The position numbers and the translations under genes are program-made. This document shows positions 1 to 64,000 of a stretch of 64,000 nt of DNA, piece after piece. Numbering within the stretch: the stretch's first letter is position 1; each line of letters opens with the position of its first letter. The stretch is from IMG/VR virus record IMGVR_UViG_3300032323_001070, positions 16,763-80,762 of that record, one strand, 5' to 3'. The stretch comes from a virus. The notes beneath the pieces are model-generated. The model saw only the letters and a list, made by a program, of their open reading frames with translations, made no database searches and was not told the DNA's origin.

Positions 1-2
1 TT

Positions 3-104
3 TTCTCAGATGAAAAAGTCGTATTAGACAACGGCGATCAGGTTCGTGCCACTGCCAGTGTGGCTAACCTATTAAGCATAACTGTGAGTACCTTACCAGT
101 ATGA
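3..104 (+). CDS. 3' end of a gene truncated by the window edge
   Basis: Only the last 33 codons are visible, in the frame starting at base 3, ending with TGA at 102-104. The TGA overlaps the ATG of the next gene (ATGA), so the two are probably translationally coupled. The tail peptide ends in LLSITVSTLPV and carries no recognisable motif. Its position directly before fibre-type genes suggests a virion structural protein, but this is inference from context only. Confidence 0.6.
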   Translation, partial: FSDEKVVLDNGDQVRATASVANLLSITVSTLPV

Positions 105-604
105 GATATCTTAAAAATAAAACTCTATCTAAGTATAGTGCTAGTGACGATTCTCTATTCGTTAATCAATATGGTAGAGCGGTAATGGATCTCACAGGCG
201 GTCTTAGAATACCAAAAGGTACTACAGCCCAACGTCCCTTGCTCACAGGTGTAGATATGTCAGGTGGTGCCAACGGAATGATACGTTACAACACTACAAC
301 TAATTCTATAGAAGCATACGTAGCAGGAGTATGGGAAATTGTTAGAGCTCCGGGAGCTACAGCTATCACAAAACAAACACTAGGCCCTGGCAACGATTTA
401 CAAACCACATTTGGTCCGTTGGTACAAGAACCAAGTTCAGAAAATAACATAATAGTTTTAGTTGAAAACGTTATGCAGATATCTGATACCAACTATAATT
501 TGGCCTACAACTATCTAGGTGTACAAGGTGACACACGCATAGTGTTTACCAGTCCTGTACCAACAGACAAGTATATCACAATATTTTACGGATATTCTAA
601 CTAA
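101..604 (+). CDS. Virion structural / tail fibre-like protein, 167 aa
   Basis: I cannot name this protein from a characterised family. Residues about 34-82 form a module (G-x-R-I-P-x-G, then a G-M-I-R-Y-N stretch, then a G-V-W motif) that recurs near the C-termini of the next two genes, so the three appear to share a fibre or baseplate building block. The C-terminal half (residues 90-167) is predicted to be beta-rich and has no cysteines. The gene starts inside the stop codon of the upstream gene and is followed two bases after its own stop by the next ATG, so it sits in a co-transcribed structural operon. A virion role is inferred from the shared module and the location. Confidence 0.75.
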   Translation: MRYLKNKTLSKYSASDDSLFVNQYGRAVMDLTGGLRIPKGTTAQRPLLTGVDMSGGANGMIRYNTTTNSIEAYVAGVWEIVRAPGATAITKQTLGPGNDLQTTFGPLVQEPSSENNIIVLVENVMQISDTNYNLAYNYLGVQGDTRIVFTSPVPTDKYITIFYGYSN

Positions 605-606
605 TC

Positions 607-1692
607 ATGTCACAACTGGGGCGAATTTCAGGACCGTTACTACTCAACAATCTGTTGAGAGATGGTACCGATTTATCTTTTAGAAATTTAGCGGTCAGCC
701 CTGACTTACTTAAATTAAAAGTCAACAACAACAGAGTTGGTATTAATACTGACAATCCGTCATTCGATCTTGATGTAGTCGGAACCACAAACCTCAGCGC
801 AGATCTGACGGCTACTGGAACTACAGCTAGATTTGAAAATATTATTTTTAACTCTAACGGTAGCGTTACAACAGTAACAGGACCTATTATCATCAACCCT
901 GCTGGTGGTGCAAATTCCTACATGGAATATCGTGGAAAGTCTAGAAGTGCGCAATTGGAATTTTTTGATAACAGAATTTCAAACACTATTTTAAATCAAA
1001 ATATCGAAGTACGTCCTAGCGGCACAGGCGACCTCGAAGTATATGCAAACACAAATGTCTATGGAAATTTAAACACCAGTGTTGACATTAGACTAGACGG
1101 AAATGTTAGAATTGACGGATCAGCGATTGTTATTGGTAATAATCCCTTAGACACTGTCGCATTTGTTCCTGATTTTACGCAAGACATCAATCCCGGAGTA
1201 ACCGGAACTTATAAACTAGGTGATACTGGGCTACGTTGGAAAGAAACTCACATCAACACAGCCAGCGGTTTTGTTAATACCAGCACAACTACCGCTATTA
1301 TCAGTGAACAGCTAAGAGCTACATCAAACATTATTTCTACAGATCAGTCAAACGATAACATCGTTCTAGCGGCAGATTCTGGAAATGTTACTATTGAAAG
1401 TTTTACGTTCAACGGCAACAGCATTTCTGCTCCTTTAAATACCATTTTAAACTTCACAGGCACTGGAAGAGGATATGTAAGATTTGAAGGTACGAACGGA
1501 TTTAGAGTTCCCTACGGTACCAGAGATCAACGTACTCCTTACGAAGCTGGAGCTACCCGTTGGAATTCTGACGATGATTGGTTAGAGTGTTTTGACGGCA
1601 CAGTTTGGCAAGTGTCCACAGGTGGCGGTAAAACTATTTCTGTAGCGGAAATGGAAGAGACTGTTAACATATTCAACCTCATCCTGGCATAA
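607..1692 (+). CDS. Virion structural protein, fibre-like, 361 aa (paralogue of the gene at 1823)
   Basis: The N-terminus (GRISGPLL..NL.RDG.DL.F) and following segment (VNNNRVGINTDNP....LDVVGTTNLSADL) match the protein encoded at 1823-2875 closely, so the two are tandem paralogues. The middle is a repetitive beta-rich region (N/T/G-rich, with GTGDLEVYANTNVYGNL), as in phage fibre shafts. Residues about 298-337 carry the G-F-R-V-P...G-T-V-W module also seen in the upstream 167-aa protein. Both paralogues end in a hydrophobic tail (FNLILA / FSLILG). The role is most likely a tail or baseplate fibre; which fibre cannot be decided from sequence. Confidence 0.8.
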   Translation: MSQLGRISGPLLLNNLLRDGTDLSFRNLAVSPDLLKLKVNNNRVGINTDNPSFDLDVVGTTNLSADLTATGTTARFENIIFNSNGSVTTVTGPIIINPAGGANSYMEYRGKSRSAQLEFFDNRISNTILNQNIEVRPSGTGDLEVYANTNVYGNLNTSVDIRLDGNVRIDGSAIVIGNNPLDTVAFVPDFTQDINPGVTGTYKLGDTGLRWKETHINTASGFVNTSTTTAIISEQLRATSNIISTDQSNDNIVLAADSGNVTIESFTFNGNSISAPLNTILNFTGTGRGYVRFEGTNGFRVPYGTRDQRTPYEAGATRWNSDDDWLECFDGTVWQVSTGGGKTISVAEMEETVNIFNLILA

Positions 1693-1704
1693 AATCCAAA
1701 AAAA

Positions 1705-1712
1705 GATAAATA
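1705..1712 (+). promoter_or_regulatory. Late promoter motif GATAAATA
   Basis: This is a seven-of-eight match to the T4 late promoter TATAAATA, lying between two fibre genes. With T4 geometry the transcript would start near 1718, giving an unusually long leader of about 105 nt before the ATG at 1823. Confidence 0.6.
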
Positions 1713-1717
1713 TCATT

Positions 1718-1822
1718 AACAGAGGCAGATCAACCTTTGTTCTATTCCTGTGGTAAACCAGCATAGAGCCCCTGGGCTGAAAATTCGGTTAACGGTGAAA
1801 CACCGGGTATTAAGGAGAGCTC
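1718..1822 (+). promoter_or_regulatory. Long structured leader of the fibre gene at 1823
   Basis: The 105 bases contain several short inverted repeats: TGG-TAAA-CCA near 1751-1760, CAG...GCCC-CT-GGGC-TG near 1759-1779, and CGGTG-AAA-CACCG at 1793-1805. An AAGGAG Shine-Dalgarno site at 1812-1817 lies just before ATG 1823. No ORF or tRNA is recognisable. A structured, translation-controlling 5' UTR is the simplest reading; a processed small RNA is possible. Confidence 0.4.
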
Positions 1823-2875
1823 ATGGCTATTGGTCGCATTTCGGGGCCGCTCTTAAAGGCGAATCTCGTCCGTGACGGGGTAGATCTGGCCTTTGAGACC
1901 GACCTACTATACTTAGATGTCAATAACTCCAGAATAGGAATTAATTCTGCTGCTCCTCAATACGCACTAGATGTAGTTGGTACTACAAGAACCACAGACC
2001 TTAGAGTCGACAATCAATTTGATATCGGTAATTTCACGATTACTGGTAACACAATCAGCAGTGATCTAAACACAATAAATTTACAACCTTCCGGCGACGA
2101 GCCTGTAATCTATCATTCTAGATTACAGATCGACGATATTAATTTCCAAGCCAATGTAATTTCTACACTATCTTCTAACGTAGATTTAGAAATTAGAACC
2201 AGTGGAACTGGAGACTTGGATGTATATGCTGATACTAACATCTACGGCAGTTTATATGTAACTGGCAACATACAAGCCGGCGGCAACTTAACTATCGGCG
2301 GGGACATTACCATTGGTGATTCACCAACAGACAGCGTAGTGATCAATGCTAGGATTAACAGTGACCTAATACCCGAAACAGACAATACCTATAGTTTAGG
2401 TAATTCATCTTTCCGTTGGGCTAGCCTAACAACTAACAATTTATTTGCCACTACTTTAAATTTACAAACATTAACAGTAGGTAACATTTCGTTATCTAAC
2501 TCAACTATTACTACTACAAGTAATACAGATTTAATTTTAGATCCAAACGGCACAGGGGTTGTTAGAACAGGCAATTTCACTATCGGAACCAACACAATTA
2601 GAAATACAGTGTCGGGTGCTATCACTTTGTTCGAAGCAAGTGGTACAGGCTATTTTAAAATCACAGGAACTAATGCCTTTGTTCCTCCGAAGGGTGGTAG
2701 CGGTACTCGTCCTACTCTATACGCAGAAGAAGGCATGACAAGATACAATACAGATTCTAAGGCATTAGAAATCTGGAACGGAACACAATGGGCTAGCCCT
2801 GCTGGTACTTCTGGAGCGGTCAGTGAAACACAAGCAGAAGATATCGCGGCAAGATTCTCATTAATATTAGGATAA
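1823..2875 (+). CDS. Virion structural protein, fibre-like, 350 aa (paralogue of the gene at 607)
   Basis: The start ATG has a strong AAGGAG site 7 bases upstream. The N-terminal 70 residues align with the neighbouring 361-aa protein (GRISGPLL, RDGVDLAF, NNSRIGIN, ALDVVGTT). The central part is N/T/G-rich and beta-type with GTGDLDVYADTNIYGSL, again paralogous. Residues about 285-324 carry the module A-F-V-P-P-K-G...W-N-G-T-Q-W, and the last residues ARFSLILG resemble the paralogue's tail. These are the features of an oligomeric fibre. The gene has its own late promoter and leader, so it may be expressed at a different level from its sister copy. Confidence 0.8.
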   Translation: MAIGRISGPLLKANLVRDGVDLAFETDLLYLDVNNSRIGINSAAPQYALDVVGTTRTTDLRVDNQFDIGNFTITGNTISSDLNTINLQPSGDEPVIYHSRLQIDDINFQANVISTLSSNVDLEIRTSGTGDLDVYADTNIYGSLYVTGNIQAGGNLTIGGDITIGDSPTDSVVINARINSDLIPETDNTYSLGNSSFRWASLTTNNLFATTLNLQTLTVGNISLSNSTITTTSNTDLILDPNGTGVVRTGNFTIGTNTIRNTVSGAITLFEASGTGYFKITGTNAFVPPKGGSGTRPTLYAEEGMTRYNTDSKALEIWNGTQWASPAGTSGAVSETQAEDIAARFSLILG

Positions 2876-2887
2876 GGGGTATAGAAA

Positions 2888-3217
2888 ATGCCAACCGTAT
2901 TTAAACATGCAGTAACTACAGACATTGGAACAGTTCCTATCGATGTATTGCAGATCGATGAAGGAGTCAAGTCCACAGTGATTGGATGTAACTTAGCCAA
3001 CACCACAGACGATGACGTGATCGTAGATGTATTTGTAGTTGATGAAAATTCAACACAGGCATATTACGTTAGAGGTTTAATGATTCCTCCGTATAATGCT
3101 GCTAAGATCATTACAAACAGTGAAAAACTAATATTACCAGCAACTGCGGGTTTAAGAATAGTCAGCGATACCGAAAACAGTGTTGACGCTACCATAAGTT
3201 ATGTTGAGATATCATAA
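2888..3217 (+). CDS. Small virion structural protein, 109 aa
   Basis: The protein is predicted to be nearly all beta-strand (alternating VDVFVV, AYYVRG, LRIVSD, ATISYVEIS), consistent with a single beta-sandwich. There is no signal peptide and only one cysteine. AAGGGG lies 11 bases before the ATG, and the gene sits 12 bases after the upstream fibre gene. The class is familiar from structural clusters of marine T4-like phages, but I know of no defined role. A fibre-associated or decoration-type protein is inference. Confidence 0.7.
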   Translation: MPTVFKHAVTTDIGTVPIDVLQIDEGVKSTVIGCNLANTTDDDVIVDVFVVDENSTQAYYVRGLMIPPYNAAKIITNSEKLILPATAGLRIVSDTENSVDATISYVEIS

Positions 3218-3228
3218 GGAGACGTGCT

Positions 3229-3588
3229 ATGAGTAACTATTTTTTAGGAAGATCTCCAGAAGAATTAATCGGTAATAATTTCAAATATTTCTACGCTCTA
3301 AGAAGAAATGACGAAGGCGATATTTGGTTTGCTAGAGTTAACATGTTGAGCAGAGAGGATTCTGTAACTATCAATAATCCCGGAACTGCTGAAGATAATT
3401 TTGATGGTTTCGAAGCTGGAGTGGATTTCTTTGACGGAAGAGATGCAGATACCAGAGAATTAGAATATCCAAATTTGAAGTACGAACAGTATAGATGGGA
3501 TGATACCAGCATCTATTACTATATCGATGATGACGGTCAGCTGGTAGCAAGAACGCATACAAAGTACGCTTATCCGAGCGGACTATAA
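3229..3588 (+). CDS. Conserved phage structural-cluster protein, 119 aa
   Basis: An acidic, aromatic-rich protein (FKYFYALRR, YYYIDDDGQL). The N-terminal motif YFLGRSPEELIGNNFKYFYALRRN leads into a beta-rich domain with many Asp and Glu, a composition that can suit metal or inter-subunit contacts. AAGGAG lies 7 bases upstream of the ATG. It is tucked between small and giant adhesin genes, so a virion role is likely, but no enzymatic motif is visible. Confidence 0.7.
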   Translation: MSNYFLGRSPEELIGNNFKYFYALRRNDEGDIWFARVNMLSREDSVTINNPGTAEDNFDGFEAGVDFFDGRDADTRELEYPNLKYEQYRWDDTSIYYYIDDDGQLVARTHTKYAYPSGL

Positions 3589-3599
3589 CTGTAAGATGT

Positions 3600-3607
3600 A
3601 ATAAATA
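3600..3607 (+). promoter_or_regulatory. Late promoter motif AATAAATA
   Basis: Seven of eight match to the T4 late consensus. The predicted start near 3613 gives a leader of about 20 nt containing TTTGGAG before ATG 3634. This is a leadered, Shine-Dalgarno type late unit driving the 1127-aa adhesin. Confidence 0.65.
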
Positions 3608-3633
3608 CATATAATTGATATTTGGAGCTATAA

Positions 3634-6600
3634 ATGGCTGAGTTTAAACTAGGTAGAATTAAATTTGTATGGAAAGGTGCATGGGCAGCGAGTACAACAT
3701 TCGTCAAAGATGACGTCGTAAGATATGGCGGTAAGTCATATGTTTGCGTAGAGGGACACACCTCAGGAATCGCCGCTGGCGGCTTCGAAACTGCTCTAAC
3801 AGCAGGAAGATGGAGCTTAATGACCGACGGTCAAGCATGGAATAGTAATTGGGCCACTGGCACATACTACAAAGTCAATGACGTTGTGAGATATGGCGGA
3901 CGATCATATATTGCTAACACATCGCACACATCTGCTGCTACATCAACACTGGGTCTTGAAAACGACCAATCTAAATGGGACATTTTCAATGACGGTATTG
4001 CATACGCTGGTACTTGGTCATTCCCAACACGATTTAAAGTAAACGATGTTGTGGCCTACGGTGGACAGCTTTACATTTGTACTACACATCATACCAGTTC
4101 TTCAGTATTCGCAACTGGGAATTTCGCAGTGTTTGCAACTGGTTTACAATTTGAAGGCATATATGACAACGCAACAAGCTATCAGCCAGGCGATGTTGTT
4201 GTCTACGGCGCAAACAGCTATGTAGCGATCCAAACAACTGTAGGTAATTTACCAACCAATCCTAGTTTTTGGTCAGCAGTAACACAGGGTGTACAATATA
4301 GATCAACTTACAGCGGTGCAACAGCCTATAGAAAAGGCGATATTGTAGCCTATGGTGGATATACCTATGCAGCCAAACAAGACACCACTGGCAATGCTCC
4401 TACCGACGCTGCAAATTGGGATCTATTAAACAAAGGTTATACATTAATCGGTGCTTACAGCGGCGCCACAGCATACAAGCCAGGTGAATTAGTCACTTAT
4501 GGTGGTAATGTCTACGCTGCAAAAACAGACACTACAGGAAATTTACCAACCAGCACAGCACAATGGGATGTATTCACCAAAGGCCTTAACTGGTTAGGAA
4601 CATACAGTGCAGGTACAGCATATGCCCCAGGCGATGTTGTAAAATACGGAGCAAGAATATTCGTTAATATCCAAGCTGGCACAGGAAATCTTCCAACTAA
4701 CGTCAGCTTCTGGAACGTGCTTAACGACGGTGTTCGCTCTGCAGGTACTTACGCAGACGCCACAGAATATCTAGTAGGCGATATCGTACGCTATGGCGGT
4801 AGAAGTTATATCTGTATTCTAGGCCATACATCAAACAATGCAACTAACATAGAACCTCCAAATGCCACATACTGGCAGCTACTAGCAGCAGGTATGAATT
4901 GGAGAGGCAACTACAGTGCTGTTACAGAATATGAATTAGATGATGTTGTTAACTATGCAGGTAGTTCTTGGATCAGTATCGACAACGATAACACAGGAAA
5001 TCAACCAGATGCTTCACCTTTAAGATGGGCATTGGTAGCACAGACTGGTAACTTATCACCAATCCTAACTACCACAGGTGATACTTTCCGTTACGGTGCA
5101 TCAGCAGTTGAAAGATTGCCGGTTGGACAAGAAGGACAAATTCTTGTTGTAAACAACAATTTACCTCGTTGGGAAGATAACAACGAAACTAGAAACGTTT
5201 ATTATGTTACACCAGAAGGCAGCAACTCTAATGATGGTTTATCATATAACAGAGCATTTGCTTCAGTTAGATATGCCTGCACACAGGTAAGAGGTGCTAA
5301 CTTTACCGGCTCTATCAGCGGCACTACTTTAACTGTAACACTGGTAACATTAGGAACATTATCAGTAGGACAGGTAGTCTACGGTACAGGTATAGCACCT
5401 GTGAGAATTGCTTCTTTTGCTAGTGGTTCTGGTTTGACAGGAACATACAATTTAGATTCTGCAAGAACATTTTCAAGCGGCTCACTAAGATCAGCAAGAC
5501 CTGCTACAATCTATATCAAGGCAGGAACATACACCGAAACATTGCCTATCGTTGTACCAGAAAGCGTACATATCATTGGTGACGGACAGAGGAATACCAC
5601 AGTCCAACCAGCCAGCGGTGTTAGTGCTGACGGTTCAACTTTAAATACTCGTTCAACAATGTTCTTGATGAGTGATGCCAGCATGTTATCAGGTATATGC
5701 ATGATAGGCATGACTGGTTTTGCGATCGGTGCAAGCCCAAGCAATATCACAACATCAACTGTTGGTGGAGTATTTGTGGCATTTAACCCTGACAGTCCAA
5801 TATTAACTAAGAGCCCTTACATTACAGATTGTTCAGCTTTCTCATCAGGCGGCACTGGTGCTGTAGTTGATGGTTCATTACACTCAACTGGAAATAAATC
5901 AATGCTGTTCCATGCATTTACAAACATCAACGACAACGGTGTAGGTTTCTGGGTATCAAATGCAGGTAGAGCAGAAATTGTTTCTTGCTTTACATACTAC
6001 TGCGCATTTGGTTATGCAGCATCAGAAGGCGGTCAGATCCGTGCGTTGAATGGTAACTGCTCATACGGGGAGTATGGTGCAGCCAGCGTGGGTTTTGATC
6101 CTTCAGAAACCCCAGTAACTGCGGCGTTGTATGGTCAAGAACTTAACTATCTAATTGAAAATGGCGAGTTCGTTAGCAGCGAGATTATCACTGGACAAAG
6201 CTCAGGTGCAACAGCACGAGTATTAATCAATCAACCTTCTGCTAATAAACTGTACTTTAAACAAGTTACTGGGTCGTTTACATCTGGTGAAGTTATTACC
6301 GGCGGCAGCGGAGCAAGAGCTACGGTTAATGCGGGCATTGGAGTAGCTGGACAGAAAGGATTTATTTTAGTAGTTGACGGACTAACAGAGGAACCAAGAG
6401 CAGGTGGATCTATCACTATCGCAGGTGATGCAGTGTCATACGTTATCCAATCTGTGTCTGAGTATACTGCTGTTCCTGCAACTTATAAACCAGCAGGTTT
6501 CGCGATCATTGTGTTAACTAACGAAAAAGGAACTAGTTCGGCAGAAGACGCAGCAACTACTATCAGATACAAATATAGTAAAGTACGCTTAACAGGACAC

Positions 6601-7017
6601 GATTTCTTAAGTATCGGAACCGGAGGCATAGCTACAACTAATCATCCAAACGATCCGATCCAAGCTCCGTCGCAGGCTGACGAGGTTATTGAATTGTTCC
6701 CCGGACGTGTATTCTATGTATCAACAGACCAAGACGGTAACTTCCGTGTTGGCGAATATTTCCGAGTTGACCAAGCAACAGGTACTGCTACTTTGAATGC
6801 TAATGCGTTTAACTTGGCAGGTTTGAGTTCGTTACGATTGGGTTCGATCGGTGCTCAATTAGGAGCAACGATTAACGAATTCTCAACAGATGAAACATTA
6901 AGCGGAGCGTCTAACACCGCAGTTCCGACAGAATTTGCAGTTAAGACATATGTAGACAACAAGAGTAGTGAAACATACTTGCTGAATCTTGCAACGTCAG
7001 TGGCATTCGGCGCATAA
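3634..7017 (+). CDS. Large virion adhesin: nine CBM5/12-like repeats plus beta-helix, 1127 aa
   Basis: Residues about 12-466 are nine tandem units of roughly 45-50 aa with the pattern W/G-x-Y-x(4)-Y-x-x-G-D-V-V-x-Y-G-G-x-x-Y and a closing Trp, the signature of the carbohydrate-binding module 5/12 fold. Residues about 521-800 look like a pectate-lyase type right-handed beta-helix (VYYVTPEGSNSNDGLSY; IYIKAGTYTETLPIVVPESV; HIIGDGQ). From about 1019 to the end is a conserved C-terminal segment (FPGRVFYVSTDQDGNFRVGE...VKTYVDNK), probably an attachment or trimerisation part. The role inferred is glycan recognition on the host surface. No catalytic residues can be asserted from sequence alone. The gene has its own late promoter and a Shine-Dalgarno site. 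Confidence 0.8.
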   Translation: MAEFKLGRIKFVWKGAWAASTTFVKDDVVRYGGKSYVCVEGHTSGIAAGGFETALTAGRWSLMTDGQAWNSNWATGTYYKVNDVVRYGGRSYIANTSHTSAATSTLGLENDQSKWDIFNDGIAYAGTWSFPTRFKVNDVVAYGGQLYICTTHHTSSSVFATGNFAVFATGLQFEGIYDNATSYQPGDVVVYGANSYVAIQTTVGNLPTNPSFWSAVTQGVQYRSTYSGATAYRKGDIVAYGGYTYAAKQDTTGNAPTDAANWDLLNKGYTLIGAYSGATAYKPGELVTYGGNVYAAKTDTTGNLPTSTAQWDVFTKGLNWLGTYSAGTAYAPGDVVKYGARIFVNIQAGTGNLPTNVSFWNVLNDGVRSAGTYADATEYLVGDIVRYGGRSYICILGHTSNNATNIEPPNATYWQLLAAGMNWRGNYSAVTEYELDDVVNYAGSSWISIDNDNTGNQPDASPLRWALVAQTGNLSPILTTTGDTFRYGASAVERLPVGQEGQILVVNNNLPRWEDNNETRNVYYVTPEGSNSNDGLSYNRAFASVRYACTQVRGANFTGSISGTTLTVTLVTLGTLSVGQVVYGTGIAPVRIASFASGSGLTGTYNLDSARTFSSGSLRSARPATIYIKAGTYTETLPIVVPESVHIIGDGQRNTTVQPASGVSADGSTLNTRSTMFLMSDASMLSGICMIGMTGFAIGASPSNITTSTVGGVFVAFNPDSPILTKSPYITDCSAFSSGGTGAVVDGSLHSTGNKSMLFHAFTNINDNGVGFWVSNAGRAEIVSCFTYYCAFGYAASEGGQIRALNGNCSYGEYGAASVGFDPSETPVTAALYGQELNYLIENGEFVSSEIITGQSSGATARVLINQPSANKLYFKQVTGSFTSGEVITGGSGARATVNAGIGVAGQKGFILVVDGLTEEPRAGGSITIAGDAVSYVIQSVSEYTAVPATYKPAGFAIIVLTNEKGTSSAEDAATTIRYKYSKVRLTGHDFLSIGTGGIATTNHPNDPIQAPSQADEVIELFPGRVFYVSTDQDGNFRVGEYFRVDQATGTATLNANAFNLAGLSSLRLGSIGAQLGATINEFSTDETLSGASNTAVPTEFAVKTYVDNKSSETYLLNLATSVAFGA

Positions 7018-7020
7018 ATA
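7013..7020 (+). promoter_or_regulatory. Late promoter motif CATAAATA
   Basis: Seven of eight match to TATAAATA, overlapping the stop codon of the upstream gene. The expected start is near 7026, with a 17-nt leader holding AGAGGA before ATG 7043. Confidence 0.65.
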
Positions 7021-7042
7021 AGGACTATAGAGGAAAAATAAG

Positions 7043-10000
7043 ATGGCAAAAGCACTCGCATTTAATTACACATTCAATCCAGCAGCCGATTCGGTGACGA
7101 TTGATGGCAACATATCGATCAAACGTGTGTTGCTGATAACCAATGTTACAGATAACATTGTTATCCAAAATTTTGCAGATCCTGCAAAGAAAATTTTAAG
7201 TCGCAGCTATGATCAGGATGCCGACGAAACTACATTCGTATTACAATACGACTGTGCTTCGATGAGCGCCAGCGACAACTTACAAATTTTCTACGAAACT
7301 GATACGATCAGATTCCAACCAGACGAAACATTTATTGACCCTGTGTCAAAAATGCGTGTATCTCAGCCAAATACGTTGATTGATACAGACTTTGAATATG
7401 GTCTACAAGCTACTAAATGGGAAACTTTAGAGCGTTTAAATCAAGTGCCAGCTTTCCACTCTGTAACAGGCGATACTCCTCTAACAAACATTTTAGATGT
7501 TACAGTCAGTGGTACTAACATTGTATCTGTAACAACTTCTAGTCCCCATGGTTTAACTGTAGGATTTCCGATTGACGTGCGAGGCGTTGACAGTCCTACA
7601 GCCGAAGGTACATTTATCGTTAAAAGAACTGGCGATACTACATTTACCTACGAAGCAAGAGCAGTTCAAGCAGGTACAGCAACAGCCCCAGTGAGTATTT
7701 TAACTTCATATGTGAATATTACTCCTGGTCGATTCTATGTAGGTTCTCAAATTCCTCTAGATGACAGTGTTTCAAATACCACAGGACCGATCGTAACTAA
7801 CGCAGCTAGCCCAAGTACGCTAACTGTTAAGACCAACTATACTCACGGTATGGCTGTAAGTTCTACTTACTATCTAGTCAATACCCTAAGTAACTCAAAT
7901 ACAAGCTTCAGTGCTCTCAGCGTTAGTGCTGGCGGTGACGTTGAAGATCGTTCAGCGATCAGCTTATCGACTGGTAACTTCAGCATGTACGAACCATTCC
8001 ACGATGGTACTAGACGTTTTGATATTTCAGACTCTGCTGTTGACACTATCAACGAAACACTGACAATTCCAAATCACGGTATGCTCACAGGCGATATGAT
8101 CGCATATGTAGGCGTTAGTTCTGGCGGCGCATCACCTCAGGTAGCTTCAGTGGTTGGCGGTAGTTATCCGATTTCAGCAGGTAACTTGCCTGCATGGGCA
8201 GCAGGCACAGGTGCAGACGGCAAAATGCTATATGTGGTAAAAATCAACAACAACACCATTAGACTAGCTACCAACCCAAGAGATGCATATAATCAAACCA
8301 ACTTAATTGGATTCACTGGAACAGGTTCTGGCACATTAACATTTGCACACTTTATACGTGGAACCGATGTTGAAGAATATATCAGCACTATCACAGCCGC
8401 ATCAGGTAGTTCTGAATTAGTGGTTACACTAGTATCTGGGTTTACCAATGACATGTTAAAGATTGTTCCAGAACAACAGTTTACAATCGCTGAATCAGCA
8501 GTATCAGGATTGAACGGTGTTTATTATGTTAAAACCTCAGGTTGGGATAAAGATGCTTCGACATTTACTATAATTGGCCCAACAAATTCCTCGGCTGCGC
8601 TAGCAGCTCAGGGCGCATCACAGACCTATACCATGGTCGACACTGGCGGAAACAACACAACATCGTTTGATAGATACAATTTTTTATTAAACACAGGCAT
8701 GAGAATCATCGTACACAATGGTCCAACGATAAACCACATGCGAGTATCGATGCACGATTGGAAATCTACCACAGCTAAGTTCTTTACTAGAGAAGCTATC
8801 CAGTCTGACCAGATCTTCATTAAAAATCACGGTTTAACTGTAGGACAACCGCTGATGTTGATTCTAGGTGGTAATACATTGTCCGGCGGCACGGCCACAG
8901 ACACTACAGTTTATTTCACGAATGTGATCAACAACGACACAATCCAGATAATGACCACAGAAACCGGCTCAGCAGGTGCAACTGGTCCTTATTCTCCAAC
9001 TGTCGGTGTTACCGCAGCAACATTTGGTACACTAACTGCTGCTACATCTTTAGCGGGCGGTATTTATTCGTTACACCCAGGATTCCAAATCGCTAACTTC
9101 ACTGCGCAAGGTACATCGGGTGGTAACGGTACTGGCCGTGACAGAGCTATTGGTAAGTTTACCACTGGCCCAGGATACTTATACGAAGGTGTTCCTATAG
9201 TTATCAAGACTGCCGCTGGCGCTACACAACCAGCACCGCTCACAGCCACAGTTGATACATATACCGCATATCAAAAATACTATGTAAGAACTGTTCTTTC
9301 TGCAGATAACAGATTAGAATTTTCATTGGGGTTACAAGAAAGTGCTGGTCCACTGATTGATTTTTCCGGCGCAACCACTGTGGGCTCAGGTTTCTTTGGA
9401 TTTAGAATCGATGAAAACATATACGCGAACTCGTTCTATCTAAAAAATCACGGCGGTCTTACTACAACGCAGACAGTCGGAACCACAGGTAGTCAGGGTA
9501 CATATCCGGCAGGTATCGGATTCCCAGGACCATTGTTTGATAGAATTGTTGATCCGGGTACAGGCTACGATGGATTACCAAGAGTTAGAACTACACTAAC
9601 CCAGGCGACTCCTATCGCTGGTCTAACAACTGCAACAGTTTATAACATGGTGCCAATCACCAACGATATCTGGAAGGTTATGGCTTGGTCAGATACAGCT
9701 CTACCAACTGGACAACCTACAGTACAATTTACCAACATAGCCAGCAGAACATCGACTGTGGTTTTTGCTAACTCTGCTGTGGTTAATTTGAATGCTAACA
9801 GAATTGTTATTCCGTCACAGAGACTAGGCCAACTTACAGAAAATTCTGTTGTTCGATACAGAGCACAAGGTAACTTAAACATTCCTAGTTCATACACAGG
9901 ATGGCCTGGCTTGATCGACAACAATCAATATATCGTAAGAAACGTTGTATCTAGTGCGTTCTTTGAAGTAGGTTTATTTACAACTCAGTCTTATGCAGCC

Positions 10001-13000
10001 AACGCAACAACTATCGTTCTAAACGATGCTACAGGACTTGCCACTGGCGACACGCTGAGAATCACCACTTTCGGAACTACTAACCCTGTTAGAGGTGTTA
10101 ATGGTCCAATCCAATGGAATGACACCAGTGGTTCATGGGGTACTAAGACTGTTGAAAACAACGAACTGTTGTTGATCACTAACTTAGTTGGTGCAACACT
10201 AACAGTTACACGTGGACACAGAAATACCACTGCGCTTCCAATCTTAGCCAACACCTATATACAGAAAGAATTTGCTTCTTTCCAATTGTTTGCCACAGAG
10301 CAGACATTGCCAAGAGCATTGAACAGCGTAGTAGGTACTACATCAACCAACTTATACCTAGCTACTGCACACGGTCTAAGAACAGGCGATACATTGTACT
10401 GGCAGTCAGGGGCATCAGGTAACCCAGCATATGTAACTAACTTCCCTTACTATGCAGTGGTCGCAGATGCCAACAACTTCGGTGTTGCTGATACACTAAC
10501 ACTGTCTCAAGCTGCTGTGTTACACGACGTAAACGCAACCACTGCCACTAGCTGGACACAATTTTACAGTTCGATTCCATTAACAGGCCTAGGTTCAAGT
10601 CCTTTGGGCAGTCATGTGCTTGAAGACACTTCTGCAACTGGAACTATCGACGGTGGCTATACCGCAACAGCAGTATCAGCAAATACTCTACAGTTCCAAA
10701 CTGCATCACAGATTCCTAATAGAACTTTCACATTCTATCCTGAAGATTCGTTGGATCTATTAACAGGCGAATTCTTTATTAGAAATCACGGATTTACCAC
10801 AGGAACCAAAGTTACCTACTCAAGAAATGCACTGACATTTGCGATAGGTGATGGATCAGGCAATCCTGTAGCTGGATATAACAGATTAGTCAATAACACA
10901 GAATATTTTGTTATTAGAACTAGTTTAAATAGCTTCAAATTAGCAACTTCTAGAGCTAACGCATTTGCTGGTACAGCTATTCTGCGTTATTCAAGTGCTG
11001 GTACTAGCGGTGGACACACTCTGTCAACAGCACAGGTCAGTGGTGAAAGTTTACAAGCTGGTCTAGCAACTATTATTGCACGTGATATCGTGTTTAACGG
11101 TTCTGACAATAACATAGTTGTTGCAGGTGCAGATAGAATTATCGCAACTGGACATGGTTTTAGATCAGGCGACCGAGTAATTTATCAAGTATGGGGTGGT
11201 GGCAGACAGGTTAACGGTCTAGTTAACGGACGTCAGTACTTTATTTCTAACTCTGTGTTTACTGGTGCACCATCAGGTGGTGCTGCCGCAGGTCAAACTG
11301 CTAACCAGTTCTCGCTACACAACACATGGGTGGGTGCTTATACTAACACTGACCGTGCTGACATTTTAGGTGTTGGTACTGGTCGAGTTCACCAGTTCAA
11401 AGTTACTAACCCAACAATGTTCGGAACAACATTCAGAGGCGAATGGTCCACAGCTGACAGCTACAGAGCGGGTGATGTTGTACTGTTTAGAAACAGCTAT
11501 TACATGTCCTTAACTGGTTCAGACTTTGCCACAGGTACTTTGGTTTTCAACTCAGGAAGACAGCCAGCAGCAGAAAGCGGAGCGATCGAAACAAACTGGA
11601 TGCCTTGCCCAGTGTTACCAGCATACGGCACAACATTCTTGACACAGTATAGAGGTGGTTCAAGAGTACGTCTAAGCAACACTGTAACTAGAGTAACTAG
11701 ATTCTTTGATGCAGGTTCTGCTTCGCGTGTTATTGTAGCTGACGATAGAATTAGCTTTGCACAGGCTCACGGTTTATTCAGTGGTCAAGCAGTGATCTAC
11801 AGAATGGATGCTAGGGGCGGATTCCACGGAGGTACTGGTGGTACTGCATCACCTTATAGAGGAACAGGCGGCTGGGCTCCACAGACAGCTATCGGCGGCC
11901 TAACTGTTAATAGAATCTATTATGTAAACTTCTTAAGCACTACTGATATCACATTACATACAAGTCCTCCACTAGCTGTTCGCGGTGGATCTGGCGACTC
12001 TGGTAGCTTTGACTTTGCAGTTGAATTGTCTGCTGTAGGCCAAGGCGAATTCCATAGATTTGAAGTAGTTAACAACGTTGTCTATGACCTGGAAGTATTG
12101 GCAGTTACTAACAATGCTGAAATGATTGTTACAGACCCATATCCATCACGTTCGATCACATTCAATCCGCAAGAAACCAACGTTCACGTAAGTGGTCTAG
12201 GTATGCAGGTTGTTGATATTGTTAACAACGTGATCTATATTCCAAATCACGGATTAGACACTGGTGTTAAGGTTTACTACTCTGCAGGCGTTATTGGTTC
12301 AGGTACAGCGATAGGCGGTCTAACAGACGGTACTGCTTATTTCATAATTAACTTAACTCCTGATCATATTAGATTAGCTTCTAACATCGTTAACGCTTAT
12401 ACAGGAGTAGAGATTGACCTTACTAACACAGGTACTGGTATTCTGCACTATCTAATCGCAGCTACAACATCTGGTTCTTCATGGATCAGATACAACGGTA
12501 CAGGTGATATCAACACTGATACAACTGGTTTGATCACAAACTCTAGCCCATATTCATCACAGGTTGTTGGTAATATCAGAGACGGTGTATTGATTGGTCT
12601 GCCAATGATTGGGGTAACAGAAGTATATCCAAGACCAGATTGTACAAACGTACACAGACCATTCGATGGCGGTGTTGAAATCAACGCAAGTCGTACACCT
12701 GGTGTAAGTATTGTTCGTCAAACACGTAAGTACTTCCGTTATCAATCTGGTAAGGGTCTACAGTACTCAACTGGTATTAACTTCAGTCCAAGCATTGAAG
12801 TCAGCAGAATCGTACACGACGGTACAGCATGGGCAACAGTAACTACACGTAAGCCACATAAACTAGTGGCCGGCAATAAGATTTTTGTTCGTGATGTTGG
12901 ATTTACCACAGAGTACGAAGCTGACAAGTGTGAAAGAGATCTAGCTTATATCATTGAAGGCGGTGCATATGACGTTGCTCTAGGCACAAACTATAATGCG

Positions 13001-15139
13001 ATATTCTTAGGAATCGCTGAAGTTAACTCTTTAGAAATTTCTCAGCGTGTGATCAACAACATCACTCTAAGCAAGCAAGAAGTATCACAAATTACTGCGG
13101 TTTCCAGCGATGGCACAGCACTAAGCAGATCTAACGCATTCTACGATGAAGTGTTAGATATTGTACAGAATGGTAGAGCTGCTGCAAATGCAGTTAGCTA
13201 TACCAACCCAAGTACAGCAACAGTGAGCCAGATCGCTGCCAAAGACAAACTAGTAGCCAACAAGGCATTTATTGCTGCTGAAGTTAATGCTTGGGTAGCT
13301 GTTAACTATCCAAACTCACAGCACGATGTGGCAAAATGTACTCGTGACGTAGGTTACCTAATCGATGCAGTGGGCTACGACGTATTATACGGTGGTAACT
13401 CTGCAACTTATGATGTAGCAAGATTCTTCTTCTACGTATATGAAAGCAAGAAACCAGGTACCAGTGCTCTACACAGAGCGCAGACAGTGGCAGCATATCA
13501 AAGAATTTCTGCTATTATCGATGATATCGTTCAAGGCAATTCGATCGTTAAATCTGTAGGTAACGCATTATTCCAGACAACTTCTGGTAACAATGCAAAC
13601 TCAGGAGACGCTGCGGTTGTTGTTAGTTTAGTTGACATCGTTGTTAACTCTATCGACGAAGTATCACAAGAAGCTGGTCAAGCTGCGCTACCTGCTAAGG
13701 TTTATCCTTCGATTACATGGGCCGCAGCAGGTATACAGGCTGCTAAGAATGCGATCGATTCTGCCAGAAATACTATCATCCAGGATATTGTACGTGGTCT
13801 ATACTACACAACACCTGAAAGCGGAAACTACTTCTTAGTAGATGCTACAAACTTAACTGATTTTAGCTTCCGCTACAGAACTACAGCAGTTCCTGCAGAC
13901 CTAACACCAACAGGATATATCAGCCTTTTCGTTGAGTCTTGGACAGATGCTGCGGTACGTGCTGGTATGTTCGATGATCAAAACGGTCTATTCTACGAAT
14001 ATGATGGTTCAACATTGTTTGCGGTAAGAAGAAATTCTACCAAACAGCTTGGTGGTACAGTTACAGTTACTAAAAACTCTAACACAGTTACTGGTTTGAA
14101 TACTAACTTCCAGAAACAATTAGACCAAAATGACTTTATCGTTATCCGCGGTCAAAGCTATAAAGTTACAAAGATTACTAGCGATACTGTTATCGAAATT
14201 ACTCCTTCATATCGCGGCACAACAAGATCTAAGGTTATTGTTACTAAGACTGAAGAAGTTCGTTATGCACAGCACGAATGGAGTATTGATGTCTGCGACG
14301 GAACAGGCCCAACAGGCTTTAATCTAGATATCAATAAGATGCAGATGGCCTACATCGACTTTAGCTGGTACGGTGCTGGTAAAGTACGCTACGGCTTCAA
14401 AGGTACAGATGGTAAAGTTATCTATGTACACGAAATTAGACATAATAACAGAGAGATCGAAGCTTACATGAGATCTGGTAACTTGCCAGCAAGATACGAG
14501 GTTGTAAACGGTACAGCTCCGAGTTACGCTCCTAGCTTGTACCACTGGGGTGCTTCTGTGATCATGGACGGTGTGTTTGAAGATGACAAAGCATACTTGT
14601 TCACAGTTGCGTCTGGTTCTGGTGGTTCAGACACTATTACTATTCCAACAGCACTAGCAGGTATTCCTGTACCAGTTCTGTCTATTAGACTAGCACCTTC
14701 CGTTGACAGCAGTATTGTTGGCGCACTAGGTGAACGTGATTTGATCAACAGAATGAGTATTACATTGAAACAGGTTGGATTGGTTGTTACACAGACCACC
14801 AGACCAGCTTCTGTAAGATTGATTCTAAACGGAAACTTAGCGCAGGCTGCATACTTCAGTAATTATGGTGCTCCTTCGTTAACACAGCTGATCAAGCATA
14901 CAGGTCAATCAACTGATAGTATCACAGGCGGCACTACAATTTATGAATTCCGTGCTGCGGCTAACAGTCCAGTTACAGCTGAACTAGAAGCATTGGCTGA
15001 AATTGGTAATTCGATCTTAGGCGGTGACTATGTATTCCCGAATGGTCCAGATATCTTAACAGTGGCTGTGGTAACAACTGATACTACAACTGCTTCACAG
15101 ATTACTGCACGTATTACATGGTCTGAATCACAGGCTTAA
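7043..15139 (+). CDS. Giant virion structural protein with FCCH-like NHGL repeats, 2698 aa
   Basis: About ten copies of a unit with the core N-H-G-L/F/M-x-T-G-x-x-V-x-Y followed by a Y-F/Y-V-I/V strand occur, for example near residues 343, 594, 1109, 1247, 1370, 1575 and 1735. The pattern resembles the FCCH-type beta repeats annotated in large proteins of marine T4-like phages. One CBM5/12-like unit (S-Y-R-A-G-D-V-V-L-F) lies near 1473. Residues about 1960-2253 differ: a helical region with two copies of C-x-R-D-x-x-Y-I/L-I...YDV. The C-terminal 400 residues are again beta-rich. The protein is probably a long fibre or baseplate-attached adhesin. It spans over 8 kb with no in-frame break, and codon use looks uniform. 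Confidence 0.8.
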   Translation: MAKALAFNYTFNPAADSVTIDGNISIKRVLLITNVTDNIVIQNFADPAKKILSRSYDQDADETTFVLQYDCASMSASDNLQIFYETDTIRFQPDETFIDPVSKMRVSQPNTLIDTDFEYGLQATKWETLERLNQVPAFHSVTGDTPLTNILDVTVSGTNIVSVTTSSPHGLTVGFPIDVRGVDSPTAEGTFIVKRTGDTTFTYEARAVQAGTATAPVSILTSYVNITPGRFYVGSQIPLDDSVSNTTGPIVTNAASPSTLTVKTNYTHGMAVSSTYYLVNTLSNSNTSFSALSVSAGGDVEDRSAISLSTGNFSMYEPFHDGTRRFDISDSAVDTINETLTIPNHGMLTGDMIAYVGVSSGGASPQVASVVGGSYPISAGNLPAWAAGTGADGKMLYVVKINNNTIRLATNPRDAYNQTNLIGFTGTGSGTLTFAHFIRGTDVEEYISTITAASGSSELVVTLVSGFTNDMLKIVPEQQFTIAESAVSGLNGVYYVKTSGWDKDASTFTIIGPTNSSAALAAQGASQTYTMVDTGGNNTTSFDRYNFLLNTGMRIIVHNGPTINHMRVSMHDWKSTTAKFFTREAIQSDQIFIKNHGLTVGQPLMLILGGNTLSGGTATDTTVYFTNVINNDTIQIMTTETGSAGATGPYSPTVGVTAATFGTLTAATSLAGGIYSLHPGFQIANFTAQGTSGGNGTGRDRAIGKFTTGPGYLYEGVPIVIKTAAGATQPAPLTATVDTYTAYQKYYVRTVLSADNRLEFSLGLQESAGPLIDFSGATTVGSGFFGFRIDENIYANSFYLKNHGGLTTTQTVGTTGSQGTYPAGIGFPGPLFDRIVDPGTGYDGLPRVRTTLTQATPIAGLTTATVYNMVPITNDIWKVMAWSDTALPTGQPTVQFTNIASRTSTVVFANSAVVNLNANRIVIPSQRLGQLTENSVVRYRAQGNLNIPSSYTGWPGLIDNNQYIVRNVVSSAFFEVGLFTTQSYAANATTIVLNDATGLATGDTLRITTFGTTNPVRGVNGPIQWNDTSGSWGTKTVENNELLLITNLVGATLTVTRGHRNTTALPILANTYIQKEFASFQLFATEQTLPRALNSVVGTTSTNLYLATAHGLRTGDTLYWQSGASGNPAYVTNFPYYAVVADANNFGVADTLTLSQAAVLHDVNATTATSWTQFYSSIPLTGLGSSPLGSHVLEDTSATGTIDGGYTATAVSANTLQFQTASQIPNRTFTFYPEDSLDLLTGEFFIRNHGFTTGTKVTYSRNALTFAIGDGSGNPVAGYNRLVNNTEYFVIRTSLNSFKLATSRANAFAGTAILRYSSAGTSGGHTLSTAQVSGESLQAGLATIIARDIVFNGSDNNIVVAGADRIIATGHGFRSGDRVIYQVWGGGRQVNGLVNGRQYFISNSVFTGAPSGGAAAGQTANQFSLHNTWVGAYTNTDRADILGVGTGRVHQFKVTNPTMFGTTFRGEWSTADSYRAGDVVLFRNSYYMSLTGSDFATGTLVFNSGRQPAAESGAIETNWMPCPVLPAYGTTFLTQYRGGSRVRLSNTVTRVTRFFDAGSASRVIVADDRISFAQAHGLFSGQAVIYRMDARGGFHGGTGGTASPYRGTGGWAPQTAIGGLTVNRIYYVNFLSTTDITLHTSPPLAVRGGSGDSGSFDFAVELSAVGQGEFHRFEVVNNVVYDLEVLAVTNNAEMIVTDPYPSRSITFNPQETNVHVSGLGMQVVDIVNNVIYIPNHGLDTGVKVYYSAGVIGSGTAIGGLTDGTAYFIINLTPDHIRLASNIVNAYTGVEIDLTNTGTGILHYLIAATTSGSSWIRYNGTGDINTDTTGLITNSSPYSSQVVGNIRDGVLIGLPMIGVTEVYPRPDCTNVHRPFDGGVEINASRTPGVSIVRQTRKYFRYQSGKGLQYSTGINFSPSIEVSRIVHDGTAWATVTTRKPHKLVAGNKIFVRDVGFTTEYEADKCERDLAYIIEGGAYDVALGTNYNAIFLGIAEVNSLEISQRVINNITLSKQEVSQITAVSSDGTALSRSNAFYDEVLDIVQNGRAAANAVSYTNPSTATVSQIAAKDKLVANKAFIAAEVNAWVAVNYPNSQHDVAKCTRDVGYLIDAVGYDVLYGGNSATYDVARFFFYVYESKKPGTSALHRAQTVAAYQRISAIIDDIVQGNSIVKSVGNALFQTTSGNNANSGDAAVVVSLVDIVVNSIDEVSQEAGQAALPAKVYPSITWAAAGIQAAKNAIDSARNTIIQDIVRGLYYTTPESGNYFLVDATNLTDFSFRYRTTAVPADLTPTGYISLFVESWTDAAVRAGMFDDQNGLFYEYDGSTLFAVRRNSTKQLGGTVTVTKNSNTVTGLNTNFQKQLDQNDFIVIRGQSYKVTKITSDTVIEITPSYRGTTRSKVIVTKTEEVRYAQHEWSIDVCDGTGPTGFNLDINKMQMAYIDFSWYGAGKVRYGFKGTDGKVIYVHEIRHNNREIEAYMRSGNLPARYEVVNGTAPSYAPSLYHWGASVIMDGVFEDDKAYLFTVASGSGGSDTITIPTALAGIPVPVLSIRLAPSVDSSIVGALGERDLINRMSITLKQVGLVVTQTTRPASVRLILNGNLAQAAYFSNYGAPSLTQLIKHTGQSTDSITGGTTIYEFRAAANSPVTAELEALAEIGNSILGGDYVFPNGPDILTVAVVTTDTTTASQITARITWSESQA

Positions 15140-15154
15140 TGTGAAAAGGAAAGG

Positions 15155-15195
15155 AAGCAGTAGGACAATTAACTTTGTTCTACTGCTTTTTTTTA
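15155..15195 (+). terminator. Rho-independent terminator
   Basis: An AGCAGTAG...CTACTGCT stem with a loop of about 15 nt is followed by eight T residues, 16 bases after the stop codon of the giant gene. Transcription of the fibre gene at 15209 would need readthrough or its own promoter, which I did not find. Confidence 0.8.
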
Positions 15196-15208
15196 AAGGA
15201 TTTAATAG

Positions 15209-16177
15209 ATGGCAAAGCCAACCTCAACTACTTTAACTAGAAATCTTCGTATTCTCCCTACTGCTGGTGTAGATACGAGAACTGGTCAATTTGGAGAAAT
15301 TGGCTACGATAGAACAACCAGTACATTGGTAGTATACGATGGTCAAACTCCTGGAGGATTTCCATTACTTAAAGCTGACCTAAGTAATCTCGAAGGTTCA
15401 GTCATCGATGTTAAAGGTTCAATATTCGGAGACGATTCTACTTTATTGGTAGATGCTGTAAGAAGTAAAATAGTTGGCCCAGTTGAAACTACTACAGTTT
15501 TAGCTAGCAGCGGCTTTACCGGTAACCTAACAGGTAATGTTCTTGGTAATGTCACGGGTAATGTTCTCGGTAATGTCACAGGTAATGTAAGCGGCAATGC
15601 TGGAACTATAACAAGTCAGGCTAATTCAGCAACTATTACAGCTTCGAGCACAAACACTGCTAACCAGATAGTGTTGCGTGACAGCAGTGGAAATTTCAGT
15701 GCCGGTACTATTACAGCCAACATATCAGGAAATGTTACCGGTAATGTCACAGGTAATGTAAGCGGCAATGCTGGAACAGTGACAAATGGAATTTATACTA
15801 ATCAGACGTATACTGATCCTTCATGGTTAACTATAAATCTCAGCAAGATCACTTTTACAACAGGTCCAAGCATAACATATCAAGGAACTGGAACAAATCT
15901 AGGAGTTAGATCAACAACAACTAATCTAAATTTTGGATCAGCACCAATATCATCAAAAACATTTACAGTAGCAGATGTCAACGCTACTACCACTAGCAAA
16001 ATTGCAGTATACGCACACCCTACTACAGACAACGGAGCTCTAGGAGGAGATGAATTTGAAATGGATCCTATACATATCAGCGCAGTATGTCTGACAAATG
16101 GATCTATAACATTTTATGCGAATGCTGGTCAAGGTCCAGTGAAAGGATCGAGAAATTTTCATTACGTAGTAATATAA
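15209..16177 (+). CDS. Tail fibre protein with GNVTGNV-type repeats, 322 aa
   Basis: The N-terminus (LRILPTAG.DTRTGQFGEIGYD....LVVYDG) looks like a fibre attachment domain. Residues about 103-135 and 172-190 are four-residue repeats (G-N-V-T / G-N-V-L / G-N-V-S), encoded by 12-base DNA repeats, typical of extended fibre shafts. The segment YTDPSWLTINLSKIT after the second repeat is of a kind common in phage fibres. The C-terminal 120 residues are beta-rich and end HYVVI, a plausible receptor-binding tip. AAAGGA lies 10 bases before the ATG. A host-range determinant is inference. Confidence 0.8.
   Translation: MAKPTSTTLTRNLRILPTAGVDTRTGQFGEIGYDRTTSTLVVYDGQTPGGFPLLKADLSNLEGSVIDVKGSIFGDDSTLLVDAVRSKIVGPVETTTVLASSGFTGNLTGNVLGNVTGNVLGNVTGNVSGNAGTITSQANSATITASSTNTANQIVLRDSSGNFSAGTITANISGNVTGNVTGNVSGNAGTVTNGIYTNQTYTDPSWLTINLSKITFTTGPSITYQGTGTNLGVRSTTTNLNFGSAPISSKTFTVADVNATTTSKIAVYAHPTTDNGALGGDEFEMDPIHISAVCLTNGSITFYANAGQGPVKGSRNFHYVVI
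15521..15604 (+). repeat. 12-bp tandem repeat array A (7 units) in a fibre gene
   Basis: GGTAAC/GGTAAT/GGCAAT recurs exactly every 12 bases at 15521, 15533, 15545, 15557, 15569, 15581 and 15593, encoding Gly-Asn-x-x units. Adjacent units differ at few positions, so slipped-strand or recombinational length change would stay in frame. Confidence 0.9.
15728..15775 (+). repeat. 12-bp tandem repeat array B (4 units) in a fibre gene
   Basis: Units start at 15728, 15740, 15752 and 15764. The final two units and following bases (15751-15778) are identical to 15580-15607 of array A, so recombination between the arrays would delete 171 bases (57 codons) in frame. Confidence 0.9.
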
Positions 16178-16180
16178 ATA
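16173..16180 (+). promoter_or_regulatory. Consensus late promoter TATAAATA
   Basis: Exact T4 late consensus overlapping the stop codon of the fibre gene. The predicted start near 16186 leaves a 15-nt leader carrying AGAGGA before ATG 16201. Confidence 0.75.
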
Positions 16181-16200
16181 TAGTATAGAGGAATTAAAAA

Positions 16201-16872
16201 ATGGCAATCATTCAATCAGGTGCATCAAGCGATTTATTAACAGTTGACTCCGGCTTCAAGGCTGCAAGAGTCAGTGTTCTTCCGCCGAACGCTACAGGAT
16301 ATTTTCAACTAGGTGCATTCACAGGCTCACTTTCCGGAACCGGCGTGGCTGCAAACTCACCAGTATTCAGTATGCGATGGGCACCAGCAACTGGCAGGAT
16401 CGCAGTTATTAGACGTATAGGTATAGGCTTTGTTCAAACCGTAGGTTGGACTGCAGGTGCAGCACACGAATATTCATTGTTCGTTGCTAGAGGTTGGACA
16501 GCTAGTGATTCAGGCGGTACAGCGGTTACTGTAGCGGCTAACTCTAATAAAATGAGAACCAGTGGAGATCCTAGCGGTTTCAATACTCCGTCAGATATTA
16601 GGGTGGCAACAACTTCAACATATACTGCCGGTACAAGAACATTAGATACCAATCCTGTCGCAACTACTATATTTTCCGCAAGCCAGGTAGCTGTGGCTTC
16701 TGCAATATATCCTCAACAGTATAATTTAATACATGATGTTAACACTGGTGATCATCCTATCATTTTAGATAATAATGAAGGACTTGTGATCAATAATGTA
16801 ACAGTATTTCCTGCAGCAGGAAATGCAAGAATGTTTTTCAACATCGAATGGTTTGAAACAACAGCATATTGA
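16201..16872 (+). CDS. Virion structural protein, 223 aa
   Basis: Predicted to be all beta with Gly, Ala, Thr and Asn enrichment (MAIIQSGASSDLLTVDSGFKAARV at the start; MFFNIEWFETTAY at the end), and no cysteine. The beta-sandwich-like pattern and a consensus late promoter with a Shine-Dalgarno leader point to an abundant virion component such as a decoration or fibre-associated protein. It lies last in the plus-strand adhesin block and ends at a bidirectional terminator. I do not recognise the family. Confidence 0.7.
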   Translation: MAIIQSGASSDLLTVDSGFKAARVSVLPPNATGYFQLGAFTGSLSGTGVAANSPVFSMRWAPATGRIAVIRRIGIGFVQTVGWTAGAAHEYSLFVARGWTASDSGGTAVTVAANSNKMRTSGDPSGFNTPSDIRVATTSTYTAGTRTLDTNPVATTIFSASQVAVASAIYPQQYNLIHDVNTGDHPIILDNNEGLVINNVTVFPAAGNARMFFNIEWFETTAY

Positions 16873-16890
16873 TACTGTTAACATTCAACA

Positions 16891-16917
16891 AAAAGCCGAC
16901 TCTAAGTCGGCTTTTTT
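16891..16917. terminator. Bidirectional terminator between convergent blocks
   Basis: AAAAGCCGACT-CTA-AGTCGGCTTTT is a perfect 11-bp stem with A and T tracts on either side. It can stop the plus-strand adhesin operon and the minus-strand neck operon that meet here. Confidence 0.9.
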
Positions 16918-16918
16918 A

Positions 16919-17170
16919 TTACACTAAGTTTGAATGTAGATATTTTCTATAAGAAGCTATATTGGATCTAACAGTGGCAACTTGATCTGGAATATGTCTA
17001 TTGAAAATAACTTCTTCGTGCAGATTTTCAATCTTATAAACTTCGTTGGTCAGCTTTAACAGAACATCTGTCATATCCTGTTTGAGTTTCCCCTCGGGAA
17101 GATTATTGATTTTTTCTAAGAACATATTTCGTTCTCTTAGAAAATTTTCGTTACTGGGCAGATCTCTCAT
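16919..17170 (-). CDS. Small helical phage protein, 83 aa, unknown
   Basis: A charged, probably all-helical protein with heptad-like leucines (FLRERNMFLEKINNLPEGKL, TDVLLKLTNEVYKIENL). Its ATG lies inside the 3' end of the upstream Nudix-like gene (20-bp overlap), so it is translated as the last cistron of the gp14-gp15 operon. No family is recognised. A small chaperone or structural helper is possible but unsupported. Confidence 0.65.
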   Translation of the reverse strand: MRDLPSNENFLRERNMFLEKINNLPEGKLKQDMTDVLLKLTNEVYKIENLHEEVIFNRHIPDQVATVRSNIASYRKYLHSNLV

Positions 17171-17540
17171 TTTCTAATAGTAGTATTGTATTGATTTTTG
17201 TCTGTATGATCTGATTATTTAAAGTATTCTTTAAACCAGTGTGCATACTCTTAGGCAAGTTTTCAAAAGTACACCATGCTAGAGTTTCGACCGCAGTGGT
17301 TAAAAACTCATCGTTAACTAAACAAACATATGTGCCGTATTCAAAACCTCGGTCTTCGGAAAGATACAGCTCAATAGGGATAATTTTTCCCCTACTGAAA
17401 TCATCTAACAAAGGAGCAGCATCGTCCAACAATGACGATTTTCTTGGAAAAGTGGGAACAGTCCATTTTTGATCTTCGAGGACCAAAAGTATACGTTCTG
17501 TTTTTTTAGATAAGAATAATAATCCTGCTCGCTGTTGCAT
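17151..17540 (-). CDS. Nudix-fold-like protein lacking a canonical Nudix box, 129 aa
   Basis: The N-terminus A-G-L-L-F-L...R-I-L-L-V-L-E-D-x-x-W-T-V-P resembles the first strands of Nudix hydrolases, where the substrate-binding W-x-x-P precedes the catalytic box. Where the box GX5EX7REUXEEXGU should be, the sequence reads FPRKSSLLDDAAPLLDD, with no R-E-x-x-E-E, so it is probably inactive or only loosely related. The ATG at 17540 is preferred over an upstream TTG at 17555 that would overlap the gp15 stop. It is co-transcribed with neck genes, which is unusual for a metabolic enzyme. Confidence 0.6.
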   Translation of the reverse strand: MQQRAGLLFLSKKTERILLVLEDQKWTVPTFPRKSSLLDDAAPLLDDFSRGKIIPIELYLSEDRGFEYGTYVCLVNDEFLTTAVETLAWCTFENLPKSMHTGLKNTLNNQIIQTKINTILLLENERSAQ

Positions 17541-17551
17541 GAAAATACTTA

Positions 17552-19072
17552 TCAAGCATTCAGATCAAAGGTCCAATAACCTGGAGCATATTCTCCTTCA
17601 AAGGACTTGAGCCATTGCTCTCCGTCCCATTTATATTGGATGCCTGTTCTTAAGTTAGTAAAGTACTGAGGCGCTTCTGCGGCATATGGATCGAAAGACG
17701 TTATCCAAGTAGAGCCAGTCCATTCAACAATGGTATTGGCTTTGATAACAGGATCGTCACCGTTGAGATTTTTCCAAGCATCGGGTCCATCATAGGCATT
17801 AGCTGACGAATCGTTGGAAACCCACTTTCTAGAATCTAAAAATTGACCAACATTCTTGCTGTTATTAACGTCGTCTAACATCAAATAGCGTGTGCCTACA
17901 GGAATATTAGCGAAACTACCAAAGTTTCTAATAGGATTAAATTTATAAGGATCTATGATAGCAGTGACCGCAGGAATAGTATTTGATGGAATAGTGTCCG
18001 GATCGATATTGACTGTTATATATGTAGGATCTATTTCATTGATTTCAAAGCTTCCTATAACCTCATACCCGTTAGGCTGTTTAAACCTAACTAAACTAGT
18101 AGAAGAATAGTTTCCTATCTTTTCAAAAACGATATTCCAATCTATTCTCGGACCAGTTTTCAATGGAGGATCTAATTTCAGTGCTTTAACAACTTCGGTG
18201 GTATCTACTATTGATAGGTCGTAACCTTGTCCCGAAGGATTCTTTAATAATAGAACACCATAACCTGTGCTCCAAATACCAAGATTTACTTTACCGCCAA
18301 TTTTATTTGGCACGGGCGAATTAAATTGACTTCCTACATTGCCCATGTCATTGTAAATTAGATCATCTAAGGATTTTACTGTTCCCTGATCTGTAAAGAT
18401 ATTCATAACCAATGATTTTACAATACCAAGTCGTTTAACCTTAGCAGGAGGAGTGATCCATATAGGAGTTTCAAATTCTATAGAACAGATATCTATATCA
18501 GATTCGGGACCTGCAGGAATAGTTCTTGAACTGAACTGTATATTTTTAATATCTAGAACGCTAAGACTGGTCCAATCAATATAGTTGTCTGTGGTCTGTA
18601 TTTCTAAACTAGGATTAAACAGAACTAATATCTGTTCTAATAATTGTAATTTTTGATCAGTATTTGAAGTCCATATATCTGCTTTCATGCTGAGCTTATA
18701 AGGCGTAGGCATTAATCTTTCAACAGTATATGTTCCGCCTTGATTTTGTTGATACACAGGATTTCCCTGAGCATCAAATTCGGAATAGTCTCTTTCGAAC
18801 ACATTGACCTTGCTGATAAATTGAGCATCGCTGAGTCTACTGGTATCCATCTCTAAGCCTGTGATATAGCAGGCAATGCGAGGTACAGTAGGCATTTTGT
18901 TTTCGCTGTTCTCTTTGATTAACGCAGCAACCTGTCTGGTTAGATCTCCGTACATCACGGGTACATGTCGCTCTTCGGGAGTCTCACCGCCTGTTTTATA
19001 TTTGAAGCCTATGAATACACGCATGAATTGTGTAACATATCTTCTTACCTGCCCGTCATAAAAATGATCCAT
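17552..19072 (-). CDS. 15: Tail sheath stabiliser and completion protein gp15-like, C-terminally extended, 506 aa
   Basis: T4 gp15 caps the contracted tail end and joins tail to neck. The N-terminal half matches the version in marine T4-like phages as I know it: FYDGQVRRYVTQFMRVFIGF at residues 4-23, an RLMPTPYKLSMKADIWTSN stretch, then LFNPSLEIQTTDNYIDWTSL. T4 gp15 is about 272 aa; here roughly 230 further residues follow, ending in a Trp-rich segment. The gene begins in a TAATG overlap with gp14, so the two are coupled. Assignment rests on motif memory, not on an alignment. Confidence 0.8.
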   Translation of the reverse strand: MDHFYDGQVRRYVTQFMRVFIGFKYKTGGETPEERHVPVMYGDLTRQVAALIKENSENKMPTVPRIACYITGLEMDTSRLSDAQFISKVNVFERDYSEFDAQGNPVYQQNQGGTYTVERLMPTPYKLSMKADIWTSNTDQKLQLLEQILVLFNPSLEIQTTDNYIDWTSLSVLDIKNIQFSSRTIPAGPESDIDICSIEFETPIWITPPAKVKRLGIVKSLVMNIFTDQGTVKSLDDLIYNDMGNVGSQFNSPVPNKIGGKVNLGIWSTGYGVLLLKNPSGQGYDLSIVDTTEVVKALKLDPPLKTGPRIDWNIVFEKIGNYSSTSLVRFKQPNGYEVIGSFEINEIDPTYITVNIDPDTIPSNTIPAVTAIIDPYKFNPIRNFGSFANIPVGTRYLMLDDVNNSKNVGQFLDSRKWVSNDSSANAYDGPDAWKNLNGDDPVIKANTIVEWTGSTWITSFDPYAAEAPQYFTNLRTGIQYKWDGEQWLKSFEGEYAPGYWTFDLNA

Positions 19073-20463
19073 TATTCATCCGCCTTTGGTCTAAGTGCTT
19101 TAGATAGACTTTGTTTTTCAGCGACCTGTTTGTCGTTAATTTTGTTAACTTTATCATTGTTGATAAAGCTGGTTTTAAGAGTATCTCTGGCATCTTTGCC
19201 TTCGAATGTTTCGCCTGGCGCAACGTCTGAAGGACCTAAATTACTCATAGTCATTCTTACATTATCTTCAATCTTAATCCATCTAGTTCCACTAAATCTA
19301 AACAATCTCTTAGGCATGTAATCTGTTCTTAAACAATATTGACCCATAATTGGATTCAATGGGAAAGCAATACCAGCAGTAAAGGCAGTACCATTAGGCG
19401 GTTCGCCATCGCCAAGTAAGTATCCTTCATATCCGGTGGTCCTTGGAGTTTCCATAACCGAGGCAGCAGTTGGATTGATGTATATAGGATTGCCGTTGCC
19501 GTCTGTTAATAAATTGCCTTCCGGATCTGTGGCCTGCAATTGAGATGATGCATCAATAGTTGAATTGTCAACAGTAAGTAGTTCGCTGTTGCCATTTTCA
19601 TAATTTTTCTGTACAGTATAATATTGAGTAGTATCGTAACCACTCTTAGGAGAATCTGATTCAGCTTGATCAAGAACTGCCTGCGTGATCTGCATTTCTC
19701 TTTCGTAAGTTGACATAATATCACGTAGACTGTCGGCTAGTTTATAGTAGCTAGGGTTTGGAGGTGCTATTCCGGTAACTTCTCTAAGCACTTCATATTT
19801 CTTACCATCTGATCCGGTTACAATATCACCTGGATAATATGTAACGTCAGTACTCCAAGTTCCGACAAATCCTTCTGTGTTTGCTATGCCGTCTAGGATA
19901 TCTTTAAATTCTTGACTATCTACTAGGGGTTTACATTTTGCACGATATAAATGTGGATACCAAGTTACAGAAAATCCCTCTGCTGCTCTAGTCACTTCTT
20001 CGATAACATAAAAACGTTTGAGTGCAAATGTTAGATCGTTTAGAGCGAACTCATCTTTGAGATGAGGTAATTCTAAAACATCGCCTGCGATTATTTTTCT
20101 GCCTAATTTATCAACAGTATCATTGATATGAAACGTAATAAAAATCGTATCGTTTTGTAAAAACAATCCAAATTGACTTAGATTAAAATCTGTGTCTTGG
20201 ATGTTGTAAACACCGCGCATGATAAAAATGTCTGGATCGTATTTTCTATCTCTATTTTCTAAGAATAGCAGATCTTGGATATTAGTTACGCTGTCGGTAG
20301 CATAGGTGGGTGTAGTTGGCGTATTTTCTGCAGATGCGCCAGGTCCTAGGTATTTGTGAACTAGGACGTCAGTACCGCCCACCTGAAACATTTCCCAGAT
20401 AGTTTTATCGATAAATTTATAGTCGTTGCCCTTTTCTGGGCGATAAAGCGAAAGTCTTGGCAT
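19072..20463 (-). CDS. 14: Neck protein gp14-like, 463 aa
   Basis: gp13 and gp14 form the T4 neck that closes the filled head and receives the tail. The N-terminal MPRLSLYRPEKGNDYKF, the VTNIQDLLFLENRDRKYDPDI stretch, and NDTVDKLGRKIIAGDVLELPH are characteristic of gp14 in marine T4-like phages. An earlier ATG at 20469 and an in-frame start at 20514 exist. The late motif on this strand at 20471-20478 predicts a transcript start near 20465, so 20463 is the likelier start. The protein is longer than T4 gp14 (256 aa), with Gly/Asn/Thr-rich inserts near residues 330-400. It is divergent from gp13, unlike in T4. Confidence 0.85.
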   Translation of the reverse strand: MPRLSLYRPEKGNDYKFIDKTIWEMFQVGGTDVLVHKYLGPGASAENTPTTPTYATDSVTNIQDLLFLENRDRKYDPDIFIMRGVYNIQDTDFNLSQFGLFLQNDTIFITFHINDTVDKLGRKIIAGDVLELPHLKDEFALNDLTFALKRFYVIEEVTRAAEGFSVTWYPHLYRAKCKPLVDSQEFKDILDGIANTEGFVGTWSTDVTYYPGDIVTGSDGKKYEVLREVTGIAPPNPSYYKLADSLRDIMSTYEREMQITQAVLDQAESDSPKSGYDTTQYYTVQKNYENGNSELLTVDNSTIDASSQLQATDPEGNLLTDGNGNPIYINPTAASVMETPRTTGYEGYLLGDGEPPNGTAFTAGIAFPLNPIMGQYCLRTDYMPKRLFRFSGTRWIKIEDNVRMTMSNLGPSDVAPGETFEGKDARDTLKTSFINNDKVNKINDKQVAEKQSLSKALRPKADE

Positions 20464-20470
20464 AGTCATA

Positions 20471-20478
20471 TATTTACC
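20471..20478 (-). promoter_or_regulatory. Minus-strand late promoter motif GGTAAATA (gp14 operon)
   Basis: On the minus strand the motif reads GGTAAATA, with the gp14 ATG eight bases after its last A, so the predicted leader is only about 2 nt. It lies back to back with the plus-strand motif for gp13, five bases away. Confidence 0.6.
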
Positions 20479-20483
20479 GCTAC

Positions 20484-20491
20484 GATAAATA
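20484..20491 (+). promoter_or_regulatory. Late promoter motif GATAAATA five bases before the gp13 ATG
   Basis: Seven of eight match to TATAAATA. Its last A is six bases before the A of ATG 20497. In T4 the start site is six bases after the last A of this element, so the mRNA would begin at the start codon. No Shine-Dalgarno sequence is present. Confidence 0.7.
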
Positions 20492-20496
20492 CTTGT

Positions 20497-21255
20497 ATGA
20501 GCCAAATTGACCAATCAAAACAAGCTGTATACGACTACTGTAAAGCCATGCTAGGCGATGGCATGATCGATATAGAACTAGATCCTATACACTACGAAAC
20601 AGCACTAAATCGCTCTCTAGCGGTTTTCCGTCAACGCAGCGATAATGCTGTAGAAGAAAGCTATGCTTTTTTAACTTTGAATAAAGATCAAAACGAGTAT
20701 ATTCTGCCAAAAGAAATACAGCAGGTTCGTCAGATCTTTAGACGCAGCATCGGATCAAGATCCGGTGGTGGCGGTGGCGGTACAGTGTTTGAGCCGTTCA
20801 ATTTAGCCTATACAAATACCTATTTGCTAAGTTCAACAAATATGGGCGGACTGTTAACCTATGAATTGTTTAGCAGTTATCAAGAACTTGTGGGTAAGAT
20901 GTTTGGTTCGTTTATTAACTTCACCTGGCATCCACAGACTAGAAAATTAGTTATAATGCAAAGACCTCGAGGCGAAGAAGAAGTCATGCTTTGGGTTTAC
21001 AATACTAAACCTGATTTTTCTATCATAGAAGATACCTACGCCGGCCAATGGATCAAAGACTATTCATTAGCTAACTGTAAAATGATGTTAGGACAGGCCC
21101 GCGAAAAATTTGCTCAAATAGCAGGACCCACAGGCGGATCGAGCCTCAACGGAGCAGCACTGAAAACCGAAGCCCAACAAGAAATTGAAAAGCTCACTGA
21201 CGATTTGATGAAGTTAGTTCCGGGCGGCAGCGGTTATACTTGGATTATCGGTTGA
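20497..21255 (+). CDS. 13: Neck protein gp13-like, 252 aa
   Basis: The N-terminus (QAVYDYCKAMLGDGMIDIEL, then DPIHYETALNRSL) and the C-terminal segment (QWIKDYSLANCKMMLGQARE, AGPTGGSSLNGAAL, EQEIEKL-type helix) fit the gp13 neck protein of marine T4-like phages; T4 gp13 is slightly longer at 309 aa. A poly-Gly run at residues 89-94 probably forms a flexible loop. gp13 joins the head after packaging and binds gp14. It is transcribed away from gp14 and is a predicted leaderless late gene. The sigma70 promoter of the downstream kinase overlaps its stop codon. Confidence 0.85.
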   Translation: MSQIDQSKQAVYDYCKAMLGDGMIDIELDPIHYETALNRSLAVFRQRSDNAVEESYAFLTLNKDQNEYILPKEIQQVRQIFRRSIGSRSGGGGGGTVFEPFNLAYTNTYLLSSTNMGGLLTYELFSSYQELVGKMFGSFINFTWHPQTRKLVIMQRPRGEEEVMLWVYNTKPDFSIIEDTYAGQWIKDYSLANCKMMLGQAREKFAQIAGPTGGSSLNGAALKTEAQQEIEKLTDDLMKLVPGGSGYTWIIG

Positions 21256-21281
21256 CACTATAAAAATGCGTATGCTATAAT
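21252..21281 (+). promoter_or_regulatory. Consensus sigma70 promoter TTGACA-18-TATAAT
   Basis: Exact -35 (21252-21257) and -10 (21276-21281) hexamers with an 18-bp spacer. The expected start near 21288 gives a 14-nt leader with TGGAGG before ATG 21302. This is an early-type, host-polymerase promoter for the dNMP kinase, embedded after a late gene. Confidence 0.9.
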
Positions 21282-21301
21282 ATTCTTAATTGGAGGATAT
21301 T

Positions 21302-21988
21302 ATGATCATAGGTATTTGCGGGTTTATTGGCAGCGGTAAAGATACAGTCGCTGACTATCTAGTTAATTTTCACGAATTTAGAAGAGAGAGTTTTGCGTCA
21401 ACTCTTAAAGATGCAGTAGCGGCAGTGTTTGGCTGGGACCGGATGCTGTTAGAAGGACGCACCAAAGAAGCCAGAGAGTGGCGAGAGCAAGTAGATCCTT
21501 GGTGGGCACAACGTCTAGACATGCCCACACTTACTCCTAGATGGGTCCTACAATATTGGGGTACAGAAGTCTGCCGTAAATCCTTCCATGACGATATCTG
21601 GATCGCTAGCTTAGAAAACAAACTCCGCAACTCCAAAGACCATGTAGTAATCTCCGATTGTCGTTTCCCTAATGAAATAGCCAGCATTAAAAATGCAGGA
21701 GGCAAGATTATTTGGGTACAGCGAGGAGAACTACCCGACTGGTACGAAATAGCTGTAGAATCTAACAAAGGTCATAATTGGGCATTTCAAGAACTTAAAA
21801 TGCGTAAAATCCATGCATCAGAAACTGCCTGGGTCGGAACCGACTTTGATTCGATAGTTGATAACAATGGAACTATTGAAGATCTTTACAATCAGGCAAA
21901 ATTAATAATCAGCAACGAGGTCGCCCTGTCTCCAAGTAATGCCCAGTTTAGACAGCACTCGAGCACAATTGTAACAGATTGTTTTTAA
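21302..21988 (+). CDS. 1: Deoxynucleoside monophosphate kinase (T4 gp1-like), 228 aa
   Basis: Phosphorylates dNMPs to dNDPs for phage DNA synthesis. The P-loop G-F-I-G-S-G-K-D-T is at residues 7-15, followed by the phage dNMP-kinase pattern: RESFASTLKDAVAAVFGW, a W-W-A-Q-R segment, WVLQYWGTEVCR, and VVISDCRFPNE. The ATG at 21302 has TGGAGG five bases upstream; an in-frame TTG at 21290 falls within the leader. The C-terminal 25-30 residues extend past the usual end and overlap an antisense HNH-like gene by 87 bp. The consensus sigma70 promoter indicates early expression. Confidence 0.9.
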   Translation: MIIGICGFIGSGKDTVADYLVNFHEFRRESFASTLKDAVAAVFGWDRMLLEGRTKEAREWREQVDPWWAQRLDMPTLTPRWVLQYWGTEVCRKSFHDDIWIASLENKLRNSKDHVVISDCRFPNEIASIKNAGGKIIWVQRGELPDWYEIAVESNKGHNWAFQELKMRKIHASETAWVGTDFDSIVDNNGTIEDLYNQAKLIISNEVALSPSNAQFRQHSSTIVTDCF

Positions 21989-22237
21989 ATTGCTGTGACG
22001 GCAGTTATCTAAATTGCCGTCAATATGAAATACACTAAAAACTTCAGAGTGCGGTGATTTGAAACCGCACTTTTCGCACTGATTTTTTACTCGATATCCT
22101 GCACGTTTCCATCTTGGAATACCATGATGCAGTCCGTTAGTCATACAGATTTCACACAGGCTTCTATAATAAGTCTTTCCATTCTTTTTATAGTTAACGG
22201 CTCTAGGTCTTTCCCCGCATTTACATAGTGGTCTCAT
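21902..22237 (-). CDS. HNH-endonuclease-like zinc protein, 111 aa
   Basis: Four Cys pairs are visible: CKCGERP at the N-terminus, CEIC, CEKCG, and CYNC near the C-terminus. The core FHIDGNLDNCRHSNLKTICYNC has the H-x-D-G-N...N-L-x-x-x-C-x-x-C arrangement of HNH nucleases, with His and Asn as expected. It is either a small HNH nuclease or a recombination-associated zinc protein. It is convergent with, and overlaps by 87 bp, the kinase gene. On its own strand TTTAAATA lies exactly five bases before the ATG, so it is a predicted leaderless late gene. Confidence 0.75.
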   Translation of the reverse strand: MRPLCKCGERPRAVNYKKNGKTYYRSLCEICMTNGLHHGIPRWKRAGYRVKNQCEKCGFKSPHSEVFSVFHIDGNLDNCRHSNLKTICYNCARVLSKLGITWRQGDLVADY

Positions 22238-22242
22238 AACAG

Positions 22243-22250
22243 TATTTAAA
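22243..22250 (-). promoter_or_regulatory. Minus-strand late promoter motif TTTAAATA five bases before an ATG
   Basis: Read on the minus strand: TTTAAATA, then CTGTT, then ATG of the HNH-like gene. This is the same +6 spacing as the plus-strand leaderless units, which argues that the spacing is selected rather than accidental. Confidence 0.6.
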
Positions 22251-22311
22251 AGATCTGGACCTTTTTGTCCCCTTTTTCTGCTAGTATAACAGGCCGTTTT
22301 TCCGATTTACC

Positions 22312-22319
22312 GCTAAATA
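22312..22319 (+). promoter_or_regulatory. Late promoter motif GCTAAATA for the sheath gene
   Basis: Late-type element (six of eight, TAAATA core intact). The predicted start near 22325 leaves a 30-nt leader containing CAGGAGA before ATG 22355, so the sheath mRNA is of the Shine-Dalgarno type. Confidence 0.6.
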
Positions 22320-22354
22320 TTGTTACGAGAGATTTAACCTCAGGAGAATACAAC

Positions 22355-25300
22355 ATGGCACTAGTTTCCCCAGGCATTCAGGTTACCGTAATTGATGAGA
22401 GTTTTTATACACCAGCTGAACCTGGTACAACTCCGTTAATTGTTGTAGCTACAGCCGAGAACAAACTTAATGGAGCGGGAACCGCAACTGCGGCAGGTAC
22501 TCTAAAAGCAAACGCAGGTAAAGCGTTTAGAATGACAAGTCAGAAAGATCTTGTTGATACATTTGGTGTACCTTTCTTTGAAAAGACACCTAGCGCATCA
22601 CCAATTCACGGTGGCGAAAGAAACGAATATGGTACCTTAGCAGCATACAGCTACTTAGGTGTTTCTAACTCTGCATTTATTGTACGTGCAGACGTTGATC
22701 TAAATCAATTAGAAGGCAGAACCGCTGTACCAGGCGCAGAGCCAAGAGACGGAACTTGGTGGGTTGATACCCGTAACACAGCTTGGGGTATCCAAGAGTG
22801 GAACGGTGCAGCAGGTAGCACCACAGGCGGTCAAAAGTTCGCAGCTAAAACTCCTATCGTTTTAACTGATGACGATGCAGCTAAAATTGATCAAAATACA
22901 TATGCACCTTTAGAATCAGTTGGTTCTGTTGGTGATTATTGCGTAGTAGCACTAACTGTTGGTAACGCAGCAGATGCTGATTTTAGCTTGTTCAAAGAAA
23001 ACTTTAAGATCTACTACAAGAGAGATAAAAAATTATTAGGCGGTGACGCTTGGGTTCTAGTTGGCAGCAACGACTGGAAAGCTAGTCATCCAACAGTGTC
23101 AAGCGGAACTGTTTCTAACCTAACAGCTGGACACAGTTTCACAATTAACGGAACAACTGTAGCAGTACCAAGCGGCTCAACTGTAGCTGCTAGACTAACA
23201 GCATTAGTTTCAACAATTAATGGTTTGTCTATCACAGGTATTACTGCAAGAGAAAACGGCGGAAGATTGTTCATATTCACCGACGGTGCTAACGATGGCG
23301 GATTCCCAGGTAGTCCACAAGGTGCCCCTGGCGATTCATCTTTATCCAATGCTATCGTTATTGGTGCAGGAACAGGCACAGCAGTTGGAACTTCAACAGC
23401 AAACGCAGGTGATCTTGGCATTATCGTTGGAACCTACTATGGTCCAGAATTAGCACAGGCACCGCACACACAAGTTCCATTGTTTAAGACTTTCGATCCA
23501 ACTCCACGTCCTACAGGTTCTGTATGGATTAAGACAACTGAGCCAAACAACGGCGCTCGTTGGAGAGTTAAGCGTTGGAACTCAGCAACACAAACATGGA
23601 TTCCTTATTCATCACCATTATATGAAAGCGGACACGCAGCACTGTATTTCTTAGATCGCAGTGGCGGTGGTGTTAATATTCCAACAGACGAACTGTTTGC
23701 TCAATTCAATGCTGACGAAGAGTCTGGCTACGATACAAGCCCAGCTACAGCAGCATTTAGAGTGTGGAGACGTGCAAATACTGAAAGAACTATTATTAGA
23801 TCTTCAGAAATCACAGTCGGAACATTTTCGTCTGGTTCGAAAACATTTACAATTTCTGAATCTGTAAAAGGCGAACTAGCATTGAGTTCACCATTTAGCG
23901 TTACATTTACCGCAGCAGGTACAGCAGCAGATGCACAAACTATCGCAGCAGCGATCAACGCAGCAGGTTTCACACACGTTGAAGCTGATGTTGAAGTAAT
24001 TTCTGCAACACCAGCAGTTTATCAACTAGTTGTTTACCACAAGGTCGGCGGTGATTTTAGATTAAAAGACACATCCGGAACAACATTATCATCATTGTTC
24101 ACAGGATTTAACATTGATTCTGGAGCAGGCACATTAAATTGCTACACAGCTCCAGCAGCTAGCGGTGTTGATTTTATTGCTTCTAACTGGCAACCATTTG
24201 CATCAAGAGACTTCTTTGCACAAGCAGGCGCACCATTAGACGAACCATTTGATGGTCAACTATGGTACAACCCAAGCTTCAGCGAAGTTGATATCATGAT
24301 CCACAACGGTACAACCTGGGTTGGCTACAGACAAGCAACAAGCCCATACTGGGCAGGGGCAGATGCAGATCGTACAGATCCAAATGGTCCTATCGTAAGT
24401 GCTACACAACCAGAAACACAAAGCGATGGTACTGTTCTAAAGAATGGTGATCTATGGATCAGCACAGCTGACATTGAAAACTTCCCAACTATCTACAGAT
24501 ACAATGGTTTATCTCTAGAGTGGGATTTAATTGACAAGACAGACCAAACTACTGAAGACGGTGTTCTATTTGCTGATGCACGTTTTGGTTCTTCAGGAGC
24601 AACAGGCCACGTAGCAGCTACCATCAAAGATCTACTAGCTTCTAACTATCTAGATCCAGACACTCCAGATCCTGCACTATATCCAAAAGGTATGATGCTG
24701 TGGAATCTACGTAGAAGTGGCGGCAACGTTAAGAAATACAATAACAACTATATCAATACAGCAGAAGACAATCCACGTTTAGGTAATGTAAGTATGGCAG
24801 CATACTCAACTGATCGTTGGACCACAGCTTCTCCAAACAACGAAGACGGTTCTGGCGCATTTGGTCGCAAGGCACAGCGTAAAGTTGTTGTAATGGCAAT
24901 GAAGAGTGTTATTGATACCAGTGAAGAAATTCGTGATGAAGAGCGTAGAAACTTCAATATCATCGCTGCACCAGGATATCCTGAAGTGTTAAGCAACTTG
25001 ATCAACTTAAACATTGATCGTGGCGTAACAGCGTTTGTTGTTGGCGACACACCATTGAGATTGAAGAACAACGCTACAGAACTAATCAACTGGGGTACTA
25101 ACGCAAGACTAGTAACAGACAACGGCGACGACGGTATTGTTAGCTTTGACGAGTATTCAGCAGTTTACTATCCAAACGGATTTACAACTGACCTAGGCGG
25201 TGCTAACGCAGTTGTTCCAGCAAGTCACATGATGCTAAGAACAATCGCCCTAAGCGATCAAGTTAGCTATCCATGGTTTGCACCAGCAGGTACAAGACGT

Positions 25301-25798
25301 GGTGGTATTACTAATGCAACAGCAGTTGGCTTTATCGATGCAGCAACTGGTGAATTCCAGACAGTGGCATTGAACGAAGGTACACGTGATGTTCTTTATG
25401 ATCTAAAAGTTAATCCGATCCCATTCTTTGTTGGAGTTGGTCTAGTTGCATACGGTCAAAAGACTCGTGCAAGAAACGCAAGTGCGTTGGATAGAATTAA
25501 CGTAGCTCGTTTGATTGTTTACTTACGTAGCCAATTGAATAAGTTAGCTCGTCCATATGTGTTTGAACCAAACGACAAGATCACCAGAGACGAAATCAAA
25601 GGCGCTGTAGAGAGCTTATTACTAGAACTAGTAGGCCTAAGAGCACTTTATGACTTTGCTGTGGTTTGCGACGAATCTAACAACACACCAAGTAGAATTG
25701 ACCGCAACGAATTGTGGGTAGATATTGCTATCGAACCTGTTAAGGCCGTTGAGTTTATCTACATTCCACTACGTGTCAAGAACACAGGAGAAATCTAA
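22355..25798 (+). CDS. 18: Tail sheath protein gp18-like, 1147 aa
   Basis: Builds the contractile sheath around the tail tube. The N-terminus MALVSPGIQVTVIDESFYTP is the classic sheath start (SPGIxVxEID-type), and the C-terminal part contains the conserved core: INLNIDRGVTAFVVGDTPLR, YPWFAPAGTRRGGI, a LNKLARPYVFEPND-type helix, and a C-terminal strand near IAIEPVKAVEFIYIPLRV. T4 gp18 is 659 aa; the extra ~490 residues form Gly/Thr/Ser-rich insert domains, mainly at residues 250-700, likely surface exposed. The ATG at 22355 is chosen because CAGGAGA precedes it and the N-terminus fits; an upstream in-frame extension is rejected. Confidence 0.95.
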   Translation: MALVSPGIQVTVIDESFYTPAEPGTTPLIVVATAENKLNGAGTATAAGTLKANAGKAFRMTSQKDLVDTFGVPFFEKTPSASPIHGGERNEYGTLAAYSYLGVSNSAFIVRADVDLNQLEGRTAVPGAEPRDGTWWVDTRNTAWGIQEWNGAAGSTTGGQKFAAKTPIVLTDDDAAKIDQNTYAPLESVGSVGDYCVVALTVGNAADADFSLFKENFKIYYKRDKKLLGGDAWVLVGSNDWKASHPTVSSGTVSNLTAGHSFTINGTTVAVPSGSTVAARLTALVSTINGLSITGITARENGGRLFIFTDGANDGGFPGSPQGAPGDSSLSNAIVIGAGTGTAVGTSTANAGDLGIIVGTYYGPELAQAPHTQVPLFKTFDPTPRPTGSVWIKTTEPNNGARWRVKRWNSATQTWIPYSSPLYESGHAALYFLDRSGGGVNIPTDELFAQFNADEESGYDTSPATAAFRVWRRANTERTIIRSSEITVGTFSSGSKTFTISESVKGELALSSPFSVTFTAAGTAADAQTIAAAINAAGFTHVEADVEVISATPAVYQLVVYHKVGGDFRLKDTSGTTLSSLFTGFNIDSGAGTLNCYTAPAASGVDFIASNWQPFASRDFFAQAGAPLDEPFDGQLWYNPSFSEVDIMIHNGTTWVGYRQATSPYWAGADADRTDPNGPIVSATQPETQSDGTVLKNGDLWISTADIENFPTIYRYNGLSLEWDLIDKTDQTTEDGVLFADARFGSSGATGHVAATIKDLLASNYLDPDTPDPALYPKGMMLWNLRRSGGNVKKYNNNYINTAEDNPRLGNVSMAAYSTDRWTTASPNNEDGSGAFGRKAQRKVVVMAMKSVIDTSEEIRDEERRNFNIIAAPGYPEVLSNLINLNIDRGVTAFVVGDTPLRLKNNATELINWGTNARLVTDNGDDGIVSFDEYSAVYYPNGFTTDLGGANAVVPASHMMLRTIALSDQVSYPWFAPAGTRRGGITNATAVGFIDAATGEFQTVALNEGTRDVLYDLKVNPIPFFVGVGLVAYGQKTRARNASALDRINVARLIVYLRSQLNKLARPYVFEPNDKITRDEIKGAVESLLLELVGLRALYDFAVVCDESNNTPSRIDRNELWVDIAIEPVKAVEFIYIPLRVKNTGEI

Positions 25799-25800
25799 AA

Positions 25801-26430
25801 ATGGCAATTACATCATTAAATAACTACTCCGTACAGACAGCAGGCCCTGGTAGTAACCAGAGCTTGTTGATGCCAAAGCTAAAGTATCGCTTTAGAGTGA
25901 TTCTTTTAGGTTTCGGTGTTGAGCCAAGTACAGAGTTAACAAAACAGGTCATGGATGTTACAAGACCTAAAGTTTCTTTCGAAGAAATGGACATCCCTGT
26001 GTACAACTCACGTGTTTACCTAGCTGGCAAATATAGCTGGGAAACAATGACATTGACACTACGTGATGACGCAAGCGGCCAAGTTACTAAGTTAGTTGGT
26101 CAACAGATCCAGAAACAATTCGACTTCATGGAACAGGCATCTGCACGTTCAGGCGTTGACTACAAGTTTACGACTAAGATCGAAGTGTTAGACGGCGGTA
26201 ACGGTGGCACAGGCGCTGCAAGTGTGTTAGAAACATTTGAGTGCTACGGTTGCTTCGTACAGAACGCAGACTACGGTGATTTGAACTACGGTACTAACGA
26301 ACCAGCAACAGTAGCATTAACAATTAGATTTGATAATGCTATCCAATCAGCAGGTACTGTTGGTATTGGAACCATTGTTGGAAGAACCATTGGTTCAGCT
26401 ATCACTGGTCAGGGCGCATTCAACGGCTAA
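25801..26430 (+). CDS. 19: Tail tube protein gp19-like, 209 aa
   Basis: Forms the inner tube of the contractile tail. Landmarks: MPKLKYRFRVILLGFG near residues 20-35, EEMDIPVYNSRVYLAGKYSWE, QKQFDFMEQASARSG, and the YGCFVQNADYGDLNY segment before the last strands, all of the gp19 type. T4 gp19 is 163 aa; this one is somewhat longer with a Gly-rich C-terminus. It follows gp18 by two bases, the order found in T4, and is followed by a strong terminator. Confidence 0.93.
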   Translation: MAITSLNNYSVQTAGPGSNQSLLMPKLKYRFRVILLGFGVEPSTELTKQVMDVTRPKVSFEEMDIPVYNSRVYLAGKYSWETMTLTLRDDASGQVTKLVGQQIQKQFDFMEQASARSGVDYKFTTKIEVLDGGNGGTGAASVLETFECYGCFVQNADYGDLNYGTNEPATVALTIRFDNAIQSAGTVGIGTIVGRTIGSAITGQGAFNG

Positions 26431-26450
26431 ACCATCCAGTAAATCAAAGA

Positions 26451-26473
26451 AACCCGCAGAAGCGGGTTTTTTT
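26451..26473 (+). terminator. Rho-independent terminator after gp19
   Basis: AACCCGC-AGAA-GCGGGTT followed by a T run. It ends the gp18-gp19 transcript only five bases before a new late promoter element, so the next gene must start its own transcript. Confidence 0.92.
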
Positions 26474-26477
26474 GTGG

Positions 26478-26485
26478 CATAAATA
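26478..26485 (+). promoter_or_regulatory. Late promoter motif CATAAATA five bases before an ATG
   Basis: Lies directly after a terminator and has its last A six bases before ATG 26491. No room exists for a Shine-Dalgarno sequence on a transcript from this element, so a leaderless mRNA is predicted. Confidence 0.75.
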
Positions 26486-26490
26486 TTATT

Positions 26491-27591
26491 ATGAATAAAT
26501 TCGTGAGATATCTAACCCAAGGATTCGTCGGCGGCCTTCTAAATCCTAAAGGCAACATGGCTAACTGGCAACATGCCACGAGGCTATTTGTTGACGACAA
26601 TTATAGATTAGCTCCTAGAACAAAGTTTATGTTCTATGCTCAATTTGAGCTAGATAGAACTGCGGTTAAATCAAACGTCTTTACAGAAAAACATTCAAAT
26701 GAAATTGGTTTTTTGATCAAAGGAACTGATCTTCCTAAGTTTACTATTGACACAGTAACTAAAAATCAATACAACAGAAAAAAATTAGTTTATAAAAATA
26801 TAACCTACGATCCGATCTCAATGACATTCCACGATGACAATGCTGGAATCATTAACGCTTTGTGGGCGATATACTACGGATATTATTTCCAAGATCGTGC
26901 ATTACCGGATGCTGCTTTTTCAGATACAAAATACAGACCGCAATACGGACCATTAGATACATTTCGTTACGGTCTTGATAATGATAAGAGCGTTGATATT
27001 TTTAAAAGTATCAGTATCTATACACTAAGTAGAAAGCGTTTTAACGGATATACCCTGATTAATCCTAGAATACAAAACTGGGCACACGGATCCGTGGCCT
27101 ATGGCGATAACGATGTTTTAGAAAGCACGATGACTGTTCAATACGAATCTGTAAGATACTCATCAGGAAACGTTAGTGTAAACAATCCTAAAGGTTTTGC
27201 TACTCTACACTATGATGTATCGCCTAGTCCTCTCAGTGTTGCTGGTGGCGGCGTTGCTAGACTTACTGGCACAGGCGGTGTCTTAGATGGTATCAGTCAG
27301 GTGTTTGGTGCAGTAGGTAGCGGTTCAGCTTTTGGTTCTGTAGGCGGATTTTTAGGCACAGCTATTGCTGCTGCTAACACTTATAATAATGCAGGACGTC
27401 TTTCTAAAGAAGGTCTTAAAGCTGAAGCGATTAACATTTTATCTAGCCCGTCGAATATCAGAGGGGCAGTTAATACAGTCAGTGGGGTTATAGGTTCAGC
27501 GTTTCCTTCAAACACCCAAGGTAGTGGCGGAACTACCGCTACTCAGAAAAATCTAACCAATAACAATCCTAGCGCAGGAACAACAATATGA
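26491..27591 (+). CDS. Tail-tube-like baseplate protein (gp54/gp19-type fold suspected), 366 aa
   Basis: The first 240 residues resemble the tube-protein plan: NYRLAPRTKFMFYAQFELD followed by beta-strands, FLIKGTDLPKFTIDTVTKNQ, KKLVYKNITYDPISMTFHDD, a helix NALWAIYYGYYFQD, and MTVQYESVRYSSG. This is the order of strands seen in gp19 and in the T4 baseplate tube initiators gp48/gp54. The last 120 residues are Gly/Ala/Ser-rich and probably disordered. It sits just after gp19, so a tube initiator or second tube-type ring is inferred. T4 gp54 is 320 aa. Confidence 0.65.
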   Translation: MNKFVRYLTQGFVGGLLNPKGNMANWQHATRLFVDDNYRLAPRTKFMFYAQFELDRTAVKSNVFTEKHSNEIGFLIKGTDLPKFTIDTVTKNQYNRKKLVYKNITYDPISMTFHDDNAGIINALWAIYYGYYFQDRALPDAAFSDTKYRPQYGPLDTFRYGLDNDKSVDIFKSISIYTLSRKRFNGYTLINPRIQNWAHGSVAYGDNDVLESTMTVQYESVRYSSGNVSVNNPKGFATLHYDVSPSPLSVAGGGVARLTGTGGVLDGISQVFGAVGSGSAFGSVGGFLGTAIAAANTYNNAGRLSKEGLKAEAINILSSPSNIRGAVNTVSGVIGSAFPSNTQGSGGTTATQKNLTNNNPSAGTTI

Positions 27592-27959
27592 GTATTACTA
27601 ATTTACCGGTTCAAGGAACCGAAGACAGCGCAGACGGAACAAAACTATTCTTCAGTCAATACGGAAGACAACCTTTAGAATTTTCCGCCAACGAAGTTTC
27701 AGCCGCAGTAGGATTTTTTGAGTCAAACGGATTTGCAAAAGAAGCAGCCCAGGTCACAGCTTCTGTGATATTGACACAGGCCAAACTCGACGGAGTTCCG
27801 GTATTCAAACTGATCGATTCATTAAAAGTTCTTAACGGTCTACAGTTAAGTTCTTTGATAGGTGAAATATTAAACAACAATAGAAATCCTTCCTCTACTC
27901 TAGGATTTAAAACTAATAGTGTGTCAAAAAGCGATCAAGTAAGAAATATCGCTGCCTAA
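27588..27959 (+). CDS. Small structural-cluster protein, 123 aa, unknown
   Basis: Predicted to be helical: LEFSANEVSAAVGFFESNGF, then EAAQVTASVILTQAKLDGVP and SLKVLNGLQLSSLIGEILNNN. This kind of short protein occurs next to tube and gp4 genes in marine T4-like phages, but no function is known to me. It starts in an ATGA overlap with the tube-like gene and is followed five bases later by gp4. Confidence 0.7.
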   Translation: MSITNLPVQGTEDSADGTKLFFSQYGRQPLEFSANEVSAAVGFFESNGFAKEAAQVTASVILTQAKLDGVPVFKLIDSLKVLNGLQLSSLIGEILNNNRNPSSTLGFKTNSVSKSDQVRNIAA

Positions 27960-27963
27960 CATC

Positions 27964-28404
27964 ATGGTCAAGTTTGCCCAAGGACGTTTTGAAATGAAAA
28001 ACCCCAACAAGTATGTTGGGAAGAAAATGCCTTTAGCCCGCAGCAGTTGGGAATTTGTCTTTATGCGAATGCTAGACGAACATCAAGGTGTTGAAAAATG
28101 GGCTAGCGAAAGCATACAGATACCTTATAGAGATCCGTTAACTGGCAAGTACACAGTCTATGTTCCGGATTTTTTTATCGTCTACAATGATAAAACTGGT
28201 AAGAAACATGCAGAAGTTGTAGAAGTAAAACCACAAAGTCAAACTCTAAGAGAGCACGTAGGTAAAAGCGCCTATAATCAAGAACAATATATTAAAAATC
28301 TAGCAAAGTGGGAAGCTGCTACTGCATGGTGTAAGCAACAGGGCATCAAATTTAGAGTGGTAAACGAAGGCGATATTTTCCATCAAGGCGGCAAACGTCG
28401 ATAA
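27964..28404 (+). CDS. 4: Head completion protein gp4-like (TnsA/PD-(D/E)XK nuclease fold), 146 aa
   Basis: T4 gp4 finishes the head after packaging and has a restriction-enzyme-like fold. Expected residues are present: E30 in ARSSWEFVFMRMLDEH, the motif VPDFF with D69, and EVVEVKP with E87-x-K89. The segment VEKWASESIQIPYRDPLTGKY also fits the gp4 pattern. Length is near T4 gp4 (150 aa). It is the fourth cistron after the leaderless promoter at 26478 and precedes the small terminase. Confidence 0.85.
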   Translation: MVKFAQGRFEMKNPNKYVGKKMPLARSSWEFVFMRMLDEHQGVEKWASESIQIPYRDPLTGKYTVYVPDFFIVYNDKTGKKHAEVVEVKPQSQTLREHVGKSAYNQEQYIKNLAKWEAATAWCKQQGIKFRVVNEGDIFHQGGKRR

Positions 28405-28411
28405 GTACAAT

Positions 28412-28894
28412 ATGACCAAAAAATTAGAAGAACTTTTTAATCTTGAGGAATCTAATCCAAAGCCAGTGGAAACTGTCGAAGAGGAAAAGCCATCTCACCA
28501 AGAAGTAAAATCACTAGATGACAGCTATAAAGCAGTCGCTGAAATTACCAGAGGTCTTCCGCAGATCAAAGAGCTAGATGATCTAGACGAAAAAGAGCTA
28601 GATTCTCTAGCCAGTAAAGCAGAAGCTGCCTATGACGATCTAATGGATCTAGGCATGAACGTAGAAGTACGTTATTCGGGACGTATTTTTGAAGTGGCTG
28701 CAAGCATGATGGGCAATGCTATCAATGCTAAAAACGCTAAAATCGAGAAGAAACTTAAAGCTATCGATCTACAATTGAAAAAATATAAAATCGATAAAGA
28801 TAACAATGAAGATCCAAATGATGTGATTAACGGCCAGGGTTACATTATCACTGACCGTAACGAGCTCCTTAAGAAATTGGGTCAAAAGAGCTAA
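28412..28894 (+). CDS. 16: Small terminase subunit gp16-like, 160 aa
   Basis: The small terminase binds DNA and regulates the packaging motor. The helical core AAYDDLMDLGMNVEVRYSGRI followed by FEVAASMMGNAINAKNAKIEKKLKAIDLQLKKYKID is the pattern of gp16 in marine T4-like phages. The N-terminal 45 residues are acidic and likely disordered, as in the family. T4 gp16 is 164 aa. Here gp16 is separated from gp17 by two extra genes, whereas in T4 they are adjacent. Confidence 0.85.
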   Translation: MTKKLEELFNLEESNPKPVETVEEEKPSHQEVKSLDDSYKAVAEITRGLPQIKELDDLDEKELDSLASKAEAAYDDLMDLGMNVEVRYSGRIFEVAASMMGNAINAKNAKIEKKLKAIDLQLKKYKIDKDNNEDPNDVINGQGYIITDRNELLKKLGQKS

Positions 28895-28897
28895 ATA
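28890..28897 (+). promoter_or_regulatory. Late promoter motif GCTAAATA five bases before an ATG
   Basis: Overlaps the gp16 stop codon. The order is GCTAAATA, CTACT, ATG, so the predicted start is the A of ATG 28903. No Shine-Dalgarno sequence lies between. Confidence 0.65.
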
Positions 28898-28902
28898 CTA
28901 CT

Positions 28903-29454
28903 ATGAAAACTTTTAAAGAATATCTTACCGAAAGCAAAAAGACCTACCCGTTCCGTATCAAGGTAGCAGGCGAACTGCCTGAAGGTTTTGCTAAAAAAGT
29001 CAAAGAATATCTAGGATATTGCAGAGCTAATTTGATTGAAAAATCAAAAACTCCGATACAGGCACAACCTCTGGATTTTCCAGAATTAAGTAATATGGAA
29101 GTGCATGTGTTTGAAGTAGTATGCGAGTATCCAACTACTGCTCCTCAGATACTTGAAAGAATTAAATGCCTAGTTCCTGAAAGTCATTTACGAGTAAGAA
29201 ACGGCGGTGATCCAGGCGAAGCAGAACACGCAGGATTTAATCTAGAAGGTTCGGGTGAATCTATTCTAGAAGAGCCAGAGTATAATGATAAAGTCAAAGC
29301 CAAAGATTATTTCGGCGATGATTTTAATAAAGGTTTCTTAAAAGACCTTTCCAAGTCGTCTAAAGAACGCAAAAAGGAAGGCGTTAATACAGAATACAAA
29401 TTACCAAAATCAAAAGAAGATAAAACTGGCGTTAAGAGCGCCATAGGGAGTTAA
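28903..29454 (+). CDS. Probable head-packaged protein with capsid-targeting N-terminus, 183 aa
   Basis: The first eleven residues M-K-T-F-K-E-Y-L-T-E-S closely resemble the capsid-targeting sequence of T4 internal proteins (IPIII begins M-K-T-Y-Q-E-F-I-A-E). L-T-E at 8-10 fits the T4 prohead protease consensus (I/L)-x-E. The middle part (residues 16-110) has an alternating strand/helix pattern (FRIKVAGELP, MEVHVFEVVCEYPTTAPQIL). The C-terminal third is Lys/Glu-rich and possibly disordered. It lies between the two terminase genes. Packaging into the head and cleavage after E10 are inferences; the family is unknown. Confidence 0.75.
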   Translation: MKTFKEYLTESKKTYPFRIKVAGELPEGFAKKVKEYLGYCRANLIEKSKTPIQAQPLDFPELSNMEVHVFEVVCEYPTTAPQILERIKCLVPESHLRVRNGGDPGEAEHAGFNLEGSGESILEEPEYNDKVKAKDYFGDDFNKGFLKDLSKSSKERKKEGVNTEYKLPKSKEDKTGVKSAIGS

Positions 29455-29457
29455 TAA

Positions 29458-30165
29458 ATGGATTTCAATCAATTACTAGCAAGAATGCAGGAACTAGATC
29501 GTCCTGTGGCCGAGACAGTACCTGCTGCTGAGAATTGCGGCGGGCCAATGAGCATGCCACCGAGTCCATCTACTCCACCGGTTACACCACCAAGCATGAG
29601 TGTTAACTTAAATGCTCAAGGTATGGACAACATCGAAGATTTACTAAAGTTAATTACTAAAGTTAATCCAGATATGGGCAAACCTGAATTACCACCTTTG
29701 CCTAGTTTAAGTATGCCACCTAGCATCACTTCAATCAAACCTGCAATGCCACCATTGAAAATGTTACCCGACATGGACGGAGACAACGACGATAAGCCAG
29801 GTGGTGAAATGGATGCTGACTACAACGACGACGGCAAGTTAGATCGACATGAGAAAGATCATGCTGACGAAAAACCTTTATTAAAAACTCTAGATAAAGA
29901 TAAAGATGGCGATCATGATATGGACGATCATGATCTAGAAAAGAAGAAAGAAGGGTTCCAGGACGCTACTACAGAACCTAATCCTGAATACCAAGACACT
30001 GACTATATGGTGAACAAATTGGCAGGCGGAATGAACGGTCCTAAAAAAATGTACAAACACAGCTATAAGCAAGGTGATAATCCAATGGCAATGGAAGGTG
30101 AAGAACTACGTGCTTGGGTTAAATCTGAACTAAAACAACGGCTAGAAGAAGTCAAATCTAGGTAA
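29458..30165 (+). CDS. Pro-rich protein with two EF-hand-type loops, 235 aa
   Basis: Residues 1-20 form a helix (MDFNQLLARMQELDRPVAE). Residues 27-105 are Pro/Met/Ser-rich. Residues 121-132 read D-Y-N-D-D-G-K-L-D-R-H-E, a textbook 12-residue EF-hand loop; residues 146-157 (D-K-D-K-D-G-D-H-D-M-D-D) form a second loop with Asp at position 12. The last 30 residues are a charged helix. Calcium binding is therefore plausible. It sits in a virion block three bases after the capsid-targeted gene and before gp17. Marine T4-like phages carry related Pro-rich proteins, but I know no function for them. Confidence 0.75.
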   Translation: MDFNQLLARMQELDRPVAETVPAAENCGGPMSMPPSPSTPPVTPPSMSVNLNAQGMDNIEDLLKLITKVNPDMGKPELPPLPSLSMPPSITSIKPAMPPLKMLPDMDGDNDDKPGGEMDADYNDDGKLDRHEKDHADEKPLLKTLDKDKDGDHDMDDHDLEKKKEGFQDATTEPNPEYQDTDYMVNKLAGGMNGPKKMYKHSYKQGDNPMAMEGEELRAWVKSELKQRLEEVKSR

Positions 30166-30181
30166 ATCAATTTAGCAATCA

Positions 30182-30207
30182 AATAGGCTCTACGGAGCCT
30201 ATTTTTT
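30182..30207 (+). terminator. Rho-independent terminator upstream of gp17
   Basis: AATAGGCTC-TACG-GAGCCTATT followed by TTTTT, three bases before the late element for gp17. The large terminase is thus transcriptionally separate from the small terminase. Confidence 0.93.
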
Positions 30208-30209
30208 TC

Positions 30210-30217
30210 AGTAAATA
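30210..30217 (+). promoter_or_regulatory. Late promoter motif AGTAAATA five bases before the gp17 ATG
   Basis: Order AGTAAATA, CTCGT, ATG. With a terminator immediately upstream, gp17 mRNA most likely starts here, at its own start codon. Confidence 0.7.
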
Positions 30218-30222
30218 CTCGT

Positions 30223-31809
30223 ATGGCAAAATCACTAGACGGTAACCTAATCAAGAAGGCACACAAGCCTGAACGATACACATTAGAAGAAGTTAAGCAT
30301 CTCGAAGCATGTATGGATCCAGTTACGGGTCCTTTATATTTCTGCAAAAACTTTTTAAAGATTCAGCACCCTGTTCGCGGTGCTATTAAGTTTGAGCCTT
30401 ATGAATATCAAGAACGACTAATAGATGCATATCACAATAACAAACAATGTATTGCTATGCTACCCCGTCAGATGGGTAAAACGACCTGTGCCACAGGTTA
30501 TCTATTATGGTACACGATGTTTGTACCAGAAGCACAGGTCCTGATCGCTGCTCACAAAATGGAAGGTGCACAGGATATCATGAATCGTTATCGATTCGGT
30601 TACGAAAACCTTCCAGACTTTATACGTGCTGGTGTATATTCATATAACAGAAATACAATTGAATACGATAACGGAGCACGTATCCAAGCAGTGACAACTA
30701 CGGAAAATACAGGTCGTGGTAAATCTCTTTCTCTAATTTATTGTGATGAGTTTGCATTCGTACAACCACCAGAGAAAGCCAAAGAGTTCTGGACTGCACT
30801 ATCGCCAACATTGTCAACAGGCGGTAAGTGTATTATTACATCAACACCAAACTCGGACGAAGACCAGTTCGCTTTGATATGGACTGAAGCTAATAAAAAG
30901 TTTGATGAATACGGCAACGAAAGCAAGTTAGGAACCAACGGATTCTATAGCTACTTCGCACACTGGAGTGAACATCCAGATCGTGACGAAACATGGGCTA
31001 AGATTGAACGTGCAAAAATTGGTGAAGAACGTTTCCGCAGAGAATTCGATTGCGAATTCTTAATCTTCGACGAAACTCTAATCAACGCAGTAAAGTTAAC
31101 AGAACTTGCAGGAATTGATCCAATAATGACTATGGGTCAAACTCGTTGGTACAAAGATATAGACCCTAAGGCTACATATCTAGTATCACTTGATCCTAGC
31201 CTAGGTACAGGTGGCGACTACGGTGCTATTCAAGTGTTCGAAATGCCCACTATGGAACAGGTCGCAGAATGGCGTCATAATCTAACACCTATTCAGCAGC
31301 AGGTTAAACACATGCGAGAAATACTGCGATACATTAACGATCGTGGCCAGGAAAAAGGCGGAACTCCTCAGATATACTATTCAGTAGAAAATAACACCCT
31401 AGGTGAAGCTGCATTGATTGTTATCAGTGATATCGGCGAAGAAAACTTCCACGGACTGTTCTTAAGCGAACCTATACGTAAAGGGCATGTTCGTAAGTTC
31501 CGCAAAGGATTTAATACCACACACCGTACTAAGATCACAGCCTGTAGTCAACTAAAAAACATGATCGAAACCCACAAAATGGTATTGAAATCAAAGCCCT
31601 TGATTTCTGAGCTCAAGACCTTTGTAGCGCACGGTGTAGGGTTTGGAGCTAAAACAGGCGAGCATGATGACCTAGTAAGTGCAACTCTATTGATCATACG
31701 TATGGCAGATGTTTTGGCAGATTGGGATCCTAAGATTTACGAAAAAATGACGGAAAAAATCACGGAAGAACAAATGCCAATGCCAATATTCATTAGTACA
31801 GGTTTTTGA
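30223..31809 (+). CDS. 17: Large terminase subunit gp17-like (ATPase-nuclease), 528 aa
   Basis: Packaging motor. The N-terminal ATPase has Walker A PRQMGKTT at residues 81-88, Walker B LIYCDE at 171-176, and the coupling motif ITSTPN near 205-210. The C-terminal RNase H-like nuclease has VSLDPSLGTGGDYGAI with Asp324 and Asp332, and a late acidic motif HDDLVSA before the C-terminus. Length is shorter than T4 gp17 (610 aa), as in marine T4 relatives. It is predicted to be leaderless. No inserted intron or intein was seen. Confidence 0.97.
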   Translation: MAKSLDGNLIKKAHKPERYTLEEVKHLEACMDPVTGPLYFCKNFLKIQHPVRGAIKFEPYEYQERLIDAYHNNKQCIAMLPRQMGKTTCATGYLLWYTMFVPEAQVLIAAHKMEGAQDIMNRYRFGYENLPDFIRAGVYSYNRNTIEYDNGARIQAVTTTENTGRGKSLSLIYCDEFAFVQPPEKAKEFWTALSPTLSTGGKCIITSTPNSDEDQFALIWTEANKKFDEYGNESKLGTNGFYSYFAHWSEHPDRDETWAKIERAKIGEERFRREFDCEFLIFDETLINAVKLTELAGIDPIMTMGQTRWYKDIDPKATYLVSLDPSLGTGGDYGAIQVFEMPTMEQVAEWRHNLTPIQQQVKHMREILRYINDRGQEKGGTPQIYYSVENNTLGEAALIVISDIGEENFHGLFLSEPIRKGHVRKFRKGFNTTHRTKITACSQLKNMIETHKMVLKSKPLISELKTFVAHGVGFGAKTGEHDDLVSATLLIIRMADVLADWDPKIYEKMTEKITEEQMPMPIFISTGF

Positions 31810-31815
31810 TAAATA
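31808..31815 (+). promoter_or_regulatory. Late promoter motif GATAAATA five bases before an ATG
   Basis: Overlaps the gp17 stop. The order GATAAATA, TAACT, ATG gives a predicted start at 31821. This decides the start codon of the next gene against an in-frame TTG at 31806. Confidence 0.7.
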
Positions 31816-31820
31816 TAACT

Positions 31821-33905
31821 ATGGACGCAAGAAATAACATTTCAACTGATTTATTCTACAAAATTCGTAGCCGCTTCTCTGGCCTTAAATTAGGGGGAGA
31901 AGACGGTGCTATTACTATCAATCCAGAAGACGCTAGATTCTTCGACTTTGATTATATGGAGGGAGAAACTCCGTTAGGACATGTCAGCATTAGTTTAGCT
32001 GAACCCAATTCTATGAAAGTTTATTTCAGTACAGGAATCACTGAATCAATGGAAGAGTCTCAAAAAGACAATTGGTACGGTTTCCTTAGAGAACTGAGAC
32101 AGTTTGCTAAAAAGCGTCTAATGGCGTTCGATACCCGAGACATTACTAAAGACAATCTTGATAAAAGAGATTATCAATTTTTAAGTCAAAATGCTCAACC
32201 TAAACCAGAAACGTCAGCGAATATTATACAAAAACCAGTCGGAGAAAGTGTTATGAGTGAAAGCGCAATGTACGGTACAAAGACCGTCAGCTATCAAAAA
32301 TTAATGGATACACGTTTGATTATTAAGCATAGTCAAGCACTAGTAGACGATACACAGCCAGGTGCAAGAACTCGTCATATCTCTGCATTATTTGTAGAAA
32401 ACCAAGACGGTGAAAGATTTAAATATCCATTCATCCATTTAGCAGGTGCTCGTGCTATGCAACGACATGTGGCCAATGGCGGATTACCGTATGATGATCT
32501 CGGTAAGAGTATTATCACTATGAGCGAAGAAATCGCTCAACTAAAAAGTTTTTCAAACTATGTTGTTCGTAACGATCTAATGAACTCAGATACTAACGGC
32601 ATCGTTGAAAGAAGCTCACAGGCATTAAACAGTTTACGTGAACAAATCAAAGCATTGGCAAAACAAGGTCATTATGAGGCTTACAAAGAAAGTTTCCAGG
32701 CACGTGAACAGGTAGAAATTCCACAAGACGTAGTAGAAGATTTTAAAGAAAAATTCACTGTAAGAAATTTTAAAGAAGATATTAAATCTGTTTTCCCTGT
32801 ACTGTACAGATTAATGCAAGAAGAAAATACCTTAGGCTATGACGACATAGTCGCAATGACTTCACATCAGGACGAAGAGCAATTTAATGACGATGTAGAA
32901 GTTTCTGAACAAATAGATGATTTTGAAAAATTTGAATCATGGGTAATGGGACTAGGTGAAGAAAGTGCTATTGCCAGCCAAGATCAAGAAGAACAAGCAG
33001 AGGCTATCAAACAATTACAGGAATTAGTCGGCGAACATTTCCCAGCAGGTGTAGACGGCAGCAATGCTATTGAAAGCCTTAAAGGTCTTATTGACGATCC
33101 AGAATTGTTTAAACAAATCAAAGATCAAGCCAAAGAAGATCCAGACAGTTGTGTTCGACCACTAGTAAAACAATGGCTAGAAGATAATGCTCCAGACGTA
33201 GTAAGCAAGTTAGATTTTGGAGATATGACAGAGCCAGGTCAAGAAGAACCAGAAGCAGGTGCAGAAGAAGTTCCTGCAGATCAAGCTGCTGCAGAAGTTC
33301 CTGCAGAAGAACCAGTAACACAAGGTGACGACAACGAAGAAGGCAGAGAAGGCCGAGGTAGAATGAATGTTAAAGAACTTGCTGAATTTATTACCTCGTT
33401 CTATGACAAAGATTCAGGCACATTCCCTAAAGGACCAGAAGGCGTTTGCACTATGGTAGGCAAGAAGTTTGGTGAACAGGCAGAACAAGTTGCTCGTAAA
33501 TTTGTAGAAAGAATGGCACCACAACAAACATCTGAAAATAATCCAGAATTAGCAGAATTGGCTCGTATCGGAGAACTAGCAGGTGTTAGCGAAGGCCCGA
33601 TGTGGGACAAAGTGAAAGCATTTGGAAAGGCAGCAGGTGACAAAGTCATGCGCCACGCAGACATAACTGGATATACAAAGGCCAAACAAAATTTTGAAAA
33701 ATGGATCGATTCTCATCCAGAACTAGAACCAGAAAAAGAAAATCTTCTTTCTAAATTTGATGCAGAAGCAGAAGAAGATCCACATACTCCGTGGAACTGG
33801 GGTAAGTATGCACTAGAAAAATGGAAGGAAGAGAAAAAGTCCGGAGCAGTTAATCAAGAATCTAATGACGAATTATCAAGAGTAAAAGCGTTAGCAGGCA
33901 TGTAA
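31821..33905 (+). CDS. Large phage protein of unknown function following gp17, 694 aa
   Basis: Residues 1-120 form one domain (DLFYKIRSRFSGLKLGGEDG, then FFDFDYMEGETPLGHVSISL and a W-Y-G-F-L-R-E-L-R helix). A second region around 140-260 is beta/alpha with RHISALFVENQDGERFKYPF. Residues 300-500 are Glu/Gln/Asp-rich, with an acidic Ala/Glu/Pro low-complexity stretch near 475-510. Two copies of an E-L-x-R-I/V-x-x-L-A-G motif occur, near residue 580 and at the very C-terminus. The start at 31821 fits the promoter spacing. I know comparable large proteins near the terminase of marine T4-like phages but no function; scaffold-like or head-associated is a guess. Confidence 0.75.
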   Translation: MDARNNISTDLFYKIRSRFSGLKLGGEDGAITINPEDARFFDFDYMEGETPLGHVSISLAEPNSMKVYFSTGITESMEESQKDNWYGFLRELRQFAKKRLMAFDTRDITKDNLDKRDYQFLSQNAQPKPETSANIIQKPVGESVMSESAMYGTKTVSYQKLMDTRLIIKHSQALVDDTQPGARTRHISALFVENQDGERFKYPFIHLAGARAMQRHVANGGLPYDDLGKSIITMSEEIAQLKSFSNYVVRNDLMNSDTNGIVERSSQALNSLREQIKALAKQGHYEAYKESFQAREQVEIPQDVVEDFKEKFTVRNFKEDIKSVFPVLYRLMQEENTLGYDDIVAMTSHQDEEQFNDDVEVSEQIDDFEKFESWVMGLGEESAIASQDQEEQAEAIKQLQELVGEHFPAGVDGSNAIESLKGLIDDPELFKQIKDQAKEDPDSCVRPLVKQWLEDNAPDVVSKLDFGDMTEPGQEEPEAGAEEVPADQAAAEVPAEEPVTQGDDNEEGREGRGRMNVKELAEFITSFYDKDSGTFPKGPEGVCTMVGKKFGEQAEQVARKFVERMAPQQTSENNPELAELARIGELAGVSEGPMWDKVKAFGKAAGDKVMRHADITGYTKAKQNFEKWIDSHPELEPEKENLLSKFDAEAEEDPHTPWNWGKYALEKWKEEKKSGAVNQESNDELSRVKALAGM

Positions 33906-33928
33906 AAATTAATTACATATTAAAGATT

Positions 33929-33952
33929 GGGCACTTCGGTGCCCTTTCTTTT
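33929..33952 (+). terminator. Rho-independent terminator
   Basis: GGGCAC-TTCG-GTGCCC, a UUCG-capped stem, with a T-rich tail (TTTCTTTT), 23 bases after the stop codon. It ends the gp17 block. Confidence 0.9.
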
Positions 33953-34007
33953 GTCAGTTTTACCAAATCATGTTAACCACTATCTGTTCCTTTGCGTTAT
34001 ATATATA

Positions 34008-34028
34008 GTTGTCGAATTTCTCGACAAC
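34008..34028 (+). promoter_or_regulatory. Inverted repeat in the leader of the secreted-peptide gene
   Basis: GTTGTCGA-ATTTC-TCGACAAC is a perfect 8-bp stem with a 5-nt loop, placed just after an AT-rich TATATATA stretch (promoter candidate) and 12 bases before the GGAG site. It could be an operator or an mRNA-stabilising hairpin; there is no T tract, so it is not a terminator. Confidence 0.55.
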
Positions 34029-34051
34029 AATAACAAAATGGAGATTTTCAT

Positions 34052-34243
34052 ATGAAATCAATCGTTGCATTAACCGCTGCTCTTTTCGCAGCCACAACAG
34101 CATTTGCACAAGCACCTGCTAAGAAAGAAGAAGCCAAACCAGCTGCACCTGCTGCCGCTGCACCGGCTAAGGATGCTAAGGCTGCTCCAGCACCTGCTGC
34201 TCCTGCTAAGAAAGAAGAAAAGAAAGACGCAGCTAAGAAGTAA
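34052..34243 (+). CDS. Small secreted Ala/Pro/Lys-rich peptide, 63 aa
   Basis: A clear Sec signal peptide: M-K-S, a hydrophobic core IVALTAALFAATTAFA, and the cleavage motif A-F-A before Gln20. The mature 44 residues consist almost entirely of Ala, Pro, Lys, Glu and Asp (APAKKEEAKP, PAAPAKKEEKKDAAKK), with no aromatics or cysteine. It would be exported to the periplasm or beyond, or act at the envelope. GGAG lies 8 bases upstream of the ATG. It has its own hairpin-bearing leader and terminator. It looks like a host-derived gene of the kind seen in beta-proteobacteria; that origin is inference. Confidence 0.75.
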   Translation: MKSIVALTAALFAATTAFAQAPAKKEEAKPAAPAAAAPAKDAKAAPAPAAPAKKEEKKDAAKK

Positions 34244-34254
34244 TGAGCGATTGA

Positions 34255-34282
34255 AAGGGCTCTTTTTAGAGCCTTTTCTTTT
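34255..34282 (+). terminator. Terminator after the secreted-peptide gene
   Basis: AAAGGGCTCT...AGAGCCTTT with a TTTTCTTTT tail, 12 bases after the stop. Together with the upstream terminator it makes the peptide gene a single-gene transcription unit. Confidence 0.85.
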
Positions 34283-34317
34283 GGCAAAATAATCTATCAC
34301 GTTTGAAAGAAAATAGT

Positions 34318-34346
34318 TTGCTTTTACTAAATAAAAAGCGCATAAT
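34318..34346 (+). promoter_or_regulatory. Sigma70-like promoter TTGCTT-17-CATAAT for gp32
   Basis: -35 at 34318-34323 and -10 at 34341-34346, 17-bp spacer, each four or five of six from consensus. A late-type ACTAAATA at 34326-34333 lies inside the spacer, so this region could serve both early and late transcription of the single-strand binding protein gene. Confidence 0.5.
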
Positions 34347-34357
34347 ATGTTTATGCG
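34339..34357 (+). promoter_or_regulatory. Hairpin in the gp32 upstream region
   Basis: CGCATAA-TATGT-TTATGCG, a perfect 7-bp stem 45 bases upstream of the gp32 ATG. T4 gp32 represses its own translation through a folded 5' leader. Whether this hairpin plays that role depends on the true start site, because it overlaps the predicted -10. Confidence 0.45.
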
Positions 34358-34402
34358 AAAGGCATATAAGTCATTTACACTAAGGCATAAGGAGGCTATA
34401 AA

Positions 34403-35377
34403 ATGGCAACATTAGCAGAAATTCGTGCTAAACTTCAAGAAGCACAAAATAAGAGCACAGGCTCTACATCAAGCGGCGGCGACAACGCAATTTACCCACA
34501 CTGGAATATGCAAGAAGGCAAAGAAGCCGTAGTACGGTTCTTACCTGACGGCAATGCCAATAACACTTTCTTCTGGGTTGAACGAGCAATGATTAAATTG
34601 CCGTTTGCAGGAATCAAAGGCGAAACAGATTCACGTCAAGTACAAGTTCAAGTACCTTGCGTTGAAATGTACAACGATGGTTCAGTATGTCCTATCTTGT
34701 CAGAAGTTCGTGGTTGGTTCAAAGACAAGAGTCTAGAAGACATGGGTCGTAAGTATTGGAAGAAGCGTTCATATATTTTCCAAGGTTTTGTCGTTGAAGA
34801 TCCAATCAAAGAAGATAAGACACCAGAAAATCCTATCCGTAGATTTATCATTGGTCCTCAAATCTATCAATTGATCCGCGGTGCATTAATGGATCCAGAG
34901 TTGGATGAGTTGCCAACTGACTACCTTAAAGGTGTTGACTTTAAGATTGCTAAGACTAGCAAAGGTGGTTTCGCAGACTACTCTACATCAAAGTGGAGCC
35001 GTAGAGAACGTGCTCTAGCAGATGCTGAGCAGGCAGCGATCAATCAATATGGTCTTTTTGATCTGTCTGCATTCTTACCTAAGAAACCTTCAGATATTGA
35101 ACTCAAGGTCATGAAAGAAATGTTCGAAGCGTCTGTTGACGGTGAGGCATATGACATGGATCGCTGGGGTCAATACTTCAAACCCGCAGGTATGGGCTCA
35201 GCCACAGGTGATCCTGTAGCAAAAGCCAAAGCGGTGCCATCATCCGAAGAATACGATGACGAACCTGTAGCAGCACCTGCTCCTGCTCCTAAAGCAGAAG
35301 CTCCGGCAGCAACAGCAGATGGTGCTAGTCGTGCGCAAGACATTCTTGCCAAGATTCGCGCTCGTCAGAGTCAATAA
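34403..35377 (+). CDS. 32: Single-stranded DNA-binding protein gp32-like, 324 aa
   Basis: Coats ssDNA in replication, recombination and repair. N-terminal helix LAEIRAKLQEAQNK (cooperativity domain), core with YPHWNMQEGKEAVVRFLPDG and FFWVERAMIKLPF, and an acidic C-terminal tail with an Ala/Pro linker, ending AQDILAKIRARQSQ. The T4 zinc site (H64, C77, C87, C90) is only half kept: C86-x9-C96 matches the first pair, but the other two ligands are missing, as far as I can tell by spacing. AAGGAGG lies 11 bases upstream of the ATG. It is followed by a hairpin, then by UvsX and UvsY. Confidence 0.93.
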   Translation: MATLAEIRAKLQEAQNKSTGSTSSGGDNAIYPHWNMQEGKEAVVRFLPDGNANNTFFWVERAMIKLPFAGIKGETDSRQVQVQVPCVEMYNDGSVCPILSEVRGWFKDKSLEDMGRKYWKKRSYIFQGFVVEDPIKEDKTPENPIRRFIIGPQIYQLIRGALMDPELDELPTDYLKGVDFKIAKTSKGGFADYSTSKWSRRERALADAEQAAINQYGLFDLSAFLPKKPSDIELKVMKEMFEASVDGEAYDMDRWGQYFKPAGMGSATGDPVAKAKAVPSSEEYDDEPVAAPAPAPKAEAPAATADGASRAQDILAKIRARQSQ

Positions 35378-35388
35378 TAATAAACAGA

Positions 35389-35416
35389 AGAGTATGGGGT
35401 AATGCCCATACTCTCT
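35389..35416 (+). terminator. Strong hairpin after gp32 (attenuator or mRNA stabiliser)
   Basis: AGAGTATGGG with a short loop and CCCATACTCT, a stem of at least ten pairs, without a long T tract. It more likely protects the 3' end of gp32 mRNA or attenuates readthrough into uvsX than fully terminates. Confidence 0.7.
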
Positions 35417-35436
35417 TACCATAATAGGAGATTAAG

Positions 35437-35628
35437 ATGGCAAAATTAAGTAAACTAGCAAAGGTAAACGAATCGATTACTATCAATCGCTACGACAATG
35501 GTTGGATGATTGAAATTGGCGGTCGTGACAAAAAAGAAGAATGGAAAACCACTAAGACCATGTGTAACACAGAAGATGAATTAATTGCTGTGATCAAAGA
35601 GTGGAACTCAATGGACCTGGATAACTAA
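35437..35628 (+). CDS. Small conserved phage protein upstream of uvsX, 63 aa
   Basis: A short protein with a predicted beta-sheet and one helix (ITINRYDNGWMIEIGGRDKK, TEDELIAVIKEWNSMDL). AATAGGAG lies 7 bases before the ATG, and its stop is one base before the uvsX start codon, so it is co-expressed with the recombinase. No motif points to a function. The class is common beside uvsX in marine T4-like phages, to my knowledge without an assigned role. Confidence 0.75.
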   Translation: MAKLSKLAKVNESITINRYDNGWMIEIGGRDKKEEWKTTKTMCNTEDELIAVIKEWNSMDLDN

Positions 35629-35629
35629 T

Positions 35630-36712
35630 ATGGCTAAAGCATTTGATATTTCTAAATTTAGAAAGTCAATTACAAAGTCTATTGAAGGCTTGTCAATTGG
35701 CTTTAACGATCCAACTGATTGGGTGTCAACAGGTAACTACGCACTGAACTATCTTATCAGCGGAGACTTTCATAGGGGAGTTCCTCTGGGCAAAGTCACT
35801 GTATTTGCTGGCGAGAGCGGTGCAGGTAAATCTTATATTTGTTCTGGTAACCTTATCAAGGCAGCACAAGCACAAGGCATTTATCCTATCCTAATTGATA
35901 CAGAAAATGCACTTGATGAAGATTGGCTTAAGGCACTAGGCGTAGACACAGCCGAAGATAAGTTGTTGAAACTTAACATGGCTATGATTGACGATGTAGC
36001 AAAAACTATTACAGAATTTGTTGCAGAATATAAACAGATGCCAGAAGACAGTCGTCCTAAAGTGTTGTTTGTTCTTGACTCACTAGGTATGTTGTTAACT
36101 CCAACAGACGTTAATCAGTTCGAAGCAGGCGATTTAAAAGGTGATATGGGCCGTAAGCCTAAAGCACTAACAGCACTGGTTCGTAACTGTGTGAACATGT
36201 TTGGTTCATTAAACATTGGTCTAGTAGCTACTAATCACACATACGCTTCACAAGATATGTTTGATCCAGATGACAAGATCTCTGGTGGTCAAGGCTTTAT
36301 CTATGCGTCAAGTATCGTGGTAGCGATGAAGAAACTCAAGCTCAAAGAAGACGATGACGGTAACAAGATCACAGAAGTTCGCGGTATCCGTGCGGCTTGT
36401 AAGATCATGAAAACTCGTTATGCTAAACCGTTTGAATCAGTACAAGTGAAGATTCCTTACGAAACAGGTATGAATCCGTATAGCGGACTGGTAGACCTGG
36501 CTGAAGCTAAAGGTATGCTCAAGAAAGAAGGTAACAGTCTTGTATATGTAACTAAAGACGGTGAAATCATCAAGCAGTTCCGCAAGGCTTGGGAGAGAAA
36601 CGAGAATGATGGTTTAGATGCTATCATGAACGATATTTCTAAATATGGCGAAAAAGTCAATTCTGAGATAACTAATAATGATGTTGTATCTGAACCGGAG
36701 AGCGCAGAATGA
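35630..36712 (+). CDS. uvsX: UvsX recombinase (RecA-like), 360 aa
   Basis: Forms the presynaptic filament on ssDNA and catalyses strand exchange with gp32 and UvsY. Walker A GESGAGKS at residues 61-68; Walker B LFVLD at 146-150; the L2-type region SQDMFDPDDKISGGQGFIYA; and a C-terminal domain with GLVDLAEAKGMLKKEG. Length is close to T4 UvsX (391 aa). The final residues are acidic. It overlaps the next start codon by four bases. Confidence 0.96.
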   Translation: MAKAFDISKFRKSITKSIEGLSIGFNDPTDWVSTGNYALNYLISGDFHRGVPLGKVTVFAGESGAGKSYICSGNLIKAAQAQGIYPILIDTENALDEDWLKALGVDTAEDKLLKLNMAMIDDVAKTITEFVAEYKQMPEDSRPKVLFVLDSLGMLLTPTDVNQFEAGDLKGDMGRKPKALTALVRNCVNMFGSLNIGLVATNHTYASQDMFDPDDKISGGQGFIYASSIVVAMKKLKLKEDDDGNKITEVRGIRAACKIMKTRYAKPFESVQVKIPYETGMNPYSGLVDLAEAKGMLKKEGNSLVYVTKDGEIIKQFRKAWERNENDGLDAIMNDISKYGEKVNSEITNNDVVSEPESAE

Positions 36713-36942
36713 AAGAAGATTTAATTGCCGACTTGTGGAATGTAGTAGTAGAACATATTCCTGAAAAACAAAAGAAAGATGTAGCACATGATTTTGTTAA
36801 CACACTCATGGACTACGGAATCAAAGAGTCGACCGTTGAAAGCCTATTAGGTGTCGATCCTTACCTCGATGAAGCTATTGAATACGTCATTGACGGTGAG
36901 GAAATCCAAGAAGATGAAGATTACTACGAAGACGAAGACTAA
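36709..36942 (+). CDS. Small acidic phage protein between uvsX and uvsY, 77 aa
   Basis: Helical N-terminal two thirds (LIADLWNVVVEHIPEKQK, HDFVNTLMDYGIKESTVESLLG) and a run of Asp, Glu and Tyr at the C-terminus. Coupled by four-base ATGA overlap to uvsX and by one base (TAATG) to uvsY, so it is likely made in proportion to them. An accessory recombination role is context inference only. Confidence 0.75.
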   Translation: MKEDLIADLWNVVVEHIPEKQKKDVAHDFVNTLMDYGIKESTVESLLGVDPYLDEAIEYVIDGEEIQEDEDYYEDED

Positions 36943-37397
36943 TGAATTGGTATGATAAAGTTTCGAGGGATATTAGTAACATCCCCGATGCCGTGGCCTA
37001 TTATGAAGCCGAACTGTTAGCGGCAAAACAAGATGTCCGCGTAGCTGGTAACATCGAGAAAGCCTCAGCGCAGATGCCCGGCATCGTTGAAACTAGATTT
37101 AATCAACTTCAGGAAATTGAGGGTATCTTAGAATATCTCAATATCGAACTTCGTCGACTACGTAGTCAGCATTTTCGCAAGTATCTTGAAAACTATCAAC
37201 GCAGCTTGTCCTCTAGAGACTGTGAAAAGTTTGTAGAGGGCGAAGCTGATGTTGTAGACTTTGAAAAGATCATCAACGATTTTGCACTGTTAAGAAACAA
37301 GTGGTTAGGCATTATCAAAGCCTTAGATATCAAACAGTGGCAGTTATCAAATATCGTTAAATTAAGAACTGCTGGCTTAGAAGACGCCACTCTTTAA
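36942..37397 (+). CDS. uvsY: UvsY-like recombination mediator, 151 aa
   Basis: UvsY loads UvsX onto gp32-covered ssDNA. The protein is all helical: VSRDISNIPDAVAYYEAEL, EKASAQMPGIVETRFNQLQEI, LRRLRSQHFRKYLE, ALLRNKWLGIIKAL. This is the pattern I know as UvsY in marine T4-like phages and fits the size of T4 UvsY (137 aa). Sequence similarity to T4 itself is weak, so the name leans on gene order (uvsX, small gene, uvsY). Confidence 0.75.
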   Translation: MNWYDKVSRDISNIPDAVAYYEAELLAAKQDVRVAGNIEKASAQMPGIVETRFNQLQEIEGILEYLNIELRRLRSQHFRKYLENYQRSLSSRDCEKFVEGEADVVDFEKIINDFALLRNKWLGIIKALDIKQWQLSNIVKLRTAGLEDATL

Positions 37398-37417
37398 TTA
37401 TACCAGTAAACTGCCCA

Positions 37418-37425
37418 TATAAATA
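37418..37425 (+). promoter_or_regulatory. Consensus late promoter TATAAATA five bases before an ATG
   Basis: Exact T4 late consensus, then AGACT, then ATG 37431. It is the clearest example of the leaderless layout because the promoter is perfect and no Shine-Dalgarno sequence exists. It drives the entry gene of the glycan island. Confidence 0.8.
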
Positions 37426-37430
37426 AGACT

Positions 37431-38198
37431 ATGAAAATAGTCTTAGTTACAGGTGGGTTTGATCCCATACATTCCGGGCACATTGCCTATTTCAAAGCAG
37501 CACGTTCACTAGGTGATATGCTCCTAGTTGGAATCAATTCTGACGAATGGCTTGTTCGTAAAAAGGGTCGTGCGTTTATGCCCTGGAACGAACGCCTTTG
37601 TATAATCAATAATCTATCAATGGTTGACGAAGTTTATACCTTCGATGACGAAGACGGTTCTGCTAAAGAATTTATTAAACAGGTTCGAGCGCATTATCCA
37701 GATGCAGAATTGATATTTGCCAACGGCGGCGATCGCACTGCAAAAAATATTCCAGAAATGGACGTTGAAGATTCTAATTTAAAATTTGAATTTGGAGTCG
37801 GAGGCGAAGATAAAAAGAATTCTAGCTCATGGATTCTAACTGAATGGAAATCGCCCAAGACTGAAAGAACCTGGGGCTACTATCGTGTATTACACGAAAT
37901 ACCAGGATGTAAAGTCAAAGAACTAACTGTAGATCCTGGTAAGAGCCTAAGCCTGCAACGACATCGAGATAGAACTGAAATATGGTTAGTATCTGAAGGT
38001 CAGTGTATGGTAGAACATCACGGGCATGCCATAGAGACTGACGAATATCTAATACACACCCCTTTAAAGGAACATACTGAGTTTCATATTCCTAGAACTA
38101 AATGGCATAGACTTTTTAATCCGTATGAAACTCCATGCCGGATCGTGGAAATACAATACGGCGATAGATGCGATGAAGAGGATATAGAAAGAAGATGA
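37431..38198 (+). CDS. Cytidylyltransferase-cupin fusion, 255 aa
   Basis: Residues 1-135 are a HxGH nucleotidyltransferase: G-G-F-D-P-I-H-S-G-H at 8-17, then LLVGINSDEWLVRKKGR and FANGGDR. Residues about 147-255 match the cupin half of type II mannose-6-phosphate isomerase / GDP-mannose pyrophosphorylase (WGYYRVLHEIPGCKVKEL, then GKSLSLQRHRDRTEIW, then FHIPRTKWHRLFNP). The fusion suggests synthesis of an activated sugar or alditol, with the cupin isomerising or sensing the sugar phosphate. It heads a glycan gene run and overlaps the next gene by four bases. Confidence 0.82.
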   Translation: MKIVLVTGGFDPIHSGHIAYFKAARSLGDMLLVGINSDEWLVRKKGRAFMPWNERLCIINNLSMVDEVYTFDDEDGSAKEFIKQVRAHYPDAELIFANGGDRTAKNIPEMDVEDSNLKFEFGVGGEDKKNSSSWILTEWKSPKTERTWGYYRVLHEIPGCKVKELTVDPGKSLSLQRHRDRTEIWLVSEGQCMVEHHGHAIETDEYLIHTPLKEHTEFHIPRTKWHRLFNPYETPCRIVEIQYGDRCDEEDIERR

Positions 38199-38872
38199 TT
38201 CCAATTTTTATAGGTTATGATCCTAGAGAAGCAGTAGCATTTCACGTTTGTACAAATAGTATAATCCGTCAATCAAGTCAGCCGGTGAGTATTAATCCGC
38301 TGGCATTAAACATTCTTAAAGATTATAAAGAAACACACACTGACGGTAGTAATCATTTCATCTACAGCAGATTCCTTGTACCACATTTAATGAATTATCA
38401 AGGGTGGGCTATATTCATGGATGGTGATATGTTACTGCGAGATGATATAGCTAAATTATGGGAGCTTCGAGATGAATCAAAAGCAGTTCAAGTCGTCAAA
38501 CATGATTATAAAACCAGACTTACTGAAAAGTATCTTGGAGCGAAGAACGAGAACTATCCTCGTAAAAATTGGAGTTCTGTTATTCTTTGGAATTGTCATC
38601 ATCCTGCAAATGCTACAGTAACTCCTGACTTTGTACAGAATGCCACTGGGGCACAGGTACACAGATTTACGTGGTTATCTGATGACCTCATAGGAGAGTT
38701 ACCCATCGAATGGAATTGGTTGCCGGATGAGTTTGGAGCCAACCCCGATGCTAAATTATTACATTATACATTGGGTACTCCTAGTTTCCACGAATTCGCC
38801 ACAACTCCTATGGGAGATGAATGGCACAGAGAACGGATCTATACTGAGTACTGTCTACAGCATAATCTATGA
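38195..38872 (+). CDS. GT-A glycosyltransferase (GT8-like), 225 aa
   Basis: The N-terminal strand PIFIGYDPREAVAFHV, the metal-binding acid motif in GWAIFMDGDMLLRDDI (D-G-D), and a late W-S-S-V-I-L-W-N segment are typical of a family of short GT-A enzymes that use nucleotide sugars. The acceptor is unknown. Coupled by ATGA overlaps to both neighbours, within the glycan island. Confidence 0.8.
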   Translation: MIPIFIGYDPREAVAFHVCTNSIIRQSSQPVSINPLALNILKDYKETHTDGSNHFIYSRFLVPHLMNYQGWAIFMDGDMLLRDDIAKLWELRDESKAVQVVKHDYKTRLTEKYLGAKNENYPRKNWSSVILWNCHHPANATVTPDFVQNATGAQVHRFTWLSDDLIGELPIEWNWLPDEFGANPDAKLLHYTLGTPSFHEFATTPMGDEWHRERIYTEYCLQHNL

Positions 38873-39639
38873 TTTCTTACATTAAGAAAGATCTCTCCCA
38901 ACAGTATAATATCGGAGATGATCTTTGCACTCCGGACAAATATTTTAAAATAGAATCTGAAAATAATCTTTTTATAATCGGCGGCGGTGCATACGTAGAC
39001 CACGGATTAAAAAGATTAAAAAAATTAAATATTGATCCTAAAAAAGTAGTAGCATGGGGTCTTGGAACATCTGATAAAAAATTAACAGATAGTAAATTAA
39101 AATCTTTGCCTTATTTAGATTGGGGTGTAAGAGATCTTGATACAGTTTCAGCAGACAAATTCCTTCCTTGTGTTAGTTGTTTTAATCGACAGATAACATC
39201 AGCACCTAAAGACGATAATACCTTGATATTTTTAAATGCCAATGACAAAGTTTCTGGCGATATCGATATTGATCAACCTTATCTAACAAATGCAGTATCA
39301 ATGGATGAATTTATACGACACTGGAGTATTTCAGATAAAGTTATTACAAATTCATATCATGGAATTTATTGGTCATTATTAACTGGAAGATCTGTAATGC
39401 CGTTCGGATACTCTTCTAAGTTTTTCAGCGTGTTAAAGATGTTTGAAAAAGAATTACCACAAGAAAACTTTTATAAAATAAAAAGCAAAACTGAGCTAAC
39501 TGAATTATTATCAACAGCTATTAAAGATCCTAAATTTATATCTGTGAAAGATTCTAATCTCTTTTTAGATAGATTTAGAAGTTTAAATTATCAGTTTGCT
39601 GCGGGTCTATCTCGATTTGGTATTAGGTGCAGTCTATGA
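38869..39639 (+). CDS. Polysaccharide pyruvyltransferase-like protein, 256 aa
   Basis: Features resembling CsaB/WcaK-type pyruvyltransferases: the N-terminal N-I-G-D-D-L...FIIGGGAYVD, a VVAWGLGTSD strand, and the C-terminal signature KVITNSYHGIYWSLLTGRSVMPFGY (the S-x-H-G-x-x-x-A/S pattern). Such enzymes add ketal pyruvate to surface polysaccharides. The middle is shorter than usual for the family (about 350 aa). It overlaps both neighbours by four bases. Confidence 0.75.
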   Translation: MISYIKKDLSQQYNIGDDLCTPDKYFKIESENNLFIIGGGAYVDHGLKRLKKLNIDPKKVVAWGLGTSDKKLTDSKLKSLPYLDWGVRDLDTVSADKFLPCVSCFNRQITSAPKDDNTLIFLNANDKVSGDIDIDQPYLTNAVSMDEFIRHWSISDKVITNSYHGIYWSLLTGRSVMPFGYSSKFFSVLKMFEKELPQENFYKIKSKTELTELLSTAIKDPKFISVKDSNLFLDRFRSLNYQFAAGLSRFGIRCSL

Positions 39640-40445
39640 GTGAATGGATTTTTCTAAGCAAAGACGGCGAAGACGAATATATCAATATGTTCGCTAAAGG
39701 ATGTAAATCTCCTATAGTCAGCACAGAACATTTTGTATACGAATCTAGTAATGCTCCTATAGTGCTTAGGGGAATAATGAAGCACAAGATCATGAAACAA
39801 TGCTGGAATGACGGCAGAACTTTTTATTATGTAGACAGTGGATACTTTGGTAATCAACCAAATCCTCTCAATCCGCAAGGTTGGAAAGTTTGGCACCGTA
39901 TCGTTAAAAACGATCTTCAGCACGACAAAATCGTTGAGCGACCCAATGATAGATGGCTGCGACTTAAACAGAATTTAGAACCTTGGAAAAAGTCTGGAAG
40001 AAAAATATTGATAGCGGCGCCCGACGAAAAACCCTGTAAGTTTTACGGAATAGATTTAGAAACGTGGATCAATGAAACTATGGAGACTATTAAAAAGTAT
40101 ACTGATAGGCCCATAGAAGTAAGATCTCGAGCACCTAATAGGATTGACAGGATACAGAATTCTACATTAAAACAGGCGTTAGATAACGATGTGTTTGCAT
40201 TGGTCACTTACAACTCAAACGCTGCCACGGAAGCAGTGATGTACGGTTATCCTGCATTTACCCTAGCTCCAACAAATGCTGCTGGACCAGTTAGTTCTCA
40301 AGATCTTTCCAAAATCAACGAGCCTTACTATCCTAACAGAGATAAATTATATGCCTGGGCCTGTCATTTAGCCTATGGACAATTTCACAACGACGAATTA
40401 AAAAACGGAACTGCAAAAAAAATATTGGAAGAACAGCATGGATGA
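39636..40445 (+). CDS. Capsule-synthesis-like enzyme, paralogue 1 of 5, 269 aa
   Basis: The start ATG 39636 overlaps the previous stop; an in-frame GTG at 39627 is less likely. Shared family landmarks: FYYVDSGYFGNQPNP, W-H-R-I-V-K-N, P-N-D-R-W, ILIAAPDEK with C-K-F-Y-G, ETIKKYTDRPIEVRSRAP, and the C-terminal NSNAATEAVMYGYPAF, where S-x-A-x-E-A...G-x-P resembles KpsC/KpsS-type capsule glycosyltransferases. A GT-B like enzyme in surface or virion glycan assembly is inferred. Confidence 0.75.
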   Translation: MSEWIFLSKDGEDEYINMFAKGCKSPIVSTEHFVYESSNAPIVLRGIMKHKIMKQCWNDGRTFYYVDSGYFGNQPNPLNPQGWKVWHRIVKNDLQHDKIVERPNDRWLRLKQNLEPWKKSGRKILIAAPDEKPCKFYGIDLETWINETMETIKKYTDRPIEVRSRAPNRIDRIQNSTLKQALDNDVFALVTYNSNAATEAVMYGYPAFTLAPTNAAGPVSSQDLSKINEPYYPNRDKLYAWACHLAYGQFHNDELKNGTAKKILEEQHG

Positions 40446-41208
40446 AATACTTTATAACTACATCAAGAAAGGTTGCAATAACGCAATAGAAAGCGATCCT
40501 AATTTAGAATCTACAAAGCCTTTGTTGATTCGGGGTATTGCTTCTAAAAAACATATCTATAAATGTCAGAATACCGGAAGAGATTTTTATTATCTAGACA
40601 CAGGATATTTTGGCAACTATCCATCAAAACATAATCCAATAGGAAAAAAATTATTTCATAGACTTGTAAAAAATGAATTGCAGTTATCAAAGATTTTAGA
40701 CGTACCCGGTGATCGTTGGGAAGCAGTGGCTAAAACTGATCCTAGATTACAATTTAAAGGTTGGAAGAAAAACGGATCCCATATATTGGTATTATTACCG
40801 ACGCCTAAAGCATGTAAGTTCTATGGCTTCGAATATGAGCAATGGGTCAGTACTACTATCGAAACATTAAAAGCGAATACTGATAGAAAAATCGTATTAA
40901 GAGAAAAACCCGGTAGAAAAGACAGGAAAGTAATATCCAGTGTCTATGATCAGATGGACGGCGCCTTTGCCACAATATCTCTTAACAGTATCGCAGCTAT
41001 CGAATCAATATTATACGGAGTTCCTCATTTTGCCGCAGTTTCGTGTTGCGGAACTCCTTTGGTATCAACTGACTTTTCTAAAATAGAAACTCCTTATTTT
41101 CCCGACGAGCGCCAGATACAATTAAAATGTAATAGTCTAGCTTATAATCAATTCACTACCGAAGAAATGAAAGACGGTACTGCTTGGAAAATACTCCAAC
41201 AATATTAA
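40438..41208 (+). CDS. Capsule-synthesis-like enzyme, paralogue 2 of 5, 256 aa
   Basis: Closely parallels the upstream gene: GRDFYYLDTGYFGNYP, F-H-R-L-V-K-N, P-G-D-R-W, ILVLLPTPKACKFYGFEYEQW, TIETLKANTDRKIVLREKPG, and SLNSIAAIESILYGVPHF. The S-N-A-A-T-E-A motif of paralogue 1 is S-I-A-A-I-E-S here, keeping the Glu. It overlaps paralogue 1 by eight bases and precedes paralogue 3 by one base. Confidence 0.75.
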   Translation: MDEILYNYIKKGCNNAIESDPNLESTKPLLIRGIASKKHIYKCQNTGRDFYYLDTGYFGNYPSKHNPIGKKLFHRLVKNELQLSKILDVPGDRWEAVAKTDPRLQFKGWKKNGSHILVLLPTPKACKFYGFEYEQWVSTTIETLKANTDRKIVLREKPGRKDRKVISSVYDQMDGAFATISLNSIAAIESILYGVPHFAAVSCCGTPLVSTDFSKIETPYFPDERQIQLKCNSLAYNQFTTEEMKDGTAWKILQQY

Positions 41209-41209
41209 A

Positions 41210-42301
41210 ATGAAATTATTATTAAACAATAAAGAAATCGCTGCCTTTTTAGTAACACAACTAGATGTGTATAGTTGCTGTGAAAAAATAGAGTTCGAAG
41301 AAATAGACATGACTAATGTTAGGGTATTCATAGAACATGAAACTGCTAGAATAACCTATAACATCGACGATATGCGAGAATCTTTTAAAAAGAAAATAGG
41401 CAAGGCTGTGAGAAAAGATTTGAATCGATGGGTAAATGCTGTCAAAAATCAAATAGAAACCGTTAGAAAAGATTATAGATTATTAATTAACAGTCACACT
41501 GATTACTTTATAGAAAAGTTAGGTGAGAAGAATATATTAGAAGCCTACAGAAACAGCGAAGTTCACAATTTCGTTAAGAGTGTAGGTCTGCATATTGATC
41601 CTTCTGCAGAATTAATAAGAAGAAACGATTTCACCTCAGTCTCAGAAGATTGTGTCTTTCGCAATACCATAGGAAACGAACAGTTAATCATATCTAAGAT
41701 CGATAACAATTATCCTTTCTGGTTTATAGATAGTGGATATACTAATTTTATAGAAAATAATAAAAAATGGCATAGGTTAGTTCGCAACCATATCCATTTT
41801 CATAAAGACTTTGAAGCCCCTGTTGATCGTTTAGGCGTTTTTACAGAATTTCCTAAACAGTGGCGCACTGACGGTGATAAAATTCTAATAATCGAGCCTG
41901 GTCCGTTTGCAGCAGGTATAAGTCGCATAGATTTAAAGACTTGGAAGTATCATATAGAAGCAGAGCTAAGAAAATTTACAGATAAAAAAATCGTGTTCAG
42001 AGAAAAGGCTCCTAAAAAACAAAGAGATCCGTTATATAAACATCTACTAGATGAAGATTACTATTGTCTGGTTAATATTAATTCAAATGCTGCTACAGAA
42101 GCAGTATGGGCCGGTGTTCCTGTGATAACATTAGACAAGCATGTGACAAATAGTATAGCCAGAAGTAAATTGTCGGATATAAATGATCTGTTAAGACCTA
42201 ATTTAGCCAATTGGCTTTGTATGCTGAGCTACAGTCAATTTACCTACGACGAATTAATCAACGGAACTGCTGTAAAACTCGTTAATCAATACCATGTCTA
42301 A
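41210..42301 (+). CDS. Capsule-synthesis-like enzyme, paralogue 3 of 5, with N-terminal extension, 363 aa
   Basis: Residues 1-130 are an extra helical region with basic coiled-coil character (DMRESFKKKIGKAVRKDLNRW), absent from the other copies. From about 140 the family pattern returns: FWFIDSGYTNFIENNKKWHRLVRNH, P-V-D-R-L, ILIIEPGPFAAG, TDKKIVFREKAP, NINSNAATEAVWAGVPVIT, and SYSQFTYDELINGTA. The extension may mediate oligomerisation or membrane contact. AT-rich codon use is like its neighbours. Confidence 0.75.
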   Translation: MKLLLNNKEIAAFLVTQLDVYSCCEKIEFEEIDMTNVRVFIEHETARITYNIDDMRESFKKKIGKAVRKDLNRWVNAVKNQIETVRKDYRLLINSHTDYFIEKLGEKNILEAYRNSEVHNFVKSVGLHIDPSAELIRRNDFTSVSEDCVFRNTIGNEQLIISKIDNNYPFWFIDSGYTNFIENNKKWHRLVRNHIHFHKDFEAPVDRLGVFTEFPKQWRTDGDKILIIEPGPFAAGISRIDLKTWKYHIEAELRKFTDKKIVFREKAPKKQRDPLYKHLLDEDYYCLVNINSNAATEAVWAGVPVITLDKHVTNSIARSKLSDINDLLRPNLANWLCMLSYSQFTYDELINGTAVKLVNQYHV

Positions 42302-43220
42302 GTTAACCGCAGTCGCATATTTCAAAGGTATTCCTCCTAATAACAAAAATATGGAGAAACCTATGATACTGAATAATTTCTTACAGGGAGTAAGGCAGCT
42401 AGGCGACATTGCTATCAATAATCAAGAAATGAAGGTTATCCCCTGCGATGTTGCTCTGATACAGGGGTTTGTACACGACGACGGAAAACAATTACCTCAT
42501 CTAGAGTTAAGAAAACAGGCAATAACTCAACAAAGAAACAGTGGCAAGAGAAGTTTAATCGTTGACAGTAATTTGTTTTTATATGCTGATCCAGGAAATA
42601 CAAAAACATACCTTCGATACAGTTTTGACGGAGTATTTCCTACTACAGGATTTTATTTTGATACAGATGTTGATCCTAATCGATGGAAAAAAATCAGTAA
42701 GGACCTAGGATTAACCTTGAAGCCTTATCGATCAGATGGAGATCACATTTTAATCTGCTTACAAAGACACGGCGGCTGGAGTATGGGTGGTCTTAGTACT
42801 TTAGAATGGTTAGATCATACTATCAATAAGATAAGAGAACAAACTTTAAAGAGACCAATCATAGTTAGAGCACATCCCGGCGATCGCAGAATAAAATCAA
42901 TGCTAAGTTTAAATTATAAAAATGTTTTTCTCAGCGAAAAAGAAAAATTAGTAGATGATCTCAAAGGAGCATGGGCCAGTGTGGTCTATAATAGCAGTCC
43001 TAGTGTGGCTAGTCTTATCGAAGGTATACCTACGTTCGTAACAGACCCAACACCCCAACACAGTCAAAGTTTTGGAGTCGCTAACACTGACCTTTCTCAG
43101 ATAACTCAACCTCAACTACCTGATAGACAACAGTGGATTGAAAAAGTTTCGATGTGTCACTGGAATTTTGATGAGCTTAAATCTGGTGAGGCCTGGCAGT
43201 TTTTTAAAAAATATGTTTAA
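42294..43220 (+). CDS. Capsule-synthesis-like enzyme, paralogue 4 of 5, 308 aa
   Basis: More divergent family member: IVDSNLFLYADPGNTKTYLR, W-K-K-I near the Arg motif, ILICLQRHGGWSMGGLSTLEW, REQTLKRPIIVRAHPGD, and a C-terminal YNSSPSVASLIEGIPTFVTD, with HWNFDELKSGEAWQF as the closing helix. It pairs best with paralogue 5 at 44491. It ends with a four-base convergent overlap with the minus-strand glycosyltransferase. Confidence 0.72.
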   Translation: MSKLTAVAYFKGIPPNNKNMEKPMILNNFLQGVRQLGDIAINNQEMKVIPCDVALIQGFVHDDGKQLPHLELRKQAITQQRNSGKRSLIVDSNLFLYADPGNTKTYLRYSFDGVFPTTGFYFDTDVDPNRWKKISKDLGLTLKPYRSDGDHILICLQRHGGWSMGGLSTLEWLDHTINKIREQTLKRPIIVRAHPGDRRIKSMLSLNYKNVFLSEKEKLVDDLKGAWASVVYNSSPSVASLIEGIPTFVTDPTPQHSQSFGVANTDLSQITQPQLPDRQQWIEKVSMCHWNFDELKSGEAWQFFKKYV

Positions 43221-44062
43221 GCAAACTGCTGCCAGTACGGTTCTGTTCTAACTACCTTAAGATCTTCTCGTTTACTTCTACCGGCAAATTTTCTGTCACC
43301 TTTTAAGTGATCTAACCATGCTCCCCATTCGCTATTAATCAATGGATGGCCTTCTCCTACACTGTTTCCGACTCCGGGTCGTAGATCCCCGAGAGTTTCA
43401 CTCCAACTCAGCTGATTAAGAAATGGCATCTTGACTCTGACAGCATCAAATACGAAGCTATCGTGCCACTCGTCTAATAAAAATATGCCACCTTCGGCTT
43501 TATCGTACATTCTTTGGAATTCCATCAAGAACATCTTGGTCTGCTCAGTTCTTAAATTCATAGAATAGAGGCCACACTCTGAAAATTTACCTTTCCTGCC
43601 GAGGTAGCAGAGATCTTTTTCACCGGGTATCATCCTTTGAAGGTCTGTCAACGTAATAGGGCTGTGGCAAATGGTGTCAGCGTCCATCCATAACAAAATA
43701 TCGGCATCACAGTTCTTGGCACAATGAAAAATTGAGTAAACTTTATGACTAAATCTCACGGCATCCCACTTGAAGCCCTTGCCAGCATCTCTTCTACGGC
43801 TGCGTATCGGATCGCTTCTAACATCTCCGTTGGCCTTAGGAACACCCTTCCACTTATTTTTAAAATTTACCAAATCTTGACTGACTGCGTGGAGGTCTAG
43901 TACTACAAGATTGTCGCCTTTTTCTGAAACAGTAACATCTTCACCGTAGACATACAGTGTTACTTCTTTAGGCCATGTTTTTAGAAAGGTTTCTATCATC
44001 CTTTTTCCATACATCTCATAGCCCTTCTTGTGAAATGTCGTAACCACTGAATATTTTGTCAT
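43217..44062 (-). CDS. GT-A glycosyltransferase-like protein, 281 aa
   Basis: The N-terminal YSVVTTFHKKGYEMYGKRMI, KFNWD-like FKWDAVRFSHKVYSIFHCAK, and ILLWMDADTICHSPI carry the D-x-D type motif (D-A-D) of GT-A enzymes. The C-terminal region GGIFLLDEWHDSFVFDAVR is a family-like acidic segment. ATG 44062 overlaps the stop of the upstream minus-strand gene (ATGA); an in-frame ATG at 44074 is possible. It interrupts the plus-strand paralogue array together with its partner. Confidence 0.78.
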   Translation of the reverse strand: MTKYSVVTTFHKKGYEMYGKRMIETFLKTWPKEVTLYVYGEDVTVSEKGDNLVVLDLHAVSQDLVNFKNKWKGVPKANGDVRSDPIRSRRRDAGKGFKWDAVRFSHKVYSIFHCAKNCDADILLWMDADTICHSPITLTDLQRMIPGEKDLCYLGRKGKFSECGLYSMNLRTEQTKMFLMEFQRMYDKAEGGIFLLDEWHDSFVFDAVRVKMPFLNQLSWSETLGDLRPGVGNSVGEGHPLINSEWGAWLDHLKGDRKFAGRSKREDLKVVRTEPYWQQFA

Positions 44063-44454
44063 TTTTTCTTCCATATTTGATAACCTTTAGAGATGTCAGT
44101 TATAACATACTGACAACTTTTTAAGAAATCTGAAAATTCTTTATCAATATAATTTTCAGTATAAATCATAAGTGTTGGTTTTTGTTTAATTAACAATCTT
44201 TCCACTAATCTTAGATTTTTAATGCCGTCGACGTCAGTAAATATTAGATTAAACTTTGGCAAGTTTATTAATTCATCAAAAAACTCCTGATAGACGATAT
44301 TTTTTCTTTTTACAATAACGTTATGTTCCTTGTAGACAAAAACTGTGCCAAAAATATTGGAAAAATCTTCGAGAAGATCCGCTGCTGAGTTTAAAACTAA
44401 GCAGGAGTCTACACCGTCGGCAGTTTTTGTAATTCTTTTATAGAACTTGTTCAT
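44059..44454 (-). CDS. Phage protein of unknown function, 131 aa
   Basis: Alternating strand-helix pattern (DSCLVLNSAADLLEDFSNIF, FNLIFTDVDGIKNLRLVERLL, KPTLMIYTENYIDKEFSDFL, GYQIWKKK). The FTDVDG strand followed by a strand-turn and a final W-K resemble the back half of a Rossmann methyltransferase, but no SAM-binding motif is present. First gene of a two-gene minus-strand operon with the glycosyltransferase. Confidence 0.6.
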   Translation of the reverse strand: MNKFYKRITKTADGVDSCLVLNSAADLLEDFSNIFGTVFVYKEHNVIVKRKNIVYQEFFDELINLPKFNLIFTDVDGIKNLRLVERLLIKQKPTLMIYTENYIDKEFSDFLKSCQYVITDISKGYQIWKKK

Positions 44455-44459
44455 TTTAG

Positions 44460-44467
44460 ATTAAATA
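44460..44467 (+). promoter_or_regulatory. Late promoter motif ATTAAATA
   Basis: Seven of eight match to TATAAATA. Predicted start near 44473 and an 18-nt leader before ATG 44491, without a clear Shine-Dalgarno site. It faces away from the minus-strand promoter at 44474-44481. Confidence 0.5.
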
Positions 44468-44473
44468 CTATGA

Positions 44474-44481
44474 TATTTATT
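44474..44481 (-). promoter_or_regulatory. Minus-strand late promoter motif AATAAATA
   Basis: On the minus strand AATAAATA lies 19 bases before ATG 44454, giving a predicted leader of about 14 nt. It interleaves with the plus-strand late element, so the two promoters compete for one 37-base interval. Confidence 0.55.
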
Positions 44482-44490
44482 GAGTAAAAT

Positions 44491-45351
44491 ATGAGATACA
44501 AACTTTATAGGTCCAACGGCGCACTAAACAGTGGCCCAGTCTTTGACGCATTTGAACAGGGTATCCGTAGCATCAAAGAATACCCAGTGTCCGATAGCGA
44601 GGATGTGGCAGTTATTTGGTCAGTGCTATGGAACGGCCGGATGCAGGCCAATCAACATATCTTTTATTCTTTCCAGAATAAGAAAAAACCTGTGGTAATC
44701 ATAGAGGTTGGTAATCTCATCAGAAACAAGACCTGGAGGATATCACTTGACAATATCAATAGTCTTGGATATTTTGCCAATGACAGCGATCTGGATAAAA
44801 GCAGACCAAAACAACTAGGTATCAAGCTCAAAGATACTAACCCCAACAGACGTCCGGAGATATTGATAGCTGCTCAACATCAGAATAGTTTACAGTGGCA
44901 AGGTATGCCTCCTATGGTAGACTGGGTTAAGCAAACCATCGATAAAATAAGGCAGTACACTGACAGAGGAATAGTGGTTCGACCACATCCTCGTTCACCA
45001 TTTACTCTAAACATACCCGGAGTTAGTGTAGAAACTCCTCAAAAAATCAGAGACAGCTACGATGATTTTGACATAGATTATAACTACCATTGTGTTGTTA
45101 ATCACAACAGCGGTCCTGCTGTTCAAGCAGCCATTCAAGGCGTTCCTGTGATCTGTGACTCGTCTAGCCTTGCTGGAGAATTAAGTGGAACCTTTGAAAA
45201 TATTGAAAACATTCAATTGCCTGATAGAAAAGATTGGTTGATTAAACTAGCCCATACTGAATGGACTGTAGAAGAAATAGCCCAGGGTATTCCACTCAAG
45301 AGATTGAAACCTAAACTTAACCAACTTGTAGCAAATTCCTTGCTTTCTTAA
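44491..45351 (+). CDS. Capsule-synthesis-like enzyme, paralogue 5 of 5, 286 aa
   Basis: Family landmarks: VVIIEVGNLIRNKTWRISLDN, ILIAAQHQNSLQWQGMPPMVDW, QTIDKIRQYTDRGIVVRPHPR, and VVNHNSGPAVQAAIQGVPVICD with HTEWTVEEIAQG. It is closest to paralogue 4 (shared N-S-x-P-x-V...G-I/V-P-x-x-x-D and the L-P-D-R-x-x-W helix). It is separated from the other four by the divergent minus-strand pair. Confidence 0.72.
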   Translation: MRYKLYRSNGALNSGPVFDAFEQGIRSIKEYPVSDSEDVAVIWSVLWNGRMQANQHIFYSFQNKKKPVVIIEVGNLIRNKTWRISLDNINSLGYFANDSDLDKSRPKQLGIKLKDTNPNRRPEILIAAQHQNSLQWQGMPPMVDWVKQTIDKIRQYTDRGIVVRPHPRSPFTLNIPGVSVETPQKIRDSYDDFDIDYNYHCVVNHNSGPAVQAAIQGVPVICDSSSLAGELSGTFENIENIQLPDRKDWLIKLAHTEWTVEEIAQGIPLKRLKPKLNQLVANSLLS

Positions 45352-45369
45352 GTATGAATGTGTTAAAAT
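45340..45369 (+). promoter_or_regulatory. Sigma70-like promoter TTGCTT-18-TAAAAT ending 7 bp before an ATG
   Basis: -35 at 45340-45345, -10 at 45364-45369. The expected start falls on or next to the A of ATG 45376, so the transcript would be leaderless. The -10 is embedded in an 18-bp palindrome. Confidence 0.55.
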
Positions 45370-45376
45370 TAACACA
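45359..45376. promoter_or_regulatory. Palindrome TGTGTTAAAATTAACACA over promoter and start codon
   Basis: Perfect inverted repeat of 18 bp (TGTGTTAA-AA-TTAACACA shares its last A with the ATG). It covers the -10 element, so a dimeric repressor bound here would block transcription of the 397-aa gene and UvsW downstream. No T tract, so not a terminator. Confidence 0.6.
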
Positions 45377-46569
45377 TGCCGAACCATCTTTATTTCGAAG
45401 ACGCCTTTGTGGAATTTTATTCACATGTAATGTATGGAAAAATTCCACTGCAATATCAGGATCAGCATCCCTGTGATAATTTTTACAATTTAATCACTGA
45501 CAAAAAACAGTTGACCGAAAATCAAGGTCGGTTCATCGTCAAGATTTTAGAAAAATATAAGAAATTTTCTTCGAACCTCGGTCTTCGGTATCAACACCTA
45601 CTAGACAACCCCAAGTGGAAAAATACGTTCCGGATCATTGATACTTCTAAAAAGATTTTCATCGAAAACGATGATCAAAATAACCTCTGGATCAACGCAA
45701 AATTTCCGTATGCTTTGAAAGATATCTTTCAAAAAGAAATTGTTGATCCTAGTGGATTAACTGGTAGTCATTGGGATCCTGAATCTAAAGTAAGAAGGAT
45801 TCCTTTCAGAAATTGCAACATTATACACATTTATGAATTTGCTATAAAACATGGTTTTGAGGTGGATGATTCGGTATTAACTGCCATGAGCGAGGTGGAA
45901 GAGATTTGGAACAATGCACATGATGTTGTTCCATATTCAAAAATAATCGATGACAAAGTCTATCTCATAAACGCCAACGAAGATGTAGAAGCATGGTGGT
46001 CTGAGAATTCAACAGGCACTATTCAACAAGACATGTTTTTGGCAAAAACTGCTGGATTTCCTCTACAAATTGAAGAACAGGATCACAGCGACATTCTGGA
46101 ACGCATTTCAACTTCAGAAGAAACTCATTTCTGGATCAAAGACAACGATCAGTTTTTTAATCTGTACAATACCCTAGGTGGAAAGTGTGCTGTGGTATTA
46201 GATAGAAACTGTGATGTCAAAGAATGGATCGGCGATTTTGTAAATTCTGCTGAAAAAAACCAGATCAATCGAAACCTTATAAAAGTCTGTTTTAGAGAAT
46301 CTCAAGAAGATAAATCAGGTTTCAATGATTGGATCAAACAAAACAATTTGGGCGGTACGTTAGAAAATGCTGATATCTTTATTTTTCAACATAAGCCTCC
46401 CAAGTGGTTGTTCAAAGATAATATTTCTGTTAAAATAGTAGTTACGAATGGTTTATATCCTTCTACGAGTAATTTAACACAGGCATTAACAGAGTCACAT
46501 CCCTGTGTGATACACCTTGGAAATATAAAGCCATCGGCACAAAGGAAAATAACAATTGTCGACTTGTAA
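45376..46569 (+). CDS. Phage protein of unknown function upstream of uvsW, 397 aa
   Basis: N-terminal 130 residues are helical with LTENQGRFIVKILEKYKKF; the middle (SKVRRIPFRNCNIIHIYEFA, FEVDDSVLTAMSEVEEIW) and the C-terminal third (LGGKCAVVLDRNCDVKEWI, DIFIFQHKPPKWLF, VKIVVTNGLYPSTSNL) show a mixed alpha/beta pattern. No nucleotide-binding motif is seen. Its 3' end overlaps the TTG start of uvsW by 14 bases, which suggests a partner in recombination or replication restart. I do not recognise a named family. Confidence 0.72.
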   Translation: MPNHLYFEDAFVEFYSHVMYGKIPLQYQDQHPCDNFYNLITDKKQLTENQGRFIVKILEKYKKFSSNLGLRYQHLLDNPKWKNTFRIIDTSKKIFIENDDQNNLWINAKFPYALKDIFQKEIVDPSGLTGSHWDPESKVRRIPFRNCNIIHIYEFAIKHGFEVDDSVLTAMSEVEEIWNNAHDVVPYSKIIDDKVYLINANEDVEAWWSENSTGTIQQDMFLAKTAGFPLQIEEQDHSDILERISTSEETHFWIKDNDQFFNLYNTLGGKCAVVLDRNCDVKEWIGDFVNSAEKNQINRNLIKVCFRESQEDKSGFNDWIKQNNLGGTLENADIFIFQHKPPKWLFKDNISVKIVVTNGLYPSTSNLTQALTESHPCVIHLGNIKPSAQRKITIVDL

Positions 46570-48010
46570 ATTAACAATCAAGGATGAAGTTAATATAAAA
46601 TTTGATGGATTGGCTGTTGAAACTAGAAGAAAAATAGTCAACAAATTAAAATACGATCTTCCCTATGCACGACATATGCCTGCTTACAAATTAGGCAGAT
46701 GGGACGGAACAAAAACTTTCTTCGGCATCGGCGGCACTGGATATCTAGCACATCTCGATGTGATTCTTCCTATAGTTGAAGAATCAGGATATGAAATAGA
46801 AGTTGAAGATCTTCGACAATTCCGTGATTTTAAATTTTCTCCAGTAACTGAAAACTATTGGGCTGATCAAGGCAAGACATGGCCCAAGGGTCATCCGGCC
46901 GCAGGGCAACCTATCGTACTTCGAGATTATCAGTACGATGTGATCAATAAGTTTTTAGAAAATCCACAGAGCCTACAAGAAGTGGCCACAGGCGCAGGTA
47001 AAACGATTACTACCGCTACATTAAGTCATCTCTGCGAACCTTATGGTCGCACTATGGTTGTTGTTCCAAACAAATCTTTAGTGGTGCAAACTGAAGAAGA
47101 TTATAAAAACTTAGGCTTGGATGTTGGCGTATACTTCGGTGATCGTAAAGAACTAAATCGCACACATACTATCTGCACTTGGCAGAGTCTTAACGTCTTA
47201 GATAAGAAAAGTTATGATGATGATACGTTGACACTGGCTGAATTCTGTGAAGGTGTCTGCGCTATAATCATCGACGAAGTACATCAAGCCAAGGCAGATG
47301 TGTTGACTAAGTTGCTGACACAGAATTTTAAAAACTGTGCGATACGTTGGGGATTGACAGGAACTATACCTAAAGAAAAATGGGAGTTTCAAAGTCTACT
47401 GGCCAGTATTGGTCCAGTAATTAATCAAGTCACTGCTCACGACTTACAACAAAAAGATGTATTGGCGAAATTAGATATACAAATACTACAGACCACTGAC
47501 GTAGAAGTATTTAGAACCTACGCAGAAGAATATGCATGGTTGGTAACTGATAGCAAGAGATTGGATTGGATCTCAGATAAGATTAAAAATATAGCCTCTT
47601 CAGGAAACACATTGATATTGGTTAATAGGATCGATACTGGAAACAAACTGGTAGAGCGATTGCCTGACTCTGTTTTCATCTCTGGCGCTGTTAAACTCGA
47701 GGATAGGAAAGACGAATATGATGAAGTTAAAACTAGCGATAACAAGGTTATTGTGGCGACTTACGGTGTGGCCGCTGTGGGTATTAATATTCCAAGGATT
47801 TTTAATCTGGTTCTTATTGAACCCGGAAAGAGCTTTGTCCGCGTTATACAAAGCATTGGGCGAGGCATTAGAAAAGCAGAAGACAAAGACTTCGTTCAAA
47901 TCTGGGATATCACATCTACCTGCAAATACGCCAAGCGCCATCTCACTGAAAGGAAGAAGTATTACAAGGATGCTAAGTATCCGTTCACGATCACGAAGGT
48001 AACAACATGA
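46556..48010 (+). CDS. uvsW: UvsW-like SF2 DNA/RNA helicase, 484 aa, TTG start
   Basis: Unwinds branched DNA and R-loops and redirects origins. The N-terminal DNA-binding domain includes FDGLAVETRRKIVNKLKY; Walker A ATGAGKT at residues 144-150; motif II DEVH at 240-243; motif III-type LTGTIPKE; C-terminal motif VI QSIGRGIRK near 440. The start is TTG with AAAGGA about 10 bases upstream; no ATG occurs before residue 41, which lies within the N-terminal domain, so TTG is the credible start. Length is similar to T4 UvsW (503 aa). Confidence 0.95.
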   Translation: MSTCKLTIKDEVNIKFDGLAVETRRKIVNKLKYDLPYARHMPAYKLGRWDGTKTFFGIGGTGYLAHLDVILPIVEESGYEIEVEDLRQFRDFKFSPVTENYWADQGKTWPKGHPAAGQPIVLRDYQYDVINKFLENPQSLQEVATGAGKTITTATLSHLCEPYGRTMVVVPNKSLVVQTEEDYKNLGLDVGVYFGDRKELNRTHTICTWQSLNVLDKKSYDDDTLTLAEFCEGVCAIIIDEVHQAKADVLTKLLTQNFKNCAIRWGLTGTIPKEKWEFQSLLASIGPVINQVTAHDLQQKDVLAKLDIQILQTTDVEVFRTYAEEYAWLVTDSKRLDWISDKIKNIASSGNTLILVNRIDTGNKLVERLPDSVFISGAVKLEDRKDEYDEVKTSDNKVIVATYGVAAVGINIPRIFNLVLIEPGKSFVRVIQSIGRGIRKAEDKDFVQIWDITSTCKYAKRHLTERKKYYKDAKYPFTITKVTT

Positions 48011-48498
48011 AAAGATGGGACAGACTAAGCGTACCAGTGACTATTCCTTTCGAAGGAAAGAGAAAGAAATTCTTAAAACATCTTATAGAAAACAATAATT
48101 TTCAAATAATGATAGAGGTAGGGATTGACACAGGAAAGACTACTTTTTTCCTATTAGATAATATTCCTCATTTAAAAATTTACGCTATTGATACTGATAT
48201 TAGAAAGTTTTATAATAATTCTATAAAAGAAAAATACGGCGATAGACTGATACCAATGGAAGGATATAGTCACGAAGTTGCTGATCAACTGCCAGACAAT
48301 TTTGCAGATATAGTTTTCATAGATGCTGATCATTCATATGACGCAGTGAAAAAAGATATCGTAAAATACACGCCTAAACTAAAAAAGAATGGTTTATTAA
48401 CTGGACATGATATTGACTATCCGGGTGTAAACAAGGCTGTTAACGAAATGATTAAAGATTTTGATGTTGGTCCAAATTATGTATGGATTAAAAAATAA
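48007..48498 (+). CDS. SAM-dependent methyltransferase, class I, 163 aa
   Basis: Motif I is IEVGIDTGKT at residues 36-45; an acidic strand end at KIYAIDTD (the ribose-binding Asp), and ADIVFIDADHSYDAVKKDI gives motif IV with the D-x-D-H-S-Y signature of the Methyltransf_24 family. The substrate is unknown, probably a sugar or small molecule given the neighbours. It overlaps uvsW by four bases. Confidence 0.85.
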   Translation: MKRWDRLSVPVTIPFEGKRKKFLKHLIENNNFQIMIEVGIDTGKTTFFLLDNIPHLKIYAIDTDIRKFYNNSIKEKYGDRLIPMEGYSHEVADQLPDNFADIVFIDADHSYDAVKKDIVKYTPKLKKNGLLTGHDIDYPGVNKAVNEMIKDFDVGPNYVWIKK

Positions 48499-48508
48499 AG
48501 GTAACTAA

Positions 48509-49015
48509 ATGAGAATATTAACACTAAACAACACTTCATTTGATTTAAATGAACTACCGGACGAGGTAGATGACGACACTAGATTTTCAGTACTAGACAA
48601 TTCAAATCCCAACGATCCTGATTTCTTTTTCATGCCGTTGATCTTTTTAGAGTCATTCAACTCACCAGCAATTTTGTTGAATATCGGCGGTTATGAATTA
48701 CAGATGCCCTTAGACTGGTGCATGGTAGTTGGAGACAAAGAATGCGGACTAGATCCAGAAGTCCTGCCATTAACAAGTATTAATGAAAGAGGATTTGATG
48801 CGTTTGTATTCAATCCTATTAAAGGATTTAAATGCGAATATATGAGTATCGAAATCGTTAATATCTTCCAAGATGTTAAATGGTATTTTCCTAAAATGAA
48901 AAACGGACAACTGTTAACAGTACCGTTACATGATGGAGAAAATCCACCTTGTGTTTATTTTGTCAAAGAAGTTAGTAGACAGAGCGAAGTACTACAGTTA
49001 CACAAAGTAATCTAA
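48509..49015 (+). CDS. Conserved T4-like phage protein of unknown function, 168 aa
   Basis: Well-defined beta-rich protein: TRFSVLDNSNPNDPDFFFMP, SPAILLNIGGYELQMPLDW, MVVGDKECG, EVLPLTSINERGFDAFVFNP, WYFPKMKNGQLLTVPL. Proteins with this pattern recur in marine T4-like phages downstream of uvsW, to my knowledge unnamed. AAGGTAAC lies before the ATG. It is coupled by one base (TAATG) to the next small gene. Confidence 0.72.
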   Translation: MRILTLNNTSFDLNELPDEVDDDTRFSVLDNSNPNDPDFFFMPLIFLESFNSPAILLNIGGYELQMPLDWCMVVGDKECGLDPEVLPLTSINERGFDAFVFNPIKGFKCEYMSIEIVNIFQDVKWYFPKMKNGQLLTVPLHDGENPPCVYFVKEVSRQSEVLQLHKVI

Positions 49016-49242
49016 TGCCTATACCATTTATGGACAACGATTCTTTCAAGCGCCGATGTATTGGTTGGAAATTAATATTTTGTCTTTGGCCTAGACGTTG
49101 TTTTTATACTGGTAAATATCTTTGGTTACAACTCGCATATAGAGGTACAGCAATGATTACTGGACCCGGTGAACCTATATTTGAAGATAGGTGGTGCGAA
49201 AAACGAGAATATCTTTTTTTAAAGATAAAAGGAATAGTATGA
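49015..49242 (+). CDS. Small Trp/Arg/Cys-rich phage protein, 75 aa
   Basis: Contains R-C-I-G-W-K, then WPRRCFYTGKYLWLQLAYRG, then AMITGPGEPIFEDRWCEKREYL. Conserved Trp and the pairing of Cys with aromatic residues suggest a small folded domain, perhaps nucleic-acid binding given net positive charge, but no family is recognised. Overlaps both neighbours (one and four bases). Confidence 0.7.
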   Translation: MPIPFMDNDSFKRRCIGWKLIFCLWPRRCFYTGKYLWLQLAYRGTAMITGPGEPIFEDRWCEKREYLFLKIKGIV

Positions 49243-49871
49243 AAGTAGTAATATATCACGCAGAGGCAGGCGTGGCTAAAAAACGAAGAGAAGGCATATA
49301 CAAAGAATTAACAGCCTTATTAAAAAAGAATGTTAACAGTTTTGGATTTCCCCTAATCCACCTAACAACTACTGGGCACGAAGGTTGGGGAGATGAAAAC
49401 TATTTTTATGATCTCGATCCTGAATTGGTTAATTATAATCGAGAATTGTGTTATATAGACTTCTTAAAAAATTCTGCTAACGACACAGATGTTTATTGGT
49501 TTACAGAACCAGATTGGAGAATAAATCAACTATTTCCTCCGTTAGAAAACGACATAGATTTTCTTCTAAGAGACGATAGCGCACCACTTCATCCCGGTTG
49601 GAGATTAGCTAAAAGGTCAGCTCTACCGGTATTTGAAGAAACTTTAAAATGTTACGATCTTCGCCCTGATCAGAAAGTCTGGGGTGGTGATTCTACCGGA
49701 CTTAGAAATCTTTATGATAATTTTGGCCGACCAACCAATACTATCAAAGCATTTGGTTGTTCAATAGGTTTTAGATATTATAAGAGTTATGGAATGAGAA
49801 AAGCAAAGTATACTCAACAGTTCAAAGCTGACCATAAAGAAGAACTTTTAGAAAGGTATGGAAAAGAATGA
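49239..49871 (+). CDS. Phage protein in the glycan island, possible GT-A-type enzyme, 210 aa
   Basis: ATG 49239 overlaps the previous stop; an earlier in-frame start would bury the small gene. VKVVIYHAEAG-like first strand (KVVIYHAEAGVAKKRREG), DTDVYWFTEPDWRINQLF, and DIDFLLRDDSAPLHPGWRLA. A D-x-D occurs but not in the classic place. WGGDSTGLRNLYDNFG and FGCSIGFRYY near the C-terminus are distinctive. Glycosyltransferase is likely by context but unproven. Confidence 0.65.
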   Translation: MKVVIYHAEAGVAKKRREGIYKELTALLKKNVNSFGFPLIHLTTTGHEGWGDENYFYDLDPELVNYNRELCYIDFLKNSANDTDVYWFTEPDWRINQLFPPLENDIDFLLRDDSAPLHPGWRLAKRSALPVFEETLKCYDLRPDQKVWGGDSTGLRNLYDNFGRPTNTIKAFGCSIGFRYYKSYGMRKAKYTQQFKADHKEELLERYGKE

Positions 49872-50212
49872 AAGCAGGAAAAGTTTGGGGTGTAACAGAA
49901 TTGCTAGAAGCCAACGGTGTGCTAGAATTTCATCGCATCGAAGCTAAAGCAGGCGGAGTGTGTTCGAAGCACAAGCACAAGTATAAGTGGAATGGTTTCT
50001 TCGTCGAATCAGGTAAGATGATCATACGAGTATGGAAGAACAGCTACGACCTAGTAGACGAAACTATGTTAACAGCAGGTCAATATACTAAAGTTGCGCC
50101 TGGTGAATATCATCAATTTGAAGCAGTAGAAGATTGTGTCGCATTTGAATTGTATTGGGCAGAATTTGACCACGATGATATTGAAAGAGAATCAGTAGGA
50201 TTTAGTAAATGA
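49868..50212 (+). CDS. Cupin-fold protein, 114 aa
   Basis: Single cupin domain: HRIEAKAGGVCSKHKHKYKWNGFFVESGKM fits motif 1 (H-x-H...E...G) and TKVAPGEYHQFEAVEDCVAFELYW fits motif 2 (P-x-x-x-H-x-F). Metal ligands H42/H44-type, a Glu, and a His in motif 2 are present. Such proteins epimerise, isomerise or bind sugars. Coupled by ATGA overlaps to both neighbours. Confidence 0.8.
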   Translation: MKAGKVWGVTELLEANGVLEFHRIEAKAGGVCSKHKHKYKWNGFFVESGKMIIRVWKNSYDLVDETMLTAGQYTKVAPGEYHQFEAVEDCVAFELYWAEFDHDDIERESVGFSK

Positions 50213-50808
50213 TATTAAATGATCAGCCAAAGACATTTGTTATCGCTCTTAAAAATCATTCGATAAGTGAGAAACAACTATCAGATTGTTTGGAAAGTGC
50301 GAAAGAATTTAATTGGTCGATAGAAGTATTTTGGGGTACAGACGGTAGAACCCTTACAGAAAAATCCTGGAATGATATAGGAGTAACACCTTTATATCAT
50401 AAAGGAAGTATGGACAGGCCCGGAACATGGGGATGTTTTTTCAGTCACTGGTACTTATGGAATAAGTGCATTGATATGAACGAGCCGATAGTCGTTCTAG
50501 AACACGATGCTATTATAGAAGACCACTGGAGAGTTTTTGATTTAAAATCATTAACTAAGCTTCATGAAAATTATTCTTTAAAGAAGCCGCACAAATGGGT
50601 CGATGAAGACAGTGGAGTTTGTTCGTCGTCTACTCACGCATATTGTATTTCGCCTAAGGCTGCTCAGAAAATGATTAAATTTTCTCAAAAAGTAGGTGCA
50701 TTTGCAGCCGATAGAATGATTGGAGACAAAGTATTATCATTCGAACATTTAGATGGAAACAGTCTGGTAACTAGACAAAATAGTTATTCAACAACGGAGA
50801 ACTTATGA
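50209..50808 (+). CDS. Glycosyltransferase family 25-like, 199 aa
   Basis: KTFVIALKNHSISEKQLSDCLES is the N-terminal GT25 strand and helix; WGCFFSHWYLWNKCIDMNEPI is the G-C-x-x-S-H-x-x-x-W signature; VVLEHDAII carries the acid cluster; C-terminal CSSSTHAYCISPKAAQKMI is also typical. GT25 enzymes add galactose or glucose to lipooligosaccharide or proteins. A related but distinct GT25 lies at 52092. Confidence 0.82.
   Translation: MILNDQPKTFVIALKNHSISEKQLSDCLESAKEFNWSIEVFWGTDGRTLTEKSWNDIGVTPLYHKGSMDRPGTWGCFFSHWYLWNKCIDMNEPIVVLEHDAIIEDHWRVFDLKSLTKLHENYSLKKPHKWVDEDSGVCSSSTHAYCISPKAAQKMIKFSQKVGAFAADRMIGDKVLSFEHLDGNSLVTRQNSYSTTENL

Positions 50809-64000: not shown

Follow-up and report, generated by a model that had tools for sequence, protein, structure and literature searches.

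Seven genes in the viral DNA analyzed here are preceded by the sequence TAAATA, exactly five further bases and ATG (TAAATA-N5-ATG, hereafter N5). The best explanation, which we regard as very probable, is that these are T4-type late promoters predicted to fire leaderless mRNAs at the N5 genes. The window, that is, the whole stretch analyzed, comprised 64,000 nucleotides of an 80,762-bp IMG/VR record (IMGVR_UViG_3300032323_001070). The original prediction of leaderless late mRNAs was supported by a peak at d = 5 (d being the number of bases between TAAATA and ATG), the lack of Shine-Dalgarno (SD) sites, the near-exclusive use of ATG, the pyrimidine before ATG and the upstream terminators; from these data we infer where the 5' ends really lie, that the genes are expressed late and how initiation proceeds. 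Judged from the genomes compared, the N5 arrangement is clade-wide in a large, mostly uncultured T4-like phage group.

N5 sites in the window

All seven sites originally proposed were exact in the sequence (Table 1), with every spacer ending in T as claimed. The TAAATA core of the late-type element was likewise exact at all seven, but the full octamer TATAAATA was present only at the site listed as 37418 in the original prediction, whose coordinates give the two bases preceding each TAAATA box; at the other sites the leading two bases were variable. The hairpins directly before two of the seven boxes also agreed with the claim that terminators precede them. The boxes were located upstream of virion (late) genes, encoding the gp13-like and tail-tube-like proteins, gp17 and two virion structural proteins. 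The HNH match of the minus-strand ORF was weak and under the Pfam cut-off.

Table 1. Late boxes and terminator-like hairpins in the window (minus-strand boxes start at the higher coordinate)
Feature	Position	Strand	d (nt)	Spacer or SD	ATG	Gene	Relatives or remark
Late box	3602..3607	+	26	SD GGAG	3634	Tail fibre/baseplate protein	
Late box	7015..7020	+	22	SD GAGG	7043	2698-aa virion protein	
Late box	16175..16180	+	20	SD GAGG	16201		
Late box TAAATA	20471..20476	-	7		20463	Virion structural protein, 19072-20463	Divergent, overlapping late box
Late box (GA)TAAATA	20486..20491	+	5	CTTGT	20497	Head-tail adaptor (gp13-like), 20497-21255	Orthologues d = 5 in 16/22
Late box TAAATA	22243..22248	-	5	CTGTT	22237	Small HNH-like ORF, 21902-22237	N5 in 4/11 of family
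Late box	22314..22319	+	35	SD AGGAG	22355	Tail sheath	
Terminator-like hairpin	26450..26469						Directly upstream of box 26480
Late box (CA)TAAATA	26480..26485	+	5	TTATT	26491	Tail-tube-like protein, 26491-27591	54 N5 members in family
Late box (GC)TAAATA	28892..28897	+	5	CTACT	28903	Virion structural protein, 28903-29454	N5 in 60/65
Terminator-like hairpin and T run	30181..30204	+					Directly upstream of gp17 box 30212
Late box (AG)TAAATA	30212..30217	+	5	CTCGT	30223	Terminase large subunit (gp17), 30223-31809	N5 in 58/80, d = 4 in 15/80
Late box (GA)TAAATA	31810..31815	+	5	TAACT	31821	694-aa virion structural protein, 31821-33905	N5 in 69/74
Late box, full octamer	37420..37425	+	5	AGACT	37431	Cytidylyltransferase-cupin protein, 37431-38198	N5 in 20/20

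The minus-strand gene starting at 20463 is likely an eighth case, with a spacing of 7 instead of 5. Its start is the conserved MPRLSLY, and the ATG at d = 7 was kept in four relatives (L089, L023, L035 and L083), in which the nearer in-frame ATG of the window gene (d = 1) was missing. A further N5 match outside the window, at position 8137 of the record, was set aside as probably due to chance; it lies inside a long ORF (5097-8249) and has G before the ATG. The window also contained a contrast class of four late boxes farther from ATG, each with an SD site.

Promoter geometry and proposed mechanism

The late box of phage T4, TATAAATA, occupies positions -13 to -6 (PMC1524935). This geometry supports the original placement of the predicted +1 on the A of ATG at N5 sites. 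Of the 11 long relatives, 10 had a homologue of the late sigma factor gp55 (E 7.6e-8 to 8.7e-5). Alignment of five homologues showed that the DNA-pocket residues of T4 gp55 (N13, R57, F86 and T99) were largely conserved; loci L352 and L353, which have poor ORFs, were left out of this check. No gp55 was found in the window's own record, which is an 80-kb fragment.

We propose that the N5 boxes are T4-type late promoters, with the TAAATA core at about -11 to -6, that would be read by host RNA polymerase with a phage gp55-like sigma factor. In one late-gene class the promoter would be held at a distance that puts +1 on the A of AUG. The mRNA would then be leaderless and without an SD site, and initiation on it would rely on the AUG at its 5' end being recognized. 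Late genes of a second class in the same phages would have a leader, typically of 15-30 nt, with an SD site. Initiation of the 70S type is suggested by analogy with work on other leaderless mRNAs.

Distance distribution among relatives

A peak in TAAATA-to-ATG distances, on which the leaderless claim depended, was found across the relatives. Gene starts were counted as box-bearing when TAAATA lay within 64 nt of ATG. The share of these starts at d = 5 was 276/392 in set A (80 close relatives) and 90/386 and 155/361 in sets B and C, whose large terminase subunits (TerL) are about 50-64% identical to that of the window; the counts for close relatives are not independent, because most of these have a TerL identity of 85-90%, and the relatives were sampled mainly around gp17. 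In HTVC008M-like contigs, 23 of 188 box-bearing starts were at d = 5. In set A almost no starts fell at d = 8-20, and a further cluster, with SD sites, lay at about 21-35 nt. The spacer varied in sequence but kept its length, with 6-10 distinct 5-mers per gene in the six best-sampled genes.

Distances of 4 and 6 were also seen, and 40 genes in set B had d = 7, often with ACT before ATG. Some mRNAs may therefore start at a shifted position or carry a leader of 1-2 nt. A +1 lying 1-3 nt upstream of AUG, which would make the mRNAs near-leaderless, would also fit the classes at d = 6 and d = 7. We consider this rather unlikely for the N5 genes, since d = 5, where T4 geometry gives a leader of zero, was dominant in every set, and the larger sets showed the pyrimidine at -1 most strongly at this distance.

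Sequence features of N5 starts

SD sites were compared between starts at d = 4-6 and starts at d of at least 15. They were found in 29/311 versus 63/71 in set A, 0/128 versus 128/194 in set B, and 7/173 versus 131/162 in set C (Fisher P < 1e-39). A pyrimidine preceded ATG in 96-100% of the distinct N5 contexts of these three main sets. The base before ATG at d = 5 was T in 82-90%, C in 6-18% and a purine in 0-3%, whereas A was common just before ATG in SD genes (34-69%). This pyrimidine rule was weak in contig G010, which has 59% GC. The start codons at d = 5 in set A were ATG (327), GTG (0) and TTG (2), and ATG was dominant in sets B to D. The starts annotated by the depositors in HTVC008M coincided with N5 ATGs where checked.

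The fixed distance to ATG and the loss of SD would fit equally well if TAAATA-N5 were not a promoter but an A/U-rich, SD-independent ribosome binding element within longer transcripts, as in SD-poor hosts, and promoter-to-gene spacing is usually allowed to vary. However, several data make this reading improbable. The same hexamer stands at d of at least 15 before the SD-bearing starts of set A, where it could hardly act on the ribosome, and many non-N5 genes of these phages use SD. The box itself is already known as the late box of T4, and the relatives encode gp55. A pyrimidine-A step at -1/+1 is a feature of transcription starts. Moreover, sets A and B have a terminator ahead of N5 boxes much more frequently than ahead of other starts; a terminator lay within 90 bp of 34% of the N5 starts in set A, compared with 2% of the starts without a box. 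Set C showed no terminator enrichment at N5 starts.

A further alternative keeps the promoters but attributes most translation to transcripts that have long 5' regions, arising by readthrough or from operons; leaderless mRNA would then be minor, and the spacing a result of genome compaction. Two window genes without a terminator before the box do abut the previous gene: the TAA of box 28892 doubles as its stop codon, and box 31810 directly follows its stop. Nevertheless, a readthrough mRNA would likewise lack SD at N5 starts, in sets A and B about one third of the N5 sites have a terminator before them, and compaction predicts neither the empty zone at d = 8-20 nor the pyrimidine at -1. We therefore judge this alternative very improbable, and T4-type late promoters giving leaderless mRNAs remain the preferred reading.

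Spacing compared with chance

The window contained 41 TAAATA sites, 7 of which had ATG at d = 5, where composition predicts 0.68 (Poisson P = 7e-6). No multiple-testing penalty applies, because the spacing was set beforehand by T4 geometry. In 200 order-3 Markov simulations of the window, 1.3 d = 5 matches were expected and the maximum was 5. Among the relatives, 338 of 918 TAAATA sites were at d = 5, and other hexamers had no comparable peak. Contig G010, despite its high GC content, had 40 N5 matches versus 0 for the control. Raw pattern counts are a poor test on their own, those in most reference phages being not clearly above the reversed-pattern control, and gene starts were therefore used for comparison. 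Although TAAATA and ATG are both frequent in AT-rich DNA and several reference phages had N5 counts not above this control, the window P value by itself argues against chance and the comparative counts refute it, leaving it a negligible probability.

Ribosomal protein bS21

Ribosomal protein bS21 was encoded by all N5-rich near-complete genomes searched (G003, G004, G007, G010 and G011) and also by HTVC008M. It was not found in T4, Syn9, S-PM2, RaK2, KVP40 or P-SSM2, which have no clear N5 excess. Isolates chosen for bS21 and a T4-like genome (Mosig and Melnitz) were then found to have N5 genes. The co-occurrence is suggestive of a link, though host and clade confound the contrasts, of which there are few. 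However, bS21 as a sufficient cause was ruled out by PA5oct, Phosso and Atu_ph07, in which it is present with no clear N5 excess.

The bS21 of HTVC008M enters E. coli ribosomes and leaves a GFP reporter with about 5% of its translation (PMC6375957), and ribosomes without bS1, uS2 and bS21 are selective for leaderless mRNA (PMC4929434). We tentatively raise the possibility, to which we give a low probability, of a translation switch made up of leaderless late mRNAs on one side and phage-encoded bS21 on the other. By taking the place of the host copy, the phage protein would weaken SD-dependent initiation in favour of 5'-AUG mRNAs, and ribosomes would be steered to phage virion genes late in infection.

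Implications

In proteobacteria, leaderless mRNAs are usually seen as uncommon exceptions that are poorly translated. Confirmation of the 5' ends would mean that in a large, widespread T4-like phage group an entire class of virion mRNAs is leaderless through a fixed promoter-AUG distance, and that such mRNAs drive the terminase and virion structural genes. This would provide a simple model for leaderless translation under selection, make it easier to call starts and predict late promoters in uncultured phages, and offer a concrete hypothesis for the carriage of bS21 by phages.

Comparison with known phages

The window resembles T4 in the core of the box TATAAATA, in the gp55 sigma family (here in relatives) and in the placement of boxes upstream of virion genes. 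However, T4, whose late promoters belong to the gp55/gp33/gp45 system, uses the octamer, while here the TAAATA core is kept with variable leading bases. T4 boxes are also at least 9 nt from ATG, except for 2 at d of 3 or less, and an SD site accompanies most of those at 6-64 nt (25/35). No called gene was at d = 5 in T4, Syn9, S-PM2, RaK2 or KVP40, which rules out a general property of the T4 superfamily. RaK2/CBB/GAP32-type jumbo phages share a predicted ATAAATA late promoter before structural genes, and CBB has a gp55-like factor (PMC5259590), but RaK2 differs in its zero genes at d = 5.

The nearest isolates by TerL were Pseudomonas phage PA5oct (54%) and Sinorhizobium phage Phosso (52%), two jumbo T4-like relatives that encode bS21 and give weak gp55 matches. 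Their N5 counts were hardly above the control, however, and PA5oct had only one gene at d = 5; like T4 and others, it has the same late box but not at the N5 spacing. AR9 was ruled out as a precedent for leaderless jumbo phage mRNAs, its leaders being 26-491 nt (PMC5312081).

The same N5 architecture, with a pyrimidine before ATG at most or all sites, was present in three T4-like marine myophages: Pelagibacter phages HTVC008M (10 genes at d = 5) and Mosig (5) and Methylophilales phage Melnitz (3). These differ in their smaller genomes (about 141-147 kb), and the TerL of HTVC008M is only 32% identical to that of the window. No report of leaderless late mRNAs was found in the literature for these three phages, and in one study late promoters in pelagimyophages could not be predicted (PMC7029224). 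Bacterial leaderless mRNAs of the lambda cI type share the 5'-terminal AUG and the lack of SD; the difference is that here a whole late-gene class is predicted to be leaderless through fixed promoter geometry.

Box spacing in the window and its relatives

The original prediction placed a late-type element exactly five bases (N5, d = 5) upstream of the ATG at seven sites. Direct reading confirmed all seven: the spacer was exactly five bases, its last base was T at 7/7 sites, and the ATG opened the named gene. The element itself stood as to its core, TAAATA (7/7), but the complete T4 octamer TATAAATA was present only at 37418. TAAATA occurs 41 times in the window, both strands together, and 7 ATGs were observed at distance 5 versus 0.68 expected from base composition (P = 7e-6); 200 order-3 Markov simulations of the window gave a mean of 1.3 and a maximum of 5. 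An eighth TAAATA-N5-ATG in the phage's own record (L010:8137-8150), within a long ORF and with G preceding the ATG, is probably a chance match. On the minus strand at 17540, TAAGTA, a possible variant box, is followed by TTTTC and ATG (spacing 5) before a small ORF on that strand.

The nearest terminases were those of Pseudomonas phages PA5oct and Paride (54%), followed by Sinorhizobium phage Phosso (52%) and Agrobacterium phage Atu_ph07 (47%). T4-type families near the terminase include head-tail adaptor, tail tube, sheath, sheath stabiliser and head closure proteins, with terminase, UvsX, UvsY and a gp32-like SSB also nearby. The window belongs to a record of 80,762 bp, a fragment whose full genome is probably much larger, as near relatives reach 364 kb.

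Distance counts in related phages had been proposed beforehand as a check, and they peaked at d = 5 in all three sets of metagenomic contigs: set A, 80 close relatives (terminase identity mostly 85-90%), and sets B and C, recovered by PA5oct and Phosso terminase searches (identity to the window mostly 50-64%). Because genes were called as longest ATG ORFs from the first ATG, start choice was uninfluenced by the box. Of the 392 box-bearing starts in set A, 276 lay at d = 5, and d = 4 and d = 6 accounted for a further 25 and 10, respectively; distances of 8 to 20 were almost empty, and a second cluster lay at about 21-35. The 386 box-bearing starts of set B included 90 at d = 5 and 40 at d = 7, with d = 4 and d = 6 represented by 19 each; set C had 155/361 at d = 5. 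No d = 5 peak was obtained in set A with 11 other AT-rich hexamers, and ATAAAT and AAATAT peaked only at offsets predicted by TAAATA overlap. The 40 d = 7 genes of set B (loci L190-L269), often with ACT directly before the ATG, form a separate class, and this may reflect a further fixed geometry or else a shift of the start site.

Two kinds of late gene

A short Shine-Dalgarno (SD) match accompanied boxes 4-6 nt from the ATG at 29/311 (A), 0/128 (B) and 7/173 (C) starts, and an SD accompanied boxes at least 15 nt away at 63/71, 128/194 and 131/162, respectively. Near boxes thus lack an SD and far boxes mostly have one, and therefore the same phages carry two kinds of late gene.

Late genes of the two kinds in the window (position of the late-type element for N5 starts, of the ATG for leadered genes)
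Feature	Position	Class
N5 start	20484	N5
N5 start (minus strand)	22250	N5
N5 start	26478	N5
N5 start	28890	N5
N5 start	30210	N5
N5 start	31808	N5
N5 start	37418	N5
2698-aa virion gene	7043	leadered
Tail fibre/baseplate gene	3634	leadered
Gene 16201	16201	leadered
Sheath gene	22355	leadered

The T4 late box spans -13 to -6 (PMC1524935), and a five-base spacer would therefore set +1 on the A of the ATG. In the six best-sampled genes, the spacer had 6 to 10 different sequences per gene and a constant length. At d = 5, a pyrimidine (T or C) preceded the ATG in 96-100% of the distinct contexts of sets A-C, unlike in SD genes, where A was frequent at this position; transcription usually starts at a pyrimidine-purine step. 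Start codons at d = 5 in set A were ATG 327, GTG 0 and TTG 2. A terminator hairpin lay within 90 bp of 34% (A) and 33% (B) of N5 starts versus about 2% of box-less starts; set C showed no such enrichment. The proposal of leaderless late mRNAs is well supported in silico by the d = 5 peak, the SD absence, the preceding pyrimidine and the ATG starts; the mechanism of initiation on them is one that we infer.

A homologue of the late sigma factor gp55 was found in 10/11 long relatives and not in the window's own fragment. Among the box-contacting residues of T4 gp55 (PMC7892883), N13, R57, F86 and T99 were kept in 5/5 aligned homologues and Y97 in 4/5; L54 and H95 were substituted in jumbo relatives.

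Divergent promoters and neighbouring genes

At 20465-20497 the gp13 promoter overlaps the oppositely directed box of a minus-strand virion gene, and the two boxes face apart. The conserved start of the latter gene is an ATG at spacing 7, kept by 4 relatives that lack the nearer ATG; T4 geometry predicts 0-2 nt of leader on its mRNA. A comparable pair of diverging boxes lies at 18916/18943 in phage HTVC008M.

A perfect sigma-70 promoter (TTGACA-18-TATAAT, extended -10; 21252-21281), then GGAGG, precedes a deoxynucleoside monophosphate kinase gene (21305-21988), an early-type gene between late genes. The cytidylyltransferase fused to a mannose-6-phosphate isomerase-type cupin (37431-38198), N5-promoted in 20/20 relatives, perhaps serves virion or surface sugar modification. 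Further sugar/modification genes (50209-50808, 52092-52766, 52763-53590 and 59048-60493) encode two 2OG-Fe(II) oxygenase-like proteins, a nucleotide-sugar epimerase and a Nol-like carbamoyltransferase.

The N5 arrangement and bS21 in other phages

HTVC008M had 10/34 genes at d = 5, and where checked its depositors' annotated starts were the N5 ATGs; PA5oct had one called gene. Mosig (5/43) and Melnitz (3/37) were picked for ribosomal protein bS21 and afterwards proved to carry N5 genes; these had a pyrimidine before the ATG in 8/8 and an SD in 0/8. Two contigs, G003 (whole, 41% GC) and G010 (59% GC; 400 kb of it covered), each had 20 genes at d = 4-6, none with an SD. G010 (IMGVR_UViG_3300046660_000488, a 578-kb jumbo contig) contains 40 TAAATA-N5-ATG versus 0 reversed-pattern matches, and its pyrimidine rule is weaker.

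bS21 was present in HTVC008M and the N5-rich near-complete contigs G003, G004, G007, G010 and G011, and also in PA5oct, Phosso and Atu_ph07. It was not found in T4, Syn9, S-PM2, RaK2, KVP40, BF or P-SSM2, nor in G001, G002, G005 and G006, shorter contigs (188-270 kb) that may be incomplete. HTVC008M bS21 is incorporated into E. coli ribosomes, with translation down to about 5% (PMC6375957); leaderless mRNA is selected by ribosomes without bS1, uS2 and bS21 (PMC4929434); and in Flavobacterium bS21, bS18 and bS6 together mask the anti-SD (PMC10783764). bS21 is a speculative candidate for a translation partner of the predicted leaderless late mRNAs, on a correlation with few independent contrasts.

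In the literature open without subscription, we found no published account of leaderless mRNA at T4-like, jumbo or cyanophage late promoters. We read the N5 arrangement as a novel form of the T4 late promoter system. No gene was called at d = 5 in T4, Syn9, S-PM2, RaK2 or KVP40; HTVC008M, Mosig and Melnitz share N5 with the window phage.
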